From the NCBI GenBank assembly GCA_024742875.1, contig JANSXP010000060.1, positions 1-43,254 of the forward strand: a DNA stretch of 43,254 bases. The letters run 5' to 3'. The first letter of the stretch is position 1. Every line of letters begins with the position of its first letter. Under the pieces are notes generated by a model. That model did no database searches. It had not been told where the DNA came from and saw only the letters and a list, made by a program, of their open reading frames with translations. This DNA is from Planctomycetaceae bacterium (GTDB taxonomy: Bacteria; Planctomycetota; Planctomycetia; Planctomycetales; Planctomycetaceae). This document shows, piece after piece, positions 1-43,254 of the stretch. The position numbers and the translations under genes were made by a program.

Positions 1-101
1 AGGCGCAGGAGGCAGACGTGATGGGGCGACTGCTGCAGGCCCTGCTGACGCACTGGGAAAGGACGCGTTCGACTGGCAGTACGGGCGGAGCAGACGAATG
101 A
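1..101 (+). CDS. C-terminal tail of an unidentified protein (5' truncated)
   Basis: An open frame runs in from the left edge (codons from base 3) and stops at TGA 99-101, giving about 32 residues that end in GGADE. The stop overlaps the ATG of the next gene in an ATGA arrangement, the usual sign of translational coupling, so the frame is probably a real gene end. The visible tail is helical and then Gly/Ser/Thr-rich. It is too short to assign to a family. Confidence 0.5.
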   Translation, partial: AQEADVMGRLLQALLTHWERTRSTGSTGGADE

Positions 102-1690
102 TCCGCTACCTGTGGACCTACAAACTGTCAACAACCACTTTTCTGCAGGGACTCCCTGCGTTCTGGTCAAACTACTGGAAGACGAGGACGTGGTCACAGC
201 TTCTGCTCGGTGTGCCCGCCGTCCTGCTGGCGGCAGCGGCAGTGACGATCACCCAGCGTGGCGGTCAGCTGCGTGAGTCTGGTGAATTGGCGGTGCGTTA
301 CGAAAAGCGAATGCAGCAGGCGCTGGTCAGCGGCAATTTTGCGGCCGCCGAACTGAACCTCGGCCGACTGCTGCCTTTGTGCGATGACCCGCAGGCGCAG
401 ACGTTTCAGTTTGCAGGTCGACTGTTCGACATTAACGGGGGCTCTGAACAAACGGGACTGCTAATCGCGCCGGTGAGTCAAAAGGACACAGCCGCAGATT
501 CCCCTCAAACGGCGGCCCTTGTTCGCGCTTTGTCCATCATGCAGAACCTGGCCCCTCGTCTGGGGCGGCAGTCAGGCTATCGACCGGCGCACGCGTTTCT
601 CGCCGACTTCTGGCTGACCAGAACGCCAGCCACAAACACAACGCGGATCCTGGGACTGCAGCATCGCCTGCAGGCAGACCCTGGAAAGTACGAACCGGCG
701 CTGCAACTGGCCAGGCTCATTCAACCACTTGGCTTTCATCAGCAGGCTCTCGATGTCCTCACGCCACACCGTGAGGCTCATGCCGACGTGCTCGTACAGA
801 TGGCTCTGGCCTGGGACTCACTAAAGCAGTCAAAAAAGTCACGCGCGGCGCTTCTGGAGGCCAGCCGAAAACTGGACACACAGCTCGCCGCAGATGCAAC
901 AAATCGACCGCTGCGCAAAAAGCTCAGTCGCGTCCTGGTGGCCGCAGGTCGCCCTTTGGATGGTCTGCTGCTCATGGCCGAAGGGATGCCTCGCACTCCG
1001 ACCGCAGCTGAAAGCGACCTGCTGATTCAACACTATACCTGGTGGATTTCCTCGATTCCCAGGTCACAGATCGCGCCACAGCTGGCCCAACTGCAACTGG
1101 CACTCAAATGGTCGGAGCGCCCGCCAGCCGCTCTGGATCAGAAGACAAGCACGCTGACGATGACATCCGGCGAAACGGTAACGCTGCCGGGGCCCATCGT
1201 CGCCTTTCACGAGGCGCTCAATCATGGAGAAGGACGATGGCTGCTGCCTCTTCTGCTTGGTTCTTCAGCGGCGGCGGCGGGAGAACTGGAGAACGCCGTG
1301 GAGCTGTTGAAGGACGCGACAGCCTGCGCCCCCAGTCACCCGGTGGTGGCCAACAATCTTGCATGGACCCTGCACAAGCTCAGTCAGCAGCGGACCGGCA
1401 AAGCCGGCGCCCCAGTCGAGTCAGAAATTCGAGATCATGCCAGACAGCTTGTGGAGCGGGCGCTGCAGATTGCCCCACAGGAGCCCCATTTTCGCGCCAC
1501 ACGGGGTGTGCTGGCGGTCGCCCAGGAAAACTGGACACTGGCAATCGACGATCTGGAATTCGCAGTCACCGCCAACCTCAGTTCCAATGAGATCCTGGCG
1601 GCTCTCGCACTCGCCCGGCGCAAACGGGCGGAATCTCAGTCTGCCGCCGATGAGTCGGACTCGACAGCCGGTCCCTCGAGCGAACCGTGA
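98..1690 (+). CDS. Membrane-anchored TPR-repeat protein, function unknown
   Basis: The protein has 530 residues. A short cytoplasmic N-terminus is followed by one hydrophobic segment at about residues 36-53 (LLLGVPAVLLAAAAVTI), and the remainder is helical and Ala/Leu/Gln-rich. TPR-like units are clearest near the C-terminus, around ELENAVELLKDATACAPSHP and the later ARQLVERALQIAPQEPHFRA, each with the typical small-residue and proline spacing. The likely role is a protein-interaction scaffold on the outer face of the cytoplasmic membrane; the partner is unknown. The ATG overlaps the upstream stop (ATGA) and has GGAG 8 nt upstream, so the two genes are likely coupled. Its last 55 bp overlap the convergent channel gene on the other strand. 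Confidence 0.8.
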   Translation: MIRYLWTYKLSTTTFLQGLPAFWSNYWKTRTWSQLLLGVPAVLLAAAAVTITQRGGQLRESGELAVRYEKRMQQALVSGNFAAAELNLGRLLPLCDDPQAQTFQFAGRLFDINGGSEQTGLLIAPVSQKDTAADSPQTAALVRALSIMQNLAPRLGRQSGYRPAHAFLADFWLTRTPATNTTRILGLQHRLQADPGKYEPALQLARLIQPLGFHQQALDVLTPHREAHADVLVQMALAWDSLKQSKKSRAALLEASRKLDTQLAADATNRPLRKKLSRVLVAAGRPLDGLLLMAEGMPRTPTAAESDLLIQHYTWWISSIPRSQIAPQLAQLQLALKWSERPPAALDQKTSTLTMTSGETVTLPGPIVAFHEALNHGEGRWLLPLLLGSSAAAAGELENAVELLKDATACAPSHPVVANNLAWTLHKLSQQRTGKAGAPVESEIRDHARQLVERALQIAPQEPHFRATRGVLAVAQENWTLAIDDLEFAVTANLSSNEILAALALARRKRAESQSAADESDSTAGPSSEP

Positions 1691-2319
1691 ACGCCCAGAT
1701 ACACGGGCAACGCCAGCAATGCGCCCAGCGTGGGGGCCGCCACATAGACCCACAGATGCTGCATCTGCTGTCCCACGACAGCCGGCGCAATCGAGCGGGC
1801 AGGATTCATGGACGCACCGCAGATCGGCCCGGCAAACATGGCCTCCAGTGCGACAACGGAAGCGATCGCAATACCGGCCGTGATGCCCTTTTCCTTCGCA
1901 CCTGCCGACACATTCAAAATGACAAACATCAGCATGAAGGTGAGCACAACTTCAAACACAAAGGACTGCTGCCACGCGCCAGCCGGCAGGGTGGCCCCCA
2001 GTGTGACGGCCTGAGGGAACATCAGCCGCAGCAGACCACTGGCTCCAAAGGCGCCCACAATCTGCGCAACCAGGTACGGCGGCAGTTCTTTCAAGGGAAA
2101 TCGACCGGAAACGGCAAACGCGACGGACACAGCCGGATTGATGTGAGCCCCCGACACATCCCCCAGCGCGTAAATCATGGCCAGCACAATCAGGCCAAAC
2201 GTCAGCGCGATGCCTGGGTGGCCAATGGCCCCCTGACTGGCATTGTTCACAACAATCGCGCCGGTTCCGGCAAAGACGAGGCAAAACGTGCCAACAGCTT
2301 CCGCGAGATATCTTCGCAT
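1636..2319 (-). CDS. MIP-family channel (aquaporin / small-solute facilitator)
   Basis: The 227-residue protein has the family's usual length, six membrane helices and both half-helix motifs: HINPAVS in loop B and SMNPARS in loop E. The opening MRRYLAEAVGTFCLVFAG is typical of the family. It would let water or small neutral solutes cross the cytoplasmic membrane passively. Aligned by eye with E. coli AqpZ, the aromatic/arginine filter reads Phe (TFGL), Ala in place of AqpZ His174, Ala in place of Thr183, and Arg (NPAR). That is wider than a strict water channel and recalls bacterial NIP-like or solute-conducting members; the substrate is inferred only. The 3' end overlaps the convergent TPR gene by 55 bp. 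The ATG has no good ribosome binding site. Confidence 0.92.
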   Translation of the reverse strand: MRRYLAEAVGTFCLVFAGTGAIVVNNASQGAIGHPGIALTFGLIVLAMIYALGDVSGAHINPAVSVAFAVSGRFPLKELPPYLVAQIVGAFGASGLLRLMFPQAVTLGATLPAGAWQQSFVFEVVLTFMLMFVILNVSAGAKEKGITAGIAIASVVALEAMFAGPICGASMNPARSIAPAVVGQQMQHLWVYVAAPTLGALLALPVYLGVHGSLEGPAVESDSSAAD

Positions 2320-2559
2320 GAGGACGTTCAGAAAGAGGAGACGTGGCGATGGTGGCGGAACGCACTGTCCTGCCAGAGCTTAGTCTACCTGGACGGGCTT
2401 TAGCGCACGATTCGCTCGCGGGGCGACCCTGGGAATTGCCGCGACTGGGAAATCGACGGCGGCCTCCCAACCCCGGAACGGCATCCGACACGGACCAGTT
2501 TCAAACGCCCATGTCGGTCAGAAACGGGGCCGACATCCGTGCCAGCAGCCACCCCACTT

Positions 2560-4101
2560 TCACGCTCGCAGTCGGGTGTCCTGGCGGGCCTCGAGAGTGA
2601 AGGTGGACAGCGCCGATCGGAGCTCTGTTACGGATACGGGCTTCTTGAGCACCTGATCCGGCTCAGCCTGAGCTTCGCATCGCGCCAGAATAGACTCCGT
2701 CCCCCATCCGGAAAGGACGATCACCGGGATCTGTTTACCAATCTGTCGCAGCTGACAAATCAGCTCAGCTCCCGTCATGTCAGGCAGGCCAAAATCCGTA
2801 ATGACCAGATCCACCGCCTGTCTCCGACAGGCCTGGACGGCCTCCTGCCCGCAGGCGACATCCACCACCGTGAGCCCCAGGTGCTTCAGCATCAGCCGCA
2901 GAGTCCGACGGACCTCGGTTTCATCTTCCACCAGCAGCACACGCTGGGCGGCAATGGGAGCCGGATCGTCCGATTCAGGCGGCGGGGCCTGCTCTGGGCC
3001 AGGGACCGGCAGTCCAAACGTGACCCATGTCCCGCGCCCCGGGCTGGAACGAATCTCCAGCTGCGAGCCATAGCCTTCCACAATCTGCCGGCAGGTGGGC
3101 AGGCCCAGACCGGAGCCCGAGCTTTTGGTGGTATAAAATGGTTCCCGACAGCGACGCAGCTGTTCCCGATCCATCCCGCAGCCGGTGTCGACGACCTCCA
3201 CCATCATCTGATTTCCACGATAGTAATTGCGGACTGTGACCCGTCCGCCCTCTGGCATCACCTGGACGGCGTTGAGCAGCAGATTGGTGAGCAGCACACG
3301 AATCTCTGAGGGGCACACATCGACGGACACGTCGTCCACATCACGAATCAGTTCCACATGAACACTGTCCAGCTCCGCCTGAGCCTTCAGAATGGGCTGC
3401 ATACCTTCGAACGCCTCACTGACCAGGGCGTCCAGGGAGACAATTTCCCGCTGGACGGAACTCCCCTGAGAACGAAAATGGCTCACCCGATCAACAATCG
3501 CACTGACATCCACGGCCGCCTTTTCCAGCAGATTTCCCAGACGCCTCTGACGTGCGCTGGGAACCGGGATCGAAGCCATCAGCAGTTCCGCCGATCCGAC
3601 CAAAGGCGTGAGCGCGTTGTTCAGATCGTGGGCAATACCACTGGTCATTTCACCAATCGCCCGCAGCCGCTCCTGGCGCAATGACTCCGTATGAAGCTGC
3701 TGCAGCGAACGCACTGCACGGAATGCGATGAACACCACCGCCAGAATCCACCCCCCCGACGCCAACAGCTCCACCCAGTCGCGATGTGCCGCTTTTCTGC
3801 CCAGCATCGGTACATGATCCCACGCAGGAATCTGTTCGGTATAGCTGGTAAAATGGCCCAGCATGATCAAAGACAGCCCGACACAAATCACGCTTCTGAG
3901 CGTCACCGAAAGGGGCGCTCTGACTGTCAGTGCGGCCAGCACAACGGTCACGGTGCCAGCCATCATCAGACGCAGCAGCCCTTCGCGCTGCTTGGAAATC
4001 ACGTCGGCGTTTTCCATTACTTCCAGCCCGGCTGTGATCACGACAATCAGTGAAAACAGACCAATCGCACGACTGGCATAGCGGATTGTGGGAACAAGCA
4101 T
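2560..4101 (-). CDS. Membrane-bound hybrid sensor histidine kinase with C-terminal receiver
   Basis: The 513-residue protein begins with about four hydrophobic segments (near residues 12-25, 44-60, 70-83 and 112-128), so the sensor is in the membrane with no large extracellular domain. The dimerisation/phosphoacceptor helix carries GIAHDLNN with His158. The ATPase domain follows: N box LLTNLLLNAVQ, G1 box VDTGCGMD, F box PFYTTK, G2 box GSGLGL. A receiver domain begins at RVLLVEDE; its phosphorylatable Asp is about residue 436 in VITDFGLPDM, and the conserved Lys lies in LKKPVS. It probably autophosphorylates and passes the phosphate to its own receiver; the output partner is not adjacent. It is divergent from a second hybrid kinase. 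The signal sensed is unknown. Confidence 0.92.
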   Translation of the reverse strand: MLVPTIRYASRAIGLFSLIVVITAGLEVMENADVISKQREGLLRLMMAGTVTVVLAALTVRAPLSVTLRSVICVGLSLIMLGHFTSYTEQIPAWDHVPMLGRKAAHRDWVELLASGGWILAVVFIAFRAVRSLQQLHTESLRQERLRAIGEMTSGIAHDLNNALTPLVGSAELLMASIPVPSARQRRLGNLLEKAAVDVSAIVDRVSHFRSQGSSVQREIVSLDALVSEAFEGMQPILKAQAELDSVHVELIRDVDDVSVDVCPSEIRVLLTNLLLNAVQVMPEGGRVTVRNYYRGNQMMVEVVDTGCGMDREQLRRCREPFYTTKSSGSGLGLPTCRQIVEGYGSQLEIRSSPGRGTWVTFGLPVPGPEQAPPPESDDPAPIAAQRVLLVEDETEVRRTLRLMLKHLGLTVVDVACGQEAVQACRRQAVDLVITDFGLPDMTGAELICQLRQIGKQIPVIVLSGWGTESILARCEAQAEPDQVLKKPVSVTELRSALSTFTLEARQDTRLRA

Positions 4102-4360
4102 TGACCGACAACTTTCTCAAGACACGTCCCGGCAAACGATCTCTGACAGGACCTTACATGCGCTGAACGCAACATGCGAGACATCGCAGACCATCGCGGC
4201 AAGCTGCCCCCACCCATGAGTGAACAAACGTTGTGCGACTTGCCCCAGTTGGTGGCAGCCTCATTGCTTCGTGGGTAAACTCCCGCTCTGCTTTCAGGGC
4301 GCATCAGCGCTCCCCCCACGACAAGCCGTCACGCGGCCCCGCCATGCAAGGAGCTGCACG

Positions 4361-7009
4361 GTGATTCACAACGTCCGACACCTGTTCGCTGCTGCCGTCT
4401 GCATCTGGAGTCTGACAGGGTTGGTTTACGGCGATGAAATGGCCGATGATCGGCTGTCCGCCGCAAGCGAGGACGGCCCCGCACCAAAGAAGTCAGCTCG
4501 AAAAGGTGACTCTCACACGAAGGCGGAACTGGCCGACTTTAAGGACGCGTTTGCAAAACTGCGAACATCGCCCGCCGAAGCCGCAGAGCACGCCTCACTC
4601 ATCCTCGAAAGACATCCCCAGCTTCCTGAAAAGCTGCGAGCACACACGCTGTGGATCAAAGGCAGCGGGCTTTCCCTGTCAGAGCAGCACCCCGAAGCTC
4701 TCACCGCGCTGACCTCTGCTGAGGAGATCTTTCGCAGGGTCAAAGAACAGAAGATGCTGCGACAGACGCTGCGTTACATTGCTGCGTCTGCATTCGAATG
4801 CGGCGAGTATGAAATGGGACGCAGGGCGGCGGCTGAGGCCGTATTGATGTCCAGCGAATGGAACGATCGATCTGCCTACGTGTCTGTCCTCTACAACGAG
4901 CTGGCACTGAATGAAATTGAACTGGGGCAGACAACATCGGCCATCGAAAACCTTCGCCTGGCGATCGACATCTCCCGCAGTTGTGGCGACGAAAAAGGGC
5001 ATGTCAAATCGCTCATCAATCTGGGCAACCTGCTGTGTGAAAACGGCTTTCAGGCTAAGGCCGCTGAGTGCTTTCGCGAAGTCATTGAGACGGAAGAAGG
5101 CAAGACCGTCAGCTTTCCTCTGGTCGCAGCGCATGCTGGTCTGGGAGATGTGCTGGTTGCCTCAAGAGAACTTGTCAAATCCCGACGACATCTTCAGCAG
5201 GCCCTCGACCTGTGCCGACAGCCGGGCACAGACAACATTCGGGCGGCCGTTGAGCTGTCCCTCGGTCGCTGGGAAGTGGCGGCCGACAACCCAACCATGG
5301 CCGAGCAGCACTTCAGTCGATCGCTGGAGCTGTACACGCAGCTGAATAACCCGGGCGGCGTCACGAGTGCCAGTCAGCATCTGCGCCGACTGCAGTCTGC
5401 TCAGGACATTCAGGCCATCCGGGAGCAGCTGCGCGTCGCCCGCGAATCGGGCGGCTGTGGTGAGGAGCTCTCATTACTGTACGAACTGGCCGACCTGCTG
5501 CGTCAGTCCGATCAGTGGCAGGAGGCCACTGATCAGCTGGCACGCGCGGCAGAGCTGGAACGTGATCGAGGTCGCGAAAATCTCACCGCCCGGATTGACA
5601 GTGAACTGGCGCTGATGGACCAGGACGCACTGCGACATCTGCAGACGGAAGTGGAGTCCAAGCTGGAACAGCTGCAGTCACAGGAATGGTGGTACACGGG
5701 ACTGGCGGTCAGCGTTGTGGGCCTGCTGCTGACCCTGGGATTTGTCGTGCGCCTGCTTTATGACAAGAAAGCGGCCGTTCACGCACTGCGCGAAGCCCAT
5801 TCGCAGTTGGAAGGTCAAAAAGTTGTGCAGCTGAAAATGGAACGCCAGCTGGCCCGGCAGCAAAAGTCACAAAGCCTGGAGTCCATGGCATCAGGGATCG
5901 CGCACGATTTCAACAATCTGCTGACAGGAATTGCCGGACTGGCAGAACTGGCTGTCCGAGCCGGTTCATCGACAGAAAAAGATGAACTGCTTCAGCAAAT
6001 CACATCCACGTCGATTGAGGCATCCGGACTGACCGGTCAGCTGCGGCAGTTTCTCGGGCAGCCTTCACCGCAGGACGTCCAGTGTGATGCCTCAGTCGTC
6101 CTTCACAATACGTCCCGGCTGCTGGAATCGCTGTGCCGCCCCCGGCAGCTCACCATCAACACTGCGGAATCACAACTGGCCACGCGGATCGACGCAACCC
6201 GCCTGCAGCAGGTGCTGGTCAATTTGGTGTCCAACGCGTCGGAGGCGACTTCCAGTGATGGTCGCATTGATCTGCAGATCTGCAACGTGACTTGTGACCA
6301 GTCAACACTGAACGCCCATCAGTGCGAGCCAACCGTCACGCCGGGGCAGTTTCGTCGCGTGGATGTGATCGACAACGGTCATGGTCTGACAGAAGCAGAT
6401 CGAGCCCGCATCTTTGACCCTTACTTTTCGACCAAGGGAGTGGGCCGCGGTTTGGGACTGTCTTCCGTTGCGGGAATTGTTCGCAGTGCCGGTGGCTTTG
6501 TGACGGTCGCAGCCGGACCAGCCGGTGGCACCTGGCTTTCCGTATTTCTGCCGGCGGCGGAAAGTGAGTCAGTCTGCGTATCACAAACAGAATCTTCAGA
6601 ACCGCGGGAAACCGTCCGACAGCACCACGCACGCGTGTTGATCGTGGACGATGAAAGGCTGATTCTCGACCTGCAGAAAATGTCCCTCACTCAGGCGGGG
6701 ATGAATGTGACAACGGCAGAATCCGCGGAGGCCGCGCTGCAGCTTGCCACGGAGCACGGTTTCGGTTTTGACTGTGTGATCACCGATTACTCGATGCCCG
6801 GGCACAACGGCCGCTGGCTGGCACGGCAAATCCGAACACAGGCCCCCGACCTGCCCGTAATTCTGTGCAGTGGATTCGCCGATGAGTCCATGGAACCGGG
6901 CAGGGACATCAGTGTGGTGCTGTCAAAGCCTTACACACAGAAAGATCTTATGGACGCGATCGCCGCCTGCGTCAGCCACCTCCCGGTCCGAGACAGCGTG
7001 GTTGCTTAA
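4361..7009 (+). CDS. TPR-sensor hybrid histidine kinase with C-terminal receiver
   Basis: I place the start at GTG 4361, not the upstream in-frame ATG 4220. AAGGAG lies 7 nt before the GTG, and the protein then opens with a signal-peptide-like stretch (HLFAAAVCIWSLTGLVYG). The product is about 882 residues. Residues about 50-430 form helical TPR-type repeats predicted outside the membrane. A transmembrane helix at about 446-468 (GLAVSVVGLLLTLGFVV) is followed by a coiled linker and the phosphoacceptor motif GIAHDFNN with His515. The ATPase domain has LVNLVSNASEA, VIDNGHGL and GRGLGLS. The receiver starts at RVLIVDDE, with Asp809 in VITDYSMPG and Lys in SKPYTQ. It could sense a protein or peptide ligand through the TPRs. 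It is divergent from the other hybrid kinase, with 259 bp between them. Confidence 0.9.
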   Translation: MIHNVRHLFAAAVCIWSLTGLVYGDEMADDRLSAASEDGPAPKKSARKGDSHTKAELADFKDAFAKLRTSPAEAAEHASLILERHPQLPEKLRAHTLWIKGSGLSLSEQHPEALTALTSAEEIFRRVKEQKMLRQTLRYIAASAFECGEYEMGRRAAAEAVLMSSEWNDRSAYVSVLYNELALNEIELGQTTSAIENLRLAIDISRSCGDEKGHVKSLINLGNLLCENGFQAKAAECFREVIETEEGKTVSFPLVAAHAGLGDVLVASRELVKSRRHLQQALDLCRQPGTDNIRAAVELSLGRWEVAADNPTMAEQHFSRSLELYTQLNNPGGVTSASQHLRRLQSAQDIQAIREQLRVARESGGCGEELSLLYELADLLRQSDQWQEATDQLARAAELERDRGRENLTARIDSELALMDQDALRHLQTEVESKLEQLQSQEWWYTGLAVSVVGLLLTLGFVVRLLYDKKAAVHALREAHSQLEGQKVVQLKMERQLARQQKSQSLESMASGIAHDFNNLLTGIAGLAELAVRAGSSTEKDELLQQITSTSIEASGLTGQLRQFLGQPSPQDVQCDASVVLHNTSRLLESLCRPRQLTINTAESQLATRIDATRLQQVLVNLVSNASEATSSDGRIDLQICNVTCDQSTLNAHQCEPTVTPGQFRRVDVIDNGHGLTEADRARIFDPYFSTKGVGRGLGLSSVAGIVRSAGGFVTVAAGPAGGTWLSVFLPAAESESVCVSQTESSEPRETVRQHHARVLIVDDERLILDLQKMSLTQAGMNVTTAESAEAALQLATEHGFGFDCVITDYSMPGHNGRWLARQIRTQAPDLPVILCSGFADESMEPGRDISVVLSKPYTQKDLMDAIAACVSHLPVRDSVVA

Positions 7010-7031
7010 AAGCGTGGGCCGCACCGATGCC

Positions 7032-9101
7032 TTAGTCTTTGGCAATGTCCGTGAGCGGAATGCGCTGAAAGACCAGGTCCGACTGACTGCCTTCGTAGAC
7101 AATGCCGACCGTCTTCTGATCAATCATCGTCAGGCACGAATAGCCGCGGCCTGGCTCTTCGTCCAGCAGCAGCATGGCGTCCGTCGGCCAGCTGGCTCCG
7201 GAGTCTTTTGACATCCGAATCGTCATATGGTGGCGACCGCTGAACGAATCCGGGTTGGAAAACAGGAGGGTTTGAGGATTCCCCCGTACTGGCGCCTTCG
7301 ATCCAGAATCAGACAGCCAGCGACGGTCCCGGTCCACATTGATCAAACTCGCCATACAGGCGCGAGGTTCCCGCAGCTGGCGACGGCTGCCAGGATGCTC
7401 GTGCCAGGTTTGACCGAGGTCATCGGACGTCATGATCACGCGATAGCTGGTCCGATTATAGCGACAGTTGAGCATCAATCGGCCGTCCTCCAGCTCGGCA
7501 ACCTGTGCTTCGGTTGTGTCATCGCAGGCGCCGGTTCCCGCCTGCCAGGTCGCACCGTGATCTTTGCTGTAGATGATGGAGGAGTGCGGCAGACGACTGG
7601 CCACTTTGTCTGTGCTGCTGGGCGGATCCTGATACTGCGCCGGAAACACGAGTGTGCCGTCGCGCATCGTGATCCCCCGACCCGGTCCCTGCAGCAGAAA
7701 ACTCCACTCCGGACGTTTCACCTGACGCGTGATATTGACGGGCTTCGACCAGGTCACCCCGTCATCGTCGCTGCGGACCAGCATCCACTGCCCTGTATCT
7801 TCCGGTTCCAGCCCCGGCTTTGAGCCCACCCACGATCGATTGCCGTGACTCCATGTGGCGGCACACCAGATGGTCCCCGTCTGGCGATCCACCAGCACGC
7901 ACGGATCGCCAATCCCGTCATAACGAAAATCGGGGTCGTCTCCCATATCCATAATCACACACATGGGCTGCCACGTCCGACCGCCGTCGACAGATCGAGA
8001 CATGCCCACATCGATGTCACCGGGCAGATCCCGGCTGCTGCGATAGCGCACATCATAAACACAGATCAGGCTACCCGCGTTGGTGGTCACAAGCCCCGGA
8101 ATGCGATAGGTGTTGACGCCGTCATCACCCGTATCGCGCAGTTTCACTCCCAGCCGCACCGTCGATTTCGAGTCCGGCACCTGCCAGGTAGATCCATCAG
8201 AGAACTTTGCCGTCCGCAGCGCAGCGGTGACCGCCTGATCAATGTCCGCGTCTGCCGCGACTGTCGCCGCAACCCAAATAAAATTGGTTCCTTCCTTCAG
8301 CGGTTGATCGCCAGCGAGTGTGAGCCGCGGACGGGGAGCCAGCGATTCTGCGAACCGGACGTCCGTGCGAAAGGCCGAACTGCTGCCGCAGGCAAACGCG
8401 GTCACGGAGTTCAGCAGCTTGGCACTCCCGTCATCCAGCGAAAGCCCCACTTCCTGAAGCGAAACGGGCTCCAGTCGGCCTTCGGTCTCGATCTTCAGTT
8501 TGGCCAAAGGTCCGGCGGACGCCCCGCGAAGCAGTGGCAGCGCAAACGGCACCGCCTCCACACTCACGATTTTCTGTTTCACGGCGGGTGAAATCCGCAC
8601 ATGGTCCAGCAGCAAACCTGTGCCCTCCGGGCTGCTGACCGTCCAGCGCAGCGAAGAAACGGTCACACTTTCCAGTGGCACCCGAACCTGAGAACGAAAG
8701 CTGCGTCCCACCAGCACACGGTCATCACCGCGGTAGATTTCTTCCCATCCGGCTGTTGTCTTTTGCTCAATGCGAAACACAAAGGGCGTTCGCCTCGTCC
8801 ACCGTTCGGCGTCAAACGCCAGTTCGCCTGGGGCGCTCAGAGGCTGAGCCAGATCAATCGTGACAACCGTTTTCGCCCCCCCTGTCAACTGCAGGCACTG
8901 CTGACCGCGCGACGCATAGCGATCGTTGATCACCGCGGTGCCGGATTCGACCGTCCACCGCCCGATGGGCGTATCGATGGTGGTCATTGGCCCAGCTGTC
9001 TGTGTTTCGAAATCGGCCAACTTCTGTGCGGCAATCAGCGAGCGATCATCGGCCGCAATGAACAACAGGCCGGTCACAGCGAGGAGTGTTTGACAGCGCA
9101 C
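7032..9101 (-). CDS. Secreted exo-sialidase (GH33-type, BNR/Asp-box beta-propeller)
   Basis: The catalytic half contains NTYRIPGLV (Arg about residue 333, matching the sialidase F/YRIP arginine that binds the carboxylate) and at least five Asp boxes of the S-x-D-x-G-x-x-W type: SVDGGRTW, SDDDGVTW, SKDHGATW, SDDLGQTW, SKDSGASW. This is the hallmark of a six-bladed sialidase releasing terminal sialic acid. About 300 residues precede it, with an N-terminal beta-sandwich-like region. The gene frame is open from TTG 9143. I prefer GTG 9101 because GGAG lies 6 nt upstream and the product starts with a signal peptide (LLAVTGLLFIAA); GTG 9113 is also possible. It would act outside the cytoplasm on host or algal glycans. 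No sialic-acid uptake genes are adjacent, so a related glycan specificity cannot be excluded. Confidence 0.88.
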   Translation of the reverse strand: MRCQTLLAVTGLLFIAADDRSLIAAQKLADFETQTAGPMTTIDTPIGRWTVESGTAVINDRYASRGQQCLQLTGGAKTVVTIDLAQPLSAPGELAFDAERWTRRTPFVFRIEQKTTAGWEEIYRGDDRVLVGRSFRSQVRVPLESVTVSSLRWTVSSPEGTGLLLDHVRISPAVKQKIVSVEAVPFALPLLRGASAGPLAKLKIETEGRLEPVSLQEVGLSLDDGSAKLLNSVTAFACGSSSAFRTDVRFAESLAPRPRLTLAGDQPLKEGTNFIWVAATVAADADIDQAVTAALRTAKFSDGSTWQVPDSKSTVRLGVKLRDTGDDGVNTYRIPGLVTTNAGSLICVYDVRYRSSRDLPGDIDVGMSRSVDGGRTWQPMCVIMDMGDDPDFRYDGIGDPCVLVDRQTGTIWCAATWSHGNRSWVGSKPGLEPEDTGQWMLVRSDDDGVTWSKPVNITRQVKRPEWSFLLQGPGRGITMRDGTLVFPAQYQDPPSSTDKVASRLPHSSIIYSKDHGATWQAGTGACDDTTEAQVAELEDGRLMLNCRYNRTSYRVIMTSDDLGQTWHEHPGSRRQLREPRACMASLINVDRDRRWLSDSGSKAPVRGNPQTLLFSNPDSFSGRHHMTIRMSKDSGASWPTDAMLLLDEEPGRGYSCLTMIDQKTVGIVYEGSQSDLVFQRIPLTDIAKD

Positions 9102-9227
9102 GCGTATCTCCACAAACAGAAGGACTGAGCCAGGCAATGGCAAAATGGCTGCCGACAGTCAGCGTCACAGCCGGAGGGACCATCAGCATATCACAACGGC
9201 GAGGGAAATCCTGCGACGGGGACTGCC

Positions 9228-9704
9228 TCAGTCGGCCGGACCGTTAAACTGCAGGAGCACTTCCACACACTCCTGATAACGCTCTGTCGCCGCAGAATAC
9301 TGTGTGCCCACAATCTGAAAACCACATTTTTGCAGCACCCGAACGGATGCCGTATTGTGTTGGGCCACCCGGGCGTGCAGCGGGCGACGCCCATCCTCTT
9401 TGAGAATCTGCTCCAGCGCCTGTGTGGCAATTCCCCGGCCCCAATGAGTCCGCCTCAGCCAGTAGCCGACACAAACATCTTCTCCACACACAAAGCAGGA
9501 AATGCTGCCGACGATTTCGCCTGCCGCGAGGATTGTCCGACCGCAGACGGAGGGGTCGCTGAGTGTCTGCTGCCAATGGGCATCAAAATCTGACCTGCTG
9601 CGGGGATTTACAGCGGCCAGCGCACAGGCGACCGGGTCGCACTGAATTTCAAACAATGCGGACAGGTCTTCCAGCTGAATGGGTCGAATTTCAATCTGCA
9701 TCAT
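9228..9704 (-). CDS. GNAT-family N-acetyltransferase (RimJ/RimL-like)
   Basis: About 158 residues starting from ATG 9704 (MMQIEIRPIQ), which gives the standard GNAT beginning IEIRPIQLEDLSALFEI. The frame is open to 9845, but that extension is basic, unlike the family, and overlaps the upstream terminator. The acetyl-CoA pyrophosphate-binding loop is visible as THWGRGIATQAL, preceded by the beta-4 strand VCVGYWLRR. The late motif NTASVRVLQKCGF is typical of the RimJ/RimL branch, in which an N-terminal amino group or small amine is acetylated. The true substrate is unknown. A weak G-rich stretch sits just before the start. It is a separate unit, since the terminator at 9795-9825 lies between it and the vWA gene. 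Confidence 0.88.
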   Translation of the reverse strand: MMQIEIRPIQLEDLSALFEIQCDPVACALAAVNPRSRSDFDAHWQQTLSDPSVCGRTILAAGEIVGSISCFVCGEDVCVGYWLRRTHWGRGIATQALEQILKEDGRRPLHARVAQHNTASVRVLQKCGFQIVGTQYSAATERYQECVEVLLQFNGPAD

Positions 9705-9794
9705 GCCCCCGTCCTGGTTTCGACTGCCGATTTTGACACGCCAGGCGAGGAACGTCCACAGGCGCGTCAGCCGTGATGTGGCAGCGCGTGAAAA

Positions 9795-9825
9795 AAGTCG
9801 GCCAACGTATTTCGTCGGCCGACTT
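9795..9825 (-). terminator. Rho-independent terminator of the vWA gene
   Basis: A perfect 9-bp inverted repeat, AAGTCGGCC (9795-9803) and GGCCGACTT (9817-9825), flanks a 13-nt loop that can itself pair (ACG/CGT). The plus strand carries AAAAAA at 9791-9796, so a minus-strand transcript ends the stem in a U tract. The site is 60 bp past the stop of the minus-strand vWA gene and just upstream of the acetyltransferase start. Confidence 0.85.
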
Positions 9826-9884
9826 CTGCTGGGCGCGAGGGACACAGTCCGACGGACTGCGGCCAGTCTGATCAGTGACTGCGA

Positions 9885-11114
9885 TTAAGGAGCCTGCGTC
9901 ACCTTCACATCTTCCTCAAACTCAAAGCCGCGATCGGACGCCTGAGCGGTCAGAACGCCGGTGAGTGCATCGCCCAGAACGACCGGCTGACCGGCCTGCC
10001 CTGGCAGCTGACTCATCAAAAACGTGTGACGTCGAGAGATCACATCCGCCATGCGGCGACGAATGGACTGGCGTTTGGTGATCATCCCGTTCAGCCAGGT
10101 CAGGCGTTCTTCCTCCGACATCGCCTGCAGGGTCTCCGGCATCTTCTCAACAGGCATTTTTGCCAGAGTCACTTTCTTATGCTCCAGCGCGTCAATCAGG
10201 TCGTGATCCACATGATGATACAGGTGGCCGATCTTGGAAGACATCCGGGCGGCAAACGCGTGGGCCGACAGTTTTCGGGCATTGGCATCCTGCTCTCGCT
10301 GGTTGGCGGCCGCCTGATCGCCCCCATTGCCGAACCAGACAAATGTCTCGTTCATTTCTTCGTTCAGCTTCACCAGATCCTCATCCATCGGTGTGGGGAT
10401 ATTGGGCAGATGATGATTATGGTCGATCAGCGAATACCGACCTCCCGAGGTCTCGGCGGCGAGCTGCCAGACTTCATCCGCCGGGTATTTGGGAGACTGA
10501 CAAAAGATGGTATTCACAACGACGCCCCGTTCATTCAGCTGCGGCAGAGCGCTGGCAAAGGTGACCTCACCCTGCTGGAACGATTCGTTACCAGCGATAA
10601 AAATGGACTTGTACACATCCGACTGGGGCGCCCAGTCCAGGTCAGCCACGGCGCGGGAAATCACTTCACCACAGTACTCATCACCGCCTTTGACGTGCAG
10701 CCCAAACAGTGCGGCCGAGACTTCATCCAAATCGTCGGTAAATCCACAGATCTGCCGCAGAGAACCTTTGGACTTGCTGACGAATTGAGTGCCATACTGA
10801 TAGACGGCAATCTCCAGCCGCACGGGCTGTCCGTCGCGCCGCGCTTTGGCCACTTCCGAGACGGCCGTCCACAACTGGCAGCGGGCCTGATCAATGAGCC
10901 CATCCATGGACCCACTGGTATCCAGCAGGATGGCCAACTGTATCAACGGTTCCGAGGCCGACACGGTGGTGGTCGCCGCGGTGGCGGGCGAAGGCAACTC
11001 GGCCTCCATACGTTTGCCGGCAACAGCACCAGCAGATACAGAGAGCAAAATGGCGGCGGCGGCTGGCAGTGTCAGCCACAGTCGCAGCCGGTTAGAAAAA
11101 CGGGGGAAGAACAT
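9885..11114 (-). CDS. Secreted von Willebrand factor A domain protein
   Basis: The 409-residue protein has a signal peptide (WLTLPAAAAILLSVSAGAVAG). The vWA domain begins about residue 57 and has a canonical MIDAS start, D65-T-S67-G-S69-M, in LLDTSGSMDG. The later strand reads FIAGNES, with Asn in the place where many vWA domains have Asp. The C-terminal third is helical and charged, containing many Met and Lys, and ends FEFEEDVKV. It is predicted to bind a protein ligand through a divalent metal in the cell envelope; the ligand is unknown. ATG 11114 has an AAAGG about 8 nt upstream. The gene is a single unit with a clear terminator 60 bp downstream. About 150 bp separate it from the co-directional fasciclin gene, so co-transcription is possible. 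Confidence 0.87.
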   Translation of the reverse strand: MFFPRFSNRLRLWLTLPAAAAILLSVSAGAVAGKRMEAELPSPATAATTTVSASEPLIQLAILLDTSGSMDGLIDQARCQLWTAVSEVAKARRDGQPVRLEIAVYQYGTQFVSKSKGSLRQICGFTDDLDEVSAALFGLHVKGGDEYCGEVISRAVADLDWAPQSDVYKSIFIAGNESFQQGEVTFASALPQLNERGVVVNTIFCQSPKYPADEVWQLAAETSGGRYSLIDHNHHLPNIPTPMDEDLVKLNEEMNETFVWFGNGGDQAAANQREQDANARKLSAHAFAARMSSKIGHLYHHVDHDLIDALEHKKVTLAKMPVEKMPETLQAMSEEERLTWLNGMITKRQSIRRRMADVISRRHTFLMSQLPGQAGQPVVLGDALTGVLTAQASDRGFEFEEDVKVTQAP

Positions 11115-11263
11115 GATGGTGCCTTTCAGGTGTAAGGTGGCAGAAGAACGAAGCCAGCGGCCCGGGACGGTCTGTCGACACAGTGGCCGTCAGGGTGACG
11201 CCCCGGCGCTGTTGCGGATCACCGAGCACCAAACGGCTTTCGGAGTCCAGATGGCTGAGCCGA

Positions 11264-12418
11264 TTAGTGAAGCGAGTAATAGGCCAGATCAATGCCGTGT
11301 CGCAGCACCCAGGCGCGTTCGCCGTTGTGCTTAATGTTTGACGCTCGCTGCAGCGAGGCCTTCAGCACGGCCGGCACGCTGTCGGGCAGTTCGTAGCCAC
11401 CATCCACAATTTCGCGGCACACGTTTTCGTACAGTGAGGCACACGTTTGCGTATCGCCGTTGTTAAACGCCCGACTGCCTTTGGCCACCGCTTCTTCCAG
11501 CAGGCGACGGCTGTCAGCGGCCGTCAGTTTGGGAGGCAGCAGTACGGCATCGATAATGTGAATCACACCATTGGACGCTTCCACGTCTGCTGTCACAACG
11601 CGGCTGTCGTTGATCTGAATCCCGCTGCCACCAAGCTGGATTTTGACTTTACGTCCCTGCAGCGTCTTTGCTGCGTCCACCTTCACAGCATCGCGGGCGT
11701 AGACGCGACCTGGCACCACGTGATACGTCAGAATACTGATCAGCTGCCTGCGGTTCTCCGGTTTCAACAGGGACTCCACGGTACCGGCCGGCAGTTTGGC
11801 AAACGCCTCATCGGTTGGAGCAAACACAGTGAATGGCCCCTTCTGAGACAGTGTTTCCGCCAGTTCGGCTTCCGTCACGGCCGCCAGCAGCGTGGAAAAC
11901 TGACCGGCCGCAGCCGCGACTTCAGGGATGGTGCTGCTTTCGGGCATCAGCACTTTATCGATCACGTGAATCACGCCATTGGAGCATTCGATGTCCGTAA
12001 CGGTCACAATGGAATCGTTGATCACCAGACGACCGTTGTTGCGTCGAATGTCAACTTCCTGACCGTTGACTGTGGCGGCTTCTGACAGTCCGAAGGCTGT
12101 GCGGGCTGACACTTTTCCGGCCACCACGTGATAGGTCAGAATCGATGTCAGCTTGTCTTTGTTTTCCGGCTTCAGCAGACTCTCCAGAACGTCGGCTGGG
12201 ATGCGGGCAAAAGCGTCGTCTGAAGGAGCAAAAACGGTGAACGGCCCATCGCCCTTCAGCGTATCCACCAGACCAGCCGCCTTGACGGCCGCCACCAGTG
12301 TCTTGAAATTGCCCGCTCCCACGGCCGTGTCCACAATGTCGCCTGCCTGTGTTGCGGGAGCCGCCATCAGCGACACGCCGGTGACCAGCAGACAGGCCAG
12401 ATGCATTCGAATTCTCAT
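11264..12418 (-). CDS. Secreted protein with two fasciclin (FAS1) domains
   Basis: The start is ATG 12418 ([11 protein letters not shown]), preceded by AAGGA about 6 nt upstream; the product of 384 residues opens with a signal peptide ending near ATQA. Two FAS1 domains follow at about residues 26-150 and 160-290. Each has the FAS1 hallmarks: [13 protein letters not shown] or [19 protein letters not shown], and NGVIHVID or NGVIHIID. The last 90 residues are a helical tail with two cysteines ([10 protein letters not shown]). FAS1 proteins act in adhesion on the cell surface. The gene is divergent from an ECF sigma / RskA-like anti-sigma pair and has its own copy of the same promoter motif at 12500-12526. 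That suggests it is a target of that sigma factor, as MPT70/MPT83 are of SigK in mycobacteria. Confidence 0.93.
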
Positions 12419-12499
12419 CTCGTTTCCTTTTCGTTTTGATGTGCAGATGTGAAAAACGAGTGACGACGTCCCGGGCAGAAAGCCGCCACTCAATCGGCA

Positions 12500-12526
12500 C
12501 TTCGCGGAGGCGATACAATCGGATGC
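12500..12526 (-). promoter_or_regulatory. Candidate ECF sigma promoter for the fasciclin gene
   Basis: Read on the minus strand, GCATCC (12526-12521) is followed by a 15-nt spacer and GCGAAG (12505-12500). The same -35, spacer length and near-identical -10 occur before the sigma gene on the opposite strand, and the 10-mer TCTGCATCCG is shared by both. The -10 lies about 80 nt before the fasciclin ATG. From memory, mycobacterial SigK promoters resemble CCATCC, 16-17 nt, CCGAAT, which is close. The motif was found by eye and start sites are not mapped. Confidence 0.7.
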
Positions 12527-12593
12527 AGAGCGGGGAACGTTTTTTTACCGCACCACAACAAGTTTTTTTCAAGCCACTTTTCTGTAAAAATCT

Positions 12594-12620
12594 GCATCCG
12601 CAGGCCGCCTGTCTGCGAAT
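12594..12620 (+). promoter_or_regulatory. Candidate autoregulatory ECF promoter for the sigma / anti-sigma operon
   Basis: GCATCC (12594-12599), a 15-nt spacer and GCGAAT (12615-12620) lie 40 bp before the GTG of the sigma gene. The element mirrors the one at 12500-12526 that faces the fasciclin gene. Matching elements on both strands in one 240-bp divergent region are hard to explain by chance and fit self-activation by the encoded ECF sigma factor. Two T7 tracts (12540-12546 and 12563-12569) lie between the two elements and could act as UP-like sequence. Confidence 0.7.
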
Positions 12621-12659
12621 CCCCTGACAGTCAACACGTGTAACACGTCTGAGTGGTCT

Positions 12660-13208
12660 GTGTCTGAGAGCCTTCTGAATCGAGTGGCTGCCGGTCAGCC
12701 TGCCGCCGTGGCCGAATGCCTGAAACGGTACACGCCGCTGGTGTGGAGCATTGCGCGCCGCCTGTGTCATGATCAGACCGAGGCCGAGGACGGAGTCCAG
12801 GAAGTGTTTATCGACCTGTGGAAGAACGCCGAACGGTTTGACGCGCAGCGAGGCTCGGAAGATGCCTTTGTGGCGACGATCGCCCGGCGGCGGTTGATTG
12901 ACCGGCTGCGAAAACAGGACCGTCAACTCACCGCCACGGAACTGTCTCCAGAGATCAGCGCCACACAGCCATCGGTGGAAAGCTGTCTGCAAAGCCGCGA
13001 AGAGTCGGAAAAGATTCGACGGGCCATGCAGCAGTTAAAACAGGAAGAACGACGTGTTCTGGAACTCGCCATACTGCAGGGATGTTCGCAACAGGAAATT
13101 TCCAGGTGTTTAGAAATGCCACTGGGAACGGTTAAGTCACACGCCCGACGAGGTATTCAGCGTCTGAAAGAACTCGTTGGCCCCGAAACTCCGGGAGCGA
13201 ACCGATGA
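12660..13208 (+). CDS. ECF-type RNA polymerase sigma factor (SigK-like, ECF19-type context)
   Basis: The 182-residue protein has only regions 2 and 4, as ECF sigma factors do. Region 2 covers about residues 20-85, including VWSIARRL, DQTEAEDGVQEVFIDLW and FVATIARRRLIDRLRK. Region 4 covers about 125-175, with LKQEERRVLELAILQG, the helix-turn-helix SQQEISRCLEMPLGTVKSH and RRGIQRLKELV. It would direct core RNA polymerase to ECF promoters. The best start is GTG 12660, which lacks a strong ribosome binding site; a GTG at 12684 is also possible. The stop overlaps the anti-sigma ATG (ATGA), so the two are coupled. Candidate targets are its own promoter and that of the divergent fasciclin gene. Confidence 0.93.
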   Translation: MSESLLNRVAAGQPAAVAECLKRYTPLVWSIARRLCHDQTEAEDGVQEVFIDLWKNAERFDAQRGSEDAFVATIARRRLIDRLRKQDRQLTATELSPEISATQPSVESCLQSREESEKIRRAMQQLKQEERRVLELAILQGCSQQEISRCLEMPLGTVKSHARRGIQRLKELVGPETPGANR

Positions 13209-14179
13209 AGCTGACAGAAACCGAACTGCAAAGACTGCAGGATCTGCTGGCAGACCGCGCCGTGTTTGGCCTGGCTTCTGCGGAAGCGGCCGAACTGGAA
13301 CTGCTGCAGTCGCGCGCCGCGCAGACCTCGCAGCTTCCAGATGCCGTCGAATACGAACGGCTGTCTGCCGATCTGCTGCTGGCGACGACACCACCCCTGG
13401 CGGCACCAGATGCGCTGGTGCAGCAGTTAGAATCAGCAGCCGCCCGTTTTTTTGATCTGCCGGAGTCGGATTCGCAATCCGCAGGCGATCACACGGCCCG
13501 CTCATCGCAGGTTCGCCTGGAACTGGGGCCGTCTTCTCCGGCGGGTCGAAGGTCTGCGTCCGGGGTGTCTGGTCGTGAATCACTGGCGTGGATTGCGGCG
13601 ACCGCACTGGCTGTGCTGCTGATTGTCTCGTGGATTTCTCAGACAGCGCTGCGTGCCCCGGACGAATCAGGTCCAGGAGAACCAGGACGTGGCAGTGCAC
13701 GGGCGGTTGCCACGGGTGAGCCAGGGAACGGCGATGTCCCCGGGCCAGACCCGGTGCCGCAGGAACGCCCAGCCCCTACGCTGCGACAACAGCGTGAACA
13801 GCTGCTGGCCAGCGACGATGCGTTCACACTGCAGTGGCTGCCCAGCAGTGACCCGGCCGCCCTGGTGGCCAGCGGAGATGTGGTCTGGAGCAACGAACGT
13901 CAGGAAGGCTACCTGACGTTCCGAAAGCTGGCCGCCAATGATCCGACCATGCAGCAGTATCAACTGTGGATTATTGATGGGCAGCGTGATCCGGCGCAGC
14001 CTGTGGATGGCGGTGTGTTTGATGTCGAGGCGACAGACGACGAAGTGATTGTTCGCATCGATGCCAAGCTGCAGGTGTTTGACCCACAGGCTTTCGCCGT
14101 AACGATTGAAAAGCCAGGTGGCGTTGTGGTTTCTGATCGCTCTCGTCTGCCGCTGCTCGCCTCACGGGATGCCATCTGA
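13205..14179 (+). CDS. RskA-type transmembrane anti-sigma factor
   Basis: The 324-residue protein has an N-terminal cytoplasmic region of about 100 residues (opening with KLTETELQRLQDLL) that should bind the sigma factor. It does not show the common HxxxCxxC zinc motif. A single membrane segment lies at about 127-146 (LAWIAATALAVLLIVSWIS), followed by a Pro/Gly-rich linker. The C-terminal domain (about 205-320) contains QLWIIDG, GGVFDV, FAVTIEKPGG and resembles the periplasmic RskA domain. It is translated in coupling with the sigma gene (4-bp overlap). The known model for RskA is that stress-triggered proteolysis releases the sigma factor; that is inferred here. Confidence 0.9.
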   Translation: MKLTETELQRLQDLLADRAVFGLASAEAAELELLQSRAAQTSQLPDAVEYERLSADLLLATTPPLAAPDALVQQLESAAARFFDLPESDSQSAGDHTARSSQVRLELGPSSPAGRRSASGVSGRESLAWIAATALAVLLIVSWISQTALRAPDESGPGEPGRGSARAVATGEPGNGDVPGPDPVPQERPAPTLRQQREQLLASDDAFTLQWLPSSDPAALVASGDVVWSNERQEGYLTFRKLAANDPTMQQYQLWIIDGQRDPAQPVDGGVFDVEATDDEVIVRIDAKLQVFDPQAFAVTIEKPGGVVVSDRSRLPLLASRDAI

Positions 14180-14494
14180 TTGCGACAAAGGACGCGCCAG
14201 CCACTCGTCTGACGGCTGACGGTGGGATCTGTGGAACCTGGGACCACTCACGACAGCCCGATTCTGCGTGCCCAGGCCGGTACGACAGGCGGACCGCCGG
14301 AAAAGCAAGCCGCACAGCAAATCGTCAGGTTTCTGTCAGTTCAGCCGAAGTCTCACGAGCTTCAATTGCGTTTGTCCGCGAATTCCATCACGATCGTTGG
14401 CCCTCCGGTCTGTGCGAGCGGGCACCCGTCACCCGGCAGTCTGCCGCCAACAGACACGACAATCGTCCACCGATTCGCAGAAAGGCCACTGGCG
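14180..14494. other. Intergenic stretch of about 315 bp with no supported gene
   Basis: This lies between the anti-sigma stop and the preferred DUF1501 start. The DUF1501 frame is open back to 14222, but the extra 91 residues (Pro, Ser and Gln-rich, no family features) would sit before a Tat signal that must be N-terminal, so I treat them as untranslated. I see no clear promoter hexamers, no strong hairpin with a T run, and no copy of the GCATCC-15-GCGAA motif. Confidence 0.6.
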
Positions 14495-15961
14495 ATGGCG
14501 GCGCGCAACTCTTCCCGTCTGTCCAATCTTTGCCTGCTGACGCGGCGACGCGTGCTCGGTCAGGCGACCACCGGTGCCGGCAGCCTGGCCCTCATGAATC
14601 TGCTGGCCCGTGATTCGCGTGCTCAGGATGATGAGTCGGCGGACACCTGGCAGCCTGGCAGCGGGCGCACACATCACGTCGCCAGGGCCAAACGGGTCCT
14701 GCAGATATTCTGTCCGGGGGCGGCCTCCCATATGGACCTGTGGGAACACAAACCGGCGCTGGAAAAGCGAAATGGTCAGCCGCTGCCCGGGGAAGAAAAC
14801 CTTGTTTCCTTCCAGGGAAAAAACGGCAACCTGATGAAAAGTCCGTGGCCCTTCGCGGCCGCTGGGGAAAGCGGAAAACGCATTTCCACCATGCTGCCTC
14901 ACATGGCGGCACACGTGGATGACATCGCTTTTTTCCATGGCATGCACAGCAAAACGAACACGCACGGACCAGGCTGTGTGTTTATGAATTCGGGTCATGC
15001 CAGCGAAGGATTTCCCAGTGCCGGTTCGTGGACCAGCTATGCTCTGGGCAGTGAAAATGAAAACCTGCCCGCCTACGTGGCAATCACCGATATTCGCGGA
15101 GAGCCACCCAACGGCAAAGCCAACTGGACGAACGGCTTTCTGCCGGCCCGCCATCAGGCCATCATGATGAGCAATCAGCAGCCCATCAGAAATCTTCAGC
15201 GACCACAACAGATTACCGATGGTACGGAAATCGAATCGCGTCGACTGCTGCAGCAGTTCAATACCGCCTATGCTGACACCTATCCGGGAGAAAGCGAACT
15301 GCGGGCCCGCGTCGCCGCCTATGAACTGGCCGGTCGCATGCAGTTATCAGCGCCAGACGTGGCGGATTTGTCTCGAGAGTCAGATGTGATTCATGAGTTG
15401 TACGGCACTCGGGACGGCAACTCGCTGAAAGCCGCCTACGCCAGAAACTGTCTGCTGGCCCGGCGACTGCTGCAGCGCGATGTGCGCTACGTCAGTCTGT
15501 ATTGTGCATCGCGAGCCTCGGGCGTGGATGGTCTGCTGAACTGGGACGCCCACAAGTCTCTGAAGTCGGATTACGAACGTCATTGCCCGATCTTTGACCA
15601 GCCGACCGCCGCGCTGCTGACGGACCTGAAGCAGTCGGGACTGCTGAACGATACGCTTGTGCTGTGGACGACGGAATTTGGTCGCATGCCCACCCACCAG
15701 GCAGGCACGGCCGGACGGGATCACAATCCGGACGGCTTCACCTGCTGGATGATGGGAGCGGGCATCAAGGGGTGCAGCCACGGAGCGACGGATGAATTTG
15801 GCCGCCGGGCCGAGCAGAATCCGACGACAGTCTGGGACTTTTATGCCACCGTCATGCACGTGCTCGGATTTGATCATGAACGGCTCACCTGGTATCACAA
15901 CGGTCTGGACCGCCGCCTGACGGATGTACACGGCAGCGTCATTTCGGAGGTTCTGGCATGA
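14495..15961 (+). CDS. DUF1501 protein with Tat signal (sulfatase-fold, periplasmic)
   Basis: The start at ATG 14495 puts a Tat motif near the N-terminus: TRRRVLG at residues 16-22, then a hydrophobic stretch ending near DSRAQ. AAAGG lies upstream of this ATG. The mature part (488 residues in all) shows DUF1501 features: VLQIFCPGAASHMDLWEHKP, a GMHSKTNTHGPG motif, FGRMPTHQ and the late RDHNPDGFTCWMMGAG with the metal-ligand-like His. The domain has the alkaline phosphatase / sulfatase fold; its reaction is unproven. In planctomycetes these genes almost always pair with PSD1 cytochrome proteins, and here the stop overlaps the start of that partner (ATGA). The pair is thought to act on complex polysaccharides or in envelope redox chemistry, but this is inference. 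Confidence 0.9.
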   Translation: MAARNSSRLSNLCLLTRRRVLGQATTGAGSLALMNLLARDSRAQDDESADTWQPGSGRTHHVARAKRVLQIFCPGAASHMDLWEHKPALEKRNGQPLPGEENLVSFQGKNGNLMKSPWPFAAAGESGKRISTMLPHMAAHVDDIAFFHGMHSKTNTHGPGCVFMNSGHASEGFPSAGSWTSYALGSENENLPAYVAITDIRGEPPNGKANWTNGFLPARHQAIMMSNQQPIRNLQRPQQITDGTEIESRRLLQQFNTAYADTYPGESELRARVAAYELAGRMQLSAPDVADLSRESDVIHELYGTRDGNSLKAAYARNCLLARRLLQRDVRYVSLYCASRASGVDGLLNWDAHKSLKSDYERHCPIFDQPTAALLTDLKQSGLLNDTLVLWTTEFGRMPTHQAGTAGRDHNPDGFTCWMMGAGIKGCSHGATDEFGRRAEQNPTTVWDFYATVMHVLGFDHERLTWYHNGLDRRLTDVHGSVISEVLA

Positions 15962-18900
15962 AACATCGACTGACGTTACCGGGCGGATGGCCTGCGCTGC
16001 TGGCCAGCTGGATCACCATGGCGTCTGCTGTCGGCGGCCTGCCGGGAAACGAGGAGCCCGACTTCGCGAAGGTGGCTGCGATTCTGGAACACCACTGTGT
16101 TCGCTGCCACAACGGGGGAGCCGCCAAAGGCGATTTTTCTCTGGCAACCGCCGCCGATTTGTTTGCCAGCGAGTTCGTGGTCCCCGGGCAGCCGAATGAC
16201 AGCCACCTGATCGACGTGATCACGCCGGATGGTGACCAGCCACCGCGAATGCCTCAGAATGCTGATCCCGTGCCGGCGGAGGCCGTGAGCATACTGCGCG
16301 ACTGGATTGCCGCGGGCGCTCGCTGGCCGGAAGGGCGGGAGCTGTTCGAACGTTCGCGCGCCGATGCCACGTTCTGGTCGCTGCAGCCGATTACCACCAC
16401 CGAATCTCTCAATGCCTCGGCCACCACAGCCTCCGAAATCATCGATCAGCTGATCGATGAGCGGCTGGCCGCTGACGGTCTGACCCGCAACCCGCCGGCT
16501 GATCGCCGCACGCTTATCCGCCGTGCGACCTATGACCTGACCGGCCTGCCTCCCACCCCCGCACAAACGCGCACCTTTCTGAAAGATCGCTCCCCGGAGG
16601 CGTGGTCACGGCTGATCGATCGTCTGCTGGCATCACACGCTTATGGAGAACGCTGGGGACGCCACTGGCTGGACGTCGTGCGGTTTGGGGAAAGCCGCGG
16701 CTTTGAACGTAATGTCATCATTCATGACATCTGGCCGTTTCGTGATTACGTCATTCGTGCTCTCAACGAAGACCGGCCGTTTGATCAGCTGATCAGGGAA
16801 CACCTCGCCGGAGATGTGCTGGCCGCCGATGATCCCCAGTCCACGATCGGGACCGCCTTTCTGGTGGCCGGTCCCTATGACGACGTGGGCAATCAGGACG
16901 CCGCGGCGGCGGCGCAGATTCGTGCCAACACGCTTGACGAAGTCATTCGCGCCACCAGCGAAGCCTTCCTGGGGCTGACCGTCGGCTGCGCGCGATGCCA
17001 CAATCACAAATTCGATCCGATCACCCAGGCCGACTATTACAGCCTGTATGCCACCTTTTCCGGAGTTCGTCATGGCTCAGTCGAATGGGCGACCACAAAA
17101 GCCAGACAGCAGCGCACCGCCCGCCTGCAGCCTCTGCAGCAGGACCAGTCCGCCCTGGAACAGCAAAAGCGTGAGCTGCTGACTGCCATTCTGCAGCGCG
17201 GCCGCGAGCATCTGCAGCAGCACGCAGAACACTGGCCTCGCCCTCCCGTCGATCGCCGGGGCACGGAGGAACGATTCTCGCCGGTCACCGCCAGATTTGT
17301 CCGTCTGGTGTGTGAGTCTCAGGACACCAACGCAAATGCGGCCACCGGTTTTACCATCGAAGAGTTTGAAGTCTGGTCCGCGCCTGCCTCACCCGATGAC
17401 GATCCACAGAATGTCGCACTGGCCAGTTACGGCAGCATCGCTCGCGGAGTCGCCCGACGGATCGAAGACTTTGCCGGCGCCTACGGACCGCAGTTAACCA
17501 TCGATGGAAGCACGGGCGCGCGTTTTCTGGCCGCCAGTACCACGCTGACCATTGAACTGCCGCAGCCGGAACGCATCGACCGCGTGCTGTTTTCCAGTGC
17601 ACGGGACGAAGAGCGTCCGGAGCACGGGTTGTTCCGCTTCGTAGCGGAATACCGGATTGAGGTTTCCGATGACGGACAGTCATGGACCAAAGTGGCAGAT
17701 GGCAGCGATCGGCAGCCGGTCAATCAGGGCCCCCACCTGGATCGACGACTGAGACTGCTGGAAACTACCGACGCAGAGCAAGAGCAGATAGCGGCCATCG
17801 ATCGCCGGCTGCGGCAGACGCGTCAGCAAATCGCACAGATTCCCGGGCTGCCAACCGCGTGGATCGGACGCCGCGTCGCGTCGGACGCGGCGGGGCCGTT
17901 TCATATTTTCCAGGGGGGAAATCCTCAGAAACTGGGCAAGAGAATTCACCCCGCCAGCCTGCATGTACTCAATCCTCTGCGACAGCGAAGACCGGGACTG
18001 ACCGAAGCCGACCTGACGAGCGGCGAATTCTATGAACTGGATGCAGGCGTGCCGGAAGCGGAGCGGCGGCTGGCGCTGGCGAACTGGATTGTGCATCCGG
18101 CCAATCCCCTCACGCGTCGCGTGCTGGCCAATCGCATCTGGCATTACCATTTTGGCACTGGCCTGGTGGACACGCCCAGTGATTTTGGGTTTATGGGAGG
18201 GCGCCCCAGCCATCCCCGCCTGCTCGATGTGCTGGCCAATCAGCTGCAGACGTCCGGCTGGCGAATCAAGGCCCTGCATCGGGCCATCATGCTCAGCGAA
18301 ACCTATCAGCAGGCATCCACATTCGGCCAGGAGGCAGCAAAGATCGACGCGGATGCGCGGTTGTTGTGGCGGTTTCCCCCGAGGCGTCTTTCGGCAGAAG
18401 AAGTGCGGGACACAATGCTGGATGTGGCGGGGCGGCTAACGCGAGAGCCGGACTCCGGTCCCGGCTTCCGCCTGTATCGGTTCCTGCAGGACAATGTCAG
18501 CACGTATGTGCCACTGGATCAACATGGGCCGGAGACCTACCGTCGCGCCGTTTACCACCAGAACGCTCGCTCCTCGGTGGTGGACCTGATGACCGAGTTC
18601 GACCAGCCGGACTGCTCGTTTGGCACTCCGCGACGAGCGGCCACCACGACACCGCTGCAGGCGCTGACCCTGCTGAATCACAGCTTCACTCTGGACATGG
18701 CGGGCGCTCTGGCCCGGCGTCTGCAGGCTGCTCACCCGCAGGCCCTCACGGAACAAATCAACCTCGCCTTTGCACTGTGCTATGGCCGTCCGCCAACCGA
18801 GCCGGAGTCGGAATCGTGCGCCACATTTGTCAAAAGCCATGATTTGGTGGCTTTGTGCCGTGTTCTGCTGAACACGACCGAACTGATCAGTGTCCGATAG
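15958..18900 (+). CDS. PSD1-type cytochrome protein (PSCyt1, DUF1549, F5/8C-like insert, DUF1553)
   Basis: The 980-residue exported protein starts with a signal peptide and a planctomycete cytochrome C-like domain whose heme motif is C47-V-R-C50-H51. The DUF1549 domain follows (GLPPTPAQTR, RYGERWGRHWLD-like segment) and contains a second CxxCH, C344-A-R-C347-H348. Residues about 440-590 look like an inserted F5/8 type C (discoidin) sugar-binding domain (VTARFVRLV, ADGSDRQPV). The C-terminal DUF1553 domain has NPLTRRVLANRIWHYHFG and FDQPDCSFGTPRRA. The likely place of action is the periplasm, with the discoidin part binding a glycan. GGAGG sits 8 nt before the ATG, which overlaps the DUF1501 stop. 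The DUF1501 gene comes first here, whereas the reverse order is also common. Confidence 0.93.
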   Translation: MKHRLTLPGGWPALLASWITMASAVGGLPGNEEPDFAKVAAILEHHCVRCHNGGAAKGDFSLATAADLFASEFVVPGQPNDSHLIDVITPDGDQPPRMPQNADPVPAEAVSILRDWIAAGARWPEGRELFERSRADATFWSLQPITTTESLNASATTASEIIDQLIDERLAADGLTRNPPADRRTLIRRATYDLTGLPPTPAQTRTFLKDRSPEAWSRLIDRLLASHAYGERWGRHWLDVVRFGESRGFERNVIIHDIWPFRDYVIRALNEDRPFDQLIREHLAGDVLAADDPQSTIGTAFLVAGPYDDVGNQDAAAAAQIRANTLDEVIRATSEAFLGLTVGCARCHNHKFDPITQADYYSLYATFSGVRHGSVEWATTKARQQRTARLQPLQQDQSALEQQKRELLTAILQRGREHLQQHAEHWPRPPVDRRGTEERFSPVTARFVRLVCESQDTNANAATGFTIEEFEVWSAPASPDDDPQNVALASYGSIARGVARRIEDFAGAYGPQLTIDGSTGARFLAASTTLTIELPQPERIDRVLFSSARDEERPEHGLFRFVAEYRIEVSDDGQSWTKVADGSDRQPVNQGPHLDRRLRLLETTDAEQEQIAAIDRRLRQTRQQIAQIPGLPTAWIGRRVASDAAGPFHIFQGGNPQKLGKRIHPASLHVLNPLRQRRPGLTEADLTSGEFYELDAGVPEAERRLALANWIVHPANPLTRRVLANRIWHYHFGTGLVDTPSDFGFMGGRPSHPRLLDVLANQLQTSGWRIKALHRAIMLSETYQQASTFGQEAAKIDADARLLWRFPPRRLSAEEVRDTMLDVAGRLTREPDSGPGFRLYRFLQDNVSTYVPLDQHGPETYRRAVYHQNARSSVVDLMTEFDQPDCSFGTPRRAATTTPLQALTLLNHSFTLDMAGALARRLQAAHPQALTEQINLAFALCYGRPPTEPESESCATFVKSHDLVALCRVLLNTTELISVR

Positions 18901-19050
18901 CCGCCGTTCGGGCGGCTGTGCGGGGCACACGCTGTGCACGAGGCCACCATGCGGTCATTGGGAGCGTGTTCCGCACGCGGGCCGATTCGCAACCGAACAC
19001 TCGTCGGGTATGATCCGCGGTACGCTTTCGTTTTTCTGTCTGAGAACACC

Positions 19051-21150
19051 ATGTCGGTCATCGTCCCCGAATCAGAACTTCCTCAGGAGCTTTCGGTCGA
19101 AGCCGCCGTGGAAGCTGCCTATGCGTCCACTCTGGCGGAAACGGCAACCGACCTGCTCCGCGGGCTGCCGGTCCTGATTGAGTGCGACAAGGAACTGATG
19201 CCGTTTCTGTTCATGAACGTTCGCGCGCGACTCCGGCAGCACGAACTTCGGTGTCTGTTTCTGGATGGCCGCAACCCGCCTGAAGGTCAGATGCCACAGG
19301 GCATTATCAGCAACATGATCGGTCAGCTGACCGATGCGGTCCGGGGAGCAGTTGATCAGCGCGTTGTCGTCCTGCCGCACCTGGACCTGCTGGTGACCAG
19401 CCAGGGCGGGCTCACGTCCGAAGCCAAAGAAGTGGTGGCCTTGCTGTACGAGAATCCGGAACTGGTATGGCTGGGGTTTAAGGATCCGTCATTTTCACTG
19501 CCTTCGGTGATCGAAAACCTGTTTCCCCATCGCCACAGCCTGCTGGGCATTGCACGCGATCGTCTGCCACACCTGATTACGCAAAAGGAAGCGAGGAAGT
19601 TTGGCCGCCGGTTCAATCCGTGGACGCTGTACAAATATGTGTCCGGCATGAATGCCGCGCGGCTGCGACGAATGCTGTCGACGCTGGAAGGCGAAGATTA
19701 TCCGGACGACGCAAGTCGGGCGTTCGCGCAGATTCGACAGGCCACCTCGGGCGGAAAACTGGAGGTCCCAAACGTCAGCCTCGAATCGGATCTGGGCGGC
19801 TATCGGAAGGTGAAACAGCGTTTGAAGAGCGAGATTCTCGACATCCTCGCCCGCAAGGATCAGTCCACCAGCCCTGAGGAAATCGGCCGGCTGGAGGGCC
19901 TGATCCCCCGAGGCATGATCTTCTGGGGTCCTCCGGGCACTGGTAAGACACTGTTTGCCAAAGCCATGGCGACAGAAATTGGGGCCGCCATCACCATTGT
20001 TTCGGGACCGGAACTCAAAAGCCGCTGGGTGGGAGAAAGCGAAGAGAACCTGCGTCGCATCTTTCACAAAGCGCGGCAATCGGCCCCTTCGATCATTGTG
20101 TTTGACGAACTGGATTCCTTTGCCTCAGCACGCGGCACTTATACGGGCTCCGGTGTGGAACATTCCATGGTCAATCAGCTGCTGACTGAGATGGACGGCT
20201 TTAACAGTGAAGAGCTGGTGTTTGTCGTGGGCACCACCAACTTTGTCGACATGCTGGACCCGGCCCTGCTGCGGCCGGGACGCTTTGAGTTTCACCTGCA
20301 GATCCCCTACCCCGACACAGAAGATCGCCGCGCTATTCTGCAGATTTACAACGACTCGATGAACCTTCAGTTCACCGACGAAGCGCTCGACTTTGCCGTC
20401 AAACGCACGGGCGATTTTGTCGAGGGAGCGGCAGCCGGCACCCGATTCAGTGGTGACCACCTGAACGCGCTGTGTCGCTCGCTGGCACGCATCCGCCTGC
20501 GGGACGACAAAACAGGCTCTACGGAAACAGCCGACATCGAACGCGCGCTCACCGAGTGGATCGATCGTCCAAAGATGACATCCGCCGAACAAAAAGTGGT
20601 GGCCACACATGAAGCGGGACACGCCGTTGTCAACCTGTTCTGCGAACACGCGAAACCCATCGAACGCATTTCCATTCAGGGCGATGCTGCGGGCGCGCTG
20701 GGTTTTGTGCAGTATCAGGACCCAGCGCACCGGTATGTCGTCACACGGGGGCAGCTGCTCGATGATCTGTGCATTCTGATGGGAGGCCGCGAGGCCGAAC
20801 AGCTGCTGCTGGATGACATTTCCATTGGCTCAGCCGGCGATCTGGATCGGGCCACGGACATCGCCCGAGCTCTGGTGGAAGACTTTGGCATGGGTTCCCC
20901 GGATGTGGGCGTGGTGAGTTTCTCCAGCAAACGTCCGAATTCGGACGGCCGTCGCAGTGGCCTTTCTGCTTCACAACTGGAAGCCATCGACCGCTCGATC
21001 GTGCAGCTGCTGCAGGATGCCAGAGAACGCGCGGCCAGCCTGCTGACCAAACACCGGCAAATCGTGGAGCTGCTCCGTGATGAACTGCTGGAAAAACAAT
21101 CACTGGACGCCAGATCCATCGCCGCCTTTATGGATCATGCGAACGCCTAA
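19051..21150 (+). CDS. FtsH-like AAA+ zinc metalloprotease (M41), soluble, with degenerate N-terminal AAA-like region
   Basis: About 699 residues from ATG 19051 (MSVIVPESEL); the frame is open from 18934 but the extension shows no family features. The AAA+ core has Walker A GPPGTGKT (293-300), Walker B IIVFDELD (D352, E353) and RPGRFEF. The M41 zinc site is H520-E521-A-G-H524, with Asp597 in SAGDLDRAT as likely third ligand. It should unfold and degrade proteins using ATP. Unlike housekeeping FtsH it has no membrane segments. Residues 1-250 instead resemble an inactive AAA domain: a Walker-B-like strand VVVLPHLDLL but no P-loop. It heads the putative ternary system; the next gene follows after 18 bp. 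A cyanobacterial Ycf46-like layout is a possible parallel. Confidence 0.92.
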   Translation: MSVIVPESELPQELSVEAAVEAAYASTLAETATDLLRGLPVLIECDKELMPFLFMNVRARLRQHELRCLFLDGRNPPEGQMPQGIISNMIGQLTDAVRGAVDQRVVVLPHLDLLVTSQGGLTSEAKEVVALLYENPELVWLGFKDPSFSLPSVIENLFPHRHSLLGIARDRLPHLITQKEARKFGRRFNPWTLYKYVSGMNAARLRRMLSTLEGEDYPDDASRAFAQIRQATSGGKLEVPNVSLESDLGGYRKVKQRLKSEILDILARKDQSTSPEEIGRLEGLIPRGMIFWGPPGTGKTLFAKAMATEIGAAITIVSGPELKSRWVGESEENLRRIFHKARQSAPSIIVFDELDSFASARGTYTGSGVEHSMVNQLLTEMDGFNSEELVFVVGTTNFVDMLDPALLRPGRFEFHLQIPYPDTEDRRAILQIYNDSMNLQFTDEALDFAVKRTGDFVEGAAAGTRFSGDHLNALCRSLARIRLRDDKTGSTETADIERALTEWIDRPKMTSAEQKVVATHEAGHAVVNLFCEHAKPIERISIQGDAAGALGFVQYQDPAHRYVVTRGQLLDDLCILMGGREAEQLLLDDISIGSAGDLDRATDIARALVEDFGMGSPDVGVVSFSSKRPNSDGRRSGLSASQLEAIDRSIVQLLQDARERAASLLTKHRQIVELLRDELLEKQSLDARSIAAFMDHANA

Positions 21151-21168
21151 CCACAGGACCCAGCCGAC

Positions 21169-21435
21169 ATGGCCGAAATGACAATTCGCCTGCAGACCGA
21201 CCCGGTGAGCGGCAAAAAGAACATCCTTGTCAGCCTGAAGTCCGATGAAGACTCCATGCCGCATGAACATGAGCAGCAGCACAAACAGCTGGTGGAAAAA
21301 CTGATTGAAGGCGGCGTGCTCAGTGCGGCCGATGCGGGTCGCGTCATCGTTGAGCGGGAGGAAGAAACGGCCAGTGGTGAGCGTGCCCGCGAGCGTCCAC
21401 CTGCGGAACAGCAGTCTCTGGAAGAAGACGCCTGA
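21169..21435 (+). CDS. Small acidic protein coupled to the FtsH-like protease (possible ternary-system X partner)
   Basis: The 88-residue protein begins with two beta-strand-like stretches (MTIRLQTDP, NILVSLKSDED), then a helix with many His and Gln (HEHEQQHKQLVEKL), and ends in a highly charged tail (EREEETASGERA). I do not recognise a firm family. The beta-rich N-terminus weakly recalls DUF2997-like small proteins that travel with AAA genes. It starts 18 bp after the protease stop on the same strand, so it is almost certainly co-transcribed and may be an adaptor or regulator of the protease. The gene is followed by a convergent LRR gene. Confidence is high that it is a gene, low for its function. 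Confidence 0.72.
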   Translation: MAEMTIRLQTDPVSGKKNILVSLKSDEDSMPHEHEQQHKQLVEKLIEGGVLSAADAGRVIVEREEETASGERARERPPAEQQSLEEDA

Positions 21436-21482
21436 AGCCATCGTCTGACGTGACTGTCGGGCGGCCCCTGTCCCAAAGCGGC

Positions 21483-23135
21483 TCAATACTGCAGCCGGCT
21501 GCCATAAGTATCCGACATTTTTTGAGACCGGCGCAGCCCCCTGCAGTCTTTCAGCGAGAACAGCCGCAGATGCGGCAGTCGTTCTGAACAGAGCACTGTG
21601 CCGATCACGTCATTGGACGCCGTATTTTCATCAAAGTAAAAGACTCGCAGCCTGGGCAGCCGCGACTTCAGCGCGACGGCATACGGCGTGGTCTTCGTCA
21701 GTGACAGACCGGTTAGAGTCAACGACTGCAGTGCGGGCAGCGCGGCCGACTCAATCAACTCGATGATCGGCGATTCCACACCTTTGGTGCTGAATCTGTA
21801 GCTGAAACGACGATCCACGGTGAATTGCAGCAGCTGCGGGAAATGACCGGCCGCCAGCTCACGAAATCCCTGCGGTGACGGACACATCAGTGACATCGTC
21901 AAGCTCCGCAGCGAACCTGCCAGGGGGCTTTGGGCGAGTGCTCTCAGGTCTTCGACACCAACCTGCGAGTCGGTCAGATGCAGCGCCTGCAGCTGTTGCA
22001 GATGAGGGCTGCTGGCCAGTTGCTGCAGATGACCTTCCGCCAGACCGGACAGCCTCAGGTTTCGAAGCTTTCGCAGCTGGGGATGACCGGCCAGCAGCTC
22101 GACGAAGCGATCGGCGTGGGCTGGTGAGGAAAAGTGACTGAACATCTGACAATTCAGCGTGTGACACTGCGTCAGATGCTGATCACGAAACAGTGTTTCC
22201 ACAGAGCGCAGCCGCGCTTCGCCGTAAGGCAGATCCAGCTGCTGCACATGATCGAGTGTGCCGGCTTCAGACAGCAGATTCAGCCCTGTTGCCGGCAGCG
22301 ATGTGATCCGCAAACGCTGCAGTCGCCCAACAGCAAGTGCGGTCAGCTGGCGGACATCCGCCACACTGAGCGGGCCATCCACATCAAGTTCTTCCAGTGG
22401 GCCACACGCCAGTGACAGCGGTGTGGTGTCACGCGTCTGTTCTGAAAAAGATTTCAGCTGCAGGACCCTCAGGGCGGGCAGGCCTATATCCTCGGCAGCG
22501 GACTCCAGAATCTGCTGAACGGCCGACCCGGTGCCAAAAAAGTGCAGCTGCTGCAGGCGACCGGCGATTTGAGCAGACCCAGTCACTCGAGCAATGTGGG
22601 CCGAAAACTGCTGTTCATAGCCACCGATCTTCAATCCCTCAAGATGGCAAAGATGTGACGACGACAGCAGTGCCAGCAGATCGGCTTCCGGGATTTTCAG
22701 ATCCGCCAGATCCAGAAATCGCACATGACGCAAAGCTTCGCAGGTGGCCCATTGATCGGCCGTGCCCCGCATGTAATTCAACCGCAGCCAGCGAACGGGA
22801 AACGAGGCGAACAGCTGATCACCGGAATTCAGAAAGGTGCGGGCTTTGACCGTCACGGTGTCAACGAAGCCCCGCGTATAGACGGCCTTGCGCACGTTCT
22901 GCTGCAGCTCGGCCGCCCACTGCGATCCGAATTCGGCCAGGAGTTCCTCATTGCGAAACTGCAGATCAAGGTATCTCGGATCCAAAGGGTCCAGCGCGTC
23001 CAGCTCACACTGCACACGAATAAACTCTCCCCGCGGACTCCCCTGTTCTTCCAGCCAGTCGGCGTAAATCAGCCGCGGGGTATCGTCTTCCGGGGCGGCC
23101 AGTACTTCCTCAAGAAAGCTGGAGGATTCGTCCAT
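21483..23135 (-). CDS. TIGR02996-type protein with leucine-rich repeats
   Basis: The 550-residue protein opens with the planctomycete repeat-companion domain: FLEEVLAAPEDDTPRLIYA, then DWLEEQGSPRGEFIRVQCEL. The remainder is about 400 residues of leucine-rich repeats, with units such as LRHVRFLDLADLKIPEADL, LRKLRNLRLSGLAEGHLQQL and LQALHLTDSQVGVEDLRAL. Such repeats give a curved surface for binding proteins. The location is cytoplasmic, with no signal peptide. It lies on the opposite strand between the FtsH-like pair and the 1122-residue gene, sharing a 199-bp divergent region with the latter. In this neighbourhood a recognition or scaffold role in the ternary system is a reasonable inference. 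The ATG at 23135 has GGGA 5 nt upstream. Confidence 0.9.
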   Translation of the reverse strand: MDESSSFLEEVLAAPEDDTPRLIYADWLEEQGSPRGEFIRVQCELDALDPLDPRYLDLQFRNEELLAEFGSQWAAELQQNVRKAVYTRGFVDTVTVKARTFLNSGDQLFASFPVRWLRLNYMRGTADQWATCEALRHVRFLDLADLKIPEADLLALLSSSHLCHLEGLKIGGYEQQFSAHIARVTGSAQIAGRLQQLHFFGTGSAVQQILESAAEDIGLPALRVLQLKSFSEQTRDTTPLSLACGPLEELDVDGPLSVADVRQLTALAVGRLQRLRITSLPATGLNLLSEAGTLDHVQQLDLPYGEARLRSVETLFRDQHLTQCHTLNCQMFSHFSSPAHADRFVELLAGHPQLRKLRNLRLSGLAEGHLQQLASSPHLQQLQALHLTDSQVGVEDLRALAQSPLAGSLRSLTMSLMCPSPQGFRELAAGHFPQLLQFTVDRRFSYRFSTKGVESPIIELIESAALPALQSLTLTGLSLTKTTPYAVALKSRLPRLRVFYFDENTASNDVIGTVLCSERLPHLRLFSLKDCRGLRRSQKMSDTYGSRLQY

Positions 23136-23334
23136 CAGATCCCACTCATCGAGAATTCAAAAAACGGGCCGAGGGGCCGCGGCCAGACGGTCGATCGATG
23201 GCAGCCACGGCCGCCAACGGTGTACACTAGCACGTTGGGGAGACGTCTTCGATAACCCAGGCGAACATCTTTGCCGGGGCGCTGTCTGTCTATCCACCTC
23301 ACCCAACTGCCCGCCGCCTGGACCACCGAAGGCC

Positions 23335-26300
23335 ATGTTGCTTCAGTTCCCCAATTCCGAAACTCTCGTACTCGCCATCAGTGGTGGCACTGTCCCGGAA
23401 GATGTCTGCGCGACGGCCGCGCAGGCGGCTGTCGCACAGGATGGCAGCATCTGGGTCGAGTTCGAAGGCCGGCTCTCGCGAACGAGCGTGCGGCAGCTCA
23501 GGGACTGGGGCACCACAGTACGCCGCGGCAGGGGGAAACTGGCTGATCAGTTCACCGAATGTGTGTCGTGGCTGCAGCTGGTTCCGCTGCAGAAGGAAAA
23601 AGGTCTGACGAGTGTCAGCGATCGTGGTCAGGCGATCTTTCAGCTGCATGACGAAAGTCTGCTGCCGGAACTGGTCAACGAGATTCTGCGACAGGGTAAT
23701 GACCGCCAGTCGTATCGGAAAATCACCGGCGATGACTCCTGCGTGCTGCTGCGAGTTATTGGCGTCCCCTACTATTCTCTGCTGCGGGCCACGGAACAAT
23801 GGGCGCAGGGCCGCATGACGGCCTTCATTGAACGCGCCCCCCGCGTGTGGATTGAAGCCGGTTATCAGCATCCGCTGGCGGCCCGGATTTCGCCCCACGC
23901 CGGTGAACACCTGCTGATCGACAAAACACAACGCTGGCAAAATCTGACAGAACGGCCGTTCGAAGACATCTATCGCCAGAGTGAATTTCTCCTGCCGGCT
24001 GCCGCAGAACCTATGGCGGATGCGACGACGCTGCCAACTTTACAGGTCCCCATTCGACTGACCCGCAGCACCGGGCAGGAGGCGGCCGAGATCTATGTCC
24101 TGACCGACAGCGCGTGCGCGCAGATGGATCAGTTTGTTCGCGCGTCCAGTGATGCCGTCCTGGAGCGACTGGCATTTGCGATCACCGAGTCGGACGATCA
24201 GTCGCCCACAATCATTGTCCGGATTCGGCCAGGTCGCGGCACGCCGCCCGTGCTCGTGTTTGATGCGCTGGCGTGCCGCAGTTTTCTGAAGATCCCCAAT
24301 TTGTTTGTCCCGGTCGGGAACCGGATTCATCCGCCGCTGCGGCGCGATGCCGTCCGCGACCTGCTGGCCGAGGACGAGTCCCGTCTGATCTGGCTGGCTC
24401 CCGTGACAGACGGCTCATCAGACGCAGCCGTGGAAACCACCCGCGCGTTTGTCGTGCGGAGCGTGGAGGACAGTGCCTTTCTGCCTCTCACCAGCTGGGT
24501 GGACTATGTCCTCGAGCGGGATGCGGAAACACTCACCACATGGCGTCTGGCGCATCAGTTCGACTTTGAAGACTTCGTCTGCAAAGAAGAACGCAAACAG
24601 ACTAAGAAGAAGCCAGTGGCTCGCCCCGAGCCTGACCGCACACCCGCTGGCACAACAGCGAGCAGCGGAAAAACGCCGCGCAAGTCTGCCGTGAAAAAGC
24701 TGATCGATCGATTTCGCGGTTCTGCAGCGCAGCCGCCAGAGGATGAAGAAATCGTCCAGCTGAAGGCAGAACTCTCGGCGGTCGAATCCCGCTTCCTCGC
24801 CATGGAGGCTCCGCTGGAGGATCCCCAGCGTCTGCCACTGTGGGATCAGATGGCCGACCTGAATGCGGCGCTGGGGCGCTCGGCCGACTCCTCGATCTGC
24901 CGGCAGCATCGGCTTTGGGATGATGACCATCCGGACGATCACAACTGGGCGCTGTGGTTTGAAACTGACGTCCAGGCGGCACATCGCCTGGGAGCCGCGA
25001 CACTGTGCAGCAGCGAAGGCCAGGTCACAGCCAGAGAGCTGCGACGGATCCTCAAAAGTACGGCCCCAGCCCCCAGCGAAGTCGCCCAGCTGGCTTCATG
25101 GATTGCCTGGTCCGCAAGCACAGACTCCGACATCGAACTGCTGCAGCAGTCGCTCGCCGCCGTGCAGCAGCATCTGGAAAAATACGAAGCCAGCCTGGCC
25201 GTGCGATCGTGCTGGCTGGCCTGGCTGGCTCTGGCCCGGATCAGCGACGACGTTCTGCTGCTGGCGCGTGCGCGGGATCGCCTGCTTGATCGCATCTATC
25301 AGCACGGACTGACGGCCGACCGCGACCTGCCCTCTTTTCTGCGCAGCGGCGGCAGCCACGCGGGAGATCGCTTCCGACAGGTGCGGGAAAAAGTCAAAGA
25401 TCTGCACGCGACCATTCGCGCGTGGAGTGTGGCCAACCAGGGCATGGCGAGCCCCAAAACAAAACAGTACATCGATCTGATCATGGCGTTTGCGTTTGCC
25501 CGGCTGGGCGAACAGTCGCTCGCCGCCGAGCTGCTCCACAGCGCCGAACAGGACCTGCTGGACAAACCCGACTTTGTCCATCACTGGCTGTACGATGCCT
25601 ATCGTTATCGCATCGAGGCGGTGCTGGCCGGACGACCGGCCGATGGTCCGTTTCCCGAAAGCCTGCTGACACGGCTGGAGCAGATTGAACGCATCGATCG
25701 CTATAAGGTGGATCGGTTGCGTCAGCATTCCTCCATCCTGGAACCGGTGGAAAAACTGAATCCGTATCACAAGTGGATTTCGCGTGACGACGAAAGTCTG
25801 GCAACGCGTCTGGGAAACCTGTTTTCGGTGAGCAGTCGCAGCGAGCTGGCAGACCGTCTGCAGGCCATTCTCGGCGAAAAACTGTCCACGGATGATCGCG
25901 CCCGTGCCGTGACCATTGGTCTGGAGCTGTCCACGCGGCTCGGCGAGCAGTTTGCCGCGGGGCTGCTCTCGGAAGTGGTCCCGCTGGACCGCAAACTGAA
26001 GGACCCGGTGGCCCGAGCCAACCTGCTGGAAAAGGGACTGCAGATCGCCGCACACTACGATCACGCGGCCGCCGTGCAGGACTGCTTTTCGCGGATGACC
26101 GCTTTGCTGGACCAGCAGACCGACGCAGAGGTGGCAACGCTGCAGGCTCTGGAAAGCCTGCTGTCACGCTCTTTTGTCACACTGCGAAAAATGGGCATGC
26201 GGGACGAGATTGCCTTTCTGCTGGAGGCCATGACCAGACTGGTGCGGGACTCCCGTCAGGAAGCCGACAGTGATCCGGAACGCCTGCGAATTCTGCTGCA

Positions 26301-26703
26301 GCTGGCCGGCGGCTGGTTCTACTTCTCGCAGGATCGCGGCTGGAAGGACATTGACGATGCCCGGCAGCTGCTGCTGAGCGGCCGGCTGATGGAAGAAGGC
26401 CATGTGGGAACCAAAAAGCAGACCGAACTGGCCATTGCGTACCTGTCGGCCGTCAGTCAGGCGCCGCTGGATGAAGCCGTCGACCGGATCAATGATCTGT
26501 TCTGCAGTCTGGAAGGCATTCGCGATGGCGCCACCGTCAACTCGCATTATTCCCTGAAACAGCTGGATATTGTGGAAGCACTCGTGCAGACGATCGTCAG
26601 TGACAGTTTCACGATGGACTCCCACAGCCAGCGGTGGCTGGACGACGAGGAGTTTCTGATACGCCGCCGTATCCACCGCGACATGAGAAACATGATGGAT
26701 TAA
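23335..26703 (+). CDS. Large two-part protein of the FtsH-MoxR-vWA system, family unassigned
   Basis: The 1122-residue cytoplasmic protein splits in two. Residues 1-410 are beta-rich with scattered helices and no catalytic motif I recognise. A basic, low-complexity linker follows at about 415-461 (KEERKQTKKKP, KTPRKSAVKKLIDRFRG). Residues about 475-1122 are almost all helical, with repeats of TPR/HEAT character, for example LIMAFAFARLGEQSLAAELLHSAEQDLL and YLSAVSQAPLDEAVDRINDLF. There is no signal peptide or membrane segment. Large proteins of this kind are what I recall as the unnamed 'X' components of FtsH ternary systems; they may be the scaffold or the target of the AAA+ machines. ATG 23335 is used; the MoxR gene follows 236 bp later on the same strand. 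Confidence 0.82.
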   Translation: MLLQFPNSETLVLAISGGTVPEDVCATAAQAAVAQDGSIWVEFEGRLSRTSVRQLRDWGTTVRRGRGKLADQFTECVSWLQLVPLQKEKGLTSVSDRGQAIFQLHDESLLPELVNEILRQGNDRQSYRKITGDDSCVLLRVIGVPYYSLLRATEQWAQGRMTAFIERAPRVWIEAGYQHPLAARISPHAGEHLLIDKTQRWQNLTERPFEDIYRQSEFLLPAAAEPMADATTLPTLQVPIRLTRSTGQEAAEIYVLTDSACAQMDQFVRASSDAVLERLAFAITESDDQSPTIIVRIRPGRGTPPVLVFDALACRSFLKIPNLFVPVGNRIHPPLRRDAVRDLLAEDESRLIWLAPVTDGSSDAAVETTRAFVVRSVEDSAFLPLTSWVDYVLERDAETLTTWRLAHQFDFEDFVCKEERKQTKKKPVARPEPDRTPAGTTASSGKTPRKSAVKKLIDRFRGSAAQPPEDEEIVQLKAELSAVESRFLAMEAPLEDPQRLPLWDQMADLNAALGRSADSSICRQHRLWDDDHPDDHNWALWFETDVQAAHRLGAATLCSSEGQVTARELRRILKSTAPAPSEVAQLASWIAWSASTDSDIELLQQSLAAVQQHLEKYEASLAVRSCWLAWLALARISDDVLLLARARDRLLDRIYQHGLTADRDLPSFLRSGGSHAGDRFRQVREKVKDLHATIRAWSVANQGMASPKTKQYIDLIMAFAFARLGEQSLAAELLHSAEQDLLDKPDFVHHWLYDAYRYRIEAVLAGRPADGPFPESLLTRLEQIERIDRYKVDRLRQHSSILEPVEKLNPYHKWISRDDESLATRLGNLFSVSSRSELADRLQAILGEKLSTDDRARAVTIGLELSTRLGEQFAAGLLSEVVPLDRKLKDPVARANLLEKGLQIAAHYDHAAAVQDCFSRMTALLDQQTDAEVATLQALESLLSRSFVTLRKMGMRDEIAFLLEAMTRLVRDSRQEADSDPERLRILLQLAGGWFYFSQDRGWKDIDDARQLLLSGRLMEEGHVGTKKQTELAIAYLSAVSQAPLDEAVDRINDLFCSLEGIRDGATVNSHYSLKQLDIVEALVQTIVSDSFTMDSHSQRWLDDEEFLIRRRIHRDMRNMMD

Positions 26704-26939
26704 GCCAGGCCCTCTGACAGTCTGACGATGCCGAAACGGCAGAAACCACAACAGACCGAAGGGCTGTCCGGAGCACAGAAAACTATCAGGAACAGATTCG
26801 AGACAACAGAGAGTCGGGTGCGTGACGGCCATCGGCGGATCGCCCGACGCCGCGGTTGGTGGAGACAGCAGCACGGCACGGCACTCACCGTGTGAGATCG
26901 GGATTAGCAGCTGCGGCACCGCGGCAGACAGGAACAATC

Positions 26940-27959
26940 ATGACGGACCAGGCAACAGCCCCCAAAGAAGACTGGACATACGAGGAACTGCGCAGCGAAG
27001 CCGAAGAAATTCGGCAGCGGCTGAATCTGTTTCGTACGTCGCTGGGGCGATTTTTTGTCAACAAGCAGGAGCTGATCGACCTGATGGTTGTTGCCGCCGT
27101 CGCGCAGGAACCGCTGCTGCTGGTGGGGCCGCCTGGCACCGCCAAGTCGGATCTGGTGCTGAAATTTCGCGATGCCATGGGCGTGCGTCAGGAAGACTAC
27201 TTTGAATACATGCTGACGCGGTTCAGCGAACCGTCAGAGATCATTGGCCCGATCGACATCAACCAGCTGCGTGACGGTCGCTACGTACGTCGTGAGGACG
27301 GAAAACTGCCCACCGCCCGGCTGGCATTCCTGGATGAGATCTTCAAGTCCAACTCAGCGATTCTCAATATCCTGCTGACCATCATCAACGAGCGCAAGTT
27401 CTACCAGGACGGCAAGCCGCAGCCAGTATCGCTGCGAGTGCTGTTTGCGGCCACCAACGAAATCCCCGAACAGGGAGAACTCGGCGCCCTGAAGGACCGC
27501 TTTGTTCTGAAAGCGGTCAGTGGCTCCGTTCAGGACGATCACTTCACACAGCTGATTGACGCGGGACTGAATTCGGAAGTCTACAAGACGCTCAATCAGA
27601 AGCCGTGGATCGAAAACCACGCCTCCCTGGATGATGTGCTGAAGGCGGGTCGCTATCTGACTTACCAGTTTGGACAGACCACCGGCACGGCAGACGGCAG
27701 CAGCGATCGACAGCGTTTTTTCCCGGACGACGTGTTTCGGGAGTTTGAACGGCTGGTCAAAACTCTCGTGCGGGAAGACCGCATCTTCATCAGCGACCGA
27801 AAGCTGGTGAAGCTTTATAAGCTGCTGCGAGTGCGTTCGTGGCTGTTCTCCGGCGGCACCGTCACACTGGATGACCTGCGCCTGCTGTCATACCTTGGGG
27901 AAACGCATCAGGAAATGGACCTGCTGGCGGAAAAAATCCCCAACCTGCTGGGCTACTAG
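26940..27959 (+). CDS. MoxR-family AAA+ ATPase
   Basis: The start at ATG 26940 (MTDQATAPKE) has AGGAA 6 nt upstream; the longer frame from 26856 is low-complexity and ignored. The 339-residue product has Walker A GPPGTAKS (63-70), Walker B LAFLDEIFK (about 129-137), the sensor-like FAATNEIPE and the MoxR hallmark GPIDINQLRDG. MoxR ATPases act as chaperones that use a vWA partner to engage clients. The partner gene begins 2 bp after this stop, a tight pairing typical of MoxR-vWA systems. It is probably cytoplasmic and forms a hexamer. Together with the FtsH-like protease upstream it gives the AAA+/vWA/FtsH set expected of ternary systems. Confidence 0.95.
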   Translation: MTDQATAPKEDWTYEELRSEAEEIRQRLNLFRTSLGRFFVNKQELIDLMVVAAVAQEPLLLVGPPGTAKSDLVLKFRDAMGVRQEDYFEYMLTRFSEPSEIIGPIDINQLRDGRYVRREDGKLPTARLAFLDEIFKSNSAILNILLTIINERKFYQDGKPQPVSLRVLFAATNEIPEQGELGALKDRFVLKAVSGSVQDDHFTQLIDAGLNSEVYKTLNQKPWIENHASLDDVLKAGRYLTYQFGQTTGTADGSSDRQRFFPDDVFREFERLVKTLVREDRIFISDRKLVKLYKLLRVRSWLFSGGTVTLDDLRLLSYLGETHQEMDLLAEKIPNLLGY

Positions 27960-27961
27960 AT

Positions 27962-29380
27962 ATGGCGACCGAACTGCGGGATTCGGACCAGGCGCGCACC
28001 TGGCTGATGCAGGGCGTGTGGCTGCAGCGGCTGGCTCCTGTCAACGTGGAGTCCGTGGGTGCCCCGCTGGCCTGCGCGCTGGCGCTGGCGGCCACGGACG
28101 AACCGATCCCGCCGCTGGGATTTATTGCGGACGTCATCCGGCTGGTGGAAAGCAGCGCTGCTGCAGAGCGGGACCGCGCCCGTCATTCGAGCAGTCTGAA
28201 TCTGCAGACAGTACGTGCCTATGAAGACTACGTGCTGGGCAAGCTGTATGCCGACGCTTCTTTTGAGCGGGCCAGCGTGGCCATTTGCGGTTATGAGGCG
28301 GCCGACCGCATACGCGCCATTGCCTGGCTTCTGGCGCGCATCTGTGAACGCTGCGGTCTGGATGCGGTGCTGATCAGCCCGTCCGCCGCCCGCAGCCTGC
28401 AAAGCATGGTGGCCGAAGACCTGCTCGAACAGGGGGCCGCATCGCTGGAGGCTGATGGGTTGCTCGAACTGCTGTCAGGCGGTTACGAGCAGCTGATCAG
28501 TGCGATTCGCAGCGTTGGCGACGTCCTGTCTCCCGAAGACGTCTTCGAGCTGGAACACGGTACGGCACTGGTGGAGTTTGGCCAGCGGCTGGCGCTGAGG
28601 CAGACACTGCGCGCCGCTGAAAACTGTTCGGCAGCGCTACCCACCAAACCGCCGCGCCCCACATCCCGTCAGCGGAACGTGCCGACCCGGATTCTGGAAG
28701 AGGACATGTATCCCATTGGTGGATTCACGTCGATTTCCACGCGCGGATCCATCGAGAGCCTGCTGCACTCTCAACTGGCCTACATGGAAAAGGACGAGGC
28801 ACGTCGCCCGGATCTGTTTGAAATCAAATTTCTGCGGTCCGAGCTGCTGTATTACTCGCGTGACGAAAACGAGTTCCTGCGTCGCCGGCGGGTGTACCAG
28901 TTCGTTCTGTTTCCTGATCTGACGGGCTGCCGTCGCAAGGACAAAGGGGCGCCTTTCCAGCGGATGATTCTGATTCTCGGAATGCTGGTGACTCTGGTGA
29001 GACGGCTCGAACAGTGGCTCAGCGATGACGCCCTCGTGTTTGAGTTTCTGTTTGTCGATCATTCCGATGACGATGGACTTCAGGACGAACGGGAACTGCT
29101 GGGGATGATCCTGAAAGAACACGCGGAAAACGGCACGGTGGTTTTTCATACCATGTCAGCGGAGGAAATCGTGCGTCATGCCGAGGAGCATGCGCGGCGC
29201 AGTGTGACCCACAGCCTGCTGCTGTCCACACGGCAGCAGTCGCTGCCCTTTGAGCAGGCCATGCCTCTGCAGCTGCAGCTGGCCGAACGTCAGCCACAAC
29301 TGCTGGTGGGCGACGAACGGCCCGTCACATTCGACTCGCTGAACGATGCCATGGCCAGGCTGGTGGCCGAGTTCCTGTAG
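27962..29380 (+). CDS. MoxR partner with degenerate C-terminal vWA domain
   Basis: The 472-residue protein follows the MoxR stop by 2 bp. Residues 1-220 are helical. A motif-rich stretch at about 250-310 (PIGGFTSISTRGSIESLL, DLFEIKFLRSELLYYSRDE) precedes a vWA-like domain at about 310-430, whose first strand is VYQFVLFPDLTGCRRKDKG. Here the MIDAS D-x-S-x-S is replaced by D-L-T-G-C, so classical metal binding is doubtful. LVFEFLFVDHSDDDG and GTVVFHTMS are later strands of the fold. The MoxR ATPase likely engages this protein to load a client. The assignment to vWA rests on gene pairing and fold pattern more than on the MIDAS. The gene ends 9 bp from a convergent SUMF1-like gene. Confidence 0.8.
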   Translation: MATELRDSDQARTWLMQGVWLQRLAPVNVESVGAPLACALALAATDEPIPPLGFIADVIRLVESSAAAERDRARHSSSLNLQTVRAYEDYVLGKLYADASFERASVAICGYEAADRIRAIAWLLARICERCGLDAVLISPSAARSLQSMVAEDLLEQGAASLEADGLLELLSGGYEQLISAIRSVGDVLSPEDVFELEHGTALVEFGQRLALRQTLRAAENCSAALPTKPPRPTSRQRNVPTRILEEDMYPIGGFTSISTRGSIESLLHSQLAYMEKDEARRPDLFEIKFLRSELLYYSRDENEFLRRRRVYQFVLFPDLTGCRRKDKGAPFQRMILILGMLVTLVRRLEQWLSDDALVFEFLFVDHSDDDGLQDERELLGMILKEHAENGTVVFHTMSAEEIVRHAEEHARRSVTHSLLLSTRQQSLPFEQAMPLQLQLAERQPQLLVGDERPVTFDSLNDAMARLVAEFL

Positions 29381-29389
29381 GCCGTCTGT

Positions 29390-30613
29390 TTACGGGCCCG
29401 GCAGTTCGGTGCGGAACAGTCGAAACCCGATCGTCGGCGTGAAGGCCGCACAGCGCTGTTCACTTCGCCAGTGCGCCGACGCCCGCGACATGCGACAGGA
29501 GACGGTCGCCATATCGCTGCAGTCCGCCCAGCTGCCGCCACGCAGCACCCGTTCCGCCGTGTGATCGTCCGGCGAGTGGCTTCGCCTGACAAAACTCAGC
29601 ATGCGTGACAGCAGGCCACGCCGCGCCGCGGCGGTGGAGGATTCGCTGTGCGCTATGCCACCCGAGTGATCCTCTGGCGGAGCTTCGCGATAGGCCAGAG
29701 CGTCGTAATCGTCCTGGGTCCACTCCCACACACCGCCACACATGCCGTACAGTCCGTAGCCGTTGGCAGGCAGCCGCAGAGGGTTTTGAATATACCAGTC
29801 TCCAAAATGATCGCAGTCACAGCGGTCAGGATCCGGTGGTTCACTGCCCCAGGAGTAGCGGTGTCCAATCAGGCCACCACGGGCCGCCTTTTCCCACTGA
29901 GCTTCAGTGGGCAGGTGATAGAGCGCTTGTTCGGTCGACAGTGCCTGTGCCAGCTCTTCGGCTTCCTGCCAGCTGACGGCCACCACGGGCTTGACGTTGT
30001 ATTCAAACGGCCTCGACGGATCTTCACGGGGAACACGTCCGTACAGCTGTTCGGCGGTGACCTGCGACCCGTTCGCCGCCCGGACCAGATCGGGCGCATG
30101 GGCGTGGTGGTCACCGGCCTGCAGCGTTTCGGTCTCGCAGTACTGCCGACGAATTTTATTCTTCTCATTCATCTCAAACGAAAAATCGGGGTCACCGTCG
30201 GCCGTCAGCGGCCAGCCTTCGGGAGGAGCCGAATAGCCCAGCAGGCTGGTCATCGCCGACCATGTCATGGGCACATCGGCCACCCAGAATTCCGGCAGTC
30301 GCACAGCGCGGGTGGGTCGTTCGTCCGGGTCGCCCTGCTCACTGCCCATCACAAACGTCCCGGCGGGCACATAGCGAAAATGAAGTCCGTGCTCCTGGAC
30401 AGACAGTTCCTCCAGCAGGTTACCGCGCAGGCGAGCCACACTTTCGTCAGTCGGATTCAGTCCGTACGCGCGATCAAAGGCGGTTGCCGCAAGCCGGGGC
30501 AGACCATGCTCGAGAAAATAGTCCGCTGCCACCAGCGCTGCCGCCGGATCACCGGCCGGGCCCGATTCACAGAGCACCCGCTCTGCAAACTGCTGCCGCA
30601 GAGATTCACTCAT
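29390..30613 (-). CDS. SUMF1 / formylglycine-generating-enzyme-like protein, probably non-catalytic
   Basis: The start is ATG 30613 (MSESLRQQF), which overlaps the radical SAM stop (ATGA); the upstream frame to 30733 is ignored. The 407-residue product has a helical N-terminus of about 90 residues and then the SUMF1 fold: YVPAGTFVMGSEQGDPDERP, HLPTEAQWEKAARGG, GVWEWTQDD and a late RVLRGGSWADCSD to TIGFRLFR. In true enzymes two active cysteines lie in a GGS-x-x-C-x4-C pattern. Here the cysteines are one residue later and 8 apart, so catalysis of formylglycine is unlikely. The fold (C-type lectin-like) may instead bind a ligand, or be an unusual modifier. It is the last gene of a coupled trio. 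Confidence 0.88.
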   Translation of the reverse strand: MSESLRQQFAERVLCESGPAGDPAAALVAADYFLEHGLPRLAATAFDRAYGLNPTDESVARLRGNLLEELSVQEHGLHFRYVPAGTFVMGSEQGDPDERPTRAVRLPEFWVADVPMTWSAMTSLLGYSAPPEGWPLTADGDPDFSFEMNEKNKIRRQYCETETLQAGDHHAHAPDLVRAANGSQVTAEQLYGRVPREDPSRPFEYNVKPVVAVSWQEAEELAQALSTEQALYHLPTEAQWEKAARGGLIGHRYSWGSEPPDPDRCDCDHFGDWYIQNPLRLPANGYGLYGMCGGVWEWTQDDYDALAYREAPPEDHSGGIAHSESSTAAARRGLLSRMLSFVRRSHSPDDHTAERVLRGGSWADCSDMATVSCRMSRASAHWRSEQRCAAFTPTIGFRLFRTELPGP

Positions 30614-31929
30614 CGTGTCCCTCCGCTGCCCAGCTGCACAAACTGCGTCTGCCAAGGGTCGGCGGCATCCACATCGCCGTTGTAAACCTGCGCGCGGACA
30701 CGGCAGCCGCCGGAAAATCCGTCTGTGCCGCACCCCGCCCCGGACATCTGTCGCATGGTGGCAAATCGCTGCCCCTGATTCCAGATCTCCACGAAAGACT
30801 GATCGCGAATGTTGCCCGAATCCCAGTCCGGACCCAGAAAACTGCAGGGGTTAACTTCACCCTGAACGGAAACACTGGCCACATGGTTGGCCGCGCCGCA
30901 CCCCGGATTGCCCGTCACATCAGCCAGCAAATCGTCACGATGCTGCGGACTGAACGGATCTATGCCGCGCAGATCTTCATCCACCTGCAGACACTCATCC
31001 AGCTGCCGCAGCGCACCTGTGTACTGTTCGAACGTCGGCATCAGTTCCATGTGGGCCAGTCCCGTCCCGGTGGGATACATTGGCCGAAACACGGCCGTGT
31101 GCGCGCCTGCGGATCGAGCCAGCTCTGCGCAGGCTCTCACTTCGTGCGCATTCGCGCTGGTAATCGTGAAGGCCATGGTGAATCGCGCGTGTCGACCGAG
31201 CACCCGCAGCCCGGCCATCACCTTCTCAAACGTCCCGGCCCCCCGAATGACGTCATTCGAAGCGGCCGTCGCCCCGTCCAGACTCACGTTCAGCCACACC
31301 AGATCACGCTTGCCGAATTCCCGCGCAGCGTCTTCGGTCATCAGCAGACCATTGGTCGTCAGGCACGGATGCAGACCATGAGCGGTGGCCGCGTCCATGA
31401 TGTCAAACAGATCTTTGCGCATCATCGGTTCGCCGCCCGTCAGTCCGAGGCGGAAGCCTCCGATGCTCGCCAGTTCCCCGCACAGCTGATCAATTTCTGA
31501 CAGCTGCAGGGGGTTCTGATTTCGCGGCAGCGTTCCGGCAAAACAGTGGGTGCACGTCAGATTGCAGGCGCCGATGATCTCCAGATGCACGGCCAGCGGC
31601 CCTGTCAGGTGATCTGCCGGCGGTATGACGTCCAGGCACACCGCCGCCAGTCGCCCGTCGGGATGAAAGAAATCCGCCTCGTCGAAAAACTCCACAAAGT
31701 CACGCTGCCTGTCGCGCTCGGCGTTCGGCAAAGTCGCGAGGTAATGTCCAGCCGGCTCATGCAGCAACTGACGCAGGATGCCTGTCGCCTCCTCGTCAAA
31801 CGGCTGATAACGCGACGTGCGACGATCAAAGATCAGACAGCCGAAATGCTGCGGGATCAGCACCAGCGGGGGACGCTGCCGCAGCGTCAGCATCTGCGAC
31901 GCCTGATGAACGGGGATTTCCGAAGTCAC
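30610..31929 (-). CDS. Radical SAM / SPASM peptide-modifying enzyme with PqqD-like N-terminus
   Basis: The 439-residue protein starts at GTG 31929 (GTGA overlap with the preceding stop). Residues about 15-95 look like a PqqD-type RiPP recognition element (a winged-helix, FDEEATGILRQLL). The radical SAM core has C122-N-L-T-C126-T-H-C129 for the 4Fe-4S cluster, with LTGGEPMMRKDLF following. A C-terminal SPASM domain with extra Fe-S ligands is visible in GNPGCG, NPCSFLG and GAGCGTDGFSGGC. Such enzymes typically install thioether or C-C links in ribosomal peptides. No obvious precursor peptide is seen; the coupled 200-residue protein, with six or more cysteines, or a component of the ternary system may be the substrate. 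Confidence 0.92.
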   Translation of the reverse strand: MTSEIPVHQASQMLTLRQRPPLVLIPQHFGCLIFDRRTSRYQPFDEEATGILRQLLHEPAGHYLATLPNAERDRQRDFVEFFDEADFFHPDGRLAAVCLDVIPPADHLTGPLAVHLEIIGACNLTCTHCFAGTLPRNQNPLQLSEIDQLCGELASIGGFRLGLTGGEPMMRKDLFDIMDAATAHGLHPCLTTNGLLMTEDAAREFGKRDLVWLNVSLDGATAASNDVIRGAGTFEKVMAGLRVLGRHARFTMAFTITSANAHEVRACAELARSAGAHTAVFRPMYPTGTGLAHMELMPTFEQYTGALRQLDECLQVDEDLRGIDPFSPQHRDDLLADVTGNPGCGAANHVASVSVQGEVNPCSFLGPDWDSGNIRDQSFVEIWNQGQRFATMRQMSGAGCGTDGFSGGCRVRAQVYNGDVDAADPWQTQFVQLGSGGTR

Positions 31930-32528
31930 GCTTCACCTCGCACCACTGAGATCTGCGTACGAACCAACACTGTGGCCCCCGCAGGCAGCATCAGGCCTGC
32001 CGCCCCGTCCTGCTGCAGGCTTTCGTACATCCACGTCCGTTCATCGGGAAACTGTGTGGCTTCTGTTCTTAGCGACTGCCAGTTCGTCACATCGCAATCG
32101 ACCGCCGTCCCGTCGGCCGGAACGTCCTGCGCGGCACAGGCCAGCCAGGAACCATCAGCGGATGAGCAGCCATCCGCCAGAAACAGTTGATTCGCCTCAC
32201 GCTCCTCGCCGCGGGGAAGATCGCGTCGAGTGGTCATCAGAAATGGCGTCGGTGTGTCAATCTGCGTAATACGCACCGCCAGTGTGTTGTCGCCCCAGTT
32301 CAGGATGGCCCGGCTGGCGATGGCCTGCCCGTTGACAAACAACTCCACGCGGCCGGGCGCCGCACAGCGAAACACGACCGGCTGACCGGCGTCCGGATTG
32401 TGCCAGCGCAGCACCACACCCGCACAGCCGGCCGGCACTTCGCAGGAACCATGCTCTTCCAGCACCAGACGGGGAGACGATTTGCGAAAGCGATCCACGG
32501 AATTGACGTTCAGACCATCGCTCGACAT
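31926..32528 (-). CDS. Beta-sandwich accessory protein coupled to the radical SAM enzyme, family unassigned
   Basis: The 200-residue protein starts at ATG 32528, preceded by AAGGAG about 4-5 nt upstream, the strongest ribosome binding site in this operon. It shows VELFVNGQAIA and WGDNTLAVRI, a pattern seen in galactose-binding-like jelly-roll domains, and several cysteines (HGSCEVPAGCAG, DGCSSADGSW, VDCDV). There is no signal peptide. It overlaps the radical SAM start by 4 bp, so the two proteins are made together. It could be the substrate or a docking partner of that enzyme; neither is shown. A terminator lies just upstream at 32582-32612, so this gene likely begins a new transcript of three genes. 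Confidence 0.7.
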   Translation of the reverse strand: MSSDGLNVNSVDRFRKSSPRLVLEEHGSCEVPAGCAGVVLRWHNPDAGQPVVFRCAAPGRVELFVNGQAIASRAILNWGDNTLAVRITQIDTPTPFLMTTRRDLPRGEEREANQLFLADGCSSADGSWLACAAQDVPADGTAVDCDVTNWQSLRTEATQFPDERTWMYESLQQDGAAGLMLPAGATVLVRTQISVVRGEA

Positions 32529-32581
32529 GTTGCTCCTTCCTGCGGATAACCGCGATGCGGCTGTCAGACGATATCAAAATT

Positions 32582-32612
32582 TCAGGGCACGCGTCATGGC
32601 TGCGTGCCCTGA
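32582..32612 (-). terminator. Terminator of the STM401x-like / LRR operon
   Basis: A perfect 11-bp stem, TCAGGGCACGC (32582-32592) and GCGTGCCCTGA (32602-32612), encloses a 9-nt loop. On the minus strand the stem is followed by AATTTTGATATC, a short U-rich tail. It lies 34 bp after the stop of the minus-strand LRR gene and 54 bp before the next gene's start, so it separates the two minus-strand operons. The tail is only moderately U-rich. Confidence 0.72.
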
Positions 32613-32645
32613 CACCACCGGGGCAAAACAGTTCGGCGCCGATTG

Positions 32646-33464
32646 TCAAAATCGCAGCGCCTGTCCAAAGCGTTCAAACAGCGCTCTGGCGCCGGACCGA
32701 CCGATCGGATTGCCGCGAATATCGAGCAGTTCCAGATCAGGAAAACCGGGCGATCCGGCAAATTGCTGCGCGCCGGTCTGACGAATCTCGTTGGCCATGA
32801 CATTCAGTTCCGTGATACCGTGAAACGCGCGGCTGACGGACAGCGCGGTGAACGAGTGATTGCGCAGTCTGTTGGCGCTGAAGTCCGCGTCGCGGAGACT
32901 GGGAACGTTCAGATCCAGCAGTGGCAGAAACGTGGCATCGACGAGACGACAGCTGGAAAGTCGCAGGGAGTTCAGCCGCCGGAAGGACACCTGAGCGATG
33001 CACTGCGTGTCCGTCACCGACAGCTCACTGCGTTCCAGGTGCAGCCCTTCCAGTTCCGCCACGCGCGGATGGGCGACAATGCGATCCAGCAGGTTGGAAG
33101 CGGACGTCACGGTGAGTGAACGGATGGGCGTGGCGGCAAAGATGGCGTCAGCATGTTTCAGAAACTGCTCGGCCGAGACTTCCACGGACTCCACAAAGCC
33201 ACAGCGAAACGTCCAGCTGGTCACCTTCTCCCGCAGTATCTGTACCCACTTTCGCTCGTGACGACTGCGGAGCTGCTCCTGCCGCCGGTCCAGTACGTCC
33301 CGCCGATCGAGGTCGTCGCTGGGCGATGCCAGTTCACACTGGATGCGAATAAACTCACCGCGCGGATCGCCCTGTTCTTCCAGGAAATCGGCGTAGATCA
33401 GCCGGGCATCCATGTCTCGGGGATGCTGCGTGATGGCGGAAAGAAAATCCGTGTGAGAGTCCAT
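32646..33464 (-). CDS. TIGR02996-type protein with leucine-rich repeats
   Basis: The start is ATG 33464 (MDSHTDFLSAI); the open frame to 33590 overlaps the neighbouring gene and is ignored. The 272-residue product begins with the repeat-companion motif LIYADFLEEQGDPRGEFIRIQ and then has leucine-rich repeats (LNSLRLSSCRLVDATFLPLL, LLDIRGNPIGRSGARALF). It is the last gene of the long minus-strand operon, ended by the hairpin at 32582-32612. It may provide binding surfaces for the same complex as the other TIGR02996 proteins. A role as the STM4015-like LRR member of the cassette is possible but the gene at 34630 fits that better. Confidence 0.88.
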   Translation of the reverse strand: MDSHTDFLSAITQHPRDMDARLIYADFLEEQGDPRGEFIRIQCELASPSDDLDRRDVLDRRQEQLRSRHERKWVQILREKVTSWTFRCGFVESVEVSAEQFLKHADAIFAATPIRSLTVTSASNLLDRIVAHPRVAELEGLHLERSELSVTDTQCIAQVSFRRLNSLRLSSCRLVDATFLPLLDLNVPSLRDADFSANRLRNHSFTALSVSRAFHGITELNVMANEIRQTGAQQFAGSPGFPDLELLDIRGNPIGRSGARALFERFGQALRF

Positions 33465-33498
33465 AGTGCGGGCCGACAGAAGCGGAATCAGACAGGTT

Positions 33499-34620
33499 TT
33501 AAAGCAGACCGGCTGTGTGCTCAATTTCCATGCGATGAATGGTCTTCCCCCGGTCGCTGACCCACCGTGGAAAAAAGTCGCCGAAGGCATTCATTTCCAG
33601 AATCCAGGGACACCCCGTGTAGCGATCAAACGCCACATCGATGCCCACACACGGCACGTCAAACAGTGTGGCGGCCTGTTCGCAGTGTCCCATCGCATCC
33701 AGCCAGTGACGCTGTGGGATCTGTGCACGGCACTGCCTGGCTTCTCCCCGACGGCCCCCCAGGTGCAGATTGGTCATCGGATGACGGCTCACGCGAAAAA
33801 TCGTGGCGACCACTTTGCCATGCAGCACCACCACACGGACATCAAAATTGTGCCCACCCACCGTCGCTTTCATCACCCCCTTTTGCACGGTGACTGTCTG
33901 AGCCAGCAAAAATGCGAGAACTTCTTCCAGCGGGCCGCCCTCGATGGTTCGCACGCGATACGAGTTATAAAACTGCCCCTGCAGCTGTTGTGTGGTGGTG
34001 ATCCCCGTGCGGGCATCTGCGTTAAGTCTGACAATGCCGGACGCACAGGACCCGGTGGCCAGCTTCAGATACGCAGCCTCCCAGCCGGCAGCCTGAATTT
34101 TCTCTCGCAGGTCTGGCGTTCGATCGTCCGCCGCAAAACTGTCGGGCACCGGCAGATCGTGGTCGCGCAGCCGGTCGGCCGTGCGATTTTTGTCAAACAG
34201 CGTCAGCACATCCTCCACGTTGTAGCGGTTGATGATCGCGGACTGCTGCCGGGTGAACTGATCCAGTGTGAGCAAACAGGCGCGCAGTCCGGAAAACAGC
34301 AGCGGCTGCGGTGCGATCCAGCCGTCCACCAGTTCCGGCCACTCAGCCACGGTCTGACCGGCTGCCCGCTGTCCGCGCTGCAGCAGTCTGCGGATAACTT
34401 CCGGGTCGCGCGCGGGAGACTCAATCCGAAGCAGCGTGGGTGCAGCGAGAGTGCCAGCTTCTGCCAGCAGATCGGCTGGCGTTTCTGCCCGGCACAGCTG
34501 CCTCCAGTCCAGCACGCAGACGTTCAGCGTGCCGTTTTTCGCGGCCTGGAACTCCTGCAGTTCACGGACGAAAAACTGGCACCGCAGACTGCCAGGATCG
34601 CCAACAATCAGATAACGCAC
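33499..34620 (-). CDS. ATP-grasp-type protein, STM4014 family
   Basis: The frame starts at GTG 34626, but GTG 34620 (MRYLIVG) has AGGG 8 nt upstream and is preferred. The 373-residue protein has an ATP-grasp pattern: AAYLKLATGSCASGIVRLN as a nucleotide-loop strand, DVRVVVLHGKVVATIFRVS, VPCVGIDVAFD and the metal/ATP-binding WILEMNAFGDF near the end. ATP-grasp enzymes form amide or thioester links using ATP via an acyl phosphate. Gene order matches the Salmonella STM4011-STM4015 cluster, in which the STM4014 family member is this type; the cluster's product is unknown. The start lies about 10 bp after the stop of the STM4015-like gene. Confidence 0.88.
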   Translation of the reverse strand: MRYLIVGDPGSLRCQFFVRELQEFQAAKNGTLNVCVLDWRQLCRAETPADLLAEAGTLAAPTLLRIESPARDPEVIRRLLQRGQRAAGQTVAEWPELVDGWIAPQPLLFSGLRACLLTLDQFTRQQSAIINRYNVEDVLTLFDKNRTADRLRDHDLPVPDSFAADDRTPDLREKIQAAGWEAAYLKLATGSCASGIVRLNADARTGITTTQQLQGQFYNSYRVRTIEGGPLEEVLAFLLAQTVTVQKGVMKATVGGHNFDVRVVVLHGKVVATIFRVSRHPMTNLHLGGRRGEARQCRAQIPQRHWLDAMGHCEQAATLFDVPCVGIDVAFDRYTGCPWILEMNAFGDFFPRWVSDRGKTIHRMEIEHTAGLL

Positions 34621-34629
34621 AACCACGCC

Positions 34630-36069
34630 CTATTCGATGTCACCATTCCACAAATACTCAAATTCGTCGGTCGGCTCTCCGCTGTACTGATCTTTGGCCT
34701 CGGCAAACGGGAAGGTGCCCTGCAGCTGCTTCACGCCGTCTTTGGTAATGTAGTTTTCTGTCAGGTTTAGTTGCTGCAGACTTCCGGAACCCGCCTCGCA
34801 CAGCGTAGCGACCCCCGCATCGGTAATGATCCCGCCAATCAGTTCCAGTGTTTTCAGCTGCTGGTACAGGGGCGATTTGACAAGAGCGGCCAGTCCCGCA
34901 TCGCCAACGTCGGTCAGCCGCAGTGTGAGATTTTGAAGAGAGGACAGATTTTTTGATCGGCACAGGCCTTCGAATCCTTTCAGGTCGATGTAGGCGCCTT
35001 CTGCGTCAAAGTCCATGGCGTGAGGCCAAATATATAGACTCTCCAGATTCCCCATCGACTTGTTGGCGGCCAGCACCTCCAGCGGATAACGGTCGGCGGT
35101 ATGCATCAGCGTGAGTGACTTCAGATGCGGCAGCTTCAGACGAAAGATCGCGGCGACATTGATATCGTGCGCATCCAGCTGCAGCGATTCCAGACGGGGC
35201 ATCAGCTTGATCGCGTTCTGCACAGACGGCGTCATGCAGTGGCACTGGTCCTGCTCGCTCACCTCAAAGAACCGCAGATTGTCAAACTTTGTGCCGTTGA
35301 GCAGTTTCAGTGCGGGGGCGTCATCTTCGTCCCACTCCCGTTCGGCATACTCATCCATCTCCTCCAGGTCGTAGGCGTTGGAAGGACGGCGAATCGTCAG
35401 CTTCCGCAGCGTGGAGGCCAGCGGAGATTTCTTCAGGGCCTGAGCGAATGCCGGCAGCAGATACTCAATATGCAGTGAGTCGAGAAACCCACGGCCCATC
35501 TGCCATTGATAGAATTTCTTGTTGCCCCACAGCAGGTCAGCGGGTCCCTTCTGGCCAATCAGATCGTCGGCCAGATCCCCCAGCCACTCGGCTTCATGCT
35601 CTTTCAGCAGTGCCTTCTCCCGGGCCACAAGCGGCTTGCGATCAGCGGCCTTCAGGCCTTCGTCCTCCAGCTGCCACTGAATGCGTATCAGTTCCCCCAT
35701 GGCATCCCCGCTATCCTCGAGCCAGTCGGCATAGACCAGATAGGCGGCCGGGTCGTCGGGGGATTCGAGAATGGCCTCAAGGAAGGGCTCTCGCTCTTTC
35801 GCCTGTGCCTGCGAGGCTTCTGCTTTCTTCTGCCGGGAGCCATCGTCACCGGTGACTTCCCGATAACCTTTCCCCGTCTTCTGCTTGATCAGCTTTTCGC
35901 AGGAGGCCTGTGCCTTTTGTTCGGTCTCGAAGTCTTTTGTCTTGCTTTGACCATCTGTGCCCACGCGTCCGTAGCGGACCGTATGCGAGGTTCCGTCCAG
36001 CGAAATCTCCCAGAACTTGTCCGACGTGCCCTCTTTGAGCTCAAACAGGCGGGGATTGGTATCAGCCAT
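34630..36069 (-). CDS. WGR + TIGR02996 + LRR protein, STM4015-like position
   Basis: The start is ATG 36069 (MADTNPRLFELKEG) with AGGA 8 nt upstream; it overlaps the stop of the STM4011-like gene by 8 bp. The 479-residue protein has three parts: a WGR domain at about 5-72 (FWEISLDGTSHTVRYGRVGTD), a TIGR02996 domain at about 95-190 (LVYADWLEDSGDAMGELIRIQ), and leucine-rich repeats at about 230-450 (LKSLTLMHTADRYPLEVL, LKTLELIGGIITDAGVATL). WGR domains bind nucleic acid or proteins. In Salmonella the STM4015 family has LRRs; this one carries extra N-terminal domains. I infer that it is the cassette's LRR member from its place and LRRs, not from an alignment. Confidence 0.85.
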   Translation of the reverse strand: MADTNPRLFELKEGTSDKFWEISLDGTSHTVRYGRVGTDGQSKTKDFETEQKAQASCEKLIKQKTGKGYREVTGDDGSRQKKAEASQAQAKEREPFLEAILESPDDPAAYLVYADWLEDSGDAMGELIRIQWQLEDEGLKAADRKPLVAREKALLKEHEAEWLGDLADDLIGQKGPADLLWGNKKFYQWQMGRGFLDSLHIEYLLPAFAQALKKSPLASTLRKLTIRRPSNAYDLEEMDEYAEREWDEDDAPALKLLNGTKFDNLRFFEVSEQDQCHCMTPSVQNAIKLMPRLESLQLDAHDINVAAIFRLKLPHLKSLTLMHTADRYPLEVLAANKSMGNLESLYIWPHAMDFDAEGAYIDLKGFEGLCRSKNLSSLQNLTLRLTDVGDAGLAALVKSPLYQQLKTLELIGGIITDAGVATLCEAGSGSLQQLNLTENYITKDGVKQLQGTFPFAEAKDQYSGEPTDEFEYLWNGDIE

Positions 36070-36982
36070 AGGTCTTTCCTGACACTTGAAAGTCTGCGGA
36101 AGCGGGAAGGTGGTCCGAATACGCCAGCGGGATTCGCTCCAGCACGCCAGAGCCAAACACCGGCTGCAGATTCAGCACGGGCAAATGCACATAGCCGATA
36201 TGGCAACCGCAGGTCGAATTGGGACAGGCGGCCGAATCGACGGGGAAACGCCAGTCTTCGGCGTACAGATTTCCCAGATCTTCAGAGACGAAATGGCAGC
36301 GACGCACGCGACCGTCTCCGTTAATCGAAAACACGCTGCGGCCCGTCTGGCAGTCCTGCCCGGCACTCGGATAATCACGCGTGTTTATCTCGAAGTAAGG
36401 GTCCACAGCTGTCAGCCGGTCCCGCTGCTGCGGGGAGTATTCGTACTTGCGTCCATCGCCTGTATCCCAGGCGTTCAGCCACAGATAAGTGGATGCGGGC
36501 AGCAAACGCCGCAGCGATTCAATTTCTGCGAAGTCTTCCGGGCGAGCAACCATCCCCACGCTGTGCCGAATGCCGCGGCGACGCAGTTCGCGACATGCCG
36601 CCAGAAACGCATGCCGGGAAACCTCTGATGGGTGATAGGTACACCACAGCGCCAGTCGTTCCGTCCGACACTCATTCAGCCATGGCGTCGCCCACGACAG
36701 ATTCGTTTGCACGACAATTTTGCGAATGTGCGCGCGGTGCGTCAGTTGCTGCACGGCTGTCTGATACCAGCGACGTGTGAGCGCTTCACCCCAGGGGGTA
36801 AAAAACAGGGACAGCTGAGATTCTCGATGCGCGGTCGCCCAGTCGACAAACCGCTCCAGGGCCGCTCGATCCTGCTGCAGCTGAGCGGCCGTTTCGTGCC
36901 GTTTGGCAAAGGGGCAGTAAGAGCAGTCATAGTTGCAGCTGCTCAGCGGACCTCGGTAAAGCAGAGAAACATGACGCGTCAT
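36062..36982 (-). CDS. Radical SAM protein, STM4011 family
   Basis: The 306-residue protein has the radical SAM cluster motif C16-N-Y-D-C20-S-Y-C23 near the N-terminus (LLYRGPLSSCNYDCSYCPF) and TPWGEAL, resembling the usual GGEPL strand. The C-terminal part has further cysteines for a second cluster (CQTGRS, RRCHFVSEDLGNLY, CPNSTCGCHIGYVHL), as in SPASM or twitch domains. It overlaps the STM4012-like stop by 4 bp (ATGA) and the STM4015-like start by 8 bp, so the three genes are coupled. It likely modifies a peptide or small molecule by radical chemistry; the substrate is unknown. The best-fitting family is the STM4011-type named after the Salmonella gene. Confidence 0.92.
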   Translation of the reverse strand: MTRHVSLLYRGPLSSCNYDCSYCPFAKRHETAAQLQQDRAALERFVDWATAHRESQLSLFFTPWGEALTRRWYQTAVQQLTHRAHIRKIVVQTNLSWATPWLNECRTERLALWCTYHPSEVSRHAFLAACRELRRRGIRHSVGMVARPEDFAEIESLRRLLPASTYLWLNAWDTGDGRKYEYSPQQRDRLTAVDPYFEINTRDYPSAGQDCQTGRSVFSINGDGRVRRCHFVSEDLGNLYAEDWRFPVDSAACPNSTCGCHIGYVHLPVLNLQPVFGSGVLERIPLAYSDHLPASADFQVSGKTYG

Positions 36983-38346
36983 AGCAGTTCGTAGTCCTGC
37001 ATGAGTGCATGAACCTGCGGCGAGAACAGCCAGGGACCAATGGCGTCTGACCGTTCCAGTCCACTGGCAGTCAGCCGGACGCCGGCCGCATCGATGGACG
37101 CCAAATCAGCGTCTGCCAGCAACTGCAGACACGGCAGATCTTCCAGCACGTCTGTCTCGAACGCGGACGCATACTCGTCACGCAACAAACCGTCGGTCTG
37201 CATGAGTGACAAAATCACGAACCGACGTCGCTGTTCATCGGGCAACAGGCGAATCCCGTGACTGGCCTGGGCAAACGCATTCGCCGGCCGACGAATATAG
37301 TCAGCCAGAATGCCCCGCACGCCCTGACGCCCGACCGCATATTCTGTCGAATAATGCAGGCCGGATGTGTAAGAGCGGGCGCCACATCCCAGACCGATCA
37401 TACCGTCCGTCTGACAGTGATATTCGGGCACGACACTCGTTGCATCCGTGGTGACTCGGGCGTCACTGCGGCTGAACATTCGCATGGACGTCTGTCGGTA
37501 ACCGCAGGACAGCAGATATTCCCGTGCCGAGCGATAAGCGTGCAGGCGCTGGGCGTCCCACAACCTGCCCTCACGATCACTCTGTCGTCCCAGCCCCGTC
37601 AGCGGCCGGACATACAGCGGGTAAAGGTACAATTCCTCGGGCTGCCAGCGGACCGCCTCGCGGACGCACCGCATCCACTGTTCGTTCGACTGCCCCTCTC
37701 CCCCGTAAATCAGGTCAATGTTCAAATTGGGCACAGCATGTCGGCGAATTGCTTCCAGCGCGGATTGGACGTCGGCCGCTCGCTGCGGACGCCCGAGGCG
37801 GTGCGCTTCGGCCTCGTCAAACGACTGAATTCCGATGCTGACGCGATCCACACCAAAGTCAGCCAGCAGTTGCAGCTTTGTGTCGTCAATCGTGGCAGGC
37901 GACACTTCCACTCCCACAGGGATGGCGTCTCCGCGAACGCCAAACGTCTGACAGATCGCCAGCAGCCGGGCAAGCTCCGCGGCCGTCAGAAACGTGGGCG
38001 TGCCACCACCGATGGCCAGCTGTTGAATGCGAACATCGCCCACCGCCGAACGCACAACGTCCGCTTCTGTCTGCAGCTGTCGCAGATAGCGTGTGGTCAG
38101 CCCGTCTTCCGGCCGCGCCTGGGTGAACAGATTGCAGAATCCACAGCGATGTTCACAGAAAGGGACATGCAGATACAGGAACAGGGCATCGCGGTCTTCG
38201 CAGGACCACAGTTGGGCCAGGCTGACGGGTTCCGGAAACAGGCGATACGCCGTCTTGTGGGGATACGAATAGGTGTAAGACTGATACGGGGACGCGGATA
38301 CCACGTCGTTCAGATCCGGGGGGTATGCGGTTCCCGATGGAAGCAT
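36979..38346 (-). CDS. HemN-like radical SAM protein, STM4012 family
   Basis: The start is ATG 38346 (MLPSGTAYPPD), giving 455 residues; the upstream frame overlaps the hydrolase gene and is ignored. The protein resembles coproporphyrinogen III oxidase-type radical SAM enzymes: LYLHVPFC64-E-H-R-C68-G-F-C71, then QLAIGGGTPTFLT, NLNIDLIYGGEGQ, SIGIQSFDEAE and the C-terminal region with RRFVILSLMQTDGLL. Despite the similarity to HemN/HemW it is probably not a heme-pathway enzyme, given its place in the STM401x cassette. It starts 8 bp after the STM4013-like stop and overlaps the STM4011-like start by 4 bp. Confidence 0.92.
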   Translation of the reverse strand: MLPSGTAYPPDLNDVVSASPYQSYTYSYPHKTAYRLFPEPVSLAQLWSCEDRDALFLYLHVPFCEHRCGFCNLFTQARPEDGLTTRYLRQLQTEADVVRSAVGDVRIQQLAIGGGTPTFLTAAELARLLAICQTFGVRGDAIPVGVEVSPATIDDTKLQLLADFGVDRVSIGIQSFDEAEAHRLGRPQRAADVQSALEAIRRHAVPNLNIDLIYGGEGQSNEQWMRCVREAVRWQPEELYLYPLYVRPLTGLGRQSDREGRLWDAQRLHAYRSAREYLLSCGYRQTSMRMFSRSDARVTTDATSVVPEYHCQTDGMIGLGCGARSYTSGLHYSTEYAVGRQGVRGILADYIRRPANAFAQASHGIRLLPDEQRRRFVILSLMQTDGLLRDEYASAFETDVLEDLPCLQLLADADLASIDAAGVRLTASGLERSDAIGPWLFSPQVHALMQDYELL

Positions 38347-38354
38347 TGTGTGGA

Positions 38355-39149
38355 CTACGTCTGCTGGGGCAGGAAACATTCCGCGTAAGGCACATTCCAC
38401 ACTACGGGATGCGCCAGACGGTGTCCAGTATAGCCGTCTTCACCGTAGGCCGTGCCGTGATCCCCGCAGAGAATCCCAAACACCGATCCGCGCTGCTGCA
38501 GCGTCTGGAACAGACGTGGCAGCTGAGAATCCACATACGCCAGCGCAGCTGCCTGCGTATCGGTTGAATCAGAAGTGGCGCCGTCCACATACAGACAGTT
38601 CGGCTGATGAAGGGCTGACACATTCAAGAACAGAAAGACGCGCTGGTCAGCCGGCACCTGCTGCAGTGCGCTGATCGCCACATCGATCTGAAATTCGGTC
38701 GAGCGTCTTTCCGTCACACCCAGCCGGGGACTCCAGTGACTTTCCTGAAACAGGTCCGGCAACACGCGCCCCAGTGCCGACAGCTTGTTGAAAAAGCCCA
38801 CACCGCCGACACAGATGGTGTGGTACCCGACAGCCGCCAGCCCCGCCACAATATTGTCTTCTTCAAAGACAAACGTTTCTTCTGTGGTGGTTTCACTGCC
38901 GGGAAACCGCGCCGCAAAACGACGCGGATGAGGACCGGGACCTGCGGGAGTCGGCAGAAATCCGGCGAAGAAGGCCTGGTGTGCGGCAAACGTAAAACTG
39001 CCTGGCGTATGTCGCTGCTCCCATCCGGTCGGCAGCAACCGCTGCAGAAAAGGAGTCTGCCCACGAGCCATCGCGCCCGTCGCCACATCGAACCTCAGTG
39101 TGTCCAGAGTGATAAACACAATGTCGCAGGTTCCCACAATCTGCTGCAT
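38355..39149 (-). CDS. Sulfatase-fold hydrolase, STM4013/SEN3800 family
   Basis: The 264-residue protein has alkaline-phosphatase-superfamily features: DIVFITLDTLRFD (first metal Asp at about D16, D21), a middle GSFTFAAHQAFFAGFLPT in the usual nucleophile region, and GDHGTAYGEDGYTGHR with the second metal His/Asp. It lacks a signal peptide, so it works in the cytoplasm, unlike secreted sulfatases. It would cleave a phosphate or sulfate ester or transfer such a group. It is the first gene of the six-gene minus-strand operon and shares a 99-bp divergent region with the NrdG-like gene. The family name follows gene order as well as motifs. Confidence 0.9.
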   Translation of the reverse strand: MQQIVGTCDIVFITLDTLRFDVATGAMARGQTPFLQRLLPTGWEQRHTPGSFTFAAHQAFFAGFLPTPAGPGPHPRRFAARFPGSETTTEETFVFEEDNIVAGLAAVGYHTICVGGVGFFNKLSALGRVLPDLFQESHWSPRLGVTERRSTEFQIDVAISALQQVPADQRVFLFLNVSALHQPNCLYVDGATSDSTDTQAAALAYVDSQLPRLFQTLQQRGSVFGILCGDHGTAYGEDGYTGHRLAHPVVWNVPYAECFLPQQT

Positions 39150-39248
39150 CGAGAAAATCGTAACGCTCCGAAAAACATCAGGTACTGGCCTGTGAAGCAG
39201 CCCGCCCGTATCATTTCGGAATCGCCCCGTACGTCAATCGACCTGCCC

Positions 39249-39860
39249 ATGACTGACCGTCTCCTTTCCGTCGCCGAAATCGTCCCCTGCACACAGGCGG
39301 AGGGACCAGGCCGCCGGTTTGCCCTCTGGGTGCAGGGCTGTCCCCTCCGCTGCGCTGACTGCTGCAACCCGGAAATGCTGTCATTCGACAAAGGAGCACC
39401 GATGACCGTCACCGATGTTCTGCAGCAGATTGAAGTCGCCCAAAGCCTGGACATCGAGGGCATCACACTCATTGGCGGGGAACCGTTTGCTCACGCCGGA
39501 CCGCTTTCCGATCTGGCACAGCAGGTGCGGAAACGAGGCCTCAGTGTGATGATCTTCAGTGGGTTCACCTTGACGCAGCTGCAAAAGAACACGGATGTCG
39601 CCGTGGCGGCGCTGCTGGACCAAACCGATTTGCTGGTGGACGGCCCCTACGATCGCACACAGCCCGACAACACGCGTCGCTGGATCGGCTCACGCAACCA
39701 GCAGATTCACTTCCTGACGGATCGGTACAGCCCGGAAGATGCCTGCTGGTCACAGCGCGACACGCTGGAGGTTCGCTGGGATGGCAAAAACCTGCTGGTG
39801 AACGGCTTTCCGGCCGGCGACGCGACGGACCTGTGGCGGCGCCCGGGGGAGTCCTCATGA
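39249..39860 (+). CDS. NrdG-like radical SAM activating-type enzyme
   Basis: The start is ATG 39249 (MTDRLLSVAEI); the longer frame from 38736 overlaps the divergent hydrolase and is ignored. The 203-residue protein has C31-P-L-R-C35-A-D-C38 in LWVQGCPLRCADC, the NrdG/PflA-like arrangement, plus ITLIGGEPFAHAG and DLLVDGPYDRTQPD. NrdG activates anaerobic ribonucleotide reductase by making a glycyl radical. No glycyl-radical enzyme is seen in the window, so a different target is likely. The stop overlaps the next start (ATGA), so the two products are coupled. The gene faces away from the STM401x operon. Confidence 0.88.
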   Translation: MTDRLLSVAEIVPCTQAEGPGRRFALWVQGCPLRCADCCNPEMLSFDKGAPMTVTDVLQQIEVAQSLDIEGITLIGGEPFAHAGPLSDLAQQVRKRGLSVMIFSGFTLTQLQKNTDVAVAALLDQTDLLVDGPYDRTQPDNTRRWIGSRNQQIHFLTDRYSPEDACWSQRDTLEVRWDGKNLLVNGFPAGDATDLWRRPGESS

Positions 39861-40927
39861 CGGTCAGAAATGTGAGCGCTTTTGAAGCACGGCTGTTACG
39901 CATCCTCCGCGTGCTGATGGGACGCGGTCAGGTTGATCAGGTGCTGGCCATTCTTGTCCGCCCCGTGAAGCGACCTCCCTGCCTCAGTCGCGCCTGTGTG
40001 CAGCTGGTGCAAAACTATCTGGCGACCGGCATGACCGAGTTTCTGGCGCGATCCGGCTGGTCATCAGAAAAATTTCTGAACGGTGAGCGGGTTGTCACCG
40101 GGCGGCTGTGGCAGCGACATGAAATCGAACAGATGTCGCTTGAGTTTTCTGCCGCCAGCGTGGAACTACTGATCTGGCTGACCGCAGAGAACTTTGTGCA
40201 GCCGAAGCAGAAACTGAATGTTGACCCCGGTGCGCTGACTGTTGGTGATCAGCTGCTGTGGACGCGCACGTGGCTGGCCGTGCAGGACACACTGGGCGGC
40301 CCACCACTTCTGGAACAGGCGGGCTTTGCCGGACTGGGACTGCTCAATCTGCTGGCGCCCGGCGCCACCGGCCTGCAGGGCGGGGGCGGCGAACCTGGCG
40401 TGGCATTCTGGTGTCGTCCCGCTCAGGCATGGATTCTGGAATCACTGCAGGCACAGCTGTCAGAGGCTTGGGTTTCAGTGGAAGCCCGCAAACGCGTGAA
40501 TACCAGTCACAAGGAAGTTCGCCGCATCGGGCAGCATCAGGCGGCCATCCTGAAGGAGCTGTTCGACGCCGCCCAGGGGCACGGACGTCGTGATCTGTGT
40601 GTCTTCGTACTGCGGGCAGCCGCCGAACTAATGAATGACCCGGCGGGAGACTGGTTTCGGGCGATCAATGTCCAGTCGTTAAAAATGGCCGAGCGACAGG
40701 ACGTTTACATGGCCGCTTTGGCATTTTTCACAGGGCTGAATCGGCTGCACGAATGGAACCAGCAGGCCCGTTCGGTGGGCTTTTACGATGAGGACTATGA
40801 GTCGGGACAGTTCTGGAAGTCCTGCTGGGAGCACTATCAGGGAGACGAGATGCACAGGCGGGCCAGTCAGATTGCTCAGAATCTCAACCCCGTCAAAGCG
40901 ATCACCTCCGGAGAAAGTCCTTCGTGA
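39857..40927 (+). CDS. Helical accessory protein of the FtsH-type system, family unassigned
   Basis: The 364-residue protein overlaps the activase stop by 4 bp. It has a helical N-terminal part (FEARLLRILRVLMGRGQVDQVLAILV), a Gly-rich mid section (AGFAGLGLLNLLAPGATGLQGGGG) and a helical C-terminus with W-rich segments (FWKSCWEHYQGDEMHRRASQI). There is no signal peptide or catalytic motif I recognise. Its coupling to a radical SAM activase and proximity to the AAA+ modules suggest an accessory 'X' component of the ternary system; the glycine stretch is not a glycyl-radical motif. Function is unknown. Confidence 0.72.
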   Translation: MTVRNVSAFEARLLRILRVLMGRGQVDQVLAILVRPVKRPPCLSRACVQLVQNYLATGMTEFLARSGWSSEKFLNGERVVTGRLWQRHEIEQMSLEFSAASVELLIWLTAENFVQPKQKLNVDPGALTVGDQLLWTRTWLAVQDTLGGPPLLEQAGFAGLGLLNLLAPGATGLQGGGGEPGVAFWCRPAQAWILESLQAQLSEAWVSVEARKRVNTSHKEVRRIGQHQAAILKELFDAAQGHGRRDLCVFVLRAAAELMNDPAGDWFRAINVQSLKMAERQDVYMAALAFFTGLNRLHEWNQQARSVGFYDEDYESGQFWKSCWEHYQGDEMHRRASQIAQNLNPVKAITSGESPS

Positions 40928-41046
40928 CTTCTGCGGCAAAGAACATAAAATGCCATTGTGGGGCGCCGCTGTGCCGCGTGTAGGGACGGCCGCGACGGGT
41001 CCACACAGCCACAGGGCGTTGCCACCTGGGAAACAAGGAGCCGGAA

Positions 41047-41619
41047 ATGAGCCGCGCGTATCGAGTCAGCGTCAGTGAGTCAGAACGAAAAATCGTGCGA
41101 GGCAGCGATCATGTCTGCACGTGCGTGGAACTTCTGGAAATTCTCCCCAAACAGGACATGGCCACCCTGCTGTCCGAAGAACTTCTGGGACGGGGATTCG
41201 CAACAGAGGACGGGAAGCTGATCCGTCGTGAAGGCGATGTGACGATTTCCATTGATCCGGCAACTGGCGAAGTTACCGTCCAGGCGGCGATCAGTGAGGA
41301 AGTCGAACTGACGGAAAAAGTGACTGGTTGGGGGGACGAAGACTACGGCGCCGACGGTCGTCGCAAAGTGGAAGAAAATCTCCGCAAACGCGCAGAAGAA
41401 GGCCTGCAGCGTCAGGCCCAGTCGAAGGAAAACAGGCTGACCCAGCAGGCCACAGAACAGCTGGAAAGCGTGCTGCGGGATTTGCAGCCGGAACTGGACG
41501 GGGCGGTCAACAAGGTCACGGCCGCTGCGCTGAAGCAAAAAGCGGCCCAGTTGGGCGAAATCAAAGAGATCACGGAAGACACGGACAACGGTTCAATGAC
41601 CATCGTTCTGGAAGTTTAA
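41047..41619 (+). CDS. Accessory protein of the FtsH-type system, family unassigned (weak Ycf35/DUF1257 echo)
   Basis: ATG 41047 has AAGGAG 6 nt upstream, a strong ribosome binding site. The 190-residue protein opens with beta-strands (AYRVSVSESERKIVRG), then VTISIDPATGEVTVQAA, a coiled-coil-like stretch at about 107-140 (KVEENLRKRAEEGLQRQAQS), and a C-terminal AALKQKAAQLGEIKEITED and TMTIVLEV-like end. The last part weakly recalls the end of Ycf35/DUF1257. In cyanobacteria such proteins travel with the AAA protein Ycf46, which gives a parallel to the FtsH-like gene here. I rate this as a pattern only. It is likely an X component of the system. Confidence 0.72.
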   Translation: MSRAYRVSVSESERKIVRGSDHVCTCVELLEILPKQDMATLLSEELLGRGFATEDGKLIRREGDVTISIDPATGEVTVQAAISEEVELTEKVTGWGDEDYGADGRRKVEENLRKRAEEGLQRQAQSKENRLTQQATEQLESVLRDLQPELDGAVNKVTAAALKQKAAQLGEIKEITEDTDNGSMTIVLEV

Positions 41620-41669
41620 TCAGCGCCGGGTATCAAGCGTTCACGGCCTTAGCAACGCAGGAGTTCTGC

Positions 41670-42374
41670 ATGAATGAGTCCCATGCTCTTCACAGCAAAA
41701 TGCCGTGCGACGATCCTCAGGAGCAGCATCTGCTGCAGGCCATTGCCGACGATCCACACGACGACACGGTGCGGCTGATTTATGCCGACTGGCTGGAAGA
41801 ACGCCAGGACCCACGTTGTGAGTATGTGCGACTGGAATGTCGGTTTAAGCAACTGGCGAAACAGGCGAGCCACACCCCCTCGAAAACTCAGACACTCACT
41901 GGTCGCTTTCAACAGCTGCGACAGCGTCTGAGCGATCTGCTTAAGGGACCGCGGACAGCTGAAGAACGACTTCCCGCGGCTGTGCAACGGGAACTTCAGT
42001 CGCTGCGAACACGGATGACGCAGCTGCGCGAAGAATGCGAAGCGACCTGGCTGGCAGTTCTGTCACGATCGGCGGTATCCTGCTGCGAACCGACGGTCGA
42101 GTTCCAGTTTCAGTGTCCCATGAAATGGGGCGACCTCTCTCCCACGGATGATCCCTATGTCAAACACTGCTCGGCATGCGATTCCCCCGTGTATTTTGAA
42201 ATTGATCTTTCGATGGCTCAGGAACGGGCCTCCGAGGGCAAGTGCGTTTGTGTTCCTGTCGACATGACCTCGCGCCCTCCCCTGCAAGAGTTGTACGACC
42301 TGTCCGCAGAGGACGTCTGGCTGGGTATGATCGTCGAAAGCGTGGACTGCTCCGAAAACAATTTGCGTGACTAA
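41670..42374 (+). CDS. TIGR02996-domain protein with coiled coil and Cys-containing C-terminus
   Basis: ATG 41670 has CAGGAG 7 nt upstream. The 234-residue product begins with the repeat-companion domain (LLQAIADDPHDDTVRLIYA and DWLEERQDPRCEYVRLEC), followed by a helical, probably coiled-coil part (about 60-125), and ends with FQCPMKWGDLSPTDD and PYVKHCSACDSPVYFEID. The cysteines and His in that tail (C..C-like pairs) may bind zinc; this tail occurs in other planctomycete TIGR02996 proteins as I recall. It has no LRRs, unlike the other three here. It is the last gene of the plus-strand unit and ends before a convergent surface-protein gene. Confidence 0.85.
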   Translation: MNESHALHSKMPCDDPQEQHLLQAIADDPHDDTVRLIYADWLEERQDPRCEYVRLECRFKQLAKQASHTPSKTQTLTGRFQQLRQRLSDLLKGPRTAEERLPAAVQRELQSLRTRMTQLREECEATWLAVLSRSAVSCCEPTVEFQFQCPMKWGDLSPTDDPYVKHCSACDSPVYFEIDLSMAQERASEGKCVCVPVDMTSRPPLQELYDLSAEDVWLGMIVESVDCSENNLRD

Positions 42375-42415
42375 GCCACTCAACTCGAGCGGCAGCTGGT
42401 GCGTTGCAACAAGCC

Positions 42416-42453
42416 GAACGACCCGCGTGAAATATGCTTCACACGGGCCGTTC
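42416..42453 (-). terminator. Hairpin at the end of the minus-strand surface-protein gene
   Basis: A 16-bp inverted repeat with a 6-nt loop: 42416-42431 pairs with 42438-42453. On the minus strand all 16 positions pair, counting two G-U wobbles. On the plus strand the same two positions would be A-C mismatches. The structure thus favours the minus-strand transcript and sits 30 bp after that gene's stop. No long U tract follows, so rho-independent action is uncertain. Confidence 0.6.
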
Positions 42454-42482
42454 CTGCTGACGTTCAAATCTGAGCCACTGGA

Positions 42483-43254
42483 TCAAATCACGGTCTGCCC
42501 CACAGCGATATCGGCAAACAGACGATCCACGGTCGACTCCGAGGCGGCTGTCAGCAGCAACAGGTTGTCATAAAACCGAGCATCCAGCTGACCCACCTGC
42601 TGAGTGGTGCCATCAGCCTGCCACTGATGCAACTGACCGTCCGGCAGCAGGAAGTACCAGCCGTCCCGGCCCCAGACCCAGCGTTCCTGACGTCCCAGCC
42701 AGTTTTCGAAACTGCTGCCGGTCGAACGCAGCCCCAACTCGGTATCGAGTCGAATGGCTTCGGCCGCCAGTTCCTGATCGCTCTGCCCGGTGATCGCATC
42801 AGCCTCATCACCGGCTCGATCCGCGGCCATGGTAAGCAAAGTCAGATCCGTGTGCGCGGCGGCAGACACCTGAGCAATCAGCGTGGCTTCGGCCGCTCCA
42901 TTCCACTGATAGAACGAACCGTCGGGCGTGATGAAGTACCAGCCGGTCTCCCCCCACACCCAGCGTTCGTTACGGCCAAGCCAATTCAGAAAGTCGTTGG
43001 CGGTGGTCGTCAGACTAAGTTCAGAGTCCAGCTGAACGAGCGAGCGAGGGGCACCGCCACCGGCCCCGTCTTCAGTGCCTTCATCCTCATCGGAGCCGTC
43101 CTCGTCTGAACCTTCATCGTCCGAACCTTCATCGTCCGAACCTTCATCGTCCGAACCTTCATCGTCCGAACCTTCATCGTCCGAACCTTCATCGTCCGAA
43201 CCTTCATCGTCCGAACCTTCATCGTCCGAACCTTCATCGTCCGAACCTTCATCG
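42483..43254 (-). CDS. C-terminal part of a large surface-type protein (5' truncated at the right edge)
   Basis: The open frame runs in from the right edge (codon phase from 43253) and stops at 42483, giving about 257 residues. First comes an acidic repeat (Asp-Glu-Gly-Ser-Asp units), then DEDEGTEDGAGGGAPRS, then two related modules of about 75-85 residues. Each module has LDSELSLTTTANDFLNWLGR or LDTELGLRSTGSSFENWLGR followed by ERWVWGETGWYFITPDG or ERWVWGRDGWYFLLPDG and a QW segment. Such W-rich tails are found, as I recall, at the ends of large planctomycete surface proteins. There is no membrane anchor in the visible part. The upstream bulk of the gene lies outside the window. Confidence 0.8.
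   Translation of the reverse strand, partial: DEGSDDEGSDDEGSDDEGSDDEGSDDEGSDDEGSDDEGSDDEGSDDEGSDEDGSDEDEGTEDGAGGGAPRSLVQLDSELSLTTTANDFLNWLGRNERWVWGETGWYFITPDGSFYQWNGAAEATLIAQVSAAAHTDLTLLTMAADRAGDEADAITGQSDQELAAEAIRLDTELGLRSTGSSFENWLGRQERWVWGRDGWYFLLPDGQLHQWQADGTTQQVGQLDARFYDNLLLLTAASESTVDRLFADIAVGQTVI
43111..43254 (-). repeat. 15-bp tandem repeat encoding an acidic linker
   Basis: The plus-strand unit CCTTCATCGTCCGAA repeats 9 full times plus 9 bases up to the window edge, with no base differences. On the minus strand it reads GATGAAGGTTCGGAC, encoding Asp-Glu-Gly-Ser-Asp in frame with the W-rich modules. The unit length keeps the frame at any copy number. Identity at all third positions points to recent slippage or expansion. 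An imperfect copy (CTCGTCTGAA region) lies at 43097-43110. Confidence 0.95.

Follow-up and report, generated by a model that had tools for sequence, protein, structure and literature searches.

TIGR02996-LRR proteins as candidate partners of an FtsH ternary system in a planctomycete

The window, that is the whole stretch of 43,254 nucleotides analysed here, carries on its + strand a set of genes that, judged by their sequences, is a 'simple' FtsH ternary system of Kaur et al. (2020, eLife 9:e52696, PMC7159879). The core of this system was already known before the analysis; the additions made here are its association with TIGR02996-LRR proteins and a minus-strand block inserted in the locus. 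We propose, with a probability of about 0.55, that the TIGR02996-LRR proteins serve the FtsH ternary machine as lineage-specific subunits for recognition, or else are its clients. The gene identities, the co-occurrence, the conserved neighbourhood of some LRR genes and the protease and AAA motifs are observed; that the proteins dock, choose substrates or are modified, or that the machine acts in conflict or stress, we infer. The strong genome-level partnership gives a functional lead for TIGR02996, and for the machine it points to candidate subunits for recognition.

The core genes of the FtsH ternary system

The core encodes an FtsH/M41 protease, an fvmX3-analog, fvmX7, MoxR, ivWA, an NrdG-like radical SAM protein, fvmX6 and fvmX5, all on the + strand. 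A preliminary description had read this region as an FtsH ternary system with several X components. The genes that it named were all found in place by an ORF check, and the Pfam families named for FtsH ternary systems identified the X components as fvmX3-analog, X5, X6 and X7. In the Pfam profile search of the window proteins the fvmX, ivWA and bpMoxR scores far exceeded the cut-offs.

The FtsH-like AAA+/M41 metalloprotease (19051..21150, + strand; AAA 7e-42, Peptidase_M41 2e-40) carries the motif HEAGH in a motif scan and no strongly hydrophobic 19-residue stretch in a hydropathy scan (Kyte-Doolittle yardstick). In the main text of PMC7159879 the FtsH-type proteins of ternary systems combine an inactive N-terminal AAA copy with an active second AAA domain. 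The AAA match of the window protein spans residues 290-421 of the translated stretch and includes Walker A (GPPGTGKT) and Walker B, as in the active second domain; neither a Pfam family nor a P-loop was found in residues 1 to about 240. The small acidic partner proved to be an fvmX3-analog of 88 aa (21169..21435, + strand; PF20002 5e-29), and its gene also follows ftsH in loci L046, L048, L049 and L089. The two-part protein of 1122 aa (23335..26703, + strand) matches fvmX7 at residues 3-394 (PF20005 1.5e-71), followed by about 700 residues that match no Pfam family.

The MoxR AAA+ protein (26940..27959, + strand) was recognised by PF20030 bpMoxR (8e-60), a model that takes its name from the beta-propeller ternary systems, which are related. 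Its P-loop, GPPGTAKS, is of the GXXXTAKS type that is common but not obligatory in FtsH ternary MoxR proteins according to the main text of PMC7159879. The degenerate vWA partner (27962..29380, + strand; PF19997 ivWA 3e-44, PF19996 ivWA-helical_N 7e-33) joins a helical N region to a divergent vWA domain, the arrangement of the simple type. Beyond the minus-strand block lie an NrdG/activase-like radical SAM protein with the motif CPLRCADC (39243..39860, + strand; Fer4_12 7.5e-35; NrdG 2e-28, under its cut-off), fvmX6 (39857..40927, + strand; PF20004 2e-69) and fvmX5 (41047..41619, + strand; PF20003 3e-55), so that a standalone radical SAM protein accompanies the fvmX components. The NrdG-like gene was present in the neighbourhood of 12 of the 21 fvmX5 loci examined. 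A scan of genome contigs with one fvmX5 pattern (76 stretches) gave 4 loci.

The fvmX5 model (pLDDT 86) has predicted beta hairpins and one helix of about 72 residues, and structure searches of the PDB and of viral folds brought up nothing at E<=0.001. A relationship of fvmX5 to Ycf35/DUF1257 and of the fvmX3-analog to DUF2997 was tried because AAA-DUF1257-DUF2997 clusters look parallel. Comparison by hhalign gave a probability of 5% for fvmX5 and Ycf35/DUF1257 with three template sequences (MoxR control 2.7%) and of 0.3% for the fvmX3-analog and DUF2997, and neither relationship was supported. Simple ORFs were used for this comparison and for the core-locus neighbourhoods, and some rows include extra N-terminal residues. 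A viral scan with a DUF1257 protein gave no match.

TIGR02996 proteins and their co-occurrence with the core

TIGR02996 is found in four window genes, and three of the four proteins are LRR-like with Pfam LRR matches under the curated cut-offs. LRR_A (21483..23135, − strand; TIGR02996 2e-20; LRR_14 1e-6, under cut-off) lies between the fvmX3-analog and fvmX7 and is transcribed antisense to both. Directly after fvmX5 comes a TIGR02996 protein with a cysteine-rich tail (41670..42374, + strand; TIGR02996 2e-18). The other two belong to the minus-strand block: a WGR-TIGR02996-LRR protein that is an STM4015-like variant (34630..36069, − strand; WGR 1.5e-19, TIGR02996 8.5e-15, NF038076 52 bits against a cut-off of 275), and LRR_B, with LRR-like repeats (32646..33464, − strand; TIGR02996 3.5e-19; LRR_6 2e-4, under cut-off). 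The TIGR02996 module is a conserved helical unit of about 45 residues joined to LRR, WGR+LRR or cysteine-rich parts. Four of the nine TIGR02996 domains of the genome fall within 0.3% of its length (binomial 8e-9, computed post hoc). No paper in the library searched names TIGR02996, and a plasmid search with LRR_B gave no match at 1e-3.

The predicted structure of LRR_A, a three-helix N domain followed by LRR, backs the LRR assignment. The leading PDB matches of the model include F-box-LRR (COI1), NLRP and ribonuclease-inhibitor proteins, with COI1 as the best fold match (E 5e-10, TM 0.40). This match is probably driven by the LRR, and LRR fold matches are uninformative on partners.

In a sample of 150 genomes of the planctomycete family (f1), fvmX5 was patchy, being present in 8 (and in 10 of a phylum sample of 392), and TIGR02996 scored over cut-off in 23. 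All eight fvmX5-positive genomes of the family had TIGR02996 over cut-off, compared with 15/142 of the fvmX5-negative ones (Fisher 9e-8). With at least two copies the count was 8/8 against 4/142 (p 9e-11; copy thresholds tallied by hand from the per-genome result rows), and in these statistics relatedness was handled only by looking inside genera g1 and g310. Genus g1 has both fvmX5 and TIGR02996 in two of its eight genomes and neither in the other six. Up to 18 TIGR02996 genes were counted in one genome. The preliminary description had asked whether the neighbourhood travels together; for the core it does at the genome level, fvmX7 being found in 8/8 fvmX5-positive family genomes and 0/19 of the fvmX5-negative ones tested, with the fvmX5 and fvmX7 genes often on separate contigs.

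Physical linkage was observed for a minority of the genes. The eight fvmX5-positive genomes have 61 TIGR02996 genes over cut-off, of which 8 lie on core-gene contigs at the locus (4 in G000, 3 in G510, 1 in G403); the core loci examined of the other five have none, and the two contigs of G424 are only 5-7 kb long. In G510, which belongs to a second genus, an LRR_A homolog (46% identity over 547 aa, L128) adjoins fvmX7 in the same divergent layout. The same genome has the STM4015-variant, STM4014 and LRR_B genes in the same order as the window; the WGR protein is 63% identical and the LRR_B homolog, after STM4014, 37% (L129). TIGR02996 genes with other C-terminal parts come after fvmX5 in G510 (L092) and G403 (L097).

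One tentative alternative limits the system to the FtsH ternary core and treats the minus-strand block and the LRR genes as independent accessories that came to lie in one variable region. Outside the family the data speak against a partnership: TIGR02996 was over cut-off in none of 13 fvmX5-positive genomes, and the core loci compared gave no match to the window LRR, TIGR02996 or STM proteins. The five family genomes without linked TIGR02996 genes and the 15 fvmX5-negative ones that carry the domain weigh the same way. Inside the family, the 8/8 against 15/142 co-occurrence and the position of the LRR_A homolog next to fvmX7 in a second genus argue for partnership.

The minus-strand block

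Nine minus-strand genes (29390-39149) are inserted between ivWA and the NrdG-like radical SAM gene, which in genome G107 are separated by only 0.4 kb. The first encodes an STM4013-family sulfatase-fold hydrolase (38355..39149, − strand; NF038075 410 bits, cut-off 250). It is followed, on the same strand, by an STM4012-family (HemN-like) radical SAM protein (36979..38400; NF006067 562 bits, cut-off 380), an STM4011-family radical SAM protein (36062..36982; NF038073 378 bits, cut-off 200), the STM4015-like WGR protein, an STM4014-family ATP-grasp protein (33499..34626; NF038074 225 bits, cut-off 175) and LRR_B. STM4011-STM4015 is a known but uncharacterised cassette. Here the four families STM4011-STM4014 score over cut-off, adjacent and co-directional, and the STM4015-like fifth under it, which by sequence makes the cassette a variant.

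The block ends with a trio, also on the − strand. A 200-aa orphan (31926..32528; best Pfam E 0.11) matched no Pfam or NCBIfam family, the exception among the six proteins listed for a Pfam check, those at 19051, 21169, 23335, 39857 and 41047 all matching system families. Its gene overlaps by 4 bp that of a radical SAM/SPASM protein with CxxxCxxC (30610..31929; PF04055 2e-20, SPASM 3e-8), whose best NCBIfam match is the mycofactocin maturase (152 bits, cut-off 265); from gene position, the 200-aa protein may be the SPASM partner or substrate. The last gene encodes an FGE-sulfatase-domain protein (29390..30613; PF03781 1.7e-33), for which 30613 was chosen as start, the longest ORF starting at 30733. 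Among the 120 loci compared, the 200-aa and FGE proteins had no match and the SPASM protein one weak match (L064).

Twelve further genomes score over cut-off for STM4013, and in none of them (stretches of 3.6-20 kb) does an FtsH core gene lie beside the cassette genes, the sole match being a generic AAA match to FtsH (L054). This and the lack of matches to the trio among the 120 loci, the weak SPASM one apart, speak for the reading as independent accessories; the STM4015-STM4014 pair that abuts a vWA gene in G510 counts against it. That STM401x genes belong to FtsH systems in general was not supported; they adjoin core genes in two genomes only, that of the window and G510. STM401x over cut-off was found in 2/8 fvmX5-positive and 12/142 negative family genomes (p 0.16), a weak enrichment. 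When split STM4015 copies in G433 and in G181 are added by judgement, along with the window's variant cassette, the count becomes 4/8 against 13/142 (p 0.006), a comparison that favours partnership because the window is counted by STM4011-4014 and the other genomes by STM4015. The extent claimed in the preliminary description, one large system including the modification cassettes, did not hold up, because the block splits ivWA from the radical SAM gene and the cassette occurs elsewhere without the core; among the radical SAM and modification genes of the window only the NrdG-like one recurs with the FtsH core.

A model for the machine and comparison with known systems

In the proposed model, the MoxR ATPase and its degenerate vWA partner would remodel a complex of fvmX3-analog, X5, X6 and X7, and this remodelling would feed or gate the soluble FtsH-type metalloprotease, with the NrdG-like enzyme modifying one partner. 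In family f1 the machine may have gained a set of recognition proteins, in which the TIGR02996 module would dock interchangeable LRR, WGR+LRR and cysteine-rich parts. The LRR parts could select what is remodelled or degraded, or be triggered clients themselves, and the STM4011-STM4015 cassette might modify its TIGR02996-bearing LRR protein or a peptide. Chemical modification of a target or sensor, the working idea of the preliminary description, stays hypothetical.

Compatible with an LRR partnership, although we think it unlikely, is a housekeeping machine for complex assembly or quality control, like RavA-ViaA, in place of a conflict system. Those MoxR-vWA pairs that have been studied act in the assembly or remodelling of complexes (summary in PMC7159879), and PADLOC 2.0.0 found a full-length defence-family match in none of the eight core proteins. 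Among the 10 window proteins scanned it returned only IetA/TRIP13 over the FtsH AAA region, a partial pVip match of the radical SAM protein, a short match of MoxR, and WGR_XIII across residues 12-139 of the WGR protein. The patchy distribution of fvmX5 and the multi-copy, variable LRR partners do not suit a housekeeping role. A RiPP-like or protein-modification locus, close to that working idea, is improbable. In it the STM4011/4012 and SPASM radical SAM enzymes, together with the ATP-grasp, would act on an LRR protein or on the 200-aa protein, and the FtsH system would degrade or release the product: four CxxxCxxC radical SAM proteins, an ATP-grasp and an FGE-domain protein do lie within about 10 kb, the SPASM and 200-aa genes do overlap, and the main text of Kaur et al. 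does predict radical SAM peptide modification in FtsH systems (PMC7159879), but no precursor was identified among the annotated window genes, the SPASM trio was found only in the window among the loci compared, and the cassette is unlinked to the core in the other STM4013 genomes.

It was comparative genomics that led to the proposal of FtsH ternary systems (PMC7159879, main text), and literature title searches found no experimental study of one. The window shares with them the FtsH-type AAA protein, MoxR, the divergent vWA on an all-helical N region, the standalone radical SAM protein and the X components. It differs from the systems of that paper in its TIGR02996-LRR proteins and STM4011-STM4015 operon; in its main text the words 'leucine-rich', 'tigr02996' and 'wgr' do not occur, and 'lrr' is confined to the title of one reference. 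With the STM4011-STM4015 cassette (NF038073, NF006067, NF038075, NF038074, NF038076) the window shares the same four members, and it departs from the standard form in the WGR and TIGR02996 of its STM4015-like protein and in its place inside an FtsH locus.

F-box-LRR proteins are substrate receptors of SCF ligases. The likeness of LRR_A to them is an analogy only, both having a small helical N module and then a ribonuclease-inhibitor-type LRR domain. By sequence LRR_A is unlike them in having no F-box: none of the four TIGR02996 proteins matched an F-box domain model of Pfam at E<=1, and the LRR_A repeats matched, at 0.015, an LRR model that takes its name from an F-box protein. That TIGR02996 is an F-box-like docking module, presenting a genome-encoded array of swappable LRR, WGR or cysteine-rich receptors to the soluble FtsH/MoxR/vWA protease, is a doubtful, speculative extension of the partnership. 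If true, it would describe a bacterial ATP-dependent protease with an array of swappable substrate receptors.

Core genes and their order

An FtsH ternary system of eight plus-strand genes lies in the right half of the window, which is one entire contig (C115) in a genome of 8.18 Mb. Pfam identified an FtsH with an M41 domain (19051-21150, +), and six of the eight core genes match ternary-system Pfam families, namely fvmX3-analog, fvmX7, bpMoxR (a model named after sister beta-propeller systems), ivWA, fvmX6 and fvmX5, bearing out the preliminary description of an FtsH ternary system with X components. The remaining gene is an NrdG-like radical SAM by profile matches. The FtsH carries the HEAGH protease motif and AAA motifs in a sequence motif scan, and a hydropathy scan detected no strongly hydrophobic 19-residue stretch. 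The fvmX5 protein was predicted to form a single helix, roughly 72 residues long, with beta hairpins around it, and no known fold matching this model was found in PDB and viral structure searches (E<=0.001). A PADLOC scan of the core proteins returned a full-length match for none.

The order in genome G107 is FtsH, X7-sized gene, MoxR, vWA, radical SAM, small protein, X6-sized gene and X5, and a profile search there gave no match to the X7 family itself. A proteobacterial contig (L049) reads radical SAM, X6-sized gene, X5, FtsH, X3-analog and X7; a myxobacterial locus (L046) has the same order, with no X6 gene identified there. A single stretch of genome G442 holds radical SAM, X6, X5, a 161-aa ORF, FtsH, X3-analog, X7 and MoxR, and no vWA match was found in it. 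FtsH was within the fetched neighbourhood at 9 of 21 fvmX5 loci and radical SAM at 12 of 21, several contigs being short. In G178 (family f23; L035, L036, L042), where fvmX5 and radical SAM are paired on one contig and fvmX7 is on another, FtsH was not found in the fetched stretches; the system may be split in this genome.

Clusters of an AAA ATPase, a DUF1257-like protein and DUF2997 were also seen in two planctomycetes and on one Thermovibrio plasmid (L082, L083, L147). Their layout is like that of FtsH-X5-X3; kinship was not supported by sequence comparison.

TIGR02996 proteins accompany fvmX5 in the family

The 45-residue TIGR02996 domain occurs in four genes at the locus and nine in the genome. 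Among 150 genomes of the family, 8 have fvmX5, and 23 have TIGR02996 above the curated cut-off (29 at E<=0.001). Ignoring shared ancestry, the domain was present above the cut-off in 8/8 fvmX5-positive versus 15/142 fvmX5-negative genomes (Fisher 9e-8), and at E<=0.001 in 8/8 versus 21/142 (Fisher 8e-7). The positive genomes carry 9 (the window genome, G000), 3 (G400), 3 (G403), 9 (G424), 18 (G430), 2 (G433), 12 (G442) and 5 (G510) copies above the cut-off; at least two copies were found in 4/142 negative genomes, two of these four having three. Both fvmX5 and TIGR02996 are present in 2/8 genomes of genus g1 and neither in 6/8, while in genus g310 the fvmX5-positive genome has five copies and three other genomes listed have two (G496) or none (G445 and G513). 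fvmX7 was present in 8/8 fvmX5-positive family genomes versus 0/19 fvmX5-negative genomes tested. Outside the family, TIGR02996 was above the cut-off in 0/13 fvmX5-positive genomes, with one weak match in G018. The partnership is lineage-specific. Four TIGR02996 matches cluster inside 3.3 kb in G430 (C16:59910-63170), a sign of local expansion.

The identity of the genes, their co-occurrence and some of their linkage were observed directly. In G510, from another genus, three of the five TIGR02996 genes share contigs with core genes, and the homolog of the TIGR02996-LRR protein LRR_A (21483..23135, -; 46% identity over 547 aa) keeps its divergent position adjoining fvmX7. fvmX5 is followed by a TIGR02996 gene in the window, G510 and G403, the C-terminal part differing in each; in the other five fvmX5-positive family genomes, no TIGR02996 gene was found in the fetched core loci.

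Other neighbours were also noted. In G510, a WD40 propeller gene (L128:6192-7154, -), encoding another binding-repeat protein, lies between MoxR and fvmX7 in the core stretch, and an ATP-grasp protein (L092:6369-7442, +) is encoded directly 3' of the fvmX5-TIGR02996 pair. The protein at the window's contig edge (42483-43253, -) combines an acidic repeat (DEGSD) with a pair of WG-rich segments that resemble each other. Among the loci compared it has a single homolog (2e-35), which lies elsewhere in the window genome, in L072 on contig C99, and shares a 16-kb stretch with a TIGR02996 gene.

LRR_A, modelled from four sequences (mean pLDDT 69, first 20 residues <65), has three helices over the TIGR02996 region, followed by one long helix and an LRR of beta-alpha type. 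The best PDB matches were the F-box-LRR receptor COI1 (TM 0.40), complexes that contain NLRP, and ribonuclease inhibitor. These predicted-fold matches, probably driven by the LRR part, are consistent with a receptor architecture.

The minus-strand block

Nine minus-strand genes, with intergenic gaps of -46 to 117 bp, stand between the vWA and radical SAM genes and probably constitute one operon. In reading direction they encode STM4013, STM4012, STM4011, a WGR-TIGR02996-LRR protein (STM4015-like, scoring below the cut-off), STM4014, LRR_B (32646..33464, -), a 200-aa orphan, a SPASM radical SAM protein and an FGE-domain protein. Across 120 loci compared, the 200-aa and FGE proteins had 0 matches and the SPASM protein one weak match. 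STM4013 was above the cut-off in 13/392 genomes of the phylum sample; fetched stretches from the 12 others held cassette genes and no core gene, the exception being a generic AAA match in L054. In G510, an STM4015-STM4014 pair directly adjoins the vWA gene, and a separate contig carries a variant set in the same order as in the window: STM4015-variant, STM4014 and LRR_B (63%, 40% and 37% identity to the window).

Proposed mechanism and comparison with known systems

The most likely reading is that MoxR and vWA would drive an assembly gating the soluble FtsH protease, and that in the family the TIGR02996-LRR proteins would be recognition subunits or clients of this machine, with putative TIGR02996 docking, substrate choice and modification. 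A role in conflict is a proposal of Kaur et al. (PMC7159879). The same paper describes the GXXXTAKS P-loop variant, found in the MoxR of the window, as frequent in ternary systems. Since the vWA of the window is fused to a helical N region, the system is of the 'simple' type as set out there; that type is also described with a standalone radical SAM gene.
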